In this document: positions 1 through 64,000 of the stretch, one piece after another
Layout: each line of letters starts with the position of its first letter
Position numbering within the stretch: the first letter of the stretch is position 1
Assembly (NCBI GenBank): GCA_017453065.1
Contig: JAFTKW010000004.1
Location: 124,001-188,000, forward strand
Source of the DNA: Lachnospiraceae bacterium
Lineage (GTDB): Bacteria > Bacillota > Clostridia > Lachnospirales > Lachnospiraceae
Reading direction: 5' to 3'
Length of the DNA stretch: 64,000 nt
Made by a program: the position numbers and the translations under genes
The notes under the pieces: model-generated
Told to the model about the DNA's origin: nothing
What the model saw: only the letters and a program-made list of their open reading frames with translations
Databases searched by the model: none

Positions 1-71
1 ATGGAAGCTTGTATCGAAAAATCCAGGAGTTTGTAGCGCAAATTTTGTGCAAAACCACCAAAATGATTGAT
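1..71. other. window-edge sequence, no gene assigned
   Basis: All plus-strand frames are short here. Frame 1 has a 11-codon ORF that stops at 34-36, and frame 2 runs from the edge to a stop near 68. Either could be the tail of a gene that begins outside the window, but nothing recognisable is encoded. Confidence 0.2.
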
Positions 72-100
72 TTGACAAAAAAGTTTTCTTTTGCTATTAT
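72..100 (+). promoter_or_regulatory. sigma-A type promoter of the SH3/SleB-like gene
   Basis: TTGACA at 72-77 and TATTAT at 95-100 are 17 bp apart, with a TGC extension just before the -10. Transcription would start near 107. The gene's ribosome site GGAGG is at 141-145 and its ATG at 154. Confidence 0.7.
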
Positions 101-153
101 AACCCTCGATGCAAATTGTAATAGTTTTGTAACATTCAACGGAGGTTTATAAC

Positions 154-1245
154 ATGGCAAGAAGCAGAAAGCTGCTGATGGCTGTGGTTGGAATCTTGTT
201 TAGTATGATTCTTTTTACTACCACAGACATAGTTGCAGAAGCGGACAGCAATAGTGATTACTTAGATGCCATGAACAGAGGCGTAGTAGTAATCATTGAT
301 CCTAGTGTATATGATTCTTCAGAACATATAAACGAGATGGCGGCAGAACTGAACATTTCTCTTGAGTATGAAGTTTTAGATACTGTAATTGAAAGCGATT
401 TGGTGATGGCCAACGTAAGAAGTGCATTGAATGTACGACAGGAGCCCAACTCAGACGCCAAGAAGGTTGGTAAGCTCTACAAAGATTGTGGCGGAAGAAT
501 GCTGGAATACGTGGACGGATGGGTAAAAATCAAATCCGGCAACGTGGAAGGCTGGGTTTCCGAAGAATATCTTTTCTTTGGTGAAGAAGCAAAAGCAAAA
601 GCTGCGGAAGTAGGTACAACCTTTGCGAAGGTTACGGCGGACGTACTGAATGTTCGTATGGAGCCTAATTTAGAGTCTGGTATCTTGGTACAACTTCCAA
701 TGGACTACGAGATTGAAGTTCAGTCTGTAGGCGAAGATGGCTGGCTTTGTGTGGAATATGACAAGACAGAAGGATATATTCGAGCAGAGTTTGTTGAAAT
801 CGACTTTGAGGTAGAGGCTGGAGAGACTACAGAGGAAATCAAAGCCCGCCAGAAGAAGGAAGAGGAGAACAAACGATACAAATGGTATGACCCTGTAGAG
901 GTGGATGAAGATACCTTGATGCTCTTGGCTGCTTTGATTCATTGTGAAGCAGGCGGTGAGCCTTATGAAGGTCAGGTGGCTGTAGGTGCGGTAGTTATGA
1001 ATCGTGTTCGTAGTAGCAGATATCCTAATACCATCCGCGAAGTTATCTATCAGAAGGGCCAGTTTACACCAGCCATGAGTGGCAAAGTAGACAGAATTTT
1101 GGAGTCTGGCAGAACCTATGCTAGCTGTATTAGAGCAGCAGAAGACGTGCTGGCTGGATATTCCAACGTAGGCGATATGGTTTCTTTCCGAAGAAATAGT
1201 GGAAAGAGAAAAGGCCTTGTAATTGGCAATCATGTATTTTTCTAA
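154..1245 (+). CDS. secreted SH3-domain cell wall hydrolase (SleB/CwlJ-like)
   Basis: The 363-residue protein opens with a signal peptide or anchor (about residues 8-28). Two bacterial SH3 domains follow (about 86-140 and 150-215; both carry an LNVR(Q/M)EPN motif), then a charged linker, then a C-terminal Hydrolase_2 domain (about 255-363). That domain has the HCEAGGEPYEGQ segment, whose first Glu is the likely catalytic residue of SleB-type enzymes. Family enzymes cut peptidoglycan, and the SH3 domains probably bind the wall. Its own promoter and terminator make it monocistronic. SleB is best known from spore germination, but SH3-SleB proteins also occur in vegetative cells, so a spore role is not implied. 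Confidence 0.85.
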   Translation: MARSRKLLMAVVGILFSMILFTTTDIVAEADSNSDYLDAMNRGVVVIIDPSVYDSSEHINEMAAELNISLEYEVLDTVIESDLVMANVRSALNVRQEPNSDAKKVGKLYKDCGGRMLEYVDGWVKIKSGNVEGWVSEEYLFFGEEAKAKAAEVGTTFAKVTADVLNVRMEPNLESGILVQLPMDYEIEVQSVGEDGWLCVEYDKTEGYIRAEFVEIDFEVEAGETTEEIKARQKKEEENKRYKWYDPVEVDEDTLMLLAALIHCEAGGEPYEGQVAVGAVVMNRVRSSRYPNTIREVIYQKGQFTPAMSGKVDRILESGRTYASCIRAAEDVLAGYSNVGDMVSFRRNSGKRKGLVIGNHVFF

Positions 1246-1250
1246 GAGAC

Positions 1251-1288
1251 AAAACCACTATCTGAGAATTCTCAGATGGTGGTTTTTT
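1251..1288 (+). terminator. rho-independent terminator
   Basis: AAAACCAC (1251-1258) pairs with GTGGTTTT (1279-1286) around an inner ATCTGAG/CTCAGAT stem, and a run of six T follows. It lies directly after the SH3/SleB-like gene. Confidence 0.85.
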
Positions 1289-1396
1289 GCACGTTACAGG
1301 AAGGTATAGTGCGCATAAAATGATTGAATGAGAGAAAGGAATATAGTAAGATAGACTTAACAAAAAACGAAGCCAAGAAGAAAAGGGGGGAGAGAG

Positions 1397-1834
1397 ATGA
1401 GCGTTTTTTGGTTGGTGCTTTTAGTGGTTCTAGTGCTAATTGAATTGGCAACCATGGGACTTACCACTGTATGGTTTGCAGGTGGTGCGCTGGTAGCGGC
1501 TTTGATAGCTGTGTTGAATGGTCCAGTGTATGCGCAGTTTGCGGCTTTTGTAGTAGTTTCTTTGTTGCTTTTAATTTTCACCAGACCGATTGCTATGAAG
1601 TATTTCAATGTGGAAAGAACCAAGACGAACACGGAAAGCTTGATTGGTATGCAGGCAATCGTGACACAGCGAATTGACAACCTGAAAGCACAGGGAAGCG
1701 TAGTAGTAAATGGTCTTGAGTGGACAGCAAGAAGTTTCCATCAGGATCAGGAAATCGAAGAAGGCGCAGTGGTAGAAATTAAAGACATTCAGGGCGTGAA
1801 ATTGATTGTAGAGCAGGTAGCTACCCAAGGCTAA
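1397..1834 (+). CDS. NfeD-family membrane protein
   Basis: 145 residues: two or three hydrophobic segments (about 1-30 and 38-62), then a soluble C-terminal region (about 80-145) with the spacing of an NfeD OB-fold domain (IGMQAIV, GSVVVNGLEW, GAVVEIKDI). NfeD proteins partner with SPFH/stomatin proteins in membrane microdomains. The next gene is exactly such a protein, which supports the call. The start is an ATG behind a GGGGGGAGAGAG purine run. It is the short form, without the N-terminal protease domain of long NfeDs. Confidence 0.85.
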   Translation: MSVFWLVLLVVLVLIELATMGLTTVWFAGGALVAALIAVLNGPVYAQFAAFVVVSLLLLIFTRPIAMKYFNVERTKTNTESLIGMQAIVTQRIDNLKAQGSVVVNGLEWTARSFHQDQEIEEGAVVEIKDIQGVKLIVEQVATQG

Positions 1835-1892
1835 AAGAGTAGTATGGAATTAGTATAAGAGTCATTAGATTAAGAAAAGAGAGGGAAAGAGT

Positions 1893-2810
1893 ATGATTTA
1901 TATCGTAATTTGTTTAATTGTTATTTTGTTATTGATTTTGGCATCCTGTATCAAAATCGTTCCACAGGCACAGTCCTATGTGCTTGAAAGATTGGGAGCA
2001 TATCAGGATACATGGTCTGTAGGTATCCATGTAAAGATTCCTTTCATCGATAGAGTGGCAAGAAGAGTAAACCTCAAAGAGCAGGTTGCTGACTTCCCAC
2101 CACAGCCAGTTATCACAAAGGACAACGTAACCATGAGAATCGACACAGTAGTGTTCTATCAGATTACAGATCCTAGACTTTACACCTACGGCGTAGAAAA
2201 TCCTATGATGGCTATCGAGAACTTGACAACAACTACACTCCGTAACATCATCGGTGATTTGGAACTTGACCAGACACTTACCAGCCGTGAAACTATCAAC
2301 ACTCAGATGAGAGCGGCACTTGATATTGCAACAGATCCTTGGGGAATCAAGGTAAATCGTGTAGAGCTTAAGAACATCATTCCTCCAGCGGAAATTCAGA
2401 ATGCCATGGAGAAACAGATGAAGGCAGAGCGTGAAAGACGTGAAGCGGTAACTAGAGCAGAGGGTGAAAAGAAGGCTAGCATCCTTGTGGCAGAAGGTGA
2501 AAAAGAATCTGCAATTCTTCGTGCAGAGGCTGAGAAGCAGTCCGCAATTCTTCGCGCAGAAGCTCAGAAGGAAAAGATGATCCGCGAGGCGGAAGGTGAA
2601 GCAGAGGCAATTCTTAAGGTACAGCAGGCGAATGCAGACGGTATCCGTATGTTGAAAGATGCAGGTGCAGATGAATCTGTACTCAAGATGAAGAGCCTGG
2701 AAGCACTTGAAAAAGTTGCAAACGGTCAGGCTACTAAGATTTTGCTTCCAGCAGATTTGGCTGGCGTAGCAAGCTTGGCAACTACTTTCAGAGAAGTAGC
2801 AGACAAATAA
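1893..2810 (+). CDS. SPFH/band-7 (stomatin-like) membrane protein
   Basis: 305 residues: one N-terminal membrane helix (about 2-22), then a band-7 domain (about 25-180; QSYVLERLGAYQDTW, VTKDNVTMRIDTVVFYQ-like core). A long Ala/Glu/Lys coiled coil with degenerate repeats (EGEKESAILRAEAEKQSAIL) spans about 185-250, and a short C-terminal cap follows. Members oligomerise on membranes as microdomain scaffolds. It follows the NfeD gene by 58 bp, the usual pairing. Similar to QmcA/stomatin; client proteins are unknown. Confidence 0.9.
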   Translation: MIYIVICLIVILLLILASCIKIVPQAQSYVLERLGAYQDTWSVGIHVKIPFIDRVARRVNLKEQVADFPPQPVITKDNVTMRIDTVVFYQITDPRLYTYGVENPMMAIENLTTTTLRNIIGDLELDQTLTSRETINTQMRAALDIATDPWGIKVNRVELKNIIPPAEIQNAMEKQMKAERERREAVTRAEGEKKASILVAEGEKESAILRAEAEKQSAILRAEAQKEKMIREAEGEAEAILKVQQANADGIRMLKDAGADESVLKMKSLEALEKVANGQATKILLPADLAGVASLATTFREVADK

Positions 2811-2828
2811 GTTCTCTTGGATGATAGA

Positions 2829-2857
2829 GAAGGCGCTCCTAATGGGGCGCCTTTTTT
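2829..2857 (+). terminator. rho-independent terminator
   Basis: GGCGCTCC and GGGGCGCC form an 8-bp stem (one G-U) with loop TAAT, followed by six T. It ends the NfeD/band-7 unit. Confidence 0.85.
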
Positions 2858-2883
2858 GCATCATAGAAATGACATTTTTGCAC

Positions 2884-2912
2884 TTGAATTCTCTAAAGTA
2901 ATGAAGTATAGT
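2884..2912 (+). promoter_or_regulatory. probable promoter of argF
   Basis: TTGAAT (2884-2889) and TATAGT (2907-2912) are 17 bp apart. Its position after the previous terminator and 30 bp before the argF start fits. I see no clear arginine-repressor box. Confidence 0.55.
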
Positions 2913-2941
2913 AAGAAAATAGAAACAAAGGAGGCTTACAT

Positions 2942-3928
2942 ATGGACCTTAAGGGAAGACATTTTTTGAAATTACTGGATTTCACACCAGAGGAAATATT
3001 GTATTTGCTTGATCTGGCAGCAGACTTGAAAGCCAAGAAAAAGCGTGGTGAATTGGTGGACCACATGTGCAGAGGCAAAAATGTGGCACTTATTTTTGAA
3101 AAGACCAGTACCCGAACCAGATGCTCCTTTGAAATTGCTGCTCACGATTTGGGAATGGGAACCACTTACTTAGAGCCAGACAGTTCCCAGATAGGTAAGA
3201 AAGAGAGCACGGCAGATACCGCCAGAGTTCTTGGTCGTATGTTTGATGGAATTGAATATCGTGGATTTGGTCAGGAGAGAGTGGAAGAACTTGCAAAGTA
3301 TGCAGGAGTTCCTGTTTGGAATGGACTTACCAATGAGTTCCATCCTACACAGATGCTGGCAGATTTGCTTACCATTCGTGAACATTTTGGATACTTAAAA
3401 GGAATCAAATTGGCATACTTAGGGGATGCCAGATACAATACAGGCAACTCTCTGATGGTGGCTTGTGCTAAGATGGGTATGCATTTTGTGGCTTGTACCA
3501 CGGCAAAATACTTCCCAGAGCCTGCATTGGTGGAGCAGTGCCGTCAGATTGCGGAGCAGACTGGCGGAAGCATTACTTTGACAGAAGATGTAATGGAAGG
3601 AACCAAGGATGCCAAGGTAGTTTGTACCGATGTATGGGTATCCATGGGTGAACCTGATGAGATTTGGGCAGAGCGTATCAAAGAACTTTCTCCTTATCAG
3701 GTGAACAAGAAAGTAATGGACAATGCAGACAAGGATGCAGTGTTTATGCATTGCTTGCCAGCGTTCCATGACACTAAGACGCAGGTGGGTGCAGAAATAG
3801 CAGAGAAGTTTGGCATCACAGAGATGGAAGTGACAGATGAAGTGTTTGAATCTGAGCAGTCCATTGTATTTGACGAAGCAGAGAATCGCATGCACACCAT
3901 CAAGGCAGTGATGGCTGCAACGATTTAA
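2942..3928 (+). CDS. argF: ornithine carbamoyltransferase
   Basis: 328 residues, normal length. It transfers the carbamoyl group of carbamoyl phosphate to ornithine to give citrulline. Diagnostic motifs are present: STRTR of the carbamoyl-phosphate site (about residues 57-61), HPTQ (about 136-139), and HCLPAFH near 273 with the catalytic Cys. An AAAGGAGG ribosome site precedes the ATG. No other arg or arcABC gene is adjacent, so anabolic versus catabolic use cannot be decided from context. Confidence 0.95.
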
Positions 3929-3959
3929 TTACTCTTTCGTTTTTGAGAAAGGTTAGAGA

Positions 3960-4772
3960 ATGATCCAAAGATTTGTTTATGAGACAATCGATTCTACAAA
4001 CGGGGAGGCGTTCCGATTGGCAGATAATAAGGGGGCTAATTTAGCCCCCTTTCTTGTATTGACCCAAAAGCAGACCGCTGGGCGAGGGCGCGCAGGACGA
4101 AAGTGGGAGTCGGAGGATGATGGTCTCTATTTTTCCATTTACCTAAGACCAAGTGTGACAATAGACAAGGCAGCCATGCTTACTTTGGTGATGGCGGTTG
4201 CGGTGGCTAAGGCTTTGCAGAGATACATCGCAATTCAGGAGCAGACCTGCAAACAGGCTACAGATGGGTGTGAGAGTTCCTTGCAAATATTACAGACCTT
4301 GGGCATTAAGTGGCCAAATGATTTGGTGTTAAATGGAAAGAAGATTGTGGGTATCCTGACAGAACTTCGCACAGATGACAGAGGCTATGGTGTGGTCATA
4401 GGAGTGGGTGTCAATACCAATCAGAAAACATTTCCAGAGGAACTTCAGGATAAGGCAACATCGCTGAAAAGGGAAATGGGTATTCCCATTTTGGGGGAAG
4501 TTCTGTTAAAATATATTGAAGAAATTTTCTTGCAGGAATATACTACTTTTGAAAAGGAAGGGAACCTGGTCTTTTTGAAGGAAACGTATGAGACACTTTT
4601 GATTAACAAGGACAAAGTGGTGCGAGTGCTTGATCCCAAAGGGGAATATCAAGGCGTGGCCAAGGGAATAGATGAAGTAGGCCAGCTTTTGGTGGAGACG
4701 CAGGATAAAGAAGTTCAAAAGGTCTATGCTGGGGAAGTTTCTGTCAGAGGTCTTTACGGGTATGTAGATTAA
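3960..4772 (+). CDS. birA: biotin--[acetyl-CoA-carboxylase] ligase, without DNA-binding domain
   Basis: 270 residues. It activates biotin with ATP and attaches it to a carrier-protein lysine. The GRGRAGRKW motif (residues 41-49) is the biotinoyl-AMP loop, and KWPNDL (about 121-126) and GIGVNTN (about 150) complete the family pattern. There is no N-terminal winged helix, so this is a group I enzyme and not a repressor. A Cys-rich insertion of about 20 residues precedes KWPND. The next genes (DUF6145-like, coaX, dusB) follow closely. A terminator-like hairpin lies inside the coding region (see 4028-4053). Confidence 0.93.
   Translation: MIQRFVYETIDSTNGEAFRLADNKGANLAPFLVLTQKQTAGRGRAGRKWESEDDGLYFSIYLRPSVTIDKAAMLTLVMAVAVAKALQRYIAIQEQTCKQATDGCESSLQILQTLGIKWPNDLVLNGKKIVGILTELRTDDRGYGVVIGVGVNTNQKTFPEELQDKATSLKREMGIPILGEVLLKYIEEIFLQEYTTFEKEGNLVFLKETYETLLINKDKVVRVLDPKGEYQGVAKGIDEVGQLLVETQDKEVQKVYAGEVSVRGLYGYVD
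4028..4053 (+). other. terminator-like hairpin inside birA
   Basis: GGGGGCTAA (4031-4039) and TTAGCCCCC (4041-4049) are perfect complements with a one-base spacer. Flanking A/T pairs extend the stem and TTTCTT follows. It encodes residues around NKGANLAPF. Whether it terminates or pauses transcription is unknown. Confidence 0.5.
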
Positions 4773-4796
4773 GGTCAAGAAGAAAGGCGTTAATTC

Positions 4797-5150
4797 ATGG
4801 AAGAGCGTATTGTATTGTGCGGTGCCAACGCATACGAACAGAAATATTATTTCAATGACAAGTTTAATGGAATTCCAGATTCCATCAAGGAAGAACTGCG
4901 CATCATTTGTGTGCTTTTTACGGAAGAAGTGGGTGGTGTATTCACTATTGTATTTGAGCCGGATGGAAGCATTTCCTTGGAGACAGATGCAGAAGAATAT
5001 GATGCTTACTATGATGAAATCAGTAGTGGGCTTTTGGTGAGTGAGATTCGCCGAAAGAGACAGGATCTTTTGGAATCACTTAGTATGTACTATAGAATTT
5101 TTGTTTTGCATGAAGATGTGGCTGATTTGCTGGAGGGCGAAGAAGTATGA
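4797..5150 (+). CDS. DUF6145-like small cytoplasmic protein
   Basis: 117 residues, acidic, no signal or membrane segment. I recognise it only as resembling a Lachnospiraceae-type uncharacterised family (opening with [12 protein letters not shown]). The central part looks alpha/beta ([27 protein letters not shown]). Its stop overlaps the coaX start (ATGA), so translation is probably coupled. The link with birA and coaX suggests nothing firmer than a housekeeping role. Confidence 0.75.
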
Positions 5151-5917
5151 TTTTAGTTGTAGATGTAGGAAATACAAATATTACTTGTGGTGTATATCAG
5201 GATGAAGAACTAAAGGCAACGTTTCGCCTTATGTCCAAAACTCCTAGAACATCAGATGAATACGGGATGATGCTGACAGAACTTTTGCGAATGAAGGGCA
5301 TCGATACATCTGAGATTGAGGGTACCATTGTATCCAGCGTAGTGCCAGACGTGATGCACTCACTTACAGGTGGCTTGATTAGATATATTGGGACAGAGCC
5401 ATTGGTGGTGGGACCAGGTGTGAAGACGGGTATCAAGATTACTACAGAGAATCCAAGAGCCATCGGTGCAGACCGTATCGTGGACGCAGTAGCTGCTTAT
5501 GAGAAATACGGCGGTCCTGTACTGGTAATTGATTATGGAACTGCTACCACCTATGATTTGGTGACGGAGGATGGATGTTTTTCGGCAGGTATTACAGCAC
5601 CGGGTATCCGTATCAGTGCAGAGGCTCTCTGGGAGAAGGCTGCAAAGCTTCCTAAGATTGAGATTAAGAAACCAAAGTCCATCCTTGCACAGGAGACCAT
5701 CAGCAGTATGCAGGCGGGTCTTATGTATGGACAGATTGGTCAGACAGAATATATTGTCAAAAAAGTGAAAGAGGAAACTGGACTTACCAATTTAAAGGTT
5801 GTTGCAACTGGAGGACTTGGAAGGGTTATTTCCGACGAAACAGAGAGTATTGATATTTACGACAGTGCCTTGACTTTGGAGGGACTGAGACTTATTTATG
5901 CCAAAAACAAGAAATAG
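5147..5917 (+). CDS. coaX: type III pantothenate kinase
   Basis: 256 residues. It phosphorylates pantothenate in the first step of CoA synthesis. The ASKHA-fold motifs are clear: DVGNTNI at the N-terminus (phosphate 1), GADR near residue 107, and DYGTATT near 129 (phosphate 2). Type III enzymes are insensitive to CoA feedback and need a monovalent cation. The ATG overlaps the previous stop by four bases. dusB starts 8 bases after the stop. Confidence 0.95.
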
Positions 5918-5925
5918 GATAAAGC

Positions 5926-6897
5926 ATGAGTAAATTAACTATTGGAAATGTAACATTAGAGAACAATGTCATATTGGCTCCCATGGCAGGCGTAACAGAC
6001 CTGCCATTTCGTTTGCTTTGCAAAGAGCAGGGTGCAGGCCTTCTTTGTATGGAGATGGTCAGTGCCAAAGCTATTCATTACAAAAATAAAAACACAGAGG
6101 CGTTGATGGAAATTCATCCAGAGGAAATGCCGGTGTCTCTTCAACTTTTTGGGAGCGAACCAGAATTGATGGGAGAGATTGCCAAGCAGATAGAGCATCG
6201 ACCTTTTACCATCCTGGATATCAACATGGGCTGTCCTGTGCCAAAGGTAGTTAATAATGGAGAAGGCTCTGCGCTGATGAAGGACCCTAAGAAGGTATAC
6301 GATATTGTGTATCATGTATCCAGAGCCATAAGTAAACCTGTAACAGTGAAGATCCGCAAGGGTTTTGATGCAGAGCATGTGAATGCAGTCGAGATAGCCA
6401 AGGCGGCAGAGGCGGCAGGGGCAGCAGCGGTGGCGGTGCATGGAAGAACCAGAGCGCAGTATTATTCGGGACAAGCTGACTGGGATATCATTGCTAAGGT
6501 AAAGGATGCGCTTTCTATACCTGTCATAGGCAATGGAGATATCACGAGCCCACAGAAGGCGGCGCAGATGCTAGAGCAGACAGGCTGTGATGGAGTGATG
6601 ATTGGAAGAGGCGCCCAAGGAAATCCGTGGATTTTTAAGCAGATTACTTCTTATCTGGAGACGGGAAGTTTTCCAGAAGCCCCCTCCCCTATAGAAGTGA
6701 AAAGAGTAATTCAAAGACATGCACAGCTGCAATTGCAGGTAAAAGGAGAGTATACTGCGGTGAGGGAAATGCGAAAGCATATGTCTTGGTATACAACAGG
6801 CTACCCAAATTCTGCAAAGTTTCGTCAGATGATCAACAGCATGGAAAGTATGGATGAGTTGATGAGAGGTTTGGACGAAATATTCCCTGAAGAGTAA
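5926..6897 (+). CDS. dusB: tRNA-dihydrouridine synthase
   Basis: 323 residues. FMN enzyme that reduces uridines in the tRNA D loop. PMAGVTDLPFR at the N-terminus is the FMN-binding start of the TIM barrel. NMGCPVPKV (about residues 98-106) carries the catalytic Cys, and HGRTRAQYYSG and IGRGAQGNPW complete the family signature. The C-terminal helical domain is present. It closes the birA-coaX run. Confidence 0.95.
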   Translation: MSKLTIGNVTLENNVILAPMAGVTDLPFRLLCKEQGAGLLCMEMVSAKAIHYKNKNTEALMEIHPEEMPVSLQLFGSEPELMGEIAKQIEHRPFTILDINMGCPVPKVVNNGEGSALMKDPKKVYDIVYHVSRAISKPVTVKIRKGFDAEHVNAVEIAKAAEAAGAAAVAVHGRTRAQYYSGQADWDIIAKVKDALSIPVIGNGDITSPQKAAQMLEQTGCDGVMIGRGAQGNPWIFKQITSYLETGSFPEAPSPIEVKRVIQRHAQLQLQVKGEYTAVREMRKHMSWYTTGYPNSAKFRQMINSMESMDELMRGLDEIFPEE

Positions 6898-6982
6898 GAG
6901 ATTAGTTTGTGTATTTAAATTAGCTTTGTAAGAATAGAGGAACCATTTGTAACATATCTTTACAAGACAAGGAGGAATCCTT

Positions 6983-7708
6983 ATGGAAGAGATGACAGTG
7001 GTTTCTTTTTTTGTGGACAGAAGTGGTATTGCTTGGGACGGGAAGTGGATATGTCAGGTGGAACAAACACTCTTTGAAGGGGAAAAGGGAAGGCTTAGAT
7101 ATATTACAGTGGGATTGCCCTTTTGGGACAAGACAGATACGATGTGGAAAGCAGAGAGGCAGAAAGAATACTTGCAGCATCTACCTGTGCCTTTGCAGGG
7201 ACGCAAGGTCTGTTATGTGTGCGACAGAGAGACAGAGATTTTGTACGGGCTAAAGCCTGGAGTTTTAAGCTTGGAGTGGGGGTTGTTTTTGCTAGATTTT
7301 TACCGTCCTACATTTGATAGTTTGGTGGTGTTTGAAGACCGCGAAATGGATGCACAGGACTTGGTGCTGAGGTTTGCACCCTGTTTGCCCTATGTGGGAG
7401 CGGTTACGGCTCACCCATGGCGATGGGAAGAAGTGGCGGAATACATACAGGAGGAGTATGGCTATCAGATAGAAGTGGCTTGTACATTTACAAAATTGCA
7501 TCCCATGGGCAAGCGCGTTTTGTTGTGGTCTGGTGAACAGATGAGAGGACTGTCCCCTTTGACAATTCCAAGGGACAGCATATGGCTGGATACTCGTTGC
7601 GACAGAACGTTCAGGCAGATGTTGGATAAAAGGCAAAAAAGTAAAATAAAAACTTTAAATATACATGATTTTCTGCATGAATTTAGCGGGAAAAGTTGTA
7701 TTGTGTAA
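6983..7708 (+). CDS. uncharacterised protein
   Basis: 241 residues, not recognised. No signal peptide and no clear membrane segment; rich in Trp, Cys and aromatic residues. Real coding is supported by the length, an AAGGAGG site upstream and amino-acid composition like its neighbours. The C-terminus is basic ([10 protein letters not shown]). The 85-bp gap before it contains TTGTAA-N7-TTACAA (6947-6965), a possible operator. A promoter for the next gene overlaps its last codons. Confidence 0.6.
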
Positions 7709-7724
7709 GAAAAAAAGGTATAAT
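7696..7724 (+). promoter_or_regulatory. promoter of the chemotaxis receptor
   Basis: TTGTAT (7696-7701) and TATAAT (7719-7724) with a 17-bp spacer, overlapping the end of the previous gene. Confidence 0.65.
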
Positions 7725-7776
7725 AAAGTTGTATATTCTAATCAAGAAAGAAAAACAAAGGAAAAAGGTGACTGGT

Positions 7777-9276
7777 ATGGAAGAAAAGAAATTTTTGTAT
7801 GCAGATCCGGATCAACAGGTTGAAAAAATCAACCATTTTGTCTTGTTTGGAAATGCTATTTACGATGTGCTGATTTTTATCATTGTGCTGATTTCTGCAC
7901 TTAGGGGATTTCGAAGCATGGGTTACGCTCTCTTTTTGGGAGGAATCATGCTGGCTTTTATCATTGCGTCGGTGATTATCAATGCAAAGAACAAACACAG
8001 CCGCTTGATGAAATATGTTGTGTTGGCAAGTATGTGTATTGTGACGTTTATGGTTGCATATGCATTTAATTCATACTACATGAGATTTCTGACGGGGTCA
8101 GCGTTTATTGCCTGCATCCTTTACTTTGATATGAAATACCTGGTTATTTCTGCGGCATGCATGACAGGTATCAACTTTGCTTGTAATTTTATTGTAAGTG
8201 CTACAAGGGGTTATGGAGACGTATCTTTTTCGGATGAACTGACCGCTTCTTTGGTAGTAGGTATGATGATGTTTGTTATCTGCTACACAGGTATGCTTGC
8301 AAAAAGATTTAATTTGGATTCCTTGGGTAAGGTGGCGCATGAAGCAGAGCAACAGAAGATCATGGTAAATGATGTGATGGAGATTGCTTCTCAGGTGCGT
8401 GCAGGCACAGAGGGCGCCATGGATATGGTTAACGAACTTAAGGAATCTTCCGAAATTGTAAAACGCTCTGTTGGCGATATCAGTGAGAGCACCAACTTGA
8501 CAGCGGAGAATATCCAGACACAGACTGTGATGACCCAGAGTATCCAGGAGAATATCGAGCAGACAGTTGCTCGTTCAGAACATATGGTTCAGGTGGCAGA
8601 GAGATCTGGACAGCTCAATGGTGAGAACCTTGAGATGATGAACCAACTTCGTCAGCAGGGCGAAGTGCTCAAGGCTACCAATGAACAGGTTATTGAATCC
8701 ATGAAAAAACTTCAGGAGAATGTAGCCAACGTTAAGAATATTACACAGACCATTTTGAATATTTCTTCTCAGACAAATCTTCTTGCGCTTAACGCTTCTA
8801 TTGAATCTGCTCGTGCAGGTGAGGCTGGAAGAGGTTTTGCGGTAGTTGCAGAAGAGATTCGCCAATTGTCAGAGAGAACAAAGAATGAGACCGAGAACAT
8901 TTCTACTATCCTCGCAGAACTGAATGCCAACGCAGAGGAAACTGCAAGTGCAGTAGACAAATCTGCAGAGGTAACCCAGAAGCAGGAAGAGATGATTGCG
9001 GTGGCAGCAGAGAAATTCGAAGAGATGAATAGCAATGTAAAAGAGCTTTCTGCAGATATCTCTGAAATCGACGATATGTTAGAAAGCCTTGCTAGTGCGA
9101 ACAACCAAATCGTAGACAATATCATGCAGCTTAGCGCAACCACAGAGGAAGTGACAGCTGCATCACAGCAGTCTGCAGAACTGACAGAAGCAAACTGGCA
9201 GAATGCGCAGTCCACACAGGAAATCTTGACTCAGATTGGTGAAGTATCACATAAAATGGACAAGTACATGTCATAA
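7777..9276 (+). CDS. methyl-accepting chemotaxis protein with polytopic membrane N-terminus
   Basis: 499 residues from the ATG at 7777; an in-frame upstream extension to 7696 is unlikely because it overlaps the promoter, and GGAAAAAGG precedes 7777. The first about 195 residues hold about six hydrophobic helices with only short loops. A long coiled coil follows, containing the receptor tip ([25 protein letters not shown] spans the hairpin). The tip would bind CheA/CheW. Without an extracellular sensor domain the stimulus is probably sensed in the membrane or cytoplasm. Monocistronic. Confidence 0.92.
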
Positions 9277-9284
9277 GATATACC

Positions 9285-9317
9285 AAAGAGAGTTCCCAAA
9301 CGGGAACTCTCTTTTTT
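9285..9317 (+). terminator. rho-independent terminator
   Basis: AAAGAGAGTTCCC (9285-9297) pairs perfectly with GGGAACTCTCTTT (9302-9314) across loop AAAC, and T residues follow. Confidence 0.92.
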
Positions 9318-9467
9318 GTGAGGGCGACGAGGCAAGCGCTAGAAGACAAGCGCACATACTTGTGCTTGCACAAAAGGATGTGCATTTGGCTGATGGCATT
9401 TGCCGACCGCTCATCAGAGCGAGATTCGCAAAGCGTATCTCGTCTCTGTGAGGGCGACGAGACAAGC
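9318..9467. repeat. palindrome-rich intergenic element with direct-repeat ends
   Basis: This fills most of the 319-bp gap before greA. The two ends (9318-9337 and 9448-9467) share GTGAGGGCGACGAG followed by (G/A)CAAGC. Between them lie several inverted repeats: GCACA/TGTGC, TGCACA/TGTGCA, CTGATG/CATCAG with an inner GGC/GCC, and CGAGAT-T-CGC-AAA-GCG-T-ATCTCG (9420-9442). No credible ORF. It looks like a mobile palindromic repeat or a structured RNA; which one cannot be told from one copy. Confidence 0.55.
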
Positions 9468-9479
9468 ACAGACTTGCGC

Positions 9480-9508
9480 TTGACACTGGGCATAAAATCA
9501 AGTATAAT
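9480..9508 (+). promoter_or_regulatory. consensus sigma-A promoter of greA-lysS
   Basis: A perfect TTGACA (9480-9485) and perfect TATAAT (9503-9508) separated by 17 bp. Expected transcript start is near 9515, giving an 80-base leader. Confidence 0.9.
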
Positions 9509-9595
9509 AGCACACGTTAATCTAGGCATCGTGTCCTCTTTGGAGCCATGATATACCAGATTCAGATTGAGTAAATAACAGGAAGGAAGCATATC

Positions 9596-10078
9596 ATGGA
9601 AGAAAAGAAGAACATATTAACCTATGAAGGCTTGCGTAAATATGAGGATGAACTTCACGACCTTAAAGTTGTGAAACGTAAAGAAGTTGCCCAGAAGATT
9701 AAAGAAGCTAGAGAGCAGGGTGACTTGTCCGAAAACGCAGAGTATGATGCAGCGAAAGATGAGCAGCGTGATATCGAGGCTCGTATTGAGGAACTTGAAA
9801 AGATTCTTAAGAATGCAGAAGTGGTAGACGAAGAAGAAGTTGATTTAGACAAAATCAACATTGGATGTAAAGTTACCATCCTTGATATGGAAGAATCCGA
9901 GGAACTTGAATATAAAATTGTTGGTTCTACCGAAGCAAACAGTCTTAAGGGCAAAATCTCCAATGAAAGTCCAGTAGGTCGTGCACTTATGGGCAAAAAG
10001 ATTGGCGATGTAGTAGAAGTAGAAACACAGGTTGGACCTATCAAATACAAGGTATTAGAGATCCAGCGTTCTAACTAA
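9596..10078 (+). CDS. greA: transcription elongation factor GreA
   Basis: 160 residues. It enters the RNA polymerase secondary channel and triggers cleavage of backtracked RNA. The N-terminal antiparallel coiled coil carries the [14 protein letters not shown] tip with the acidic residues needed for cleavage, and the C-terminal FKBP-like domain ends with [14 protein letters not shown]. Strong promoter upstream; lysS follows after 13 bases, so they are co-transcribed. Confidence 0.97.
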
Positions 10079-10091
10079 AGGAGAATGAAAA

Positions 10092-11705
10092 GTGGCAGAG
10101 CAGAACTTGGCGCAAAATGTACAGGAGCAGGACCTTAATCAGTTGTTAAAGGTTCGCCGTGAAAAATTAGCAAACCTTCAGGAAGCGGGCAAAGACCCCT
10201 TTCAGATTACAAAATATGATGTAACACATCATACTTTGGACGCGAAGGAACAATATGAAGCTCATGAAGAGAAGACTTTAGCAGGCAGAGTGAAACCAGA
10301 AGTAGAAGGTTTGGATGAAGCGCAGGCTAGAGAAGTTCTGAATGCAGATTACAATGAGAGAAGAGCCATTATGGATGCAAATCCTATCGAGGTTTCCATT
10401 GCTGGCCGTATGATGTTTAAACGTGTCATGGGTAAGGCTTCTTTCTGCAACATTCAGGATTTAAAGGGTAGAATTCAGGTCTACGTGGCTAAAGATGCCA
10501 TTGGAGAAGATGCTTATGCTGATTTCAAGAAATCAGATATTGGCGATATTTATGGTGTTAAGGGATATGTATTCCGTACAAAAACAGGAGAAGTTTCTAT
10601 TCATGCTGTTGAGATGACTATGTTGTCCAAGAGCTTGCAGATTCTTCCTGAGAAATTCCACGGCCTTACAGATACAGATACCCGTTACCGTCAGAGATAT
10701 ACAGACCTTATTATGAACGGCGAAGTAAAGGATACCTTTATCAAGCGTTCTAAGATGATGAAGTGCATCCGTACCTTCCTTGATGGAAGAGGATTCATGG
10801 AAGTGGAAACTCCAATGCTTGTTGCTAACGCAGGTGGTGCAGCAGCAAGACCTTTCGAGACACACTTCAATGCACTTGATGAGGATGTAAAACTTCGTAT
10901 CTCTTTGGAACTTTACCTAAAGAGACTTATCGTTGGTGGTCTTGAGAGAGTATACGAAATTGGTAGAGTATTCCGTAACGAGGGTGTTGACACAAGACAT
11001 AACCCTGAGTTTACACTGATGGAGCTTTATCAGGCATATACAGATTACTATGGCATGATGGAGCTGACAGAGAGCATGTTCCGTTACTTGGCAGAGGAAG
11101 TATGTGGCACCACTACTATCACTTATGGCCCACACACAATCGACTTTGCTAAGCCTTTCGAGAGACTGACTATGATTGAGGCAGTTAAGAAATATGCTGG
11201 CGTTGACTTTGATGAGATTCCAGACACAGCAGCTGCAAAGAAGATTGCAGATGAAAAGCATGTGGAATACGAAGCACGTCATGAAAAAGGTGATATCTTG
11301 AACCTCTTCTTTGAGGAGTTCGTAGAAGATCACTTGATTCAGCCTACCTTTATCATGGATCACCCAGTAGAGATTTCTCCACTGACCAAGCGTAAACCTG
11401 ACAAGCCAGATTATGTAGAGCGTTTTGAACTTTTCATCAACGGATGGGAAATGTGTAACGCTTACTCCGAACTCAACGATCCTATCGATCAGAGAGAACG
11501 TTTCAAGGCTCAGGAAGCAGCGCTTGCAGCGGGTGATGATGAAGCAAACACAACAGACGAAGATTTCATGAATGCTCTTGAAATCGGTATGCCTCCAACA
11601 GGTGGTATCGGCTATGGTCTTGACAGACTTTGTATGCTTCTTACCGACTCTCCAGCAATCAGGGATGTACTTTTGTTCCCGACAATGAAGAGTTTGGATA
11701 AATAA
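10092..11705 (+). CDS. lysS: lysyl-tRNA synthetase (class II)
   Basis: 537 residues. It charges tRNA-Lys. An N-terminal OB-fold anticodon domain (about 60-190) precedes the class II catalytic core: motif 2 is in FRNEGVDTRHNPEFT and motif 3 in GIGYGLDRL near the C-terminus. The start is a GTG at 10092 with AAAGGAGA upstream. A 30-residue N-terminal extension and an insertion between about 360 and 400 make it slightly longer than the roughly 500-residue norm. Confidence 0.97.
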   Translation: MAEQNLAQNVQEQDLNQLLKVRREKLANLQEAGKDPFQITKYDVTHHTLDAKEQYEAHEEKTLAGRVKPEVEGLDEAQAREVLNADYNERRAIMDANPIEVSIAGRMMFKRVMGKASFCNIQDLKGRIQVYVAKDAIGEDAYADFKKSDIGDIYGVKGYVFRTKTGEVSIHAVEMTMLSKSLQILPEKFHGLTDTDTRYRQRYTDLIMNGEVKDTFIKRSKMMKCIRTFLDGRGFMEVETPMLVANAGGAAARPFETHFNALDEDVKLRISLELYLKRLIVGGLERVYEIGRVFRNEGVDTRHNPEFTLMELYQAYTDYYGMMELTESMFRYLAEEVCGTTTITYGPHTIDFAKPFERLTMIEAVKKYAGVDFDEIPDTAAAKKIADEKHVEYEARHEKGDILNLFFEEFVEDHLIQPTFIMDHPVEISPLTKRKPDKPDYVERFELFINGWEMCNAYSELNDPIDQRERFKAQEAALAAGDDEANTTDEDFMNALEIGMPPTGGIGYGLDRLCMLLTDSPAIRDVLLFPTMKSLDK

Positions 11706-11716
11706 AAGATAACAGT

Positions 11717-11755
11717 AAAGGACTTTCCTTTAGAAATTCTAAAGGAAAGTCCTTT
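11717..11755. terminator. bidirectional terminator between lysS and the fucosidase gene
   Basis: A 19-base arm (from AAAGGACTTTCC) is repeated inverted with a one-base centre. T-rich sequence follows on the plus side, and A-rich sequence on the other side serves the minus strand. The two genes converge on it. Confidence 0.9.
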
Positions 11756-12982
11756 TTATTTTGCATAATAGATAGAAAGATCTGTTAGTTTGTGCGGCGC
11801 ACTTTCTTGATCGATTACAACATCTATCTGACAAGTTGAGACGGATGGGAATCGACAAATATGCTTGTGGCCTACGCTGCAGCCCTTGTAGACGAGAATC
11901 TGTCTTCCGTAAGGATAGGGAGTAATGTAAACGCTAAATTCTGTGATATTTTCTCCTAAGTTTAGGTCTTCTGATAGGACAAGGTGGTTTAATAGGGTTG
12001 GCGATTCCAGGGTGATGGAGTAGGCATTGTCTGTGCGTTTTGCCAAAGACATGTCTGCAAGTTTATTCTCGAAGGTATGACGCAAAGCTTCTCCAAACTC
12101 AAGCAGCGCCTTGCAGTCTGCTTCTGGTAGAAGACCTCTTCTATCTGGCGCGATGTTTATGAGCAGGTTGGCGCCTCTGCCCACAGAATAATAGTAAAGC
12201 CCCATCAATTCATCGGTAGATTTGATGGTTTCTATATCAAGGTCGCTGTAAAACCAGTTGTCTCGTCTGATTCGGCAGTCGCACTCCGCAGGAAGAAATC
12301 TGCTGGTGTTCATTGCGCGTTTGTCTTTGGTTAAAACGGAAAAGTCTAAAGAATCCACTAGGTTAAAGTTTGGCATGGGGGCAAGGCCTGCTTCGTTACC
12401 AATCCATCTTACGTCAGGGTCCCACATATTAAATATAAGAATATTGGGCTGAAGAGAGCGAATGACGGAAACGATACGAGTGGTGTCATACTGGTGGTTT
12501 TCGCTGCCACAGCCATCAAACCACAAATAGTCGATTTGACCATAGTTGCCAAGAAGCTCACTAATCTGGTTGATAAAATAGTCGTCATAGTCGGTGGCTT
12601 TGTCGGAACCGAACTGGGCGGGCGAGTAATATAGGCCAATCTTGAGTCCGTATTTGCGACAGGCATCCGTAAATTCTTTTACCACATCTCCATTTCCGTT
12701 TTTCCAAGGTGTATTCTTGACGGAGTAATCGGTATATGCGGATGGCCAGTTGGCGAAACCGTCGTGGTGCTTGCATACCAAGATGGCATACTTGGCGCCT
12801 GCCTGCTTTACGGTGGAAATCCACTGCTTGCAGTCAAGCTGGTCTGGTTGAAACTTATCGGGGCTCATTTCCTGCATGTCCCAATCTTTGTGCCCTTCAT
12901 AAAAGGTGCGAATGCCGAAGTGGAAAAAGGCACCCAACTCCCAATCTAAAAAATCTAATTGTTCTTTTTTAATCTGAGCCAT
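11756..12982 (-). CDS. alpha-L-fucosidase, glycoside hydrolase family 29, cytoplasmic
   Basis: 408 residues, no signal peptide, so intracellular. GH29 features in order: GAFFHFGIRTFYEG near the start, KHHDGFANW (residues 71-79), and YLWFDG with the expected nucleophile Asp156. A C-terminal beta domain from about 330 follows. It hydrolyses terminal alpha-L-fucosides. It lies 16 bases downstream of the AraC regulator on the same strand, divergent from the importer operon, so it is probably induced with it. Absence of a signal peptide fits a substrate imported as an oligosaccharide. Confidence 0.88.
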   Translation of the reverse strand: MAQIKKEQLDFLDWELGAFFHFGIRTFYEGHKDWDMQEMSPDKFQPDQLDCKQWISTVKQAGAKYAILVCKHHDGFANWPSAYTDYSVKNTPWKNGNGDVVKEFTDACRKYGLKIGLYYSPAQFGSDKATDYDDYFINQISELLGNYGQIDYLWFDGCGSENHQYDTTRIVSVIRSLQPNILIFNMWDPDVRWIGNEAGLAPMPNFNLVDSLDFSVLTKDKRAMNTSRFLPAECDCRIRRDNWFYSDLDIETIKSTDELMGLYYYSVGRGANLLINIAPDRRGLLPEADCKALLEFGEALRHTFENKLADMSLAKRTDNAYSITLESPTLLNHLVLSEDLNLGENITEFSVYITPYPYGRQILVYKGCSVGHKHICRFPSVSTCQIDVVIDQESAPHKLTDLSIYYAK

Positions 12983-12998
12983 CTTTTTTCTCCTTTAA

Positions 12999-13892
12999 TT
13001 ATTTCACAGCCTTCTGCTGTTTTTTGCGGAACTTGGAAGGCGATGTGCCTACAAAGTTGTTAAAGACACGATTGAACTGCGAAAAACTACTGAATCCACT
13101 GGCAAAAGCAATATCTGTGATGGGCTTATTGGTGGATATTAGCATGGTCTGTGCATTTCGGATGCGCGTCAATTGTATGTATTCGGTCAGAGTGAAGTTT
13201 GTGACCTTCTTAAACTGATGAGATAGGTAATAACTGCTGATAAAGAACTGGTCTGCAATAGAGTTTAAGGAAAGATCCTCTGTAAAATGGGTGTGAATGT
13301 AAGCGGTGATGCTATATATCTTGTTGGTAATATTGTCAAAGTCTACCTGGTTTTCGTAGACATTCTTGCTCTGATACAGATAGATCAGACTTAAAAACTC
13401 CATGAATTTGTTGTGAATAGACAGATCAGTCAGTTCGTTGGGCGTCTTAGATAGGTAGTAGATATCATTTAACTTTTCAAAAAGAATATCCCTGTATTTG
13501 CCTTCAAAACGATAAAAGGGAAGCTCCTTGTCGAAGATGCTCAAAATCTTTTTGACGTAGGAATCCAGTGGGGCGGGCATGGATGGGAAGGAAAAGTTGA
13601 TGACCAATCGTTTGCAGGTGGCTCCATCGGGATAGGTGGTTTTGTGAAGCAAAGATGGCCTTACTGCAACAATATCCCCGCGCCTAATGTCGTGCCATGA
13701 GCCGTCAATCAGATGCCCGGCCTGCTGGTCGTCTAAGTAGATAAACATTTCATAGAATTGATGGAAATGCTGGAATTCCATATTTACAGTATGGGAGCGC
13801 TCGTCCCAGTCAAAGTAATAAAAGAAAGGGGCTCCGTAGGGGTTGATGCGGATGTCGTATTTTTGTTCGTAGATCAGATTTCCAATTAACAT
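12999..13892 (-). CDS. AraC-family transcriptional regulator
   Basis: 297 residues from the ATG at 13892. An upstream in-frame Met would add 45 unlikely residues, while AAAGGA lies 12 bases before 13892. An N-terminal cupin-like sensing domain (HFHQFYEMFIYLDD, about 30-45) is followed by a C-terminal AraC double helix-turn-helix (about 205-295; ISSYYLSHQFKK and the typical ITDIAFASGFSSFSQFNRVF). Family members usually activate nearby catabolic operons when a sugar binds. The fucosidase gene is just downstream and the importer operon is divergent; these are its obvious targets. Confidence 0.92.
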   Translation of the reverse strand: MLIGNLIYEQKYDIRINPYGAPFFYYFDWDERSHTVNMEFQHFHQFYEMFIYLDDQQAGHLIDGSWHDIRRGDIVAVRPSLLHKTTYPDGATCKRLVINFSFPSMPAPLDSYVKKILSIFDKELPFYRFEGKYRDILFEKLNDIYYLSKTPNELTDLSIHNKFMEFLSLIYLYQSKNVYENQVDFDNITNKIYSITAYIHTHFTEDLSLNSIADQFFISSYYLSHQFKKVTNFTLTEYIQLTRIRNAQTMLISTNKPITDIAFASGFSSFSQFNRVFNNFVGTSPSKFRKKQQKAVK

Positions 13893-14203
13893 AATAAGCA
13901 CGATTCCTTTCAAGATTGCAGAATTTGTCATACTGTTGAAACAATTTGCAAATTTTGTTTTTTGACGTATTGTCGCTTTGACTTGCGAAAGTGTCAAAAA
14001 AATAACAAAATTGGTAAAAATGCACAAATTCGAAGGGCTAAAAGTGTTAAAACTGTTGTCACGACAAGAAAATTATAAAACAAAAAAGCAAATAATGCAA
14101 TGTCTTTAAGCAAAAAGACAACATATGAGTGGTATTTCGTCTATAAACTTGCTAGTCTATACTCATCAGACGGGGGTGGGCCCCGAAAAGGAGGGTATTT
14201 TTT
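13893..14203. promoter_or_regulatory. divergent control region of araC-GH29 and the importer operon
   Basis: 311 bp without a gene. On the plus side, TATACT (14158-14163) is a fair -10 with a poor -35, typical of an activator-dependent promoter. GGAGG before 14204 is the ribosome site. TTTGAC occurs at 13961-13966 and 13977-13982, and its inverse GTCAAA at 13993-13998. All are spaced 16 bp apart and are candidate AraC-type half-sites. A small GGGG/CCCC hairpin lies just before the ribosome site. Confidence 0.55.
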
Positions 14204-16276
14204 ATGAAAAAACTTACAACTCTCTTATTAGTAGCAGCATTGGCAATCGGCACCTTGACAGGATGCGGCGGATCAGGCGGCGAAACTAATAATGTTGAGA
14301 AACCAGTTCAGAGTTCAGAGGTTGTTACACCATCTTCTAGCGAAGTTGTTGAAGATGTAGTAGCTCCTAAGGAAGCACCTATGTTGACAGCTTTGGTTGA
14401 GGCTGGAACACTTCCTGCATTGGACGAAAGAATGCCAGTTGAAGCAGACCGTTTCGTAGAAACAGTTGATGCAACAGGCGCACCACTTTCAATCGGTACT
14501 TATGGCGGAACAATTAACTTGGCAAACGGCGGCGGTAGCTGGGATTTGTCTAGACCAATCACAGAAAGTATCATCCATTACAACACAGATGGCTCTTATT
14601 ATCCAAACGTAATCAAGAGCTTCGAACACAATGATGATTACACAGAGTGGACATTCCATCTCAGAGAAGGAATGAAATGGTCTGACGGTGATGACTTCAA
14701 CGCAGATGACATCACATTCTGGTTCTATATGTGTCACGTTTCCAACTTCGACACAAAGAAGAGCTGGGCAGCACTTGTAGACTACAAAGAAAAAGTTGTT
14801 CAGGAAGACGGCACTGAAAAAGATGTGATTCATCATCCAACACTTACAAAAGTTGATGATTTGACAGTTAAATTCACATTTACAAAAGCTAAATTGCCAG
14901 CTGACTTCATCGAAAACGGTGACTTCAAATGGTGCTGGGCTCCATCTCATTACTTGAATGATTTGATTCCAGATTCCATTTATGTTGAAAATGAATATTG
15001 GCCAGCAACAGGTCTCAGTGATGAGCAGGTTCTCCTCAATGCAAAAGCAAAGGGCATCGATCAGGCTACAATCAAAGACCTTGGTAAAGCAGTAAGCTAC
15101 TATTTCTGGAATGTATCCGGAGTTCCTACACTTAACCCTTACGTTTTGACTACAAAAGAAGGCAACAACACAAAAGATGCTGAACTTTGTATCTTAGAGC
15201 GTAACCCATATTACTGGAAAGTTGACGCAGAAGGCAATCAACTTCCATACTGTGACGCAATCTACTTCCATAAATATTCCGAGACAGGACAGGATCAGTT
15301 GGCATTCCGTTCTAAAGAATTGGATGTTATCAACGTAGGTATGGGCGATATCGCAACAATCCTTGCAGATATGGGCGAAGATGCTCAGCTTAGAGTAATG
15401 TCTGGTTCTAACTGGGGTTCCTACCAGATTACATTTAACTACACTATCGAAGACAAAAACTATGCAGACTTGTTTGCAAACATTAAATTCCGTGAAGCTA
15501 TGTCAATCGCAGTAGACCGTGAACAGGTTTCTGGCCTTTTGACAGACGGATTCCTTGCTCCAGCACAGTGTGCTCCTGCAAAAGGTAACTTTGGTTACGA
15601 TGAAGAGTGGGAGAAGAAGTGGACAAATTATGATGTAGCAGCAGCTAAGAAATTGTTAGAAGAATGTGGCCTTGTAATGGGCGCAGATGGTTTCTATGAT
15701 TTCGCAGATGGCTCTGATTTACTTATCACATTCTATTCCTATACAGAGTCTCTCAACTCCGAAACATCTTATCCTGTACTTGAACAGTACTTCAAAGCAA
15801 TTGGTATCAATTGTGCAAACAAAGACCTTGCTGTAGAAGCATTCGACCAGGAAATCGACAACAACACATGGTGTGCAGTTTTAGGACCTCACACATCCAT
15901 CGGTGGCCTTTCTCTTAGAGACCGTGTTGCTCCATTCGTTCCTGTTCAGGAAGCAGCTGAATGGTACGGCGAATACGGTGCTTGGTATGGCACAGGCGGA
16001 GCTGAAGGTGTAGAACCTACTGGCGATATGGCTGAGCTGCTTAAGATTTATGAGCAGTGGGCAGCTGAAAAAGATTCTGCTAAGAGAGATGAACTCTCCT
16101 TGAAGATTTATGATATTCACAAAGCAAATCTTTGGTCAATTGCATACTTAGAGGGCGAAGGAACATATACACTCATTAGCTCTAAACTTGGAAACTATCC
16201 TAAGGATTTAGTATCTGCTGACTTATATCAGTATGCTAACATTGCACACTACTGGACAATGTACAAAACTGAATAG
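14204..16276 (+). CDS. extracellular solute-binding lipoprotein, SBP_bac_5 family
   Basis: 690 residues. The signal peptide ends in a lipobox (LTGC, Cys at about residue 21), then a Gly/Ser/Glu-rich tether, then an SBP_bac_5 domain (about 85-640; YEHNDDYTEWTFHLREG-type region near 145). It captures ligand outside the membrane and hands it to the permeases encoded next. The family is called peptide/nickel-binding, but several members (for example Thermotoga opp-type systems) carry oligosaccharides. The glycosidase neighbours favour a glycoside here. The C-terminal half is longer than in typical DppA. Confidence 0.92.
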   Translation: MKKLTTLLLVAALAIGTLTGCGGSGGETNNVEKPVQSSEVVTPSSSEVVEDVVAPKEAPMLTALVEAGTLPALDERMPVEADRFVETVDATGAPLSIGTYGGTINLANGGGSWDLSRPITESIIHYNTDGSYYPNVIKSFEHNDDYTEWTFHLREGMKWSDGDDFNADDITFWFYMCHVSNFDTKKSWAALVDYKEKVVQEDGTEKDVIHHPTLTKVDDLTVKFTFTKAKLPADFIENGDFKWCWAPSHYLNDLIPDSIYVENEYWPATGLSDEQVLLNAKAKGIDQATIKDLGKAVSYYFWNVSGVPTLNPYVLTTKEGNNTKDAELCILERNPYYWKVDAEGNQLPYCDAIYFHKYSETGQDQLAFRSKELDVINVGMGDIATILADMGEDAQLRVMSGSNWGSYQITFNYTIEDKNYADLFANIKFREAMSIAVDREQVSGLLTDGFLAPAQCAPAKGNFGYDEEWEKKWTNYDVAAAKKLLEECGLVMGADGFYDFADGSDLLITFYSYTESLNSETSYPVLEQYFKAIGINCANKDLAVEAFDQEIDNNTWCAVLGPHTSIGGLSLRDRVAPFVPVQEAAEWYGEYGAWYGTGGAEGVEPTGDMAELLKIYEQWAAEKDSAKRDELSLKIYDIHKANLWSIAYLEGEGTYTLISSKLGNYPKDLVSADLYQYANIAHYWTMYKTE

Positions 16277-16304
16277 TCTTTAAAAGAACAAAAACTATTT
16301 TTTT

Positions 16305-16341
16305 CCGGAGGCGGGAACCGGTTTCCGCCTCCGGTTTTTTT
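16305..16341 (+). terminator. intra-operon terminator/attenuator after the binding-protein gene
   Basis: A 13-bp stem (from CCGGAGGCGG, 16305-16317 with 16322-16334, one G-U) with loop CCGG, followed by seven T. It lies between the binding protein and the first permease. It probably lowers permease expression relative to the binding protein. Confidence 0.88.
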
Positions 16342-16359
16342 CAGAAAGGAACTTTTCTA

Positions 16360-17490
16360 ATGGATGATATTATGAACAAATCAGAAAACATGCATGAAAA
16401 TAATCCGAAGAAAACCGTAATAGAAGCAATAAAAGACTTTTTTGCAAGGGATCTGGTACAGTACATCTTGAAACGTATCTTGATGTTTATTCCAACTTTG
16501 TTTTTAATATCAGTCTTGGTTTTCTTCGTAATTCAGCTCCCACCGGGAGACTTTGTTACATCTCATATTGCAAAACTTGCAACAGAAGGTGAAATCGTAG
16601 ACGCTGCAGCAGCCCAGGCGATGAGAGAAGACTATGGCTTAGACTTGCCAATGTGGCAACAGTATGTGAAATGGGTAAAAGATATTATCTGGACCTCATC
16701 AGATTCCACCTACTACAGATTATATGAATCTCATCACAACTGGAAATATTCCTTCGCTTATGGTAGAGATGTATGGGATGTTGTAGATGACCGACTTGGC
16801 TTAACCATTTTGGTTACGGCAATTATTATGATTTTCCAGTATGCAGTATCACTGCCAATTGCAGTATATGCATCCACACATCAGTATTCTGTAGGAGATT
16901 ATGTATCTTCCATCATAGGATTTTTGGGAACGGCGATTCCGAACTTTATCCTTGCCATCATACTGATGTACCTGTCGTATGTATGGACGGGAAATGCCAA
17001 CGTAGGTTTGTTCTCGCAAGATATGTTGGTAAATGGTATTAGTTTAGCGAACTTTGGTGACTTCCTAAAACGTATGATTATTCCAATCATTGTTATTGGT
17101 ACCAGCGGTACCTGCGGAATCATCCGATCTGTACGCGCCCAGATGCTTGATGAAGTATCCAAACAGTATGTTTTGACTGCTAGAGCAAAAGGCGTGTCCG
17201 AGAGAACTATCGTTATGAAGTATTGCTTTAGAGCAGCTATCAACCCTACCGTTTCTGGTTTGGGTGGCGTTCTTTCCAGCTTGTTCTCTGGCTCAACTGT
17301 AACAGCGATGGTTTTGAATATGCAGATTCAGGGACCAGTCCTTTTCGAAGCATTGAAGGTACAAGATATGTACCTTGCAGGTGCAATCGTAATGGTTCAG
17401 GCAGTATTGGTAGTTATCGGTATCTTGTTTGCTGATATTGCTTTGGCATTCTTGGATCCTAGAATCCGTTACTCAGGAGGTGGAAGATAA
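16360..17490 (+). CDS. ABC transporter permease, DppB/OppB type
   Basis: 376 residues. Six membrane helices follow a roughly 35-residue cytoplasmic N-terminus. A large external loop after helix 1 includes PPGDF. The EAA loop that contacts the ATPase is at ARAKGVSERTIVMKYCFRAA (about 278-297). It overlaps the next permease by one base (TAATG). It forms the channel together with the next permease. Confidence 0.93.
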   Translation: MDDIMNKSENMHENNPKKTVIEAIKDFFARDLVQYILKRILMFIPTLFLISVLVFFVIQLPPGDFVTSHIAKLATEGEIVDAAAAQAMREDYGLDLPMWQQYVKWVKDIIWTSSDSTYYRLYESHHNWKYSFAYGRDVWDVVDDRLGLTILVTAIIMIFQYAVSLPIAVYASTHQYSVGDYVSSIIGFLGTAIPNFILAIILMYLSYVWTGNANVGLFSQDMLVNGISLANFGDFLKRMIIPIIVIGTSGTCGIIRSVRAQMLDEVSKQYVLTARAKGVSERTIVMKYCFRAAINPTVSGLGGVLSSLFSGSTVTAMVLNMQIQGPVLFEALKVQDMYLAGAIVMVQAVLVVIGILFADIALAFLDPRIRYSGGGR

Positions 17491-18617
17491 TGGCATTGTT
17501 TAAAAAGAAACAGAAATCTAAAGAAGATTATTATCTTGCATCTCAGTGGACTTTGATGATCAGAAAGCTTAGAAAACATAAGCTGGCGCAGCTCTCCTTG
17601 TTCGTGCTCATGATTTTGTATGTGTGTGCTTTGTTTGCAGATTTTCTTGCGCCATATGGCCTGGAAGAGTTTGATGCTCTTTACAAGAACAGCGCACCTA
17701 CCAAAATCCATTTCGAATATGAAGGAGAGAATGTAGGTCCACATATTTATAAACTTCAGAAATCAATTAACCGCGAAGACTTTTCTGTAACCATTACAGA
17801 AGATACTTCCGAGTATTACAAGATAGAATTTTTTGTAAAAGGCCCAGAATACAAGATTTTGGGACTCATTCCTTGTGACATCCATCTGTTTGGTGTAGGC
17901 GAGGGAAGCAATGGTGGTACAGGTGCTAAACTATTTTTGTTCGGTGCAGATTCCTTAGGACGAGATATTTTCTCCAGAGTATTGCATGGAGCAAGAATTT
18001 CCCTGACTATCCCATTCGCAAGTGCCATCATCAGTTTCTTCCTTGGTATTACCATCGGATCTATTTCCGGCTACTTTGGAGGAACTCTTGATATCATTAT
18101 TCAGCGTATTATCGAGGTGATGGGCGCGGTTCCACAGATTCCTCTTTGGCTTGCTCTTTCAGCGGCAATCCCTCCAGGAATCTCAACCGTTAAGATGTAC
18201 TTCTACATTACCATCATCCTGTCCTTCATCAACTGGACTGGTATGGCTCGTGTAGTTAGAGGTAAGTTCCTGTCACTTAAGAATGAAGATTACGTCATGG
18301 CAGCCAGACTTTCTGGCGTGTCTACCTGGAAGATTATCTGGAAGCACTTGGTTCCAGGCTTCATGAGTTACTTGATTGTTTCCATGACACTGAGTATTCC
18401 AGGCTCTATCGTAGGTGAAACATCCATGTCTTATTTGGGACTTGGTATCAAGTCTCCTGCAACTAGCTGGGGTGTACTTTTACAGGAAGCCAGCTCCGTT
18501 ACAGACGTGGCAAGTAACCCACACAAATTGATTCCAATTATTTTCGTAACTATCACAGTTCTTGCCTATAACTTCCTTGGCGATGGACTTCGTGATGCAG
18601 CAGACCCTTACAAGTAA
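17490..18617 (+). CDS. ABC transporter permease, DppC/OppC type
   Basis: 375 residues. An N-terminal OppC_N segment with the first helix (about 30-50) is followed by a loop of about 100 residues that is longer than usual. Five helices then surround the EAA motif (ARLSGVSTWKIIWKHLVP, about 270-287). The start overlaps the preceding stop by one base. The enlarged external loop may relate to the non-peptide ligand. Confidence 0.93.
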   Translation: MALFKKKQKSKEDYYLASQWTLMIRKLRKHKLAQLSLFVLMILYVCALFADFLAPYGLEEFDALYKNSAPTKIHFEYEGENVGPHIYKLQKSINREDFSVTITEDTSEYYKIEFFVKGPEYKILGLIPCDIHLFGVGEGSNGGTGAKLFLFGADSLGRDIFSRVLHGARISLTIPFASAIISFFLGITIGSISGYFGGTLDIIIQRIIEVMGAVPQIPLWLALSAAIPPGISTVKMYFYITIILSFINWTGMARVVRGKFLSLKNEDYVMAARLSGVSTWKIIWKHLVPGFMSYLIVSMTLSIPGSIVGETSMSYLGLGIKSPATSWGVLLQEASSVTDVASNPHKLIPIIFVTITVLAYNFLGDGLRDAADPYK

Positions 18618-18635
18618 ACACGGGAGGTAAATGAA

Positions 18636-19706
18636 ATGAATAACGATACAATTCTAGAAGTGAAAGACCTCCATGTGGACATTCATACATCAGAGGGACT
18701 TTTGACAGCAGTTCGAGGTGTAAACTTCGATATTAAAAGAGGTGAAACCTTAGGATTGGTAGGTGAGTCCGGTTGTGGTAAGTCTCTTACCTGCAAAGCT
18801 ATCCTAGGTATTAACGAGAAAAAATGTGTATCCAGCGGTGAAATCGTATTTGACTCTGAAGGATTAGGCGAAGTTGAACTGATTGGTCTTGCAAATCAGA
18901 AAAAGGATACCAATATTCGCTCTATCCGCGGAAAAGAAATCTCCATGATTTTCCAGGAGCCAATGGTTGCTTTTTCACCTATGTATACTATTGGCAATCA
19001 GATTAATGAAGCAACAATGCTTCACATTACCAAAGACAAAAAGAAAGCAAAAGAGATTTCCATGGAGGTAATGCGTAAGGTTGGTATTGCCAATGTGGAG
19101 AAGAGATACAATCAGTATCCGCACGAATTCTCAGGTGGTATGCTACAGCGTGCATTGATTGCAATGGCTCTTGTATGTAATCCTAAGCTTTTGATTGCAG
19201 ATGAGCCAACAACGGCTCTTGATGTTACTATTCAGGCTCAGGTATTGGAGCTGATGAAGGATCTTCAGAAGGACTTTGGAACTTCCATCCTGTTCATTAC
19301 CCACGACCTTGGTGTAGTAGCAAGAATGTGTGACCGTGTGGCAGTTATGTACCTTGGCAAAATTGTGGAAAGTGCAGATTCAGAAGAGATTTATGCCAAT
19401 CCACAGCACCCATATACAAGAGGCCTGATTGGTTCTGTTCACAAGATTGGTTCCAAGAAAGAGGAGAGACTGTTCTCCATCGAAGGAACAGTGCCTCTGG
19501 CGATGAATCTTCCAAGGGCTTGTGGATTCTACGATCGCTGTGATGTTCGAATTGAGGGCCTTTGCAACAAGGCAGAGCCTGAGTTGGTAGAGGTGGCTCC
19601 TGGCCACAAGATTGCCTGCTTCAACTGCCCACATGAGGCATGTAAAGAGCACAGAGCAAAGGTAGAAGCAATGTTAAGAGAAGAGGAGGCTGGCAAGAAT
19701 GAATAA
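18636..19706 (+). CDS. ABC transporter ATP-binding protein, OppD/DppD type
   Basis: 356 residues. Walker A GESGCGKS (about 46-53), signature FSGGM (about 166), Walker B LLIADEPTTALD (about 187-198), H-loop in FITHDLG. The C-terminal oligopeptide_HPY extension contains the Cys cluster (CGFYDRC and later CNKAEP, CFNC) that in related ATPases holds a metal or Fe-S site. It overlaps the next ATPase gene by 8 bases. Confidence 0.95.
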   Translation: MNNDTILEVKDLHVDIHTSEGLLTAVRGVNFDIKRGETLGLVGESGCGKSLTCKAILGINEKKCVSSGEIVFDSEGLGEVELIGLANQKKDTNIRSIRGKEISMIFQEPMVAFSPMYTIGNQINEATMLHITKDKKKAKEISMEVMRKVGIANVEKRYNQYPHEFSGGMLQRALIAMALVCNPKLLIADEPTTALDVTIQAQVLELMKDLQKDFGTSILFITHDLGVVARMCDRVAVMYLGKIVESADSEEIYANPQHPYTRGLIGSVHKIGSKKEERLFSIEGTVPLAMNLPRACGFYDRCDVRIEGLCNKAEPELVEVAPGHKIACFNCPHEACKEHRAKVEAMLREEEAGKNE

Positions 19707-20700
19707 AGAGAACATTCTGGAAGTAAAAGGCGTACACAAACGCTTCCATTCCAAAGGCGTTACTGTAAAAGCAGTAACAGATGTCAGCTTTGATGTTAAG
19801 CCTGGCGAGACCATTGGTATCGTAGGTGAGTCTGGTTGTGGCAAGACTACTTTGGGACGCTGCATCGTACGTGCGTATGATGCATCTGAAGGAGAGGTTT
19901 TCTACCGTACCAGAGAAGGCGAAGAGGTAGATTTCCTTCAGGTCGACAAGAAGAAAATGAAGGAAATCCGTAAGGAAATTCAGATGATTTTCCAGGACCC
20001 TTATTCTTCCTTGGATCCTAGAATGACAGTGTTGGATATTATCAAGGAACCACTGAAGGCAAACTATCCTAAGATGCCAAAAGCAGAAATGGATCAGAGA
20101 GCAAAGGATATGGCAGAAAAGGTAGGACTTAATCCTATGTATCTGATGCGTTATCCACACGCTTTCTCAGGCGGCCAGCGTCAGCGTATTGGTATCGCAA
20201 GAGCCTTGGTAGTGGAACCACAGATTATTGTCTGCGATGAAGCGGTATCTGCTTTGGACGTTTCTATTCAGGCGCAGGTAATCAACCTTCTTCGCGATTT
20301 GCAGAAGGAACTGAACCTTACATATTTGTTTATCAGTCATGACTTGTCAGTTGTAGAACACATTTCTGACAAGGTTGGAGTTATGTATCTTGGCAAGATG
20401 GTAGAGTTTGCACCAACAGAGGATATGTTTGCTAAGCCAATGCATCCATATACAGAGGCATTGCTATCTGCAGTACCTGTTGCAGACCCTAAATATCAGA
20501 TGGAGCGCATTCCGCTGAAAGGAGAGATTCCAAACCCTGCGAATCCACCAAGTGGATGCTACTTCCATGAGAGATGTCAGTACTGCACTGAGAAATGCGT
20601 GACTGAGGCTCCAGAATTAAAAGAAATGCCAGATGGCAGATTATGTGCTTGTCACAGAGCAGAAGAACTTTCATTGAGAGGATTTTCTTATGAAGAATAG
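19699..20700 (+). CDS. ABC transporter ATP-binding protein, OppF/DppF type
   Basis: 333 residues. Walker A GESGCGKT, signature FSGGQRQR, Walker B IIVCDEAVSALD, and the C-terminal HPY domain with the Cys pattern (CYFHERCQYC, CVTEAP). It pairs with the preceding ATPase. Its last codons overlap the start of the HAD-GH105 gene by 11 bases, tying the importer directly to the first catabolic enzyme. Confidence 0.95.
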   Translation: MNKENILEVKGVHKRFHSKGVTVKAVTDVSFDVKPGETIGIVGESGCGKTTLGRCIVRAYDASEGEVFYRTREGEEVDFLQVDKKKMKEIRKEIQMIFQDPYSSLDPRMTVLDIIKEPLKANYPKMPKAEMDQRAKDMAEKVGLNPMYLMRYPHAFSGGQRQRIGIARALVVEPQIIVCDEAVSALDVSIQAQVINLLRDLQKELNLTYLFISHDLSVVEHISDKVGVMYLGKMVEFAPTEDMFAKPMHPYTEALLSAVPVADPKYQMERIPLKGEIPNPANPPSGCYFHERCQYCTEKCVTEAPELKEMPDGRLCACHRAEELSLRGFSYEE

Positions 20701-22285
20701 AAACCTGATCGTTTTCACGGATAGCGGTGATACCATCATTGATGAAGCTACACAAGTTTTTGATGAGAGAGGAATCGTTACAAAAGCAGATTTTATTCCG
20801 GGAGCAGATGAGGTGCTGAAAACACTGCATGAAGAAGGCTATCGCATTGCGCTGGTGGCTGATGGTGAGTGGGAATCCTTCCAGAACGTGTATCGAGAGA
20901 ATGGACTTGGCTACTGTTTTGAACAGTGGATTGTATCCGAGGTGGTTGGAGAGCAAAAACCAGCCAGATCCATGTTTGATACTGCCATGGAAAAGATGAA
21001 ACTTACGGATGCAGACAAACCACAGATTGTTATGATAGGTAACAATCTAAAGAAGGATGTTGCAGGTGCCAATAGGTACGGTCTGACATCTATCTGGTTA
21101 GACTGGTCTCCAAGATATTTCCATACAGTGGAGGAGGCAGATTGGGAGCCAGATTACACAGTGAAGACACCGGAGGAATTGCTTGATTTACTTCACGAGT
21201 TAGAACAAAAACAGGTTGCAGCAAAGAAATTGCAACTGACAGCAGATGCATTTTCTGACATTCTTTATGAGGAGGACGAAACCTTCTTAAAGAATATGGA
21301 GCACAACAACCTAGCAGGAGATGACATTCGCAGATACCAGTTCTGGGAGTGGACACAGGGCGTAGGCTTGTTTGGTCTGTGGAAGATGTATGGCTATGAA
21401 AAGAAAGAGGAATACTTAGAGATTCTTCGCAATTATTATGACAGACAGCTAGGAATTGGATTTCCTGCACTGAATGTAAATACAGCAGCCCCATATTTGG
21501 CTATGTCTTACCTTGCCGAATATACGAAGGAAGAGAAATATATGCAGCCTTGTATAGCAGCTGCAAAGGATATCATGGCGAATTTCCCGCGTACTGAGGA
21601 GGGGGGATTTCAACATAAAACTTCTGACTCTGTAAATGAGCAGGAGCTCTGGGATGATACCTTATACATGACTGTTCTATTCCTTGCAAATATGGGACGT
21701 ATTTTGAATGACGAAGCCATGAAAAAGGAGGCAGAGTATCAGTTCCTTTTGCACTGCAAGTATTTAAGTGACGAGGAAACTGGTCTTTGGTATCACGGCT
21801 GGACCTTCAAAGGAAGAAACAACTTTGCAGGAGCCTTCTGGGGCAGAGGAAACTGTTGGGTTACCATGGCAATTCCAGAATTTCTGGCAATGACAGACTG
21901 CAGTGCAGAACTTAAATCCACACTGACAGAGGTTTTAAAGAAACAGGTAGAGAGTCTGAAAAAATATCAGGCGCCAAACGGAATGTGGCATACACTGATT
22001 GATGATGCAGATTCCTATGTGGAAGCTAGTGCTACCTGTGGATTTGCGTATGGTATACTGAAAGCAGTGCGCGAAGGAATATTGGATGAATCCTATAAAG
22101 TACTAGCAGAAAATGCAGTGGCACCTATTCTGGAATGCATTTCAGATGAAGGTGTGGTTCACCAGGTTTCCTATGGTACGCCTATGGGACGTATCAGCAA
22201 AGATTTTTACAAAAATATCGAACTGAAACCAATGCCTTATGGACAGGCGCTGGCAATGTTATTCCTTGCGGAATATTTAAATTAA
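20690..22285 (+). CDS. fusion: HAD-like domain plus GH105/GH88-type unsaturated glucuronyl hydrolase
   Basis: 531 residues, no signal peptide. Residues 1-175 look like a HAD phosphatase domain. However, motif I reads D11-S-G-D-T instead of DxDGT, and motif IV reads G-N-N (117-119) with D123; K90 of motif III is kept. Phosphatase chemistry is therefore doubtful or altered. Residues about 205-531 form an alpha/alpha barrel of the GH105/GH88 type (ELWDDTLYM with D323 as the likely catalytic acid, GRGNCWV near 387). Such enzymes remove delta-4,5-unsaturated uronic acid from sugars after a lyase has acted. I know of no characterised enzyme with this fusion. The GH105 assignment is firm at clan level and less so for family. 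Confidence 0.82.
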   Translation: MKNRNLIVFTDSGDTIIDEATQVFDERGIVTKADFIPGADEVLKTLHEEGYRIALVADGEWESFQNVYRENGLGYCFEQWIVSEVVGEQKPARSMFDTAMEKMKLTDADKPQIVMIGNNLKKDVAGANRYGLTSIWLDWSPRYFHTVEEADWEPDYTVKTPEELLDLLHELEQKQVAAKKLQLTADAFSDILYEEDETFLKNMEHNNLAGDDIRRYQFWEWTQGVGLFGLWKMYGYEKKEEYLEILRNYYDRQLGIGFPALNVNTAAPYLAMSYLAEYTKEEKYMQPCIAAAKDIMANFPRTEEGGFQHKTSDSVNEQELWDDTLYMTVLFLANMGRILNDEAMKKEAEYQFLLHCKYLSDEETGLWYHGWTFKGRNNFAGAFWGRGNCWVTMAIPEFLAMTDCSAELKSTLTEVLKKQVESLKKYQAPNGMWHTLIDDADSYVEASATCGFAYGILKAVREGILDESYKVLAENAVAPILECISDEGVVHQVSYGTPMGRISKDFYKNIELKPMPYGQALAMLFLAEYLN

Positions 22286-22291
22286 TGGATG

Positions 22292-22343
22292 TTGTAAACC
22301 CAGAAAAAGGAGACTTTAAGTCTTGGTTTTTCTGGGTTTACAA
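22292..22343 (+). other. long perfect intercistronic hairpin
   Basis: A 17-base arm (22292-22308, containing GTAAACCCAG) is perfectly inverted at 22327-22343. The 18-base loop itself contains AGACT/AGTCT. No T tract follows, so it is not a classic terminator. It separates the HAD-GH105 gene from the mannosidase gene. Confidence 0.85.
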
Positions 22344-22383
22344 AGGATTTATGGGGATATAAGGGAAAGGACAGGTGCACAGC

Positions 22384-25300
22384 ATGACACTTGGAAGACA
22401 GTGGGATAGCAGATTGAGAATATGGGACAATGCCTTTTTGGAGCAGTTCTATCAGCCTATCAGCAGTATTGCAATAGAAGGCTTCACCACTATGTCACAA
22501 ATGACCCTCTCACAGGCAAAAGGGGAAGCTTGTCAGAGATTTGAAGTGGGCGATAAATGGGGCAGAAAATGGGAGTACGGTTGGTTTCATGGAACTGTGA
22601 CGTTGCCAAGGGATGTGGAAGGACAGAGAGTCGTTATGACTCTTGGCGTAGCACCAGAGATGCTGGTTTACGTAAATGGCAAGGAAGCAGGCTCTATCGA
22701 CAAGAAGCATTTTTATATCAATCTGACAGACTGTGCAAAGGCTGGCGAAGTCTTTGAAATTTATGCAGAAGGCTATGCAGGACATGGCCCAAGAGAAGAG
22801 GGAGCAGGGATATGGTCAAGAGAGGCTATTCCGGTGCCCGAGCCACCGCAGTTTCAGTGGCAAATTAAAGAAAGCACCTTTGGTGTATGGAATCAGCAAA
22901 TGTTTTTAGCGTATGCAGATTATCATACCTTATATGAATTGTGGAAAAAACTTCCTGAAAACAATCTTCGCGGTATGAAGATTGGCAAGGCACTACAGGA
23001 GTTTACATATAGAGCAGATTTTGAGCTGCCAGAACCAGAACGCACAGCGTCTATTGTGGCAGCAAGAGAGATATTAAGACCATTGCTTGACAGAAAGAAT
23101 GGAGATACCGCAGTGAACTATACTGTTTTTGGACAGTCTCATTTGGATCTGGCATGGCTTTGGACAGCAGAGGAAACCAAGCGCAAATCTGCAAGAACCT
23201 ATTCCAACCAGCTAGCGTTGATGGAACGATATCCTGAATATCGCTTCCTGCTATGTTCACCAACGGTATTGGAAAATTTGAAGGAATATTATCCAGAACT
23301 GTATAAGCGTGTACAAGACAAGGTTAAAGAAGGCCAGTTTATTCCAGAGGGAGCGGTGTATATCGAATGCGATACCAACTTGCCTGGTGGAGAAAGCTTG
23401 ATTCAGCAGTTTGTACGTGGAAAACGTTGGTTCAAAACAGAACTGAATGTGGATAGCAAGATGGCATGGTTGCCAGATACTTTTGGTTTTACAGGTGCCC
23501 TGCCTCAGATTATGAAGGGCTGTGAGGTGCCATATTTTGCAACACAAAAGCTACTTCGTTGCGATCCAGAGTGTGACCAGTTCCCATACAACGTATTTTG
23601 GTGGGAAGGTATCGATGGCAGCAAAGTATTGTCACATATCTTCAAGAAAAATAACGCGGTATTTGCTCCAGATGCCTTGATTAGCCGCTGGGAAGAGGAC
23701 CGCAAACAGAAAGAAAAAATAGATGGAATGTTCTTCCCCTTTGGCTACGGAGATGGCGGTGGTGGACCTACAGAGCTGATGGTGGAAACCTACCTTCGCT
23801 GTAAGGATCTGGAAGGACTTCCAAGATGTCAGATGGAAAGCCCAGTAGACTACTTTGAACGTATCGATGAAAAGCAGGTTGACAATACCTACTTTGGCGA
23901 ACTGTATCTGGCATGGCACAGAGGCACCTATACTTCTCAGGCAGCCATTAAAAAGGGAGTCAGAAAAGCAGAGTTTGCAATTCGTGAAGCACAGTTTTTG
24001 GCTGGTCTTTTAAGTCTGAAGAGAAGTGAGCTTACTTTGCAGGAGCAGGAAAAACTGAGTAGGAGTATGGAGCAGCTTGAGGAGAACTGGAAGGCGCTTC
24101 TATTCCAGGAATTCCACGATATTGTACCAGGCTCATCTATCGAAAAAGTAAATGAAGAAGCTAGAGAGGCACTTGGAAAAGTTGAACAGGAATGTAAGGA
24201 TTTGGCAAAAGATTTGCTAAAGATGCTTGCAGGAGACAAGGCCATATTTAACTCCTTAAGCTGGGAGAGGACACTGGCAAATGGAAGTAAACTTCCAGCC
24301 TGTGGATATACTTTGACGCAAGGAAAGGCTACTGTGGATGAACATACAGAGCAGTTAAAAAAGAGTTTGCACTGTCAGATAGAGGAAAGCACAGGAAGGG
24401 TTACTAAAGTCACTGTGCAGCATCCAGGATACATTGCTTGCGTAGATGAGGAAGGACGTATTTTAAGCCTGACAAATCCAGCGACTGGATATTCCTATGA
24501 AGCGGAGCCAATGAATGAAATAAAGCTTTATCAGGATATCAATGTAGAATACGATGCCTGGGAACTAGGGCGTATGTATGAACAGATCCCTGTCAAACTC
24601 ACTGGTAAGGCAGAAATATACGTGACTCAAACAAGGCAGAGAGTCATAGTTTCAGTGACCCGCAAGGAACAGTACTTTGACTGGAAACAGGATATTGTAT
24701 TTGATGCAAATTTAGACTGGATTGCATTTGATACAAAGATTGACTGGCATGAAAGACACCGTATTTTGAAGGTGGATTTCCCAACTTCTATTTTCACCAA
24801 GGAAGCAATTGAGGAAATTCAGTTTGGATATTTGAAACGTCCTACACACAAATCCAGACAGTTCGAAAAAGATCTGTATGAGACTTGCCATCACAAATAC
24901 GCTGCACTGACAGACGGGGAGAATGGCTTGGCCATTTTGAATGATTGTAAGTACGGTATATCTGCCAAAGACAGCAAGTTATCACTTACCTTGCTGAAGG
25001 CTCCTGTAATGCCAGATATGAATGCAGACCAGGGTATACATGAAATTTCCTACGCTTTATATCCATTTAGCGGACCATTCACGCAGAGCCGTGTCCCACT
25101 GATGGGATATGAGTTTAATCTTAGTCCTACTGAAGGAGAGCGTGTGCGTGTGGAGGAACTGTCAGATGACCAGGTAAGCCAAGAAATCTCCTTTTTTGAG
25201 GTATCCGGAGCGCATGTCATGATTGACACCTGCAAACCAGCTATGGATGAGCAGAATGCAGCAGTGCTTCGCTTGTATGAATACATGGGAAGCGCAGGAA

Positions 25301-25464
25301 ACTGCAAGCTGGTGTTGCCAGCAGAGGTAACAAAGTGCTTTGTATGTAATATGCTAGAAGACAAGCAGCAGGAATTGACTGTGAAGGAAGCCGAAGGAAA
25401 GAAATATGTGGAGCTTAAGTTCCATGCCTTTGAAATCAAAACATTGTTATTACTAAACCAATAA
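22384..25464 (+). CDS. alpha-mannosidase, glycoside hydrolase family 38, cytoplasmic
   Basis: 1026 residues from the ATG at 22384; a GTG at 22375 is possible but only 3 bases from AAAGGA. After an N-terminal beta domain (about 1-240), the catalytic domain begins with GQSHLDLAWLW, where His and Asp bind zinc. WLPDTFG carries the nucleophile Asp365, and EFHDIVPGSS is the conserved mid-domain. C-terminal beta-sandwich domains follow from about 620. It removes alpha-linked mannose from small glycans. It has no signal peptide. It resembles the bacterial type that includes MngB-like and ManB-like enzymes. Confidence 0.9.
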   Translation: MTLGRQWDSRLRIWDNAFLEQFYQPISSIAIEGFTTMSQMTLSQAKGEACQRFEVGDKWGRKWEYGWFHGTVTLPRDVEGQRVVMTLGVAPEMLVYVNGKEAGSIDKKHFYINLTDCAKAGEVFEIYAEGYAGHGPREEGAGIWSREAIPVPEPPQFQWQIKESTFGVWNQQMFLAYADYHTLYELWKKLPENNLRGMKIGKALQEFTYRADFELPEPERTASIVAAREILRPLLDRKNGDTAVNYTVFGQSHLDLAWLWTAEETKRKSARTYSNQLALMERYPEYRFLLCSPTVLENLKEYYPELYKRVQDKVKEGQFIPEGAVYIECDTNLPGGESLIQQFVRGKRWFKTELNVDSKMAWLPDTFGFTGALPQIMKGCEVPYFATQKLLRCDPECDQFPYNVFWWEGIDGSKVLSHIFKKNNAVFAPDALISRWEEDRKQKEKIDGMFFPFGYGDGGGGPTELMVETYLRCKDLEGLPRCQMESPVDYFERIDEKQVDNTYFGELYLAWHRGTYTSQAAIKKGVRKAEFAIREAQFLAGLLSLKRSELTLQEQEKLSRSMEQLEENWKALLFQEFHDIVPGSSIEKVNEEAREALGKVEQECKDLAKDLLKMLAGDKAIFNSLSWERTLANGSKLPACGYTLTQGKATVDEHTEQLKKSLHCQIEESTGRVTKVTVQHPGYIACVDEEGRILSLTNPATGYSYEAEPMNEIKLYQDINVEYDAWELGRMYEQIPVKLTGKAEIYVTQTRQRVIVSVTRKEQYFDWKQDIVFDANLDWIAFDTKIDWHERHRILKVDFPTSIFTKEAIEEIQFGYLKRPTHKSRQFEKDLYETCHHKYAALTDGENGLAILNDCKYGISAKDSKLSLTLLKAPVMPDMNADQGIHEISYALYPFSGPFTQSRVPLMGYEFNLSPTEGERVRVEELSDDQVSQEISFFEVSGAHVMIDTCKPAMDEQNAAVLRLYEYMGSAGNCKLVLPAEVTKCFVCNMLEDKQQELTVKEAEGKKYVELKFHAFEIKTLLLLNQ

Positions 25465-25497
25465 GACTATAAAGAATCAGATGCAAGAGGAAAAAAG

Positions 25498-27186
25498 ATG
25501 GAAAAGTATTATCAGAGAATGCTAAAAGATGCAAATGAAAGAGTGGTAAGAGCCCTGCAGCGTCAGATATTGGATGAAAATAGTAGTAGATATGGTGGCT
25601 TTGCAGATGGAAACGGTATGGTGCAGGCCAAGAATTCAATCTATGAAGTTGCAGCTATGGCAGTGGCATATTGTAACGAGGATTCCCATTACTATCACGA
25701 TGAGGTGGTCCTGGAAAGAATTTTACTTGGTCTTAAGTATGTGCGCAGCGTACAGCACGACAATGGCCTCTTTGACTACATAACCTGTAATTTCTTTTCC
25801 GCACCAGATACGGCCTTTTGCGTGGTTAAATTAATAATGCCTTATCTGTATCTTTCTAATAAATACAATGCAGATACAGTGGCTGGAATCATTCCTGAGC
25901 AGGGAAATCCAGCTGGTGAGATTGCCATCTGGAAGGCGATGCATGGCATCATTCGAAAAGGCTGCTTTGGATTGTTGGAGGGAGGATTCCACACACCAAA
26001 CCACAGATGGGCTATCGCGGCTCTTCTGATGCAGGGAGCCAAGTTCTTTGACAGCGAAGAGATGCGCGTGGCTGCAAATACCTATCTGAATGAAGGCATT
26101 GATGGCAATGAAGATGGTGAATATGCAGAAAAATCCGCTGGAAACTACAATGGGGTAAACAACAACGCCATGATCGCACTTGCAGATGCGACTGGAGATG
26201 ATAGCTATGACCAGTATGTGGTGCGAAATCTTCGTATGATGCTGACCTACTGGGAGCCAGATGACAGTATTTTTACTGCAAACTCCACCAGATTTGACAA
26301 GGACAGACTGGTATATCCAGTGAACTATTATATGCAGTACCTTTTGATGGGTGTGAAGTATAACATTCCTGAATTTTTACAGATGTGTAATCGCATCTTG
26401 GAAATCGTGGAAGAAAAGCATATAGAATCCTCTGATGATATCATCGGCTTTATGATTAAACCAGAGCTTAGAACCTTTGAGTTTGAAGGTGTATACACTA
26501 CTCCAGATTACAGAGCCTTTTACAAGGATTCAGGAATTGCCAGAAGCAGGGTGGGTCGCTACACCTATACTGTTATGAATGGCAAATCCAATTTCTTCTA
26601 TATCCACAATGGAACCATGAAGATGGAAATGAAAGTGGCAGGAAGCTTCTGCGAACATCGCGCTTTTAAGAGTCAGCAGATGGAACGCATTTCCGAGAAA
26701 GAATACCATCTGAGCCAGACCATGAGAGGCTGGTATTACCTTCCATTCAAAGAAAAACCAGCGACCTCAGACTGGTGGAAGATGGACAATGCTTCCCGTA
26801 AGCTGAAGCTGGGACCAGATATGCAGATTGATGTCTGGGTGAAGGAAGTGGAGCACGGTGTAGATGTTCGAGTGAAGACTTCTGGCGTAGAGGGAGCACC
26901 TTGGAGAATAGAATTGGCTTTCTCTGGAGTGAATTTCCTAACCAACGAATTTATAGACATGCCACTTAGTGGAAGCGAAGTACTGGTAATGAAGCAGGGA
27001 TATACAGAGGTGTCCAACGGTCAGGATTCTTTGATTGTAGGGCCATGCTTTGGAGAGCACCATTTTACAGAGGGCAAGGAAGACAGCGAAGCAAAGACTG
27101 CAGGAGCTGCAACTTTGTACCTGACCGCTTACACTGGCTTTGACCGAGTGATTGAGATTCGTAACAAACGTAGTTTTTACAAATAA
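25498..27186 (+). CDS. unrecognised alpha/alpha-toroid plus beta-sandwich protein, candidate uronate lyase
   Basis: 562 residues, no signal peptide, not matched to a named family from memory. About residues 1-330 are helical with the aromatic spacing of an (alpha/alpha) toroid. About 360-562 look like a beta sandwich. That order is seen in heparinase II/III-type and related polysaccharide lyases. Two motifs fit a lyase active site: PNHRW (167-171) and DGEYAEKSAGNY (206-217), which resembles the DG-Y-E-S-Y pattern carrying the catalytic Tyr in those lyases. A lyase next to a GH105 is a common functional pair. Alternatives are another toroid glycosidase or an inactive relative. Confidence 0.6.
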   Translation: MEKYYQRMLKDANERVVRALQRQILDENSSRYGGFADGNGMVQAKNSIYEVAAMAVAYCNEDSHYYHDEVVLERILLGLKYVRSVQHDNGLFDYITCNFFSAPDTAFCVVKLIMPYLYLSNKYNADTVAGIIPEQGNPAGEIAIWKAMHGIIRKGCFGLLEGGFHTPNHRWAIAALLMQGAKFFDSEEMRVAANTYLNEGIDGNEDGEYAEKSAGNYNGVNNNAMIALADATGDDSYDQYVVRNLRMMLTYWEPDDSIFTANSTRFDKDRLVYPVNYYMQYLLMGVKYNIPEFLQMCNRILEIVEEKHIESSDDIIGFMIKPELRTFEFEGVYTTPDYRAFYKDSGIARSRVGRYTYTVMNGKSNFFYIHNGTMKMEMKVAGSFCEHRAFKSQQMERISEKEYHLSQTMRGWYYLPFKEKPATSDWWKMDNASRKLKLGPDMQIDVWVKEVEHGVDVRVKTSGVEGAPWRIELAFSGVNFLTNEFIDMPLSGSEVLVMKQGYTEVSNGQDSLIVGPCFGEHHFTEGKEDSEAKTAGAATLYLTAYTGFDRVIEIRNKRSFYK

Positions 27187-27225
27187 ATTAGATTGCTGTA
27201 AGAGCGACATCAAGGAGAAGGAATT

Positions 27226-28380
27226 ATGGGAAGAGAGTTTATTATGCCTGGCAAAATCATCAGTGGAAGTGGAGCCTTGGAACAGTCCGAGAGCCAGCTT
27301 GCTAAATTTGGAGCAAAAGCACTGATTGTCACTGATGAAGTGATGGTGAAGCTGGGAAATTTAAACCGCGTAACAGAAGTGCTGGACAAGGCGAAGGTTG
27401 CTTATGTAGTTTACGACGGAATAGGCGGGGAGCCTACGGATGGAATGATAGACAAGGGTCTTGCGATTTATCAGCAGGAGGGCTGTGATTTCTTCATTGC
27501 ACTTGGAGGAGGAAGCCCTATCGACTCCATGAAGGCGATTGCAGCACTTTGTGCCAATGGCGGCAAAATGAGCGACTACATGGGCAAGGAGATTGCGGGG
27601 GCAATTCCACCAATGGTGGCGATTCCTACTACTGCTGGAACAGGCTCAGAAGCAACAAAATTTACGATTATTACCGATACAGAAAAAGATGTGAAGATGC
27701 TACTTAAGGGCGATGCTTTGATGCCAAATCTGGCAATCATTGATCCGCAGTTTACAATGACAGCACCACCATCCATTACTGCAGCAACAGGCTTGGATGC
27801 TTTGACACATGCAATTGAAGCCTACACCTCAGTCAAGGCACAGCCTATGACAGATGTGTTTGCTCTTTCGGCAGTAAAAAGAATCTTCGCATATCTTCCT
27901 ACAGCCTATGCGCAAGGCGGGGATGTAAAGGCAAGAGAAGAAATGTCCTTGGCAGCTTTAGAAGCAGGAGTGGCCTTTAACAATGCTTCAGTGACCATCG
28001 TTCATGGAATGAGTAGACCAATAGGAGCTTTGTTCCATGTGCCACACGGCATATCCAACGCCATGCTTTTGAAGGAATGTCTGACCTTTGCACTAGATGG
28101 TGCCTACGAACGCTTTGAGGATTTGGCTTATGCCATTGGAGTGGCAGATGCGACAAAGAGTGCGCAGGACAATGCAAAAGCCTTTTTGAGAGAGGTAGAA
28201 GGTATTTGTGACAAATTGCAGATTCCTACTCTTGAAAAATATGGAATTGATAGAGAAACGTTCTTTGCCCGCATGGACAAAATGGCAGACGATGCACTGA
28301 TTAGTGGAAGTCCAGCCAATACTCGTAAACCAGTTTCGAAAGAAGATATCCTGGCTATTTACGAAAAACTTTGGAACTAA
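27226..28380 (+). CDS. iron-containing (type III) alcohol dehydrogenase
   Basis: 384 residues. N-terminal Rossmann part with GGGSPIDSMKA (NAD(P) binding, about 93-103), then a helical domain with metal ligands in the pattern D...HAIEAY (about 195-200) and H near HGMSR and HVPHG (about 260 and 272-276). It reduces an aldehyde or ketone or oxidises an alcohol; substrate unknown. Placement directly before iolC suggests it handles an aldehyde made by the pathway, for instance malonate semialdehyde reduced to 3-hydroxypropionate. This is inference. Confidence 0.88.
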   Translation: MGREFIMPGKIISGSGALEQSESQLAKFGAKALIVTDEVMVKLGNLNRVTEVLDKAKVAYVVYDGIGGEPTDGMIDKGLAIYQQEGCDFFIALGGGSPIDSMKAIAALCANGGKMSDYMGKEIAGAIPPMVAIPTTAGTGSEATKFTIITDTEKDVKMLLKGDALMPNLAIIDPQFTMTAPPSITAATGLDALTHAIEAYTSVKAQPMTDVFALSAVKRIFAYLPTAYAQGGDVKAREEMSLAALEAGVAFNNASVTIVHGMSRPIGALFHVPHGISNAMLLKECLTFALDGAYERFEDLAYAIGVADATKSAQDNAKAFLREVEGICDKLQIPTLEKYGIDRETFFARMDKMADDALISGSPANTRKPVSKEDILAIYEKLWN

Positions 28381-28395
28381 GCAAAGGAGAAAGAT

Positions 28396-29421
28396 ATGGG
28401 ATATATAGAATTTGACCAGAGCAGACCATTTGACATAGTACTTCTAGGAAGAGTGGCAGTGGACTTCAATCCTGTGGATTACTTCCAACCATTGGAAGAA
28501 TGCACCACCTTCAAAAAATATGTAGGCGGATCACCTGCCAATATAGCAGTAGGTACAGCGCGCCATGGACTTAAGACGGGTTTTTTTGCAAGAGTGTCAG
28601 ACGATCAGCTTGGAGATTTTGTAACTCATTTTTTTGAAAAAGAAGGAATTGATACATCCAGGATTCGCAGATGCGAACACGGAGAGAAGATAGGTTTGAC
28701 CTTTACAGAAATTCTGTCTCGCGATGAATCCAGCATATTGATGTATCGTAACTGCATTGCGGATTTACAGTTAAATCCAGCAGATATAGACGAAGAATAT
28801 ATCAAAGGGACAAAAGCGCTTTTGATTTCGGGAACATCCTTGGCTGCCAGCCCATCCAGAGAGGCAGCCCTCAAGGCAGTTATGCTGGCAAAGCGTTTTG
28901 GAACCAGAATTATTTTCGACATAGACTACCGCGCTTACAACTGGCAGAGTCAGGATGAAATCTCTATCTATTACTCTATGGTGGCCAAAGAGGCGGATAT
29001 CATCATGGGCTCTAGAGAAGAGTTTGACCTGATGGAAAGACTGATAGAGCCGGGCAGAGATGATCTTCAGAGCGCCAAGGCATGGCATGCTCACAATGCC
29101 AAGATAGTGATTATCAAGCATGGAAAGAAGGGCTCTACAGCCTATACCTGCGATGGCAAGCAATATACTGTAAGACCATTCCCAGTGGAAGCACTGAAAT
29201 CCTTTGGCGGTGGAGATGGCTATGGTGCGGGATTTTTGTATGGCCTTTTCCATGGCTGGGATATGTACGACTGCCTGGAATTTGGCTGTGCACAAGCGTC
29301 CATGATGGTGGCAGCCCATTCCTGCTCAGAAGATTTGCCAAGGGCAGATGAAGTACATGCCTTTATCAAAGCCAGCAAGGAAAAGTATGGCGACAACGTA
29401 TGCTGTGACCGTAAAGGATAG
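28396..29421 (+). CDS. iolC: 5-dehydro-2-deoxygluconokinase
   Basis: 341 residues, PfkB/ribokinase family. It phosphorylates 5-dehydro-2-deoxy-D-gluconate (DKG) to DKG-6-phosphate in myo-inositol catabolism. The N-terminal GRVAVDFNP and [10 protein letters not shown] segments and the C-terminal [10 protein letters not shown] anion-hole motif with the catalytic Asp are present. Assignment to IolC rather than another PfkB kinase rests largely on the following iolD, iolE, iolG and iolB. Confidence 0.9.
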
Positions 29422-29477
29422 CAGACGATAGGCCGAAGGGCCCCAAAATAAGGAAAAGAATAAAAGAGGGTATTGTT

Positions 29478-31400
29478 ATGGGAAACGTTAGAATGACAGT
29501 TGGTCAGGCGATTGTAAAATTCTTAGACAACCAGTATGTGGAATTGGATGGAAAAGAGACCAAGTTTGTAGAAGGCATTTTTACAATTTTTGGACACGGC
29601 ATCGTGGTTGGTTTGGGACAAGCGCTGGATGAAAATCCAGGTGGACTTAAGGTTTATCAGGGGCGCAATGAGCAGGGAATGGCGCATGTGGCAACTGGTT
29701 ATGCGAGACAGAACAATAGACGCAAAATCATTGCATGTGCATCCTCTATTGGACCTGGTGCAGCGAACATGGTTACGGCTGCTGCAACAGCAACTGTGAA
29801 CCGCATTCCGCTTTTGTTATTCCCAGGAGATACTTTTGCAGTAAGGCAGCCAGACCCAGTGTTGCAGCAGATAGAGCAGGAGACTTCTCCATCTGTAACT
29901 ACCAACGATGCATTTCGCCCAGTATGTAAATTCTGGGATAGAATAACCAGACCAGAGCAGTTGATGTCGACCTTGACTCAGGCTATGAGAGTGCTGACTG
30001 ACCCTGCCAAGACAGGCGCAGTTTGCGTAGCATTGTCTCAGGATGTGGAAGGGGAATCTTACGACTTCCCGGATTACTTTTTTGAAAAACGTGTGCACAG
30101 GATTCGTCGAATGATTCCGGTACAGGAAGATTTGAATGAACTGGTGGAACTGATTTGCGCCAGCAAAAAGCCAATGATTATCTGTGGCGGTGGAGTGCGC
30201 TACTCTGAAGCAGGTGCTACATTGGAGGCTTTTGCAGAGAAATTCAAGATTCCATTTGCAGAGACACAGGCTGGAAAGAGTGCATGCCGTTCTTCTCACC
30301 CATATAACTTGGGAGGCGTTGGCGTGACAGGCAACTTGTCTGCCAATACCATTGCCAGAGAGGCAGATCTTATTATTTCCGTAGGCAGCAGACTTTCAGA
30401 CTTTACAACCGGTTCTAAGGAACTGTACGGCAGGACCAAACTGGTAGCCATCAATGTTTCCATGTTTGATGCAGGAAAGATGGATGCACATGTGGTACTT
30501 GGGGATGCAAAGGTTACCTTGGAACTTGCTGGTAAGGCCCTGGAAGAAAAAGGTTATGTCAGTGGATATGGCAAAGAAATTGAAGTGGCAAAACGCAGCT
30601 GGGATGAAGAATACGGCCGCTTGGCGATTTATACATATGGCAAGAATTTCCGTCCAATTATCAAAGCTAGAAACGAATCCAGTATTCCTGAGTTTGTAGA
30701 ACTGACGGGTGGAGAAGTAGTGCAGACTTCTGCTATCGCACTTATTCGTGAGACCATCGACAAGGATGCGATTATTGTAGGTGCTTCCGGAAGTCTTCCA
30801 GGAGATTTGCAGAGAATGTGGACTACAGACTGTAAGGATTCCTACCAAATGGAATATGGATATTCTTGTATGGGATATGAGATTGCAGCTTCCTTGGGTG
30901 CTAAGTTGGCATTCCCAGAGCAGGAGGTGTATGCGATGTGTGGAGATGGAGCATTCCTGATGATGCACAGCGAATTTATTACCTCTTTGCAGGAAAAACG
31001 CAAAATCAATGTTCTTTTGTTTGATAACTGTGGATTTGGCTGCATCAACAACCTGCAGATGAGCAATGGCATAGGTAATTTGGCTACAGAGTTTCGCTAT
31101 CGCGATGACGAAGGTGGCTTGAATGGCTCTATGATGCCAATTGATTATGCAATGGTTGCAGCTGGCTACGGTGCAAAAACATACACTGTCAAGACTTTGG
31201 AAGACCTGAAAAACGCATTGCAGGATGCAAAGAAGCAGACAGTATCCACGCTGATTGATATCAAGGTATTACCAAAGACGATGACAGATGGATATCATTC
31301 ATGGTGGAATGTGGGCTTGGCAAGCACAACTGGTGTGAAAGCACAGCAGGATGCTTATGACAAGCTGATCGAAAACAGAAAAAATGCAAGACAATACTAA
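29478..31400 (+). CDS. iolD: 3D-(3,5/4)-trihydroxycyclohexane-1,2-dione hydrolase
   Basis: 640 residues, ThDP-dependent. It opens the ring of the diketone made by IolE to give 5-deoxyglucuronate. The family order is present: N-terminal Pyr domain ([13 protein letters not shown] near 36; the catalytic-type Glu lies in the [14 protein letters not shown] stretch), central domain, and a C-terminal PP domain with GDGAF ... [10 protein letters not shown]-like cofactor motif (about 490-525). The length is typical. GAGGG-type ribosome site before the ATG. Confidence 0.95.
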
Positions 31401-31417
31401 GGCGGAGGATAGAAGGT

Positions 31418-32317
31418 ATGTTTTCAGGAAAAGAAGTGAAATTAGGAATTGCTCCAATCGCATGGACAAATGATGATTTGCCAGAACTAGGTGGAGAGAA
31501 TACATTTGAACAGTGTGTCAGTGAAATGGCACTGGCAGGCTTTACAGGTTCTGAAGTTGGTAATAAATATCCAAAAGATCCAGCGGTGTTAAAACCAGCG
31601 CTCAATCTTCGCGGTATTGAAATCTGTAATGCATGGTTTTCTACCTTCCTAATCAGTAAGCCATACGAAGAGACAGAGGTTGAATTTGAAAAGCATGTTG
31701 CCTTTTTGGCAGCCATGGGAGCAAAGGTGGTTGGTGTATCTGAACAGAGCTATAGTACACAGGGCATTCAGGACCAGCCAGTATTTGAAGGAAAGTATGA
31801 AATGAACGACGAAGAGTGGGCACTTCTGTGTGAAGGCTTAAATCGCCTTGGAAAACTTTCTTTGGAAAAATATGGCGTAGCATTAACCTTCCATCACCAT
31901 ATGGGTACTGTAGTGCAGAGCGCAGCCGAAGTGGAGCGCATGATGAAGGGAACAGACCCTGCATATGTAAGTCTTCTTTTTGATAGCGGTCATTTTGCAT
32001 ACTGCGGAGAGGACCCAGTCCAGATGGTGGCGCTTTATGCAGATCGCATCAAGCATGTGCATTTAAAGGACATTCGTCCTGAAGTGGTTCGTCGAGTAAA
32101 GGCAGAGGGCCTGAGCTTTTTGGAAGGAGTTCGTCAGGGAGCATTTACTATCCCTGGTGATGGATGTGTAGAGTTTGCGTCTATCTTTAAGGTGTTAGCA
32201 GAAAGTGGCTACGAAGGATATATGGTAGTGGAAGCAGAGCAGGACCCTGCAAAGGCTAATCCACTGGAATATGCAATTCGCGCCAGAAAGTTTATTAGAG
32301 AGCAGACAGGACTATAG
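31418..32317 (+). CDS. iolE: myo-inosose-2 dehydratase
   Basis: 299 residues, xylose-isomerase-like TIM barrel. It dehydrates 2-keto-myo-inositol to the trihydroxycyclohexanedione. The opening [16 protein letters not shown] is characteristic of IolE. Metal ligands lie in the TFHHHMGT (about 151-158) and [10 protein letters not shown] (about 212) segments. It starts 17 bases after iolD with AGGATAGAAGG upstream. Confidence 0.95.
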
Positions 32318-32330
32318 GAGGGTAAAAGAT

Positions 32331-33344
32331 ATGGTAACAGTAGGCATTATTGGAGCAGGAAGAATAGGTAAAGTACATACAGAGAGTATCTGCAATTATG
32401 TTCGCAATGCGAAAATTAAGATGGTAGCAGATCCATTTATGAGCGAGGAAACCGAGAAGTGGCTTAAGGGAATGGGCGTTGCGAATACATCAAAGGATTA
32501 CCATGAAATCTTAAATGATCCTGAGATTGATGCAGTATTGATCTGTTCATCCACCAACACACATTCCAATATTTCTCTGGAAGCAATCGCTGCTGGCAAG
32601 CATGTGTTCTGTGAAAAGCCAATCGACCATGACTTGGCGAAGATTAAAGAAGTAGTAAAGGCGTTGGAAGGCAGTAGCATCAAATATCAGGTTGGCTTTA
32701 ACCGTAGATTTGACCACAATTTTGCTGCAGTGAAAAAAGCAGTGGTAGACGGAAAAATTGGAGAAACACATATTATCAAGGTGACATCAAGAGACCCTGA
32801 GCCACCAAGTGCTGAGTATGCAGCTGTTTCAGGAGGAATGTTCCTGGATATGACAATCCATGATTTTGATATGGTTCGTTTCCTCGCAGGCTGTGATGCG
32901 GAAGAAATTTATGTACAGTCCGCAGTTTTGGTAGATCCAGCTATCGGCGAAGCAGGGGACGTAGATACAGCAGTAATCACTATCAAGATGGAAAATGGAG
33001 CTATCGCAGTGATTGACAACTCAAGACGTGCTGCATATGGATATGACCAGAGAGCAGAAGTGTTTGGTTCTAAGGGTATGGCAGCAACTTCCAACGACAC
33101 AGCGTCCAGCGTAGTTCTCTCTACACAAGATGGTGTTACAGGCGAGAAACCTCTCTATTTCTTCCTAGAGAGATATATGCAGTCCTTTGCAACAGAAGTA
33201 GGCTGCTTTATCGATGCTATAGAAAATGACACAGATACTCCACTTGGCGTAGTGGATGGACTGAAGCCAGTTTTGATGGGCATTGCGGCAAAGAAATCTG
33301 TAGAGGAACACAGACCTGTAAAACTTTCTGAAATTCAGTATTAA
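32331..33344 (+). CDS. iolG: inositol 2-dehydrogenase (Gfo/Idh/MocA family)
   Basis: 337 residues from the ATG at 32331, which has an ideal AGGAGGG site. A longer in-frame start overlapping iolE is rejected. It oxidises myo-inositol at C2 with NAD, the first pathway step. N-terminal GIIGAGRIGKVH (NAD fold), CEKPIDHD (the Lys of the EKP motif), and DMTIHDFDMVRF with catalytic Asp/His. Related enzymes use scyllo-inositol or other polyols, but the operon makes myo-inositol the best substrate. Confidence 0.92.
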   Translation: MVTVGIIGAGRIGKVHTESICNYVRNAKIKMVADPFMSEETEKWLKGMGVANTSKDYHEILNDPEIDAVLICSSTNTHSNISLEAIAAGKHVFCEKPIDHDLAKIKEVVKALEGSSIKYQVGFNRRFDHNFAAVKKAVVDGKIGETHIIKVTSRDPEPPSAEYAAVSGGMFLDMTIHDFDMVRFLAGCDAEEIYVQSAVLVDPAIGEAGDVDTAVITIKMENGAIAVIDNSRRAAYGYDQRAEVFGSKGMAATSNDTASSVVLSTQDGVTGEKPLYFFLERYMQSFATEVGCFIDAIENDTDTPLGVVDGLKPVLMGIAAKKSVEEHRPVKLSEIQY

Positions 33345-33364
33345 TTTCAAAATAGACTAAAAAT

Positions 33365-33390
33365 GTGGCACGCCCTGTTGGACGTGCCAC
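33365..33390 (+). other. intercistronic hairpin between iolG and iolB
   Basis: GTGGCACG (33365-33372) and CGTGCCAC (33383-33390) are exact complements with a 10-base loop, 18 bases before the iolB start. There is no T tract. It may protect or punctuate the message. Confidence 0.75.
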
Positions 33391-33407
33391 TTACGAAGGA
33401 GAAAAAT

Positions 33408-34187
33408 ATGAGCCAGGAATTCAGTTATCCAAAGTTTGATGAACATGGCGTAAAAATAATTTCCACAGCGGGTGATGCTGTGAATGATATGATGATGAAC
33501 ATTACTGTTTATCGCATGAAGGAAGGAGAGGTAAGAACCTTCTTATACCCTACAGATGAGATGGCGGTGCTACTTGTTTTGGGCGAAGTAAGCTTTGCGT
33601 GGAATGGTGAAAACCGAAGCGGAAAGAGAAGTAGCTTTATTGAAGAGGGGCCACATTGTCTGCATGTTAGCAAAGGCGTGGAAGTGACGGTGAAGGCACA
33701 GACAGATAGCGAGGTGCTGGTACAGACCACAGAAAATAGCAGAGACTTTGCTCCTGTTTTTTACAGACCAGAAGATTGTAGAGATGATATTTTCGGGAAA
33801 GACGTATTTGACAACAAGATGAAACGAACCGTTCGTACCGTTTTTGATTACAGCAATGCGCCTTATTCCAATATGGTAAATGGTGAGGTCATCAACCATC
33901 AGGGTGGTTGGTCTAGCTATACACCGCATCATCATCCGCAGCCAGAGGTTTACTATTATCGTTATGAGAGACCAGAAGGCTTTGGAGCATGCTTTATTGA
34001 CGATATGGCATACAAGATTATGGACGGAAGCTGCGCAGCGATTCCTTGTGGCAAAACGCATCCACAGGTAACGGCTCCAGCATTTCCTATGTACTACTGC
34101 TGGATGATTCGTCATTTGGAAGGCAATCCATGGACGGACCGTGTGGTAGATCCAAGATATACGTGGATTGATGGAAGCATGAAGTAA
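33408..34187 (+). CDS. iolB: 5-deoxy-glucuronate isomerase
   Basis: 259 residues from the ATG at 33408 (AAGGAG 8 bases before); an upstream in-frame ATG at 33363 lies inside the hairpin region and is unlikely. Bicupin fold. The metal site is in TPHHHPQPEVYYY (about 178-190), which is diagnostic. It converts 5-deoxyglucuronate to 5-dehydro-2-deoxygluconate, the IolC substrate. With iolG, iolE, iolD and iolC the route to the kinase product is complete here. Confidence 0.95.
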   Translation: MSQEFSYPKFDEHGVKIISTAGDAVNDMMMNITVYRMKEGEVRTFLYPTDEMAVLLVLGEVSFAWNGENRSGKRSSFIEEGPHCLHVSKGVEVTVKAQTDSEVLVQTTENSRDFAPVFYRPEDCRDDIFGKDVFDNKMKRTVRTVFDYSNAPYSNMVNGEVINHQGGWSSYTPHHHPQPEVYYYRYERPEGFGACFIDDMAYKIMDGSCAAIPCGKTHPQVTAPAFPMYYCWMIRHLEGNPWTDRVVDPRYTWIDGSMK

Positions 34188-34207
34188 AAAACAGAGGAGT
34201 ACCTTTG

Positions 34208-35161
34208 ATGAAAAAGTACGCGTTTGGTGTAGATGTAGGTGGGACCACTTGCAAGATTGGCTTTTTTACAGTGGATGGAGAACTGCTTGAAAAGTGGGAA
34301 ATTCCTACAGATACAAAGAACAATGGCGCAAAGATTCTTTTAAACATTGCAAACGAGATTGACCGTAAGCTGGAAAAAGAGAGCATAGATAGAGACGAGT
34401 TGTTGGGCATTGGCATAGGCGTTCCTGGACCGGTGACGGGTAATAGCGTTGTAAGTGTTTGTGAGAATCTTGGCTGGGAAAATGTAAATGTGGCAGCTGA
34501 CTTGACGGCGTTGACAGGTCTGGTGGTAAAGGCAGAAAACGATGCCAATCTGGCCGCACTAGGTGAGATGTGGAAGGGAAATGCAGCAGGCAGTAAGAAT
34601 ATGATGCTGGTCACTCTTGGAACTGGAGTTGGAGCTGGGGTGATTGTAGATGGCCAGGTAATAGCGGGAGCAAGAGGCGCAGCAGGCGAAATAGGCCATA
34701 TGGTGGTCTGTTTTGAGGAACAGGAGATGTGTGCTTGTGGCAAATATGGATGCCTGGAACAGTATGGTTCTGCAACAGGTATTGTACGCCTTGCCAAGAG
34801 AAGACTCCAAAAGCTAAAAAATACAGATGGAGCACATGACACCAACTTGTCGAAGAAGGCTGTGCTAACTGCGAAAGCAGTATTTGACGCTGCAAAGGCT
34901 GGAGATATAGTGGCTCTTGAGACAGTAGATGAAGCTGGCAGGATTTTGGGCGCGGCACTTGCCAATGTGGCATGTGTGACCAATCCGGAAGTGATTGTGA
35001 TAGGAGGCGGTGTTTCCAAGGCTGGCAGTATTTTGACAGATGTAATTCAAAAGAATTTTACCATTCATGCTTTTACAGATTGCCGTGATGCCAGATTTGT
35101 GCTTGCATCCCTGGGAAATGATGCTGGTATATATGGTGGAGTAAAACTTTTACAGCAATAA
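34208..35161 (+). CDS. ROK-family sugar kinase (glucokinase-like)
   Basis: 317 residues from the ATG at 34208 (AGGAG 8 bases upstream; a TTG three bases earlier is less likely). ASKHA fold: DVGGTTCKIG (phosphate 1), ENDANLAALGE (catalytic Asp region, about 110-120), GTGVGAG (phosphate 2), and the ROK zinc motif CACGKYGCLE (about 178-187). It phosphorylates a hexose such as glucose, or perhaps mannose. As the last gene of the operon it probably salvages a hexose released by the glycosidases. Confidence 0.9.
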   Translation: MKKYAFGVDVGGTTCKIGFFTVDGELLEKWEIPTDTKNNGAKILLNIANEIDRKLEKESIDRDELLGIGIGVPGPVTGNSVVSVCENLGWENVNVAADLTALTGLVVKAENDANLAALGEMWKGNAAGSKNMMLVTLGTGVGAGVIVDGQVIAGARGAAGEIGHMVVCFEEQEMCACGKYGCLEQYGSATGIVRLAKRRLQKLKNTDGAHDTNLSKKAVLTAKAVFDAAKAGDIVALETVDEAGRILGAALANVACVTNPEVIVIGGGVSKAGSILTDVIQKNFTIHAFTDCRDARFVLASLGNDAGIYGGVKLLQQ

Positions 35162-35180
35162 TAAGTAAGGAAAAGCGCTC

Positions 35181-35261
35181 ATGAAGCAGATTCAAGGGTG
35201 CTATGCCGGCGGGCCTGTGGTAGTGTGCAGGAACCAACACAAGAAAAAGAGCGGAATTTAG
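35181..35261 (+). other. possible 26-codon ORF or structured RNA before the terminator
   Basis: An ATG at 35181 opens 26 codons (beginning MKQIQGCYAGG) ending at TAG 35259-35261, with AAGGA nine bases upstream. The same stretch also has CGCTC (35176-35180) complementary to GAGCG (35250-35254), so it may be an RNA structure and not a gene. It matches no RNA family I know. Confidence 0.25.
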
Positions 35262-35293
35262 ACCGAGCTTTGCAGTAGCAAGGCTCGGTTTTT
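35262..35293 (+). terminator. terminator ending the importer/inositol operon
   Basis: A 12-bp stem (ACCGAGC...GCTCGGT, one G-U) with loop AGTA, followed by TTTT. It closes the long plus-strand gene train. Confidence 0.9.
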
Positions 35294-35317
35294 ACGTGGC
35301 GGGTCCTTACCTAAACA

Positions 35318-35346
35318 TTGCACCCACTAGTCCTTTGTGGTAAAAT
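35318..35346 (+). promoter_or_regulatory. promoter of the pseudaminic-acid-type operon
   Basis: TTGCAC (35318-35323) and TAAAAT (35341-35346) with a 17-bp spacer. A leader of about 70 bases follows and contains a small hairpin GGCCATA/TATGGTC (about 35385-35402). Confidence 0.6.
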
Positions 35347-35423
35347 ACATGAAAATGGGTGAGGTGTGCCCAGCGGTTAGATGGGGCCATAAGCATATGG
35401 TCGTTTGAGAGATGGAGTAGAGT

Positions 35424-35963
35424 ATGATTATTAAAAATGGATGTGTAACACTGAGAGCAATTGAAGTGAGGGATGCGGAACTTTTGCTTGGAATGATGAA
35501 TTCCCCTGAGATTGAGAGAGCAATCGGAGGGTTTTCTTTACCTGTAAATGAAGCGCAGCAGCGAGAGTGGATTGACAAATATCGCAATACAGAGAAGCAG
35601 ATTCGCTGGATGATTGAATTGGACAACGGTTGCACCATTGGCGTAATTATGCTGTTTGATATTGATATGAAGAATGGTACGGCTGAAGTGGGATACAAGA
35701 CTATGGCAGAAAAAGATGTCCGTATCAAAGGGGACATGGACGATGCTATGCAGGGAGTCCTCGGATATGCGTTTGGCGAACTGAGACTGAACTGTGTATA
35801 TGCCCATGCCTTGGTAACCAACGAGCGCAGTGAGCGTATGCTCGAGCGAAATGGCTTTTCGAAAGAGGGCGTACTTAGACAGAGGACCTTCCAGAATGGT
35901 TCGTATGTAGATATGAATGTTTTTTCTATTTTAGGAAATGAATTTGATACAAAAGCGAGATAA
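35424..35963 (+). CDS. GNAT N-acetyltransferase (PseH-like)
   Basis: 179 residues, single GNAT domain. LRAIEVRDAELL at the start and NERSERMLERNGFSKEGVLRQ near the end are typical of GNAT enzymes that acetylate amino sugars. First gene of an operon with pseF, pseI and pseG, so it is the best candidate for acetylating the 4-amino group of the pseudaminic acid precursor (PseH step). The sequence alone does not distinguish this from RimJ/RimL-type acetyltransferases. Confidence 0.8.
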   Translation: MIIKNGCVTLRAIEVRDAELLLGMMNSPEIERAIGGFSLPVNEAQQREWIDKYRNTEKQIRWMIELDNGCTIGVIMLFDIDMKNGTAEVGYKTMAEKDVRIKGDMDDAMQGVLGYAFGELRLNCVYAHALVTNERSERMLERNGFSKEGVLRQRTFQNGSYVDMNVFSILGNEFDTKAR

Positions 35964-35968
35964 AGTAG

Positions 35969-36676
35969 ATGAGTAATATAGTGATTATCACCGCAAGAGG
36001 CGGAAGCAAAAGAGTACCAAGAAAAAACATCAAAGAGTTTTGTGGAAAGCCTATATTGGTTTATTCCATTGAGGCGGCTTTGGAAAGTGGCGTCTTTGAC
36101 GAGGTCATGGTATCTACCGAGGATGAGGAGATTGCTCAGATTGCCAGAGCGGCAGGAGCAAAGGTGCCTTTCCTTCGAAGCGCAAAGACAGCAGATGATT
36201 TTGCGACATCTGCAGACGTGATAGAGGAAGTTTTGACAGAGTATGCAAAGATGGGGCAGAACTTTGAATATGCCTGCATTCTTTATCCAACAGCACCTTT
36301 TGTGACTGGAGCAAAACTGAAGGAAGCCATGGGAATGCTACAGAAAGAAAAAGTGGATTCTGTACTTCCAATGGTACAGTTTTCTTTCCCACCACAGAGA
36401 GCCCTTGTGATGGAGGATGGCAAGATTCGCTTTGCAAATCCCGAGCATGCCAAGACCAGATCGCAGGATTTACAGCCAATGTATCACGACTGCGGTCAGT
36501 TTTGTTGTTTCACTACAAAGTTATTTCTTACCAAGCGTACTTTGGTGACAGACAATACTTTGGGCGTGATTTATCCAGAGTCGGAGGTGCAGGATATTGA
36601 TACTTTAGAGGACTGGAAATTAGCGGAACTCAAATATAGGATGATGAAGGAGAGAAGCCATGGCGTTTCGAATTAA
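35969..36676 (+). CDS. pseF: pseudaminic acid (nonulosonate) cytidylyltransferase
   Basis: 235 residues. It activates a nonulosonic acid with CTP to a CMP sugar. The N-terminal ARGGSKRVPRKN nucleotide-binding motif, LYPTAPFV (about 106-113) and DCGQFC (about 173-178) match PseF rather than NeuA. It starts 5 bases after the GNAT gene with only a weak ribosome site, so coupling is likely. Its end overlaps pseI by 17 bases. Confidence 0.88.
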   Translation: MSNIVIITARGGSKRVPRKNIKEFCGKPILVYSIEAALESGVFDEVMVSTEDEEIAQIARAAGAKVPFLRSAKTADDFATSADVIEEVLTEYAKMGQNFEYACILYPTAPFVTGAKLKEAMGMLQKEKVDSVLPMVQFSFPPQRALVMEDGKIRFANPEHAKTRSQDLQPMYHDCGQFCCFTTKLFLTKRTLVTDNTLGVIYPESEVQDIDTLEDWKLAELKYRMMKERSHGVSN

Positions 36677-37712
36677 GAACCGTGAGATAGGGCCGGGATA
36701 TCCGGCCTATATTATTGCTGAGATGTCTGCCAACCATGCAGGCAGCTTAGAGCATGCAAAAGAGATTATATGGGCAGCCAAGGAAGCGGGAGCAGACTGT
36801 ATCAAGATTCAGACTTATACAGCAGATACCATTACGTTGGATTGTGACAATGAATATTTTACCATCAAATCAGGACCTTGGCAGAAGGAAAACACAATGC
36901 ATGCGCTTTATGGGAAAGCGAACACCCCATGGGAGTGGCACAAGGAGTTAAAGGAAGAGGCTGAAAAAGCGGGAATCGATTTCTTTTCTACGCCATTTGA
37001 TGAGAGTGCAGTAGATTTCTTGGAGGAACTGGGAGTAGAGTTTTACAAGATTGCGTCTCCGGAGATGGTTGATATTCCGTTGATCAAATATGTGGCATCC
37101 AAAGGAAAGCCTATTATTATGTCTACAGGAATGGCAACCCTGGGAGAAATTGAAGAAGCAGTAAAGGCGATTCGTAGCCAGGGAAATGAACAGCTGGCGA
37201 TTCTTCGATGCGCAACGGCCTATCCAGCGATTACCGACCAGATGAATCTTGCGACGCTTAAGAATATGGCAGATATATTCCAAGTTCCAGTAGGCCTTTC
37301 TGATCATTCACAGGGTGCTATTGGTGCAGTTGCAGCGGTGCTTCTTGGGGGTTCTATCATCGAGAAACACTTTTGCATTAGTAGAGATATAGAAAGCCCA
37401 GATTCTTTCTTTTCCATGAATAAGGAAGAGTTTGCATCTATGGTATCTGATATAAGGCAAGCAGAAAAGGCAAGAGGACATATTCAGTATGGACCGATGA
37501 AACAGGAAGAATTTAATCTTGTGAACAGGAAATCTATCTTCTGTAGTGCGCCTATCAAAAAGGGTGAAAGATTCACGCCCGACAATGTAAGAGTGGTAAG
37601 ACCTGGGTATGGCTTGGAGCCTAAGTATTATGATAGATTGATTGGAAGCGAAGCTCTCTGCGACATTGAGTTCGGTACTCCTATCGCATTTGGAATGTTT
37701 GGAGAAAAATAA
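36660..37712 (+). CDS. pseI: pseudaminic acid synthase (NeuB family)
   Basis: 350 residues. It condenses phosphoenolpyruvate with a 6-deoxy-diacetamido hexose. N-terminal TIM barrel (AEMSANHAGSLEHA near 20, IKIQTYTADT near 46, STGMATLGEIEEA near 146), then a C-terminal SAF antifreeze-like domain (about 290-350). The YTADT stretch and the pseF/pseG neighbours favour PseI over NeuB or LegI. Confidence 0.9.
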   Translation: MAFRIKNREIGPGYPAYIIAEMSANHAGSLEHAKEIIWAAKEAGADCIKIQTYTADTITLDCDNEYFTIKSGPWQKENTMHALYGKANTPWEWHKELKEEAEKAGIDFFSTPFDESAVDFLEELGVEFYKIASPEMVDIPLIKYVASKGKPIIMSTGMATLGEIEEAVKAIRSQGNEQLAILRCATAYPAITDQMNLATLKNMADIFQVPVGLSDHSQGAIGAVAAVLLGGSIIEKHFCISRDIESPDSFFSMNKEEFASMVSDIRQAEKARGHIQYGPMKQEEFNLVNRKSIFCSAPIKKGERFTPDNVRVVRPGYGLEPKYYDRLIGSEALCDIEFGTPIAFGMFGEK

Positions 37713-37714
37713 GC

Positions 37715-38734
37715 ATGATTGGTATACGTGTGGATGTCAATCGAGAGATTGCAACAGGACATATCAAAAGAGATATAGCAATTGCGTTGTGCCTTAGAGA
37801 AATGGGGCACGAGTGCATCTTTCTGTCTGCAGACGAAAACTGTTTGGTTTATCTAAAGCCACACGGTTTTCAAAGCGTTATTTTAAACAGCCAGTGGAAC
37901 CAGATGGAAACAGAGCTGGATGCTATTAAGGCTGCGATTCAAAAGTATGGAATTGAGAGTCTATTAGTGGACAGTTATATGATTACAGAGGAATATATTG
38001 CTCAGCTAAAGCAATTGACCACGATTACTTATTTTGATGAACTTGGTCTGTTTGGTTATGGTAGCCAGCAATTGATCAATGGAGTGTTGGTGCCGCCGGA
38101 CTATTCCAAGGCGATTGGCAAAGCCTTTTTGGGGCCTAAGTATGTATCTTTAAGAGATGAATTTACGAATCTTCCAGCGAAGCCTATTGGCAGGGATTTA
38201 GAGACATTACTTGTTACCAGTGGTGGAACGGACAACTATCATTTCTGCGCAAAGTTCTTAGAGTTTTTCTTGGCCAAGAAAGAGTGGGAGCAGGTGAAGG
38301 TTGTGGTAGCTGTTGGAGAACTAAATCCGGATGTGGATTTGCTCAGACAGCTTTACGGTAGTAATGAGAGAGTTCAGCTACATGTCAACTGCCAGTGCAT
38401 GTCCAAACTGATGCAGGAGGCGGACTATGCTGTGACAGCGGGTGGAACTACTTTGTATGAGATATGCGTAACTGGTGTGGCAGCGTCCTGCTATGCCATA
38501 GCAGACAATCAATTAGAGATTGCACAGTCCTTTGACGAGAGGGGACTGGTTTCTTATGCTGGAGATTTCAGGACAGAACCGCAGCAGACCATGCAGAAGA
38601 TTCTGTGCCAGATGGAGCAGGCCAAGAAGGAAGAAGAGCGAAGAACCAAGGCTTTGAAACTACAGGAATTAGTAGATGGAAAGGGAGCACTTCGCATAGC
38701 AAAACTGTTGGTGGATGCACCACAAAACAAGTGA
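37715..38734 (+). CDS. pseG: UDP-2,4-diacetamido-2,4,6-trideoxy-beta-L-altropyranose hydrolase
   Basis: 339 residues, GT-B fold. It removes UDP from the precursor used by PseI. The N-terminal RVDVNREIATGHIKRDIALA-like region (Gly and His of the GxGHxxR-type motif), TSGGTDNY (about 166-173) and the C-terminal AVTAGGTTLYEI (about 238-249) are typical. It begins two bases after pseI, and the next gene starts 7 bases after its stop. Confidence 0.88.
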   Translation: MIGIRVDVNREIATGHIKRDIAIALCLREMGHECIFLSADENCLVYLKPHGFQSVILNSQWNQMETELDAIKAAIQKYGIESLLVDSYMITEEYIAQLKQLTTITYFDELGLFGYGSQQLINGVLVPPDYSKAIGKAFLGPKYVSLRDEFTNLPAKPIGRDLETLLVTSGGTDNYHFCAKFLEFFLAKKEWEQVKVVVAVGELNPDVDLLRQLYGSNERVQLHVNCQCMSKLMQEADYAVTAGGTTLYEICVTGVAASCYAIADNQLEIAQSFDERGLVSYAGDFRTEPQQTMQKILCQMEQAKKEEERRTKALKLQELVDGKGALRIAKLLVDAPQNK

Positions 38735-38741
38735 GGTTAAC

Positions 38742-39818
38742 GTGAAAGAACGAATTTATGTGTGTCATACGTTTTATCATATATACGTTTCTTTTTTGAA
38801 GGAAATGAATCTGCCACCTGAGAGAAGGGGCAAGGCTACTTTGGTGATCAGCCATATGTCCACAGACTTTGGCGATTTCCCAGAGAGAATTCGCAGCTTT
38901 GGCTTTTTTGAGGAAGTAGTCGACTTTGATGAAAAGCATGAAAGATGCTTTCCTGAGCTTGCAAAGTACCGCAAAAAGGAAAAGAATTTTATCAAGAGTA
39001 CCTGGAATAGAATTCTTTTTACCAAGAAGTTTGCACGCCTAGAAGCACCTTATATCCCAGTGGACTTCAAGCAGTACAAGGATGTTTATGTGTTTTGTGA
39101 TTCCGATCCCATTGGTTTTTATCTCAATGCAAACAGGATCTATTACCATGCCCTTGAGGACGGACTTGACTGCCTGAAAAATGGCGATTTGGCACATCTA
39201 GACAATATAGGACATTTCAAAATTAAGGCGTTTATGTCCCAGAAATTGAACTTGATTTTTATTCAGAATGGTTTTGGAAAGTACTGTCTGGACATGGAGG
39301 TAAATGATATCTCCGCTATTGCAATTCCATTTGAAAAATATGTGGAAGTTCCACGTAAAAAACTGGTGGAAAACTTAAGCCAGGAGGACAAAGAACTTTT
39401 ACTTAGGGTCTTTGTTCCAGATATAGAGCAGTTAAAAGCGGCTATTTTGGATGACAATGTGCAGACTGCACTGATTTTGACAGAGCCTCTTTGTGCTTTG
39501 GATGTGCGCAAGGAAATCTTTGAAGATATTGTATCCAGATACAAGGATGAATATATGCTGATTTTTAAGCCACACCCAAGAGATGAACTGGATTATCGCA
39601 AGGAGTTTCCTGGTTATGCGGTGATTGACCGAATCGTGCCTATGGAGATGCTGAACTTCATTAAGGGCTGCAGTATTGATTTGGTAGTGGGTGTGTTTAC
39701 GGAGCTTGGCGCACTGGATTTTGCCAAGGAAAAAGTGCGATTGGGCGCGGACTTCATGGACAAGTACGAAGACCCAGCCATTCACAGGTTTCCAGATTTG
39801 ACCAAGTGTAAATTGTAG
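38742..39818 (+). CDS. GT52-like glycosyltransferase, candidate nonulosonate transferase
   Basis: 358 residues from a GTG at 38742 preceded by GTGAGG; a longer ATG start inside pseG is possible. The N-terminal YVCHTFYHIYVS and YYHALEDG motifs (about 3-14 and 125-132) and the KPHPRDE motif (about 276-282) resemble family GT52/polysialyl-type CMP-sugar transferases, where the HP motif binds CMP. Directly downstream of pseG, so it could transfer CMP-pseudaminic acid to a surface glycan. Family membership is from motif memory. Confidence 0.65.
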   Translation: MKERIYVCHTFYHIYVSFLKEMNLPPERRGKATLVISHMSTDFGDFPERIRSFGFFEEVVDFDEKHERCFPELAKYRKKEKNFIKSTWNRILFTKKFARLEAPYIPVDFKQYKDVYVFCDSDPIGFYLNANRIYYHALEDGLDCLKNGDLAHLDNIGHFKIKAFMSQKLNLIFIQNGFGKYCLDMEVNDISAIAIPFEKYVEVPRKKLVENLSQEDKELLLRVFVPDIEQLKAAILDDNVQTALILTEPLCALDVRKEIFEDIVSRYKDEYMLIFKPHPRDELDYRKEFPGYAVIDRIVPMEMLNFIKGCSIDLVVGVFTELGALDFAKEKVRLGADFMDKYEDPAIHRFPDLTKCKL

Positions 39819-39834
39819 GAGAGCAAATTTTATT

Positions 39835-40863
39835 ATGAAGCTTAGTATTATTGTGCCTGTGTACAACATGGCAGCAGGAGGAAAACTAGAATACTGCCTG
39901 GAATCGCTTCTTCATCAGACTATTTCTGATTATGAAGTTATAGCCGTGAATGATGCTTCCACAGACAACTCTTGGGAGATTTTACAGCAGTATCAGAGTA
40001 AGTTCCCAGATAGACTGGTAATTCATAGCCTAAAGGAGAACCTTAGACAGGGAGGAGCCAAAAACGTGGGCTTGTCCATGGCTAAAGGTGAGTTTATTGG
40101 CTTTGTAGACAGCGACGACTGGGTAACCTTAGATTGCTTTGAGAGATTAGTTGGCAAAGCAGAGGAGACAGGCGCTGATGTGGTGGGCTGTGATTTTTGT
40201 TATGTGTATGAGCATACCATGGAGCCAACCGAAAGAGTGGCCTGCAATTTGCCAGAGCAGGTAGGATTGCTTACTCATGACAAGAGAGTTTCGCTGTTTT
40301 TGCATCCTGGTGCGCTGGTGACCAAGATTTACCGCAGAGAAATCTTTTTTGATGAGCCATTTGCATTTCCAGAGCACATGTTTTTTGAGGATAATGCAAC
40401 GGGGATCGAAGTGCTGCGTAGGGCAAAACATTTTGAATATATAGAAGAGCCCATGTATTTCTATCTTCAGCATAATGCATCTACCGTACATGTGGTGACC
40501 ATAGAAAGATGCAAAGATAGATTAGAGGCTATGCGCATTATGTACCGCTATGCCAAAGAGCATGGATATTTGGAAGAGTTCCATGAAGAGCTAGAGTATA
40601 AGTTTACAAATCTGTTTTATCAGAATACGCTTTTTTCCTATATGCAGGGGGCGAAAAAGACTAGCATCCGCTTTATCAAAGCTATGGGAAAGGAAATGCG
40701 AGAGTATTTTCCAAAGTTTCAACAAAACTCCTATTATGTAAAGCGCGTGCATCCAGAGGAAAAGAAACTGATGAAGATGCAACAGCAGTCCACACTTTTG
40801 TTTGTGCTGTATTACAAGGCGTTGTATTTTTATAGAAATCTTAGAAAGAAATTAAGCAAATAA
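39835..40863 (+). CDS. family 2 glycosyltransferase
   Basis: 342 residues. GT-A fold: SIIVPVYN at the start, NDASTDNS (about 39-46), and DSDDW as the metal-binding DXD-type motif (about 88-92). A long basic C-terminal helical tail ends the protein. No membrane helix. It adds an unidentified sugar, presumably to the same glycan as the nonulosonate operon it belongs to. Confidence 0.88.
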   Translation: MKLSIIVPVYNMAAGGKLEYCLESLLHQTISDYEVIAVNDASTDNSWEILQQYQSKFPDRLVIHSLKENLRQGGAKNVGLSMAKGEFIGFVDSDDWVTLDCFERLVGKAEETGADVVGCDFCYVYEHTMEPTERVACNLPEQVGLLTHDKRVSLFLHPGALVTKIYRREIFFDEPFAFPEHMFFEDNATGIEVLRRAKHFEYIEEPMYFYLQHNASTVHVVTIERCKDRLEAMRIMYRYAKEHGYLEEFHEELEYKFTNLFYQNTLFSYMQGAKKTSIRFIKAMGKEMREYFPKFQQNSYYVKRVHPEEKKLMKMQQQSTLLFVLYYKALYFYRNLRKKLSK

Positions 40864-40884
40864 CTGGGAAAGGGAGAATCAGAA

Positions 40885-41616
40885 ATGATTTTATCAGGAC
40901 ATCAGCCAAATTATTGGCCATATCCAGGATTGATTGGAAAGATTATGCAGTCAGACTGTTTTGTCTATGTGACAAAGGTACAGTTTGAGAAAAAGAGTTG
41001 GCAGAAGCGCAATCGCATTCGTACCAAGGAAGGATGGAACTATATCCAGGTGCCAACCATTACAAAGGGTAAATTCGACCAGAATATCTGTGATGTAGAA
41101 ATTGACAACTCCACAGATTGGCGAGAGAAGACATTAAAGACCATTCAGCTACTTTATGGAAAAGCTCCTTTTTATAAGGATTATGAGGAGTTTTTGCGTG
41201 ATACCTATAGCAGAGAGTGGACCTATCTGTCTGATTTGGATATTCATATTATGAATTTCCTCTTGGAGCATTTAGGCTGTGAAACCAAGATTTATTATGA
41301 CAAGGATTTTGATTTCCAGGGTGCCAAGACAGCTATGCTGGTGGATATGTGCAAACAGATTGGATGTGATACTTATCTTTCTAATTTGGGTAGTGCAGCT
41401 TACGTGCAAATTTCTGAGTTTACAGATGCAGGTTTGCATCATCAGTACATTAACTACAATGGTACAACCTACAGACAGCAGTATGGCGGATTTGAGCCAG
41501 GCCTTTCTATTTTGGATATGCTGATGAACTGTGGAAGAGACAAGACGAGAGAAATCTTGTTGGACCGTTCTTTGTATGATTTCAGCGAAATCGACAAGGA
41601 CTTGGAGTGTGAATAA
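40885..41616 (+). CDS. WbqC-family protein
   Basis: 243 residues. SGHQPNYWPYPGL at the N-terminus is the WbqC family signature, followed by FEKKSWQKRNRIR. WbqC proteins occur in O-antigen, capsule and flagellar-glycan loci, but their reaction is not firmly known to me. As last gene of the pse operon it may modify the nonulosonate or a neighbouring sugar. Confidence 0.85.
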   Translation: MILSGHQPNYWPYPGLIGKIMQSDCFVYVTKVQFEKKSWQKRNRIRTKEGWNYIQVPTITKGKFDQNICDVEIDNSTDWREKTLKTIQLLYGKAPFYKDYEEFLRDTYSREWTYLSDLDIHIMNFLLEHLGCETKIYYDKDFDFQGAKTAMLVDMCKQIGCDTYLSNLGSAAYVQISEFTDAGLHHQYINYNGTTYRQQYGGFEPGLSILDMLMNCGRDKTREILLDRSLYDFSEIDKDLECE

Positions 41617-41839
41617 TTTAATAATTTTTTAATAGTATCTGGAATATATTTTTGGTAGAATGTTACTTGAATTATTTCAGGAAGGGGTAATAAGTCTAAT
41701 ATGGACGAAGGGGATAGTATAAGGAACATAGCCTCCGTTATATTGGCAAAGATTTATGGGACATAGTCTGTACTTGCTGGAGTGAGTATGGGATGTGTCC
41801 TTTTGTGTTTTTTTATTTACATAAGTGGAGGAGTAAATA
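41617..41839 (+). promoter_or_regulatory. leader region with terminator hairpin before the CNNM-type gene
   Basis: 223 bp without a gene. A possible -10 TAGAAT lies at 41656-41661. A near-continuous 18-bp stem runs from 41759 to 41800 (GGACATA with TGTGTCC, then GTACTTGC with GTGAGTAT allowing G-U; loop TGGA) and is followed by TTTTGTGTTTTTTT. The CNNM gene's ribosome site (GGAGGAG) begins about 25 bases later. That leaves no room for a promoter after the terminator, so it is probably an attenuator or riboswitch platform. The upstream part matches no riboswitch I can name. Confidence 0.55.
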
Positions 41840-43153
41840 ATGGGTAATTCAATTTGGTTCATGCTTTTGTTGCAGGTAGTTTTGATAGGACTAAATGCGA
41901 TTTTTGCATGTGCAGAAATTGCAGTAATTTCTATGAATGACAACAAGCTAAATAAGATGGCTTCCGATGGAGACAAAAGAGCCAAAAAGCTGGTGCATTT
42001 GACAGAGCAACCAGCTAGATTCCTGGCGACCATTCAGGTGGCAATCACGCTGTCTGGTTTTTTGGGAAGTGCCTTTGCGGCCGAAAACTTTTCTGGAGTA
42101 CTGGTAAGTTGGCTGCTTGGCTTGGGTGTGCCTTTGTCTGAGCAGTTGTTAGATACTTTTGCAGTTATATTTATTACCATAGCACTTTCTTATTTTACAC
42201 TTGTGTTCGGTGAACTTTTGCCTAAGCAGATTGCGATGCGCAAAGCGGAGCCTCTGGCACTTGGATTGGCTGGTTTGATTAGTGCCATAGCAAAAGTCTT
42301 TGCTCCGCTGGTAAGCTTTCTTACATGGTCTACAAATTCCGTGCTCAGATTGATAGGAATCGACCCGGATGCAGAGGACGATGAGGTGAGTGAAGAAGAA
42401 ATTCGAATGATGGTGGATGTGGGAAGCGAAAAGGGAACCATTGACCACGAGGAGAGAGAGTTTATTCAAAATGTATTTGAATTTGATGACCTTTCTGTAG
42501 AAGAAATACTGACCCACAGAACAGAGATGGTGTTTTTGGATATGGAAGATGACATGGAAAGCTGGCGAGAGACTATTTTTGGCACCAGACATACCAGATA
42601 TCCTATTTGTGATGGTTCTGTGGACAAAGTGGTGGGTATATTGAATGCCAAGGATTATTTCCGTTTGGAGGATCAGAGTAGAAGCAAGGTAATGGAACAG
42701 GCCGTTCAGTTGCCCTATTTTGTGCCAGATACCATTAAAGCGGATGTGTTGTTCCGCAATATGAAAAAAGAGAGAGTAACTATGGCTGTAGTACTGGATG
42801 AGTACGGCGGCGTAGAAGGAATAGTGACCATCAATGATTTGGTAGAGCAGTTGGTGGGCGAACTTGGAGATACTACCGTGGAGGAGATTAGGGCTATAGA
42901 ACCTATGGGCGACAACGTATGGAAGGTTCATGGCAGTGCCTTGATTGAGGAAGTGTCGGAGGCGTTAGGTGTAGAACTTTCTGACGAAGAATTTGATACC
43001 TTCAATGGTTTGGTGTTCCATGAGCTGGAAAGTATTCCAAATGATGCCACAGACATTGAAATTGAGATGGGTGATTTGAATATTAAAGTGATTGAGATTG
43101 AGAATCATCAGGTGGAAGAAGCCATAGTAGTAAAAAAAGAGGCCTTAAAGTGA
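41840..43153 (+). CDS. CNNM/CorC (hemolysin-family) membrane protein
   Basis: 437 residues. DUF21/CNNM membrane domain with about four helices (about 1-190; FACAEIAVISMNDNKL and the FGELLPKQIA motif), a CBS-domain pair (about 205-335; THRTEMVFL, VLDEYGGVEGIVTI), and a C-terminal CorC_HlyC domain (about 345-430). Relatives such as YfjD/YhdP transport or regulate magnesium or other divalent cations; the old name hemolysin is misleading. The stop overlaps the next gene's GTG start. Confidence 0.9.
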   Translation: MGNSIWFMLLLQVVLIGLNAIFACAEIAVISMNDNKLNKMASDGDKRAKKLVHLTEQPARFLATIQVAITLSGFLGSAFAAENFSGVLVSWLLGLGVPLSEQLLDTFAVIFITIALSYFTLVFGELLPKQIAMRKAEPLALGLAGLISAIAKVFAPLVSFLTWSTNSVLRLIGIDPDAEDDEVSEEEIRMMVDVGSEKGTIDHEEREFIQNVFEFDDLSVEEILTHRTEMVFLDMEDDMESWRETIFGTRHTRYPICDGSVDKVVGILNAKDYFRLEDQSRSKVMEQAVQLPYFVPDTIKADVLFRNMKKERVTMAVVLDEYGGVEGIVTINDLVEQLVGELGDTTVEEIRAIEPMGDNVWKVHGSALIEEVSEALGVELSDEEFDTFNGLVFHELESIPNDATDIEIEMGDLNIKVIEIENHQVEEAIVVKKEALK

Positions 43154-43944
43154 AAAAGCAGCGAGAGAGAAGACGAAAAGCAAAAAGAATATTTCGGATG
43201 TTTCTAAAGGTAGTGAAACTCATCTACCCCAAGAATGAAGTGGTTGGTCTGGAGAATCTTCCCGCCGAACCGTGTATCATAGTGGCTAACCACTGCCAGA
43301 TATATGGTCCCGTGACAGGGATTTTGTACCTTCCAAGCAACTGCTGGTTTTGGGGTGCTGGAGAACTACTGAGCCTTAAAACAGCGGCGAAGTATGCGTA
43401 TAAGGACTTTTGGTCCAAGAAACCAAGGTATATTAGGTGGTTATACAAACAACTGTCCTACATAGCGGGGCCATTGCTTTATTACATCTTCCACAATGTA
43501 AATATGATAGGCGTTTATCATGACAAGAGATTGATGTCTACTTTGAAAGACACTGGAAAGGTATTGGAGCGAGGCGGAAATGTGGTAATTTTCCCTGAAT
43601 GTTATACAGAGCACAACCACATCGTACACGAATTTCAGGGTGGTTTTGTAGATGTAGCAAGACTTTATGCCCAAAAGACGGGAAAGGAGATTTCCTTTGT
43701 TCCAGTCTATTTTGCACCGACACTCAAAAAAGTATTGATTGGGAAACCTACGAAATATCAGGCAGACAGAGTGCGAACAGTGGAGAGAGATCGCATCTGT
43801 AATTATTTGATGGATGAGATTACTAAGATGGCAGAGGCGTTGCCACTGCATACGGTAGTTCCTTATCCGAATATCTCCAAAAAGGACTATCCAATGAGCA
43901 GAATTAGTGAGGCAGCAAATGAAAAAACCAGTAGTAGACTATAG
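43150..43944 (+). CDS. 1-acyl-glycerol-3-phosphate acyltransferase-like (LPLAT) protein
   Basis: 264 residues from a GTG that overlaps the preceding TGA. The acyltransferase blocks are present in modified form: VANHCQIYGP (about 50-59, block I, where the usual acidic residue of NHxxxxD is not obvious) and FPECYTEHNH (about 154-163, block III, FPEG-like). Strongly basic N-terminus. It probably acylates a lysophospholipid or another glycerol/sugar acceptor. The start of the PAP2 gene overlaps its end. Confidence 0.78.
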   Translation: MKKQRERRRKAKRIFRMFLKVVKLIYPKNEVVGLENLPAEPCIIVANHCQIYGPVTGILYLPSNCWFWGAGELLSLKTAAKYAYKDFWSKKPRYIRWLYKQLSYIAGPLLYYIFHNVNMIGVYHDKRLMSTLKDTGKVLERGGNVVIFPECYTEHNHIVHEFQGGFVDVARLYAQKTGKEISFVPVYFAPTLKKVLIGKPTKYQADRVRTVERDRICNYLMDEITKMAEALPLHTVVPYPNISKKDYPMSRISEAANEKTSSRL

Positions 43945-44626
43945 ACAATTTAGACTTTCAAAGATAAATGATCCCCAGTTTTCGCATTTGAAATTGCTTT
44001 TAGGCTGGGTGGGATATTTTTCACTCTACTTTTTGACAGAAAATCTGATTCCTGTAGAGAAATGCTATCCTGTAAAGATATGGTTAGATGATGTAGTTCC
44101 ATTTTGCGAATATTTTGTAATACCTTATGTGCTTTGGTATGTATTGATTGTATTTTCGTTACTTTATTTTGGACTTTACAATACAGACAATTTCCGCAAC
44201 TTGCAGAAGTTTATCATCATCACACAGGTGGTGGCGATGGTGATTTATATTCTTTTCCCAAATAGACAGGATCTGCGTCCAGATGTATTTCCAAGAGAGA
44301 ACTTCTGCACGTGGCTTTTAGGCATCATTTATCAGGCGGATACTAACACGGGAGTGTGCCCATCTCTACATGTAGCCTATTCCGTTGGCATTGCATCAGC
44401 ATGGCTTAAGGAAAAGAGCGCTTCCATTCCTTGGAAGTCCTTTGTATGCTTTTTGGTATTTATGATTTGTATTTCTGTGGCGTTTGTAAAGCAACATTCT
44501 GTTGCGGACATCTTCGCTGCAATACCAGTATGCCTGTTGGCTGAAGGATTGGTGTTTGGCAAGTACTGGTTGGCGAAGCTTAAGAAGAATCCCATAGGAG
44601 GCACTCAGTGTACGACAAACTTTTAA
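43919..44626 (+). CDS. PAP2-family membrane phosphatase
   Basis: 235 residues from the ATG at 43919 (GAGG six bases upstream). About six membrane helices. PAP2 signature is partly kept: CPSLHVAYSVGIA (about 150-162, SxxHxxx motif) and KQHSVADIFAAIP (about 190-202, SRxxxxxHxxxD-like, with His and Asp). Likely acts on a lipid phosphate or pyrophosphate. Its coupling to an acyltransferase gene suggests phospholipid remodelling. Confidence 0.82.
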   Translation: MKKPVVDYRQFRLSKINDPQFSHLKLLLGWVGYFSLYFLTENLIPVEKCYPVKIWLDDVVPFCEYFVIPYVLWYVLIVFSLLYFGLYNTDNFRNLQKFIIITQVVAMVIYILFPNRQDLRPDVFPRENFCTWLLGIIYQADTNTGVCPSLHVAYSVGIASAWLKEKSASIPWKSFVCFLVFMICISVAFVKQHSVADIFAAIPVCLLAEGLVFGKYWLAKLKKNPIGGTQCTTNF

Positions 44627-44706
44627 AGATTAAGACTTCTGGAAGAGATGACACCAAGGCTGTAAAGACCTTTTTCAAGGAAAGGATCCTCGTGAAAATA
44701 TATTAA
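44608..44706 (+). CDS. 32-codon ORF, possibly a gene remnant
   Basis: GTG start at 44608 with a perfect AGGAGG six bases upstream, overlapping the end of the PAP2 gene by 19 bases; stop at 44704-44706. The peptide (MYDKLLKIKTSGRDDTKAV...) is basic. From memory its first half resembles the opening of a class I SAM-dependent methyltransferase family of Lachnospiraceae (KTSGRDD), so it may be a deletion remnant that kept its ribosome site. A real small protein is also possible. Confidence 0.4.
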   Translation: MYDKLLKIKTSGRDDTKAVKTFFKERILVKIY

Positions 44707-44730
44707 TATTTCGATTGGCTTAAAACAGAG

Positions 44731-44758
44731 GCTGCGCAAGGGGTTGCGCAGCTTTTTT
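44731..44758 (+). terminator. rho-independent terminator
   Basis: GCTGCGCAA (44731-44739) and TTGCGCAGC (44744-44752) with loop GGGG, then six T. It ends the CNNM-LPLAT-PAP2 operon. Confidence 0.93.
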
Positions 44759-44771
44759 GCTTTTTTGAGCA

Positions 44772-44895
44772 GGAAAACGCTTACATCCGAGGAAAAATAG
44801 AAAATCTTTTAGAACCTTTGTCAATGGAAATAAAAATAATCCTTATGCTATAATAAAACTAGGACAACCGGTTGCGCAAATATTGCGCATTTTTT
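44772..44895 (+). promoter_or_regulatory. control region of the galactanase gene: cre-like site, extended -10, operator palindrome, leader hairpin
   Basis: GGAAAACGCTTACA (44772-44785) matches the CcpA cre consensus except at its first base. TGCTATAAT (-10 at 44849-44854 with TG extension) is a good extended -10 with weak -35. CAACCGGTTG (44865-44874), a perfect palindrome at the expected transcript start, looks like a LacI-family operator. TGCGCAA-ATA-TTGCGCA (44873-44889) followed by six T is terminator-like inside the leader. Confidence 0.55.
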
Positions 44896-44922
44896 GGTAA
44901 TTTGGGAGAGGATATGCATTAA

Positions 44923-48813
<3,891 letters not shown>

Positions 48814-48840
48814 TATAAAGGAACTATAAGAGAACGAAAA

Positions 48841-48879
48841 AAGAACTGCCGGGGTGAAGGCTCACCCTAGGCAGTTCTT
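48841..48879. terminator. bidirectional terminator
   Basis: AAGAACTGCC (48841-48850) pairs with GGCAGTTCTT (48870-48879) around an inner GGGTGA/TCACCC stem. The A run before it serves the minus strand. It separates the convergent galactanase and GGDEF genes. Confidence 0.88.
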
Positions 48880-48894
48880 ATATTTTACGTAAAT

Positions 48895-50802
48895 TTAGCA
48901 GCCGGATTCTGTGGCATGCACCTGCTGTTTCATAACATACATAGCTTCGTCTGCTTTGCGCAAGTATTCTTCCAAACTGTAGCTTTCGCCTGGATGAATA
49001 ACTACGGCGCCGAAGCTTACGGAAAGTGGGAAACACAAATCACGGGTCTGCTTCAACTTGTTTAGATTGGCGGCTAGTTGATTTTTCAGTGCCTCGGCAT
49101 CTTGCTCTGTTTTGCATTCGCCAACCAGAATAAATTCATCACCGCCAAAGCGAACGGCAATCCAATCGGATGGCATCGTCATCTTAAGGGCATCCGCCAC
49201 AGTGCAGATGGCTATATCGCCTTGTAGATGCCCATATTGGTCGTTGATAAGTTTCATGCTGTTGATGTCTGCGAAAATCATAGCACCTAATTTGCCTTCT
49301 AGTTGGCAACGCTGCAAACAAGGGAACGCTAAGGCATCATAACCGGTACGGTTGTTGAGGCCTGTCAAACCATCCGTCATGGATGCAAGAGTTAACTTCT
49401 TGTTTAGTTCCTCTAAGCGGATACTTTGATGGACTCTGTCCAAATCTTGGCTGACATGTCTGGCCCAAGTGTACAAGGTTTGATTGTATAGGTTTTTGAG
49501 TTCATCTATAAAGATAGCATATCCCACACTCTTATCTTCTACGTGAAGAGGTATAAAGAGATAAAAATGGGACTGGTTTTCGTCTAATTGGATAGGGGGA
49601 AGCAAATCTTTGCTGTTAAAGGTACTTCCTGGAGTGGCCTGTCCACCCTCCAAATGTACAAAAACTTCCATTCGCTCTGTATAGCCAATGGAGCCTCTGT
49701 TTTGAGCTACTTCGCTGTCACCGAAATAACCGTCCACCAGACAGACTAAGAAATTGGCGCCTTCAAAGGTATGGTTGTAAGCGAAGTTCCAGCCAAGATG
49801 ATCTTTTAAACTGGTAACATTGGTGATTTTGGCCAGCATGTCGTCGATATGTCTGAGATGCCATTCGTTTATGCTGCTTTCTCTCTCAGCTTTTTGACTT
49901 CTTATGATAGCACGGCGTCTATTTTCTTTTCGAAGTTCATTTACTTTACATCCACAGCTCTCGCCCAGGAAGGCAATGGACTTGTATTCTATGTCGTCAA
50001 GCACCTGTACTCCATCTATTTGCTTGATAACATGGTCTAAGGCATCATATCCAAGCTGATCCCATTCTCTGACTACCGTGGAAAGGATAGGATAAAGTTC
50101 CTGACTCTTTTTGATACAGTCGCAGCCAGTGACAATTACCTGCTCGGGAACATTGATGCCCATTTGATCTAGTACGGCACATGCAGCGATGGCCATTTCG
50201 TCATTGGCGCACACAAAGGCATCTGGCAGAGCATTGCCAGCCTTCAGCCAATCGGTCAAAAGATTGTAGGTGTCATAGTAGGACCAGTTGCCGTAAAGAA
50301 TCTGATTAGGAGTAAGACTGCAGTCCACTTCGGCCAAGGCATCTTTTACAGCGCGCATGCGATTTTGGTTTTCAATGTTGTCTGCAGGACCACTTATATA
50401 TATAACATTGCGAACCTGATGGTCTTTCGTTAGGTGAGATACCAGATGGAAGATACCAGAATAGGTGTCAGTATAAAGGAATGGTATGCCGTCTAATTTG
50501 TATTCCAGACTGACTGCAGGGATGCCGTGTTTCACCACCGCGTCGTTTAAGTAGGCACGTTCGGAAGAAAGATTAATGGTATTGGTGAGCAGTATAACTC
50601 CATCGAACATAGTGAGCTCGGGCAGCTCAAATATGCTTTTCTCACCGATATTGTCAGGTAGTCCTTCTGCTCCAGAAGAATAGTTGACGAAGACATACAA
50701 ATCTACGTTTGTACCAGAAGCTCTTCGTTTTACTCCTTCTAGAACCAATTCAAGAAATTCGCCACTCCATCCGTTGGCAAAAATGGCCACTTTTTTCTTC
50801 AT
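48895..50802 (-). CDS. cytoplasmic sugar-binding-domain diguanylate cyclase (PBP-GGDEF)
   Basis: 635 residues from the ATG at 50802 (AGGAG 11 bases before; a GTG three codons earlier is too close). No signal peptide, no membrane helix, no helix-turn-helix. Residues about 1-285 resemble the LacI/GalR-type periplasmic-binding fold (KKKVAIFANGWSGEF; PDAFVCANDEMAIAAC near 200). A middle region (about 300-460) may be GAF-like. A GGDEF domain (about 470-630) with intact FGGDEF follows. No RxxD inhibitory site is visible before the GGDEF. It should make cyclic di-GMP in response to a small ligand, probably a sugar. Convergent with the galactanase gene. Confidence 0.88.
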   Translation of the reverse strand: MKKKVAIFANGWSGEFLELVLEGVKRRASGTNVDLYVFVNYSSGAEGLPDNIGEKSIFELPELTMFDGVILLTNTINLSSERAYLNDAVVKHGIPAVSLEYKLDGIPFLYTDTYSGIFHLVSHLTKDHQVRNVIYISGPADNIENQNRMRAVKDALAEVDCSLTPNQILYGNWSYYDTYNLLTDWLKAGNALPDAFVCANDEMAIAACAVLDQMGINVPEQVIVTGCDCIKKSQELYPILSTVVREWDQLGYDALDHVIKQIDGVQVLDDIEYKSIAFLGESCGCKVNELRKENRRRAIIRSQKAERESSINEWHLRHIDDMLAKITNVTSLKDHLGWNFAYNHTFEGANFLVCLVDGYFGDSEVAQNRGSIGYTERMEVFVHLEGGQATPGSTFNSKDLLPPIQLDENQSHFYLFIPLHVEDKSVGYAIFIDELKNLYNQTLYTWARHVSQDLDRVHQSIRLEELNKKLTLASMTDGLTGLNNRTGYDALAFPCLQRCQLEGKLGAMIFADINSMKLINDQYGHLQGDIAICTVADALKMTMPSDWIAVRFGGDEFILVGECKTEQDAEALKNQLAANLNKLKQTRDLCFPLSVSFGAVVIHPGESYSLEEYLRKADEAMYVMKQQVHATESGC

Positions 50803-51000
50803 AGTTATCACGGCTCCTATAAAGTAGTTTAGATATATACTATTATACTACGAAAGATGTGAGAATTCACTATTAAATTATTGCTCAATTTCTTTCAATC
50901 TTTGCGTTTGAGAAATTATTTTTGGTTAATTGTATTCTTTTTCATATAGTTGTATGCTATAATTAGTTATATTTTAGATAGATGAGAGTGAGAATAAAAA
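50803..51000. promoter_or_regulatory. divergent promoters of the PBP-GGDEF gene and the traX operon
   Basis: On the minus strand TATAAT occupies 50842-50847. On the plus strand an extended -10 TGCTATAAT ends at 50963. Both have poor -35 elements. The region is A/T rich with no ORF. Confidence 0.5.
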
Positions 51001-51693
51001 GTGGAGCGAGAGAGAGGTTTTGTCTCAGGAAATCAACTGAAGATGATAGCGCTACTTGCTATGACCTGTGACCATGTTGGGAAGCAGATTTTTCCACAGG
51101 TGGTCTGGCTTCAGATAGTAGGACGTTTGGCTTTTCCAATCTTTGCGTATATGATTGCGGAAGGCTGTGTACACACAAAGAATAGGAAAAAATATCTTGC
51201 CAGTATGGCACTGTTAGCACTGATTTGCCAGGTAGTATATTTTGTGTTTATGGGCTCGTTGTACCAAAGCGTGCTGGTGACTTTCTCGCTGGCAATTGTG
51301 TTGATTTATGCCATAGACTTTGCCAAGACTCATTTGAATTTCGTGGGAGCCTGGGTGGTGGTTACCGCTTTTGGTGCGGTGTGGTTTGTAAGTGTGGGAC
51401 TGCCCATATTGCTTGAGCGGACGGATTATGCCATAGACTACGGGCTGACAGGGATTCTGCTGGTGGTGGGGATTTATCTAGCTAAGGGCAGAGCGATGAA
51501 ACTGGTAGTGGCAGCGGTTTTGCTGGTGGCGCTTAGTTTAAATTCAGAGACAGTCCAATGGTATGGACTATTTTCGTTGCCTTTACTTGCTTTATATAGT
51601 GGGAGAAGAGGCAGAGGTGGTTTTAAGTATCTGTTTTATATTTATTATCCGGCCCATTTGGCGTGTATTTATCTATTGAGTTTGGTGATTTGA
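51001..51693 (+). CDS. TraX-family membrane protein
   Basis: 230 residues from a GTG. About seven hydrophobic helices. The TraX signature is at the N-terminus: GNQLKMIALLAMTCDHVGK (about 8-26) and VGRLAFPIFAYMIAEG (about 39-54). The F-plasmid TraX acetylates pilin, but chromosomal relatives are common in Firmicutes and are acyltransferase-3-like membrane proteins of unknown target. No conjugation gene is nearby. Upstream of cardiolipin synthase, so an envelope role is plausible. Confidence 0.85.
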   Translation: MERERGFVSGNQLKMIALLAMTCDHVGKQIFPQVVWLQIVGRLAFPIFAYMIAEGCVHTKNRKKYLASMALLALICQVVYFVFMGSLYQSVLVTFSLAIVLIYAIDFAKTHLNFVGAWVVVTAFGAVWFVSVGLPILLERTDYAIDYGLTGILLVVGIYLAKGRAMKLVVAAVLLVALSLNSETVQWYGLFSLPLLALYSGRRGRGGFKYLFYIYYPAHLACIYLLSLVI

Positions 51694-51748
51694 GATAATT
51701 TTAGATTTTAGATGGATTAATATTTTAGATTAGAGAAGGGATGAACGC

Positions 51749-53314
51749 ATGAAAAAGAAGATTGTCATTTATGATTTGCGAGGAAAAAGAGAAAAAGAGA
51801 TTCTGCATATTCCTCTGCGCTTTATTTTGGCTATGATGTTGATTTTGGCAGAAACGTTGGCTGTACTGGGGATAGTAATTTGGTGTGCAATACATATCCC
51901 ATATTTCTATCTGGCTATGGCGTTGACACATTTTGTCTGTGTGCTTTTGATTATCAACTCTCAAGAGAATCCTGAGTACAAGATACCATGGCTTATGTTT
52001 GTACTGTTGGTGCCAGTAGCAGGATTTATGATTTACTTCATGTTTTACGATAGGAAACTGTCCAAAAAGTATGCGAAACGTCTCATAAAGATTACAGAGG
52101 AAGAAGTAAACACCAAGGATGAGGGCGTATTGGAGCAGCTTCAAAAAGAGGACAATCGTGCCTACATGCAGGCTAGATTGCTTTGTAAAATGAGTGGAAC
52201 TCATGTGTACCGAAATACCAAGGCGAAGTATTTTGACATGGGCGAAAAAATGCATGTCAGTATGTTAGAGGACTTGAAGAAGGCGAAGAAGTTTATCTTC
52301 TTGGAGTACTTTATCATTGAAGAAGGAAAGTTTTGGAACAGCATCCTGGAAATTTTGAAAGAGAAGGCAGCACAGGGTGTGGATGTCAGAGTGGTGTATG
52401 ACGATATTGGCTGTATGTGTACACTTCCTGGTAATTATTATAAAGTTTTGAAGGGATATGGAATCAAAGCGGTTCCTTTTGCAAAACTGCGTGGTCAGGC
52501 CAACAATGAGTTCAATAACCGCAGTCATAGAAAAATCATGGTAATTGACGGTGAAGTAGGCTATACAGGCGGCGTCAATATTGCAGATGAGTATATCAAT
52601 GAAATTCATTTGTATGGCCTTTGGAAGGACGTAGGAATTCGCTTAGAAGGCGAAGCGGTGGTACAGCTTACCTCTATATTCCTTTCTGACTATGAGATGA
52701 ATGTTCGCACTCCAGTGGCTGAGTTTGCGCCATATTTTTGGAACGTGGCATCCGTTGCTGATGAAGGCTATGTCATTCCGTTTCGAGATGGCCCTGCACC
52801 GCTTTATAAGCAGCGCGTTGCAAAGGTTATGATTATGAATATGCTCAGCGAGGCGGAGCGTTATGTTTATATGATGACACCGTATTTGATTGTGGACAAT
52901 GAACTTTGTCAGGCCATTGAAAACGCGGCACTGCGAGGAGTAGATGTGCGAATCATTACTCCGCATATTCCAGACAAAAAATTGGTATTTACCATGACCA
53001 GAAGCCATTACAAGAGACTGATGGATGCAGGTGCAAGGATTTATGAATTTGAACCTGGATTTGTGCATGCCAAGGTATATATGAGCGATGACAAATGCGC
53101 CATCGTGGGCACTGTAAATTTGGACTACAGAAGCTTAGTGCATCACTTTGAAAATGGCGTGTGGCTATATAAACATGATGTGCTGACAGAAATCAAAGAA
53201 GACCTGAATGGTACAATGGAGCAGTCTATTGAAATCAAAGAAGGCTACATTAAGGAAACCTTATTACAGAAATTAATTCGCGCATTGGTAAGGATATTCT
53301 CCCCAATGCTGTAG
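51749..53314 (+). CDS. cls: cardiolipin synthase (phospholipase D family)
   Basis: 521 residues. Three N-terminal hydrophobic helices (about 20-105), then two PLD domains. The HKD motifs are intact: SHRKIMVID (about 256-264) and HAKVYMSDD (about 438-446). It joins two phosphatidylglycerol molecules to make cardiolipin. The histidine kinase gene follows after 9 bases with AGGAGG, so they are co-transcribed. Confidence 0.93.
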   Translation: MKKKIVIYDLRGKREKEILHIPLRFILAMMLILAETLAVLGIVIWCAIHIPYFYLAMALTHFVCVLLIINSQENPEYKIPWLMFVLLVPVAGFMIYFMFYDRKLSKKYAKRLIKITEEEVNTKDEGVLEQLQKEDNRAYMQARLLCKMSGTHVYRNTKAKYFDMGEKMHVSMLEDLKKAKKFIFLEYFIIEEGKFWNSILEILKEKAAQGVDVRVVYDDIGCMCTLPGNYYKVLKGYGIKAVPFAKLRGQANNEFNNRSHRKIMVIDGEVGYTGGVNIADEYINEIHLYGLWKDVGIRLEGEAVVQLTSIFLSDYEMNVRTPVAEFAPYFWNVASVADEGYVIPFRDGPAPLYKQRVAKVMIMNMLSEAERYVYMMTPYLIVDNELCQAIENAALRGVDVRIITPHIPDKKLVFTMTRSHYKRLMDAGARIYEFEPGFVHAKVYMSDDKCAIVGTVNLDYRSLVHHFENGVWLYKHDVLTEIKEDLNGTMEQSIEIKEGYIKETLLQKLIRALVRIFSPML

Positions 53315-53323
53315 GAGGACTAG

Positions 53324-56300
53324 ATGGGCTATTTTATACTAGCATTGCAAGTAATCGGTATAAGCGTTCCAATTGTGGGTGTCATAGTTCTATTGCATAG
53401 GGAGCAACACAAACTTTCTGTGCATTTGATGCTGACCGACATAGGCTGTCTGGTGATGAACTGCGGATATTATCTGTTGCTCCGCAGTAACACTTACGAT
53501 GAAGCTATGCTTGCCCTCAGAATACAGTATCTTGGTAATTTGCTGTTTTATTACTTTTTTGGCATGTTTCTTGTTTTTTACTTTAACCGCATAGTGCCAA
53601 GATTTCTTTTTTACATTTGGGCATTCTATGAGGGCCTGACATTGATAGCTCTGTGGAATGAGCCGTTTATGAGACTAGTATTTCGCAGCATTGAATATAC
53701 CTACAAGCCCAATTGGAATCTACATGTGTTGGAAGTGGAGCTGGGATTGGCATTTATCGTCAGATACAGTATTATCGCCTTTATATTGCTGGGAGCCCTA
53801 GGTTTTACTACGATTCGAATGTTTCTTACGAAAAATGAATCGGAGAGAAATAATTTCGCTAGACTGGCAGGGGCAGAATTTATAGTTATGCTTTCGTTAA
53901 GCATCACTATAATTGTCAACCCACAGTATGATATTATGCCACTGATGGGGTCGCTGGCCATCTGCTCTATTATTTTGAGTGTGCTTCACGGTGAATTTTT
54001 CGGTATTGCTGAGATGGGCAAGACTTGGGTTTTTGATCAGATGAGCGATGCTGTAATCATCGTAGACAAAAGCTTTGGATATGTGGATTCCAATGCTTGT
54101 GCCAAGGCGATTTTCCCAGAACTAAAAAATATGATACCTGGAATTAAGGTTCCGGGATGCATATATGAGTTGTTTGCCACAGATAGAGAAAACTGCGATA
54201 TGAACGGGAAGTTCTATACCCGCAAGTTGAACTATCTGGCACAGGATGGTAAGTCCGAAGGCTATAGCCTCCTTTTGACGGATGTGACCCATCAGCATGA
54301 ATTGATGGAGCAGCTTAAAGAGGAAAAAGAGAGAGCGGATGAGGCCAATCAGGCAAAGTCAGCATTTATGTCCAATATGTCGCATGAGATACGTACTCCT
54401 ATGAATGCAATTGTTGGAATGACAGATATATTGCTTCGCAGGCAGTTTTCACCACAGGAGACGGAGTATCTGCAAAACATCAAGAATTCGGGAAATGCAT
54501 TGCTGACCATTATCAATGATATTCTGGATTTGTCTAAGATTGAGTCTGGTAAACTGGAGATTGTAGAGGAAAGTTACGAGCCTATGTCTCTGTTTAGCGA
54601 CTTGAGTATGATCTTCCTCAATCGAATAGGCGATAAAGATATTGAACTGATTTTTGATATAGACAAAAAATTGCCTTTGAAGTTGAAAGGGGATGCATTA
54701 AGGCTACGCCAGGTCATCATCAATCTGGTAAACAATGCCATTAAGTTTACAGACAAAGGCCATGTGAAATTGGCGGTAGAGATTACAGGAATTGTAGATG
54801 ACAAAATAGAACTGTTATTTAGAGTCGTAGATACAGGACAGGGAATTAAGAGAGAGGATTTGAGCAAACTGTTTGGCTCTTTCCAACAAGTGGATACCAA
54901 GAAAAACCGTCACAAAGAGGGAACTGGTCTTGGACTTGCTATTTCTAAGCAACTGGTCGAAATGATGGGAGGCACTATTGGGGTTGCAAGTGAATATGGC
55001 AAAGGTAGTGAATTCTATTTCACTCTGCCGCAGATGGTGATGGATGCTCAGTGCGCAGCAACCAAGAAAGAGCACGGACGAGTGGCAGTCAGCGGCTGGA
55101 TGAGAAGCCAAAAAAATATGGAGATATTGCAGAAACTGACGAAAGACTATGCATTGGTTTTTGTAGATAGAGAAGCGGCATGGGAGAGGGGCTCTTATCC
55201 GAATTTTTTCTTTGTGGATGATATGGAACTACTAGGACAGGTGTCAAAACAGGTGCCCAAGGACGCCAACACAACGCTGTGCTTATTGCAGAATCCGATG
55301 CGTGATAGCGCCTGGTCTGATGTCTGGGAACAGCCTACCATTATGATGAACAAGCCGCTCTATAGTTTAAATTTCTGCCAGATTATCAACGGAGAGCGAA
55401 GCGGTAGCTTTGTGGAAGAGGAAAAATTACAGAACTTTGTTGCTCCAGAAGCAGAGATCTTGATTGTAGATGACAATGAGATGAACCTTAAGGTGGCAAT
55501 GGGTCTGTTAGAGCCACTAAAATTGAAGATAGATACTGCAGGGGACGGCAAGGAAGCCCTTGAGATGATTCAGCGCAAGCACTATCATTTAGTCTTTATG
55601 GACCACATGATGCCTGTGTTGGATGGCATCGAGGCGACCAAATTGCTTAGGCAGATGGAAGATCCATATTGTCAGCAGGTTCCGGTGATAGCATTGACCG
55701 CCAATGCGGTAGTGGAGGCCAAAGCGACGTTCCTGGCAGCAGGCATGAATGATTTTGTGGCCAAGCCAATCAAAATGAAGGATATCTGTGAGAAATTGCG
55801 CAAGCATTTGCCACCACAATTTATTCAGGAGACAAGCAGAAACAGCCAGAGTAAAGCTACCAATCTGCCTGCGATTGAAGGCTTGGACGTGGAAGAGGGC
55901 ATTCGTAACACTGGCAGTTTGGAATTGTTCTTAAGTCTTTTGGGAGATTTCTATAGGCTTATTGACATGAAGGCTGACAAGATGGAAAAATGTCTTGAGC
56001 AAGGCCAAATTAAGGAGTATGTGATCGAAGTTCATGCACTGAAGAATACAGCTAGATTGATTGGTGCCATGGAACTGTCTGGTCAGTGCTATACATTGGA
56101 GAGATATGGGAATGAAGGAAAAGTAGACAGAGTGCTCGAAGAGACACCATCTATGCTGGCCTTGTATCGAAGCTACAAAGAACTGCTTCAGAAATATGCT
56201 GCGGATGACGCGGGAGAAAAAGAGGCTGCATCAAACAAAGATTTGCTACAAATTCTGGACGGACTAAAGGATGCGGTGGATACCTTTGATTTAGACAAGG

Positions 56301-56443
56301 CCGATGCGGCTATGCGTAGCTTAGAGAAATGCCAAATTCCGCAGGTTTGGGAGGAAAAAATGACCAGACTCAGCGCTTATGTGGCGGATGTGGATATGGA
56401 GCAGGTGCTCGTTTTAGTAGAAGAGATGAAGAAGGATTTATAA
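53324..56443 (+). CDS. hybrid sensor histidine kinase (7TM-PAS-HisKA-HATPase-REC-Hpt)
   Basis: 1039 residues. Seven N-terminal helices (about 1-225, 7TM histidine-kinase sensor type), a PAS-like segment (about 230-325), a HisKA with MSHEIRTP (H354), and a HATPase domain with N-box VNNAIKFTD and GTGLGLAISK. A region of about 110 residues (about 585-690) looks like a degenerate receiver. An intact receiver (about 708-830) has D760 in VFMDHMMPVLDG. A C-terminal Hpt domain has H904 in EVHALKNTARL. It is a complete phosphorelay on one chain; no partner response regulator is adjacent. Confidence 0.92.
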   Translation: MGYFILALQVIGISVPIVGVIVLLHREQHKLSVHLMLTDIGCLVMNCGYYLLLRSNTYDEAMLALRIQYLGNLLFYYFFGMFLVFYFNRIVPRFLFYIWAFYEGLTLIALWNEPFMRLVFRSIEYTYKPNWNLHVLEVELGLAFIVRYSIIAFILLGALGFTTIRMFLTKNESERNNFARLAGAEFIVMLSLSITIIVNPQYDIMPLMGSLAICSIILSVLHGEFFGIAEMGKTWVFDQMSDAVIIVDKSFGYVDSNACAKAIFPELKNMIPGIKVPGCIYELFATDRENCDMNGKFYTRKLNYLAQDGKSEGYSLLLTDVTHQHELMEQLKEEKERADEANQAKSAFMSNMSHEIRTPMNAIVGMTDILLRRQFSPQETEYLQNIKNSGNALLTIINDILDLSKIESGKLEIVEESYEPMSLFSDLSMIFLNRIGDKDIELIFDIDKKLPLKLKGDALRLRQVIINLVNNAIKFTDKGHVKLAVEITGIVDDKIELLFRVVDTGQGIKREDLSKLFGSFQQVDTKKNRHKEGTGLGLAISKQLVEMMGGTIGVASEYGKGSEFYFTLPQMVMDAQCAATKKEHGRVAVSGWMRSQKNMEILQKLTKDYALVFVDREAAWERGSYPNFFFVDDMELLGQVSKQVPKDANTTLCLLQNPMRDSAWSDVWEQPTIMMNKPLYSLNFCQIINGERSGSFVEEEKLQNFVAPEAEILIVDDNEMNLKVAMGLLEPLKLKIDTAGDGKEALEMIQRKHYHLVFMDHMMPVLDGIEATKLLRQMEDPYCQQVPVIALTANAVVEAKATFLAAGMNDFVAKPIKMKDICEKLRKHLPPQFIQETSRNSQSKATNLPAIEGLDVEEGIRNTGSLELFLSLLGDFYRLIDMKADKMEKCLEQGQIKEYVIEVHALKNTARLIGAMELSGQCYTLERYGNEGKVDRVLEETPSMLALYRSYKELLQKYAADDAGEKEAASNKDLLQILDGLKDAVDTFDLDKADAAMRSLEKCQIPQVWEEKMTRLSAYVADVDMEQVLVLVEEMKKDL

Positions 56444-56444
56444 A

Positions 56445-56477
56445 AAACAACCCTAGAGGATGACTCTAGGGTTGTTT
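56445..56477. terminator. bidirectional terminator
   Basis: AAACAACCCTAGAG (56445-56458) and CTCTAGGGTTGTTT (56464-56477) form a perfect 14-bp stem with loop GATGA. It lies between the convergent kinase and alpha/beta hydrolase genes. Confidence 0.92.
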
Positions 56478-56478
56478 G

Positions 56479-57417
56479 CTATCTAGGGAAAAAATCTTTT
56501 AGCTCTGCCAAGTATTTGTCTGGATCCACAAGGAAACTAAGGCCATGCCCTGCATCTGGTATGGTAACCAGTTTCTTGGTGGATACGCAGGCTTCGTAGT
56601 TTTGGCGGCTCATATCGCAAGGAACAAAGTCGTCAGCCTCGCCATGATAAAAGATGACAGGCACCTGACACTTGGTGACAGCCTCTATGGCGCTACATTC
56701 TTCCAGGTTGAAGCCACAGTATAGACGTGCGGCCAATTTCACGAAGGGATAGAGAAGCTTTGCAGGCAACTTCATCTGTTTGATGACTTTCAGGATAATC
56801 TCTTTAGGAGAGGTGTATCCGCAGTCTGCAAGCACGCCAATGACATTGGGTGGAAGCTGTTCCCCTGCAGCCATAAGTACAGTGGCACCGCCCATGGATA
56901 TGCCAGTAAGAATAATTCTTACATCTGGGCCAAAATGTTGAATCATAAAGTTTACCCAGTCGAGGCAGTCTCTTTTTTCTTTGATGCCAAAGGTAATAAT
57001 GTTGCCATCGCTGGTACCACAGGCTCTTTGATCTATGATGAGAGCACTTCGCCCAAGGGCAAAACAGCGCTGCACGCCACCGCCCATATCACGCTCTGAC
57101 AATCCTCTGTATCCGTGCATCATAAGCTCGATTGGTGCGCCGGGTTCATATTCGTAATATTTGCCTCTCAAGGTTAATCCATCAAAGGACTGGATGGAGA
57201 CATCTTCATGGGGCATGGAACGAGCCTCTTTGATATAGGCTACCATTTGCTCGCGGAAAGGTTCGTATATTTCGCCGTGAGGTATAGGGTATTCTTCCTT
57301 TGGTATTTTTTGCCCGGTAGGAGCGTAAAAAGCTATGTAAAAACAGATGAAGGAGATGAGCAGTGCCAGCGCAACGAGTCCTATTAGTATACCGAGTATT
57401 ATTTTCATGTAAATCAT
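56479..57417 (-). CDS. alpha/beta hydrolase, membrane-anchored
   Basis: 312 residues from the ATG at 57417 (AAAGGA nine bases upstream; Met residues three codons earlier and later are alternatives). One N-terminal helix (about 4-28) anchors it. Alpha/beta hydrolase core: MMHGYRGLSERD oxyanion region, nucleophile Ser in GISMGG, acid Asp in HGEADDFVP, His in DAGHGLSF. Resembles the BAAT/dienelactone-like or YqkD/FrsA-like esterases of Firmicutes. Substrate unknown. Confidence 0.85.
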   Translation of the reverse strand: MIYMKIILGILIGLVALALLISFICFYIAFYAPTGQKIPKEEYPIPHGEIYEPFREQMVAYIKEARSMPHEDVSIQSFDGLTLRGKYYEYEPGAPIELMMHGYRGLSERDMGGGVQRCFALGRSALIIDQRACGTSDGNIITFGIKEKRDCLDWVNFMIQHFGPDVRIILTGISMGGATVLMAAGEQLPPNVIGVLADCGYTSPKEIILKVIKQMKLPAKLLYPFVKLAARLYCGFNLEECSAIEAVTKCQVPVIFYHGEADDFVPCDMSRQNYEACVSTKKLVTIPDAGHGLSFLVDPDKYLAELKDFFPR

Positions 57418-57582
57418 TAAAACCATCCTTTCGTAGACTTTTGTATTATAGCATTGCTCTAGGCGAAGTTCAAATGCTTGCTTGCGGACCTATTTTATTG
57501 TAAGATAATCCTAATGCAGTTTGTGAGGGCAAACTGTAAATATTTCTGGCGCGGGGGGCGTGCTTAGGTTAGGGGACACATT
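57418..57582. promoter_or_regulatory. divergent promoter region with operator-like palindrome
   Basis: The minus-strand extended -10 TGCTATAAT (complement of 57445-57453) serves the hydrolase gene. For the plus strand, TTGCGG (57482-57487) and GATAAT (57504-57509) are a possible pair. CAGTTTG-N6-CAAACTG (57517-57536) is a perfect inverted repeat just after it: operator or leader hairpin. Confidence 0.45.
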
Positions 57583-58887
57583 ATGAATCTTGTGCCAAAC
57601 ATAGAGCCAAATTACAAAAACAAAAAGCGCTACAATACAGCGAAATATCCTATCAGACAGCCGATTTTTATCGTATGGTTGATTTGGTTTTTATGCTGGT
57701 GTTGTTTGTTAAATAAAAAATACAAGGTAGAAAAAATCAATATGGAGGGCTTGAAACCTCCATACATATTGCTCAGTAATCACATGTACTTTATTGACTT
57801 TAAACTGGGTGCTATGGGAACCTTGCCACATAGAGTCAACAATGTGGTAAATATCGACGGTTACTATCGCCGTCCTTGGCTGTTGGAACTGATAGGAGCA
57901 ATCTGTACCCGTAAGTTTACAGCAGATTTGCACTTGGTTAAGTCTATCAATAAGGTGCTGAAGCGAGGAGACATCTTGAGTATGTATCCAGAGGCCAGAT
58001 ATTCTCCATGCGGTATTACTTCCTATCTTCCAGATTCCTTAGGTAAACTGGTGAAGCTGAACAAGGTACCTGTGGTGGTAACCATACATAGGGGGAATCA
58101 CTTGCAGTCTCCTTTTTGGAATTTCAGAAAGAAACGTAAGGTGCCATTTCATACCACTATGACACAGATACTGACTGCCCAGCAGGTAAAGAGCATGACG
58201 GTGGATGAAATCAATGCAGCCATCCGTGAGGCTTTTGAATATGATGACTACCGCTATCAAAAAGAGACAGGCTTTAAGATTACAGAGAAGTTCAGAGCAG
58301 AAGGCCTACACAAGGTGTTGTATCAGTGCCCACACTGCATGACAGAATCCAAGATGGATTCCAAAGGAACAGAGATTTTCTGCACAGAGTGTGGCAAACG
58401 CTGGAACTTAAATGAAGATGGAACTTTGTCTGCACTGGAAGGAGAGACAGAGTTTAGTCATGTGCCAGACTGGTTTAAGTGGGAGAGAACTCAGGTAGAA
58501 AAACAGATTGAAAATGGAGAGTATTCCTTTGCAGATGATGTGGAAGTATATTCCATGCCAAGGTGCTGGAGTTTTACTCCCCTAGGCGATGCTAAAGTGA
58601 CCCATGACCCTGACAACGGGTTTGTGTTAGAAGGCTTTTACAATGGGGAAACCTATCGCATTCACCGTAAGCCGCTGGAGACCAACAGCCTGCATGTGGA
58701 GTATGATTACTGTTATATCAAACCGTTTGACTGCTTTGATATCTCAACAGAGAACGATTCTTTTTACTGCTATCCAAAGCAGCAAAATGTGATTACGAAA
58801 TTGGCCTTTGCCACCGAGATTATTTACCAGAGGACCTTGAACAATCTATCCAAAAAGGAAGATGCTGAGGTGGAACTATCAAAATAA
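57583..58887 (+). CDS. lysophospholipid acyltransferase-like protein with zinc ribbon
   Basis: 434 residues. One hydrophobic segment (about 28-45), then a PlsC-type acyltransferase domain: LLSNHMYFIDF (about 62-72, NHxxxxD catalytic motif) and MYPEARYS (about 129-136, PEGxR-like). A CPHC-x16-CTEC zinc ribbon (about 250-275) and a further 150-residue C-terminal domain rich in aromatic and charged residues follow. Plain acyltransferases are about 200-250 residues, so the ribbon and tail are additions. Acceptor unknown; probably a glycerophospholipid. Confidence 0.8.
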   Translation: MNLVPNIEPNYKNKKRYNTAKYPIRQPIFIVWLIWFLCWCCLLNKKYKVEKINMEGLKPPYILLSNHMYFIDFKLGAMGTLPHRVNNVVNIDGYYRRPWLLELIGAICTRKFTADLHLVKSINKVLKRGDILSMYPEARYSPCGITSYLPDSLGKLVKLNKVPVVVTIHRGNHLQSPFWNFRKKRKVPFHTTMTQILTAQQVKSMTVDEINAAIREAFEYDDYRYQKETGFKITEKFRAEGLHKVLYQCPHCMTESKMDSKGTEIFCTECGKRWNLNEDGTLSALEGETEFSHVPDWFKWERTQVEKQIENGEYSFADDVEVYSMPRCWSFTPLGDAKVTHDPDNGFVLEGFYNGETYRIHRKPLETNSLHVEYDYCYIKPFDCFDISTENDSFYCYPKQQNVITKLAFATEIIYQRTLNNLSKKEDAEVELSK

Positions 58888-58955
58888 GAATGGCCGGGTA
58901 GAGGAATATATGTCAAATTAGTGTTAGTGAATATCAGGAGATAGGCGCGCGGGAA

Positions 58956-60347
58956 ATGACAATGAAGATAAAGAAATGGTTAGCGGTGGCTTTGCTACTT
59001 GGAAGCATGGCGATTGCACTGAAGCAGGAAAGTACATATAGTGTTGCCTTGGAAACAGATGAGACCTGGCAGCCACAGGCCGCAAGAAGCGAAGGCGCTG
59101 TGGTGGAGGCAGAAGGTTTCAAGGTAGGCAGACTGACAGATGGAGACACAACCACCTATAGTAAAGCATCCGAAGAGGCCAAAGTTATTGTGAGCCGTGA
59201 AGATGGCATAGGTTCTTTGTATATTAAGTTTGATCGGATTCCAGAGCAGTGGAATCTTACAGAAGAAAGCACAGGATATGTTCAAACCTGTGGACAGTAT
59301 GGTTTTTTGCATGAATATGTGGAGGTGGAGGGACTGCCACAAAGCCTTACATTGACTTTCCCAGCGGGAACGGTGATTGCAGACATCTATGTTTTTTCAC
59401 AGGGGCAGGTGCCACAGTGGGTGCAAATATGGAGACCGCCCTGCGAGCAAGCAGATTTATTACTTATTTCATCCCATTCAGATGATGAACAGTTGTTTTT
59501 TGCTGGCGTATTGCCGTATTATGCAGGAGAACTTGGATATCAGGTCCAGGTGGCCTATGTGGTACAGCATTTTCAGGTGGGCAAGTCCTTGAATCATGTG
59601 AGACCACATGAACAGTTGGATGGTCTGTGGACGGTGGGTGTGCGAAATTACCCTGTGATGTCACAGCTTCCAGATTTGTACGCCCAGTCCAAGAATAGAC
59701 AGGAGGCCTTTGACCAAGCGGTAGACGTGTTTGCTAAGTCGGGATATAGTTATGACGACTTTGTGGGCTATATTACGGAATGTTTCCGCAGATTTAAGCC
59801 ATTGGTAGTGGTGTCTCATGACTTGGACGGTGAGTATGGACATGGTACCCATGTACTCTGTGCGGCTGCCATTACGGAAGCTATAGAGGGAGCAAAGGAC
59901 GAAACCTTTCATACAGAGAGTGCCGAAAAATGGGGCTGCCATGCAGTGGAGAAGGTATACCTCCATCTCTATGAGGAAAACCAGATTGTGATGAACTATG
60001 ATGAGCCATTGGAAGCATTTGGAGGGAAGACTGCTTTTGAGGTAACACAGGACGGTTTTGACTGTCACAAAAGTCAGCACTGGACTTGGTTTTACAAATG
60101 GATTTATGGAACGGAAGAGAAGCCGATTAAAAAGGCTACCGATATTAAGAAATACTCACCTTGTAAATACGGCTTGTACTATACTAGTGTCGGTCTAGAT
60201 GAGGTGGGAGGAGATTTTTTTGAGCATGTGCCAACCTATACAGAGCGAGCAGAGCACCTTGCACAGATGAGGACTTTGATGCAGCAAAAGGCACATGAGA
60301 GGTTAAAGAAGGCAATTCATGCTGCGGGGGAGCGCGTGAGAGGATAA
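58956..60347 (+). CDS. membrane-anchored PIG-L family deacetylase
   Basis: 463 residues. N-terminal hydrophobic segment (about 7-24) acts as signal or anchor. A beta-rich domain of about 120 residues precedes the PIG-L domain (about 165-330), which has the zinc motif HSDDE (HPDDE variant) and HDLDGEYGHGTHV with the second His. Family members remove N-acetyl groups from GlcNAc-type sugars. The export signal suggests an extracellular polysaccharide. Next to a GT2-GtrA gene and two envelope proteins. Confidence 0.85.
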   Translation: MTMKIKKWLAVALLLGSMAIALKQESTYSVALETDETWQPQAARSEGAVVEAEGFKVGRLTDGDTTTYSKASEEAKVIVSREDGIGSLYIKFDRIPEQWNLTEESTGYVQTCGQYGFLHEYVEVEGLPQSLTLTFPAGTVIADIYVFSQGQVPQWVQIWRPPCEQADLLLISSHSDDEQLFFAGVLPYYAGELGYQVQVAYVVQHFQVGKSLNHVRPHEQLDGLWTVGVRNYPVMSQLPDLYAQSKNRQEAFDQAVDVFAKSGYSYDDFVGYITECFRRFKPLVVVSHDLDGEYGHGTHVLCAAAITEAIEGAKDETFHTESAEKWGCHAVEKVYLHLYEENQIVMNYDEPLEAFGGKTAFEVTQDGFDCHKSQHWTWFYKWIYGTEEKPIKKATDIKKYSPCKYGLYYTSVGLDEVGGDFFEHVPTYTERAEHLAQMRTLMQQKAHERLKKAIHAAGERVRG

Positions 60348-60351
60348 GGAT

Positions 60352-61422
60352 ATGGACAAACAAAAGATAGCAGTGGTTATTCCTGCTTATGAACCAGATG
60401 ACAAAATGATAGATACGCTGAAGGCGCTTACCTTGGCTGGATTTGAAGATATTCTGGTGGTGGACGATGGCAGCAGCCAGCAGTGCCAATGGGTGTTTGA
60501 AGAGGCGAGCAAGTTGCCGCAGTGCACTCTTTTGCGTCATCCTGCGAACAGGGGGAAAGGTGCAGCCTTAAAGACTGCCTTTTCCTTTTTTCTAAAGGAG
60601 AGACCTGAGGGCGTGGCAGTGGTGACCGCTGATGCAGATGGCCAGCATTTGGTCAAGGATATTGAGGCGGTAGGAGAAGTTTGTGTGAAAGAGGAAGCGG
60701 TTGTGCTTGGCGTGCGCGACTTTTCAGGACCACAGGTTCCACCAAAGAGCAAGATGGGCAATCGTATTACAAGTGGTGTGTTCAAACTCTTTTTTGGCAT
60801 GAACTTACAGGATACCCAGACTGGACTCAGAGCTTTTCCGCGAAAGTATTTGGAGGCTATGCTTAAGGCAGAGGGCGAAAGGTATGAGTACGAAACCAAT
60901 ATGCTCTTTGTCATCAACAAGTTAAATATTCCTTTGAAACAGGTACAGATTGAGACCGTTTATTTGGACGACAACAAGTCCTCCCATTTTCGAGTGGTGA
61001 GAGACAGCCTGCGGGTATATGGACTGATTTTGAAATACTTGTGTAGCTCCGCGGGGGCATCAGTGATTGATGTGGTGGGCTACTATTTGATTAAGCGGGC
61101 GGCAGATAGTCTTCTTTTGCCGATTCCGTCCACCTTTGGAGCGGCTTTTATCGCAAGAGTGATTTCTTCGCTGTTTAACTATGTGGTAAATGCCAAGGTG
61201 GTATTTAGGGACAAGACTAATGCAAGGACGCTGGTGAAATATTATGGACTAGCAGCAGTGCAGATCGGTATATCTGCGGCGCTGGTGTATTTGATGGAGC
61301 ATGTGCTTTTGATTACCACACCAGGACTTTCGACCTTAATTAAAGTAGTGGTGGATACGGTGCTGTTTTTCTTTAGTTTTCGTATTCAGCATAAATGGGT
61401 TTTTAATGACAAAGACAAGTAG
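60352..61422 (+). CDS. GT2 glycosyltransferase fused to GtrA-like membrane domain
   Basis: 356 residues. GT2 domain (about 1-225): VVIPAYEPD, VVDDGSS, ADADGQH as the DXD region, and GFRAFPRKY-like DTQTGLRAFP acceptor motif, similar to dolichol/undecaprenyl-phosphate hexose synthases. A GtrA domain (about 235-356) with four helices follows. Such fusions make and help flip polyprenyl-phosphate sugars. It starts 4 bases after the PIG-L gene. It probably supplies a lipid-linked hexose for an extracellular glycan. Confidence 0.87.
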   Translation: MDKQKIAVVIPAYEPDDKMIDTLKALTLAGFEDILVVDDGSSQQCQWVFEEASKLPQCTLLRHPANRGKGAALKTAFSFFLKERPEGVAVVTADADGQHLVKDIEAVGEVCVKEEAVVLGVRDFSGPQVPPKSKMGNRITSGVFKLFFGMNLQDTQTGLRAFPRKYLEAMLKAEGERYEYETNMLFVINKLNIPLKQVQIETVYLDDNKSSHFRVVRDSLRVYGLILKYLCSSAGASVIDVVGYYLIKRAADSLLLPIPSTFGAAFIARVISSLFNYVVNAKVVFRDKTNARTLVKYYGLAAVQIGISAALVYLMEHVLLITTPGLSTLIKVVVDTVLFFFSFRIQHKWVFNDKDK

Positions 61423-61462
61423 TCTTTTACAGAGGATATAAGTACGAAAAGGTACAAGGGTT

Positions 61463-63010
61463 ATGAAGAAAAAGAGAGTGAGTTTTCGATTTGTTTATTT
61501 AAATTATCTGGCAGTGTTGGTGATTTTGGTGGCAGCAGCCTTGTTTTATGTAAGTTCTGTATTGGAGGAATATGAGAACTCAGTACCAGAGCGCTTGCCT
61601 GTGATTGCCATGAGTCACATTGCTAGTGAGAACATGGAAGGAGAATTCTGGGATAGGTATAATCTGCCTTGGCGATTTGATACTGCCAGATTGGAAAGCG
61701 GCATTAACGTAAGACAGGAATACACTAGGCGAATGCAGAAGGGTGTGTTTGACTTTGTGCTACAGGCAGGTTTGGAAGACCCTGACAGGCAGGTATATAT
61801 TGCCAAACTTCAGGGCAGAGATATGGCAAAAATCACTTTGCAGGCTACTAGTGAGACCAAGACCAAGCTGGGAATTCTTACCTTTAGACACTGGAAAACT
61901 GAGTCTGTAGAGCCTATTTTTGAGCCGAAAGAGTATACCCTTACAGTGCCAGCAGAATTTGTAGTTAAGATAAATGGCATGGAGCTTAGCCAAGAAGAAA
62001 TTGTCTCTCAAACACAGGAGGAGATATCTTATAACACAGGAGGACTTTATTTGACTCCAGAGGTGGAGATTACAGATGCAAAGGGAAGGGAAGTATCTTA
62101 CCAGATTGTGGATGACCAGATTGTGGCAGAATTTTACTATTACAATCTTTCTTTGCCATCCGTATTGTCCGTGGAACTAAACGGTAGCAAAATCGAGGGC
62201 GAACCCACTTGGGGAAACAGAGTGAACTATCAAATCAAGGAGCTTGCTAAGCCAGAGGTAGTGATCAAAGACAACTATGGAAATCAGTTTGCCTATGAGG
62301 GCGGAAATGAAATACCGCTGACTTACATGACCATTGCTGTGGACAGCAGATATAAAGTGCTGGTGATGGACAAGCAGGCGCCGATGGAGGTGGTGACAGT
62401 TTCGGACAATCCGGAATTTGATCTGCTAAGGGACTATGTCGCGGATTTACCGGTTGTACATACCTATGAGATAGCGGTACTTGTCAAAGATGCCAAGGTT
62501 CAGGTGGTAGATCAGGACAATATGGCGGTGGAAATGGAGATAGGCAAAACGGCCTATGATTTTGTGAAACAGGCGGGCAATGTTGGTCAAGTCCCAGCGA
62601 CAGTGGCAGCGCAGGTGGATGCTTTGGCCATTGCACAGGAGTGGAGCCTGTTCATGTCCAACGATCGCAGTTTTGATGATATCAAGAGTTATATAGTGAA
62701 GGATTCTTATCAGTATGAGGTGACCAATAAGTATGCAAACAGTGTGGATCGTAAGTTTTTCTCTACGCATACTTTGTTGAGCCCCGCGTTTACAGATGAG
62801 AAAGTAAGCAACTTTACCTGGATTACAGATAGTTGTTTTTCTGTGGATATTTCCTTTGTGAAGCACATGGCACTGAAGAGTGGCCGAAAGGTAGATGACG
62901 CTATGAATGACAGGTTCTACTTTGTCAAATGGGATGATACAGAGGATGACACGGACAATTCTACTTGGAAGATTGTGAGTATGAAGGAGATTGTTGGCGA
63001 TGCAGAATAG
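61463..63010 (+). CDS. uncharacterised membrane-anchored extracellular protein
   Basis: 515 residues, not recognised. One N-terminal helix (about 12-31) preceded by basic residues, so most of it is outside. The body is beta-rich with short repeated-looking beta segments (VVKINGMELSQEE, SVELNGSKIEGEP), suggesting tandem beta domains. The C-terminus (about 390-515) is acidic. It overlaps the next gene by 11 bases and follows the GT2-GtrA gene by 40, so it is part of the same envelope cluster. It may be a scaffold or polymer-handling protein. Confidence 0.65.
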   Translation: MKKKRVSFRFVYLNYLAVLVILVAAALFYVSSVLEEYENSVPERLPVIAMSHIASENMEGEFWDRYNLPWRFDTARLESGINVRQEYTRRMQKGVFDFVLQAGLEDPDRQVYIAKLQGRDMAKITLQATSETKTKLGILTFRHWKTESVEPIFEPKEYTLTVPAEFVVKINGMELSQEEIVSQTQEEISYNTGGLYLTPEVEITDAKGREVSYQIVDDQIVAEFYYYNLSLPSVLSVELNGSKIEGEPTWGNRVNYQIKELAKPEVVIKDNYGNQFAYEGGNEIPLTYMTIAVDSRYKVLVMDKQAPMEVVTVSDNPEFDLLRDYVADLPVVHTYEIAVLVKDAKVQVVDQDNMAVEMEIGKTAYDFVKQAGNVGQVPATVAAQVDALAIAQEWSLFMSNDRSFDDIKSYIVKDSYQYEVTNKYANSVDRKFFSTHTLLSPAFTDEKVSNFTWITDSCFSVDISFVKHMALKSGRKVDDAMNDRFYFVKWDDTEDDTDNSTWKIVSMKEIVGDAE

Positions 63011-64000
63011 ATTAAAGGCAGCCTGGAAGGTACTGGGCAGAATTGGGATTTGTCTTGGAACACTGGTGGCGGCTATCCTCGTAACCCTGCTTCTTTCACT
63101 GAATATGATTTGCTCCAATAAGTATCCAAACGTACAAAGAATTTTTGTAACCACTATATTAGAGACAGGACAACTTAAATTTTTGGCTTCTTGGTTTCTA
63201 AGCCCAGAAGAAATACAGACGATTGTAAATCTAAATTCCATGAAGAGTTTGGAAGCAGAAGTGGATACCAGTCTGATTCAAATGGGAAATTTTGGCAGTG
63301 TGGGTGTTCCGGCAGGGGAACAGTCAGAGGAAGAAATGGCAGATATTGAGATTGTAGAGGTGGCAGGAGCAACCTTTACGGGAACCATGATGATAGTTAA
63401 GGACCCTTCCAGAGTCAGTTTGGCAACCATTTATCCATGGCGTGAAAAAGGCGTTAACTTACACGAACTGGTGGAAGATAGTGGCGCAATTGCAGGCATC
63501 AATGGAGGACTCTATGATTCCAGTAACAATACTGGTGGAAGACCCTACGGAGTAATTGTTTCCAATGGTGAAATTCAGTTAAATGAGCCTCAGTCCTACA
63601 GGGGACTGGTATTGGTCGGATTTACAGAAGACCACATTTTGCAGATTATAGATATTTCGGATATGAATGCCAAAGAGGTGGAAGAGATGGTGGCAGACAA
63701 GAAGATTCGCGATGCAGTCTGCTTCCAGGAAGAGGCCAGTGATGTGAACAACCACTTTGTACAGTTGATTATCAACAACGAAGCCAGAGAGATGAATGGC
63801 AAAGGAAGTGGCTTGAATCCTAGAACAGCTATTGGCCAGAGGGCAGACGGCGCGGTACTAATGTTTGTTACAGATGGCAGAGGCAAAGCTGGTCACCTAG
63901 GTGCGTCCAGTGGAGATTTGATTAAGGTGATGCAGGATTTTGAAGCTGTCAATGCGGCCAATTTAGATGGCGGAAGCTCCTCTTGTATGTATTACAATGG
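63000..64000 (+). CDS. phosphodiester glycosidase (NAGPA/DUF2233) domain protein, cut by window end
   Basis: The frame stays open from the ATG at 63000 to the edge, giving 333 residues with no stop. One N-terminal helix (about 15-36). The NAGPA domain starts near 125 (IVKDPSRVSLATIYPW), with GINGGLYD, NPRTAIGQRADGAVL and NLDGGSSSCMYYN close to the edge. The family includes the enzyme that uncovers mannose-6-phosphate and bacterial EPS-locus proteins; here it may act on a phosphodiester-linked envelope glycan. Only a few dozen C-terminal residues are probably missing. Confidence 0.85.
   Translation, partial: MQNRLKAAWKVLGRIGICLGTLVAAILVTLLLSLNMICSNKYPNVQRIFVTTILETGQLKFLASWFLSPEEIQTIVNLNSMKSLEAEVDTSLIQMGNFGSVGVPAGEQSEEEMADIEIVEVAGATFTGTMMIVKDPSRVSLATIYPWREKGVNLHELVEDSGAIAGINGGLYDSSNNTGGRPYGVIVSNGEIQLNEPQSYRGLVLVGFTEDHILQIIDISDMNAKEVEEMVADKKIRDAVCFQEEASDVNNHFVQLIINNEAREMNGKGSGLNPRTAIGQRADGAVLMFVTDGRGKAGHLGASSGDLIKVMQDFEAVNAANLDGGSSSCMYYN

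What the first reader, a model, noticed from the sequence alone, without database searches (positions are those of the whole stretch)
11756..35293. Candidate cytoplasmic pathway for uronosyl-inositol glycans: importer, fucosidase, mannosidase, lyase-like protein, GH105 and inositol catabolism in one locus
Seen: from 14204 to the terminator at 35262 every gene is on the plus strand with no gap above about 100 bp. The order is SBP, two permeases, two ATPases, HAD-GH105, GH38, toroid protein, Fe-ADH, iolC, iolD, iolE, iolG, iolB and ROK kinase. AraC and GH29 are divergent. No glycoside-releasing enzyme has a signal peptide. Known: GH105/GH88 enzymes remove unsaturated uronic acid left by a lyase; the iol set degrades myo-inositol; Opp-type importers can carry oligosaccharides. 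Inference: the imported ligand contains inositol joined to a uronic acid that carries mannose and/or fucose. A lyase would cut at the uronate, GH105 would free inositol from the unsaturated uronyl-inositol, and iol genes would consume it. Plant glycosyl-inositol-phosphoryl-ceramide head groups (hexose-GlcA-inositol) fit this. I know of no described bacterial system for it.
Basis: partly seen in the sequence, partly recalled or inferred. Interest (0 to 1): 0.88.

Follow-up and report, generated by a model that had tools for sequence, protein, structure and literature searches.

The report
Gut-bacterial pathway for plant sphingolipid head-groups
A gene cluster found again and again in gut bacteria looks like an intracellular line for importing and dismantling an inositol sugar that plants carry on their main membrane sphingolipids, for which I found no described bacterial route.

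Summary
In detail: one plus-strand run (14204-35161, largest gap 89 bp, terminator at ~35260-35293) encodes an Opp-type importer, HAD-GH105, GH38, a toroid protein, Fe-ADH, iolC/D/E/G, an IolB-like protein and a ROK kinase. The toroid protein gives a confident model (pLDDT 91.5) whose first 47 fold matches are all polysaccharide lyases. It keeps an invariant Asn-His...Tyr motif but is too distant in sequence to place in a known family. The neighbourhood is not chance. In 72 related loci GH105, GH38, HAD, importer and iol genes recur in at least six gene orders. In 246 genomes of the order, iolD above cut-off is in 8 of 10 toroid-positive and 17 of 236 other genomes, and in 7 the two genes lie within 8 kb. 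An unexpected clue points to the substrate: 18 loci carry an unannotated protein whose fold matches are NLPs, proteins that bind plant GIPC sphingolipids. It occurs in 7 of 10 toroid-positive and 1 of 236 other genomes, but not in the window's own. Best reading: cytoplasmic catabolism of GIPC heads such as alpha-Man-(1,4)-alpha-GlcA-(1,2)-myo-inositol. GH29 is not part of it. No activity is shown, and many toroid-positive genomes lack iolD.

The parts
12999..14027 (-). AraC-type regulator, divergent from the operon
   Evidence: Pfam HTH_18 and HTH_AraC; AraC relatives in the same loci as GH105/toroid
11756..12982 (-). GH29-like alpha-L-fucosidase, next to but probably not part of the core system
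   Evidence: Pfam Alpha_L_fucos 154 bits; 0 of 72 related loci have a relative at the threshold used
14204..16276 (+). Lipoprotein solute-binding protein, SBP_bac_5
   Evidence: Pfam; PDB hits 5ipw (putative oligopeptide SBP, E 1.9e-51), then SPH1118 7ver E 2.2e-39
16360..17490 (+). Opp-type permease B
17490..18617 (+). Opp-type permease C
18636..19706 (+). Importer ATPase D
19699..20700 (+). Importer ATPase F
20690..22285 (+). HAD domain (atypical motif I D11-S-G-D-T, K90, GNNxxxD) fused to GH105 domain; D323 aligns with YteR D143
22375..25464 (+). GH38 alpha-mannosidase with four GH38 Pfam domains, closest solved Ams1
25498..27186 (+). Toroid protein, predicted lyase of an unplaced family; invariant N168, H169, Y217; helical toroid (about 1-320) plus beta-rich domain
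27226..28380 (+). Iron-containing alcohol dehydrogenase, travels with iol genes in relatives
28396..29421 (+). IolC, 5-dehydro-2-deoxygluconokinase
   Evidence: TIGR04382 397 bits, cut-off 300
29478..31400 (+). IolD
   Evidence: TIGR04377 902 bits, cut-off 715
31418..32317 (+). IolE, inosose dehydratase
   Evidence: TIGR04379 406 bits, cut-off 290
32271..33344 (+). IolG, inositol 2-dehydrogenase (start probably near 32331)
   Evidence: TIGR04380 464 bits, cut-off 355
33363..34187 (+). IolB-like, KduI/IolB family
   Evidence: Pfam KduI 176 bits; TIGR04378 91 bits, below cut-off 205; the only hit of that Pfam family in the genome assembly
34205..35161 (+). ROK-family hexose kinase
   Evidence: TIGR00744 294 bits, cut-off 260
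35260..35293 (+). Intrinsic terminator
   Evidence: sequence and fold; not reported by the simple scan

Best explanation
[quoted passage not shown] Proposed steps, all inferred: (1) The head group is freed outside the cell by a phospholipase that is not in this run. (2) The SBP5/Opp importer takes it in. (3) GH38 (in other loci GH2 or alpha-galactosidase) trims outer sugars. (4) The toroid protein cuts the bond at O-4 of GlcA by beta-elimination, giving the hexose and 4,5-unsaturated GlcA-inositol. (5) GH105 hydrates and opens the unsaturated uronyl residue, freeing myo-inositol. (6) IolG, E, D, B-like and C consume the inositol. The ROK kinase would phosphorylate the hexose, and the Fe-ADH probably serves the end of the iol pathway. 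Shown here: gene content, folds, kept motifs, and non-random association. Not shown: any substrate or activity.
For: Toroid: AF2 pLDDT 91.5. Foldseek ranks 1-47 in the PDB (50 shown) are all polysaccharide lyases, best 1rw9 E 4.9e-9. Profile comparison with Hepar_II_III_N proteins aligns N168-H169 and D206-G..E.S...Y217 with their N-H and DG..E.S..Y motifs: probability 38% with the 12 of 21 proteins first read, 26% (P 7e-4) with all 21, against 0.1-2.6% for five unrelated profiles. N168, H169 and Y217 are invariant in 45 of 45. GH105: D323 aligns with YteR D143 (D143 as the catalytic residue is recalled). iol: C, D, E and G above equivalog cut-offs. Association: of 39 loci with at least 8 kb on both sides, GH105 in 30, GH38 in 25, HAD in 22, Opp in 20, three or more iol genes in 17, in at least six orders. 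iolD above cut-off in 8 of 10 toroid-positive and 17 of 236 toroid-negative genomes, p 1.4e-7, or 1.1e-6 without the window's own genome; within 8 kb of the toroid gene in 7. Substrate pointer: cluster c14 (18 of 72 loci) models at pLDDT 92.4. Its first 14 PDB matches are all NLPs, E 3e-5 to 4e-3, next unrelated 0.046. Its profile aligns with NLP 3st1 over the GHRHDWE region, E 0.008. c14 is in 7 of 10 toroid-positive and 1 of 236 other genomes, p 1e-10, in those 7 within 15 kb on the same contig. NLPs bind GIPC (PMC6743777, passages). Head-group chemistry fits: PMC12498067, abstract and introduction.
Against: No activity is known for any gene. If the lyase releases mannose from GlcA, GH38 is not needed for a two-sugar head, and if GH38 acts first the lyase has no leaving group; the mannosidase needs longer or other glycans. 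Of 24 toroid-positive genomes without iol genes seen nearby, 16 have no iolD above cut-off (many are MAGs). 9 of 39 full-flank loci have no GH105 and 22 fewer than three iol genes at my thresholds. The window's own genome has no c14. NLP-like TM-scores are low (about 0.36), and c14 lacks the GHRHDWE heptapeptide. The toroid-lyase profile match is weak (26-38%). GH105 scores above the cut-off of an NCBI model named beta-galactosidase BglB (436 against 420), whose basis I could not trace. No gene for the uronate product was identified in the operon. The association tests do not correct for relatedness of genomes.
Confidence: 0.55

Rival explanations
1. The enzymes degrade a glucuronomannan or xanthan-type oligosaccharide: a PL8-like lyase cuts at GlcA, GH105 removes the unsaturated GlcA, and GH38 removes the alpha-mannose beneath it. 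The iol genes are a passenger.
For: Toroid matches include xanthan lyase. The GH105 plus GH38 plus lyase set is what a hexose-(1,4)-GlcA-(1,2)-alpha-Man side chain would need (recalled chemistry), and it explains GH38 better. 22 of 39 full-flank loci have fewer than three iol genes nearby.
Against: iolD co-occurs with the toroid and, though rearranged around it, lies within 8 kb in 7 of 10 toroid-positive genomes. The NLP-fold gene tracks the toroid. I identified no secreted endo-acting enzyme in the run.
Confidence: 0.2
2. The ligand is an inositol glycan or inositol phosphate glycan other than a GIPC (for example manno-inositols, GPI or microbial inositol lipids), with the toroid and GH105 acting on a uronate found there.
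For: iol association and GH38. HAD or, in 10 other loci, a PHP-type protein (33 HAD, 10 c17-PHP, 0 both, of 72) could mean that a phosphate has to be removed.
Against: A 4-substituted GlcA on inositol is documented for plant GIPCs. The HAD motif lacks the usual second Asp, and another PHP does co-occur with HAD in G177.
Confidence: 0.12
3. Operon of convenience: an ordinary Opp importer and mixed glycosidases co-transcribed with a general inositol operon, without a shared substrate.
For: The annotated enzymes belong to broad families.
Against: 53 of 72 loci hold GH105 or GH38 with the toroid, in rearranged orders, and phylogenetic profiles give p 1e-7 and 1e-10. The three other genomes of the same genus in the sample lack both the toroid and iolD above cut-off.
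Confidence: 0.1
4. The toroid protein is not a lyase but a hydrolase or epimerase on an alpha/alpha toroid.
For: Toroid folds are shared with GH88/105 and epimerases (recalled); rank 48 in the fold search is cellobiose 2-epimerase. The profile match to lyases is weak.
Against: 47 of the first 47 fold matches are lyases; the Asn-His...Tyr motif is invariant; the GH105 partner would need an unsaturated uronate.
Confidence: 0.15

Closest known systems
PL8 and related alpha/alpha-toroid polysaccharide lyases (chondroitin AC lyase 1rw9, xanthan lyase 2e24, BtPL33HA 8r6z, exoHep 6ljl)
   Same: Fold; Asn-His and Tyr motif positions align with Hepar_II_III_N proteins
   Different: 7-11% identity in ranks 1-47; 562 residues; only a short weak Pfam PL8_N match in 14 of 45 members; no signal peptide by reading; operonic with inositol genes
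GH105/GH88 unsaturated uronyl hydrolases (YteR 1nc5; 3qwt, 3pmm)
   Same: Pfam GH88 302 bits; Asp aligned with YteR D143 kept
   Different: Fused to an atypical HAD domain; aglycone predicted to be inositol
iol myo-inositol catabolic operon
   Same: IolC, D, E, G above equivalog cut-offs, IolB-like present
   Different: No usual inositol transporter and no iolJ or iolA seen in the run; coupled to an oligosaccharide-type importer and glycan-cleaving enzymes
Pectin-binding SPH1118 of Sphingomonas sp. A1
   Same: SBP_bac_5-type protein with an Opp-like importer that serves a uronate polysaccharide (PMC7055323 passages)
   Different: Only family-level similarity; the top PDB hit is a putative oligopeptide SBP (5ipw)
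NLP (Nep1-like, NPP1) proteins, for the c14 protein of related loci
   Same: Fold, and the region around the heptapeptide, SxHGK and TH positions align
   Different: No signal peptide by reading, heptapeptide region is DIQHLYDLEH, inside a catabolic operon; no significant Pfam NPP1 match

Membership tests
Polysaccharide lyase PL8 | Fold of catalytic domains | tested here: met
   Foldseek best hits PL8, TMq 0.57
Polysaccharide lyase PL8 | Sequence membership (Pfam Lyase_8_N) | tested here: inconclusive
   21.5 bits against cut-off 24 in the protein scan, 25.7 in the six-frame genome search, covering only about positions 12-100 of 323 of the profile; 14 of 45 members match at E 0.01
Polysaccharide lyase PL8 | Catalytic Asn, His, Tyr, Arg | tested here: inconclusive
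   Profile alignment to two PL8 proteins covered residues 47-84 only
PL12/15/17/21-type lyases (Hepar_II_III_N) | N-H ... DG..E.S..Y motif | tested here: inconclusive
   Aligned in register both times, but probability only 38% (12 of 21 proteins) and 26% (21 of 21); controls 0.1-2.6%; no Pfam match
GH105 | Family sequence and catalytic Asp | tested here: met
   Pfam Glyco_hydro_88 302 bits; D323 aligned to YteR D143
GH105 | Activity on unsaturated uronyl glycosides | not testable with these tools
   needs assay
myo-inositol iol pathway | IolC, IolD, IolE, IolG equivalogs | tested here: met
myo-inositol iol pathway | IolB equivalog | tested here: not met
   91 bits against 205; Pfam KduI family is met
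myo-inositol iol pathway | IolJ aldolase elsewhere in the genome | not tested
   an aldolase-like gene was seen next to iolC only in related loci L021 and L023, named by reading
NLP/NPP1 (c14 of related loci, not in the window) | Fold | tested here: met
   ranks 1-14 all NLPs, low TM about 0.36
NLP/NPP1 (c14 of related loci, not in the window) | GHRHDWE heptapeptide and Pfam significance | tested here: not met
   heptapeptide region is DIQHLYDLEH; best NPP1 E 0.068, 4 of 17 members
HAD phosphatase | DxDxT, S/T, K, acidic motif IV (recalled motifs) | tested here: not met
   D-S/C-G-D-T, ADG or VDG, K, GNNxxxD in 32 aligned copies

The most novel reading that the evidence does not exclude
Gut Lachnospiraceae, Oscillospiraceae and treponemes carry a dedicated intracellular system for the head group of GIPCs, built on a new lyase family that makes unsaturated GlcA-inositol and on a cytosolic NLP-fold protein, repurposed from or ancestral to plant-sphingolipid-binding proteins, acting as an enzyme or sensor of that head group.
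Probability: 0.42. Interest if true: 0.9.

Novelty: new variant of a known kind. Interest (0 to 1): 0.8.

Why it matters
[quoted passage not shown] A named gene set, recognisable by the toroid lyase and the NLP-fold gene, would make microbial digestion of this dietary lipid's head group directly testable. It would also add a lyase family acting on an inositol glycan and give NLP-fold proteins a catabolic setting.

Tried and rejected
Fucose as part of the ligand: GH29 has no relative in 72 loci at the threshold used, so it was dropped. HAD as an ordinary phosphatase: motif I lacks the second Asp and motif II the Ser/Thr. The idea that HAD and PHP replace each other (33 HAD, 10 c17-PHP, 0 both of 72) is only a lead: on the toroid tree each label needs three changes, and a different PHP sits beside HAD in G177. 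PL8 profile alignment gave only residues 47-84. KduI elsewhere in the genome assembly: none (assembly 84.7% complete). A known bacterial GIPC head-group pathway in print: none seen in the listings (open-licence papers only; up to 20 listed each). The basis of the NCBI name 'beta-galactosidase BglB': not found. Gene presence used bit thresholds that I set by eye. The 72 loci are 61 and 11 fetched (the 11 relative places of the 12); several come from one genome (for example L019/L021, L018/L023, L033/L081, L069/L082), the two sources may overlap, and 33 have less than 8 kb on one side. The 24 genomes are 17 from the 22 full-flank loci without three iol genes and 7 from cut loci. In one search my script read one strand only and so used 12 of 21 lyase proteins; one search repeats it with 21 of 21 and adds five control profiles.
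Full report
What is there. All its genes are on the plus strand, with gaps of at most 89 bp and several overlaps. It ends with a strong hairpin and T-run at about 35260-35293. IolC, IolD, IolE and IolG exceed NCBI equivalog cut-offs; the fifth iol gene is IolB-like but below its cut-off. The window lies in contig C39 of an unnamed 2.73-Mb, 45-contig assembly, 84.7% complete and 5.06% contaminated. The nearest relatives of its toroid protein are in Lachnospiraceae.

The toroid protein. Pfam gives only a weak, partial PL8_N match (marginally above cut-off in the six-frame search). The PDB sequence profile search gives nothing firm (best E 0.24, chondroitinase AC). From an alignment of 45 sequences (window plus 44 homologs) AlphaFold2 gives a confident model (pLDDT 91.5, pTM 0.88): a helical part followed by a beta-rich part. 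Against the PDB, ranks 1-47 of the 50 shown (60 with E up to 0.001) are polysaccharide lyases, best E 4.9e-9. With the 12 that my first script read, the invariant N168-H169 aligned with their Asn-His and D206-G-E-Y-A-E-K-S-A-G-N-Y217 with their DG..E.S..Y motif (P 3.3e-4, probability 38%). With all 21 the register is the same at 26% (P 7e-4), while GH105, GH38, PHP, HAD and c14 profiles give 0.1-2.6%. That these residues are catalytic in those lyases is recalled, not tested. I conclude that it is very probably a lyase that Pfam does not cover; its substrate cannot be read from the fold.

GH105, GH38 and importer. The GH105 domain matches solved GH105 proteins strongly, and D323 falls on YteR D143. 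GH38 is closest to Ams1. The SBP's best PDB match is a putative oligopeptide SBP; the next is SPH1118, the pectin-binding protein of Sphingomonas sp. A1 (PMC7055323, passages). The HAD domain, fused here and separate in several relatives, keeps the nucleophile but not the usual phosphatase motif.

Is the neighbourhood selected? One scan of genome contigs gave 61 loci, and a sample of 246 genomes of the order gave 10 positive genomes with 12 places. I examined 72 loci. Of the 39 with at least 8 kb on both sides, 30 have GH105, 25 GH38, 22 HAD, 20 the Opp importer, 12 Fe-ADH, 17 three or more iol genes, and none GH29. The iol genes come in at least six orders and on either side of the toroid gene, so the linkage has been kept or remade. 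In the 246-genome sample iolD above cut-off is in 8 of 10 toroid-positive and 17 of 236 toroid-negative genomes (p 1.4e-7, and 1.1e-6 if the window's own genome is left out). In 7 of the 8 it lies within 8 kb of the toroid gene (coordinates). The three other genomes of the same genus in the sample have neither. Against this, of 24 toroid-positive genomes chosen because iol was not seen nearby, only 8 have iolD above cut-off. Relatedness of genomes is not corrected for in these tests.

The unexpected clue. A conserved, unannotated protein of about 230 residues (cluster c14) is in 18 of 72 loci (20 by profile), directly downstream of the toroid gene in 12 of the 18. One member had no Pfam match at E 0.05. 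From 17 members, the profile's best PDB sequence hit is an NLP (E 0.008), with NPP1 the Pfam family most members touch (4 of 17, best E 0.068). Its model (pLDDT 92.4) matches NLPs in ranks 1-14, including NLPPya with glucosamine and mannosamine; the next hit is unrelated at E 0.046. TM-scores are low, about 0.36. The alignment covers the GHRHDWE region and the later S-x-H-G-K and T-H positions. In the 246 genomes c14 is in 8: 7 of 10 toroid-positive, in those 7 within 15 kb of a toroid gene on the same contig, and 1 of 236 others. In that one (G177) it lies beside the same kind of importer, a HAD and a PHP protein. NLPs bind GIPCs (PMC6743777, passages). The window's own genome has no c14.

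Why GIPC. The published head is Man (or other Hex, HexN, HexNAc) on O-4 of GlcA, which is alpha-1,2-linked to myo-inositol (PMC12498067, abstract and introduction). A 4-substituted uronate is what an eliminating lyase needs, and GH105 would then free inositol. Accompanying genes vary in relatives: GH2 in six loci, an alpha-galactosidase-like gene near c14 in G005, and a glucosamine-6-phosphate deaminase-like gene in two loci (cluster c61, named by reading). That fits heads with different outer sugars. GIPC heads can be freed with phosphate by a phospholipase C (PMC11496612, abstract) or without it by phospholipase D, so a phosphatase step may or may not be needed.

Weak points. GH38 is hard to place if the lyase itself releases mannose. 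The uronate product needs further enzymes that I did not identify in the run. Some relatives lack GH105 or iol genes. Everything about substrates is inference.

Noticed in passing
L024:11665-12333 and 17 other related loci (cluster c14): Unannotated protein with an NLP-like fold, invariant D/H/E residues and no signal peptide by reading, tied to the toroid gene.
   Followed up: yes
L022:10784-12433 and 9 other loci (cluster c17): Protein with PHP-type metal motifs by reading but no Pfam match; among the 72 loci it is seen only where the HAD domain is not.
   Followed up: partly
window 20690-21220: HAD domain with D-S-G-D-T motif I and GNNxxxD motif IV, the same pattern in 32 aligned copies (Cys for Ser in two); function unclear.
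   Followed up: partly
L126 (G093), toroid gene in L018: A toroid locus in a genome that also has an iol-linked one; GH38, HAD, a CUT1-type sugar importer, AraC, GH105 and c14 lie upstream, with about 10 kb of other DNA before the toroid gene.
   Followed up: partly
window 35969-39818: Cytidylyltransferase, NeuB-family and GT52/polysialyltransferase-like genes downstream: looks like a sialic-acid-type surface glycan cluster.
   Followed up: no
window 44935-48813: 1292-residue protein with GH53 and Big_4 domains, a candidate surface galactanase.
   Followed up: no
window 11717-11755: 18-pair hairpin between a class II tRNA-synthetase gene and GH29, listed as terminator-like on both strands.
   Followed up: no
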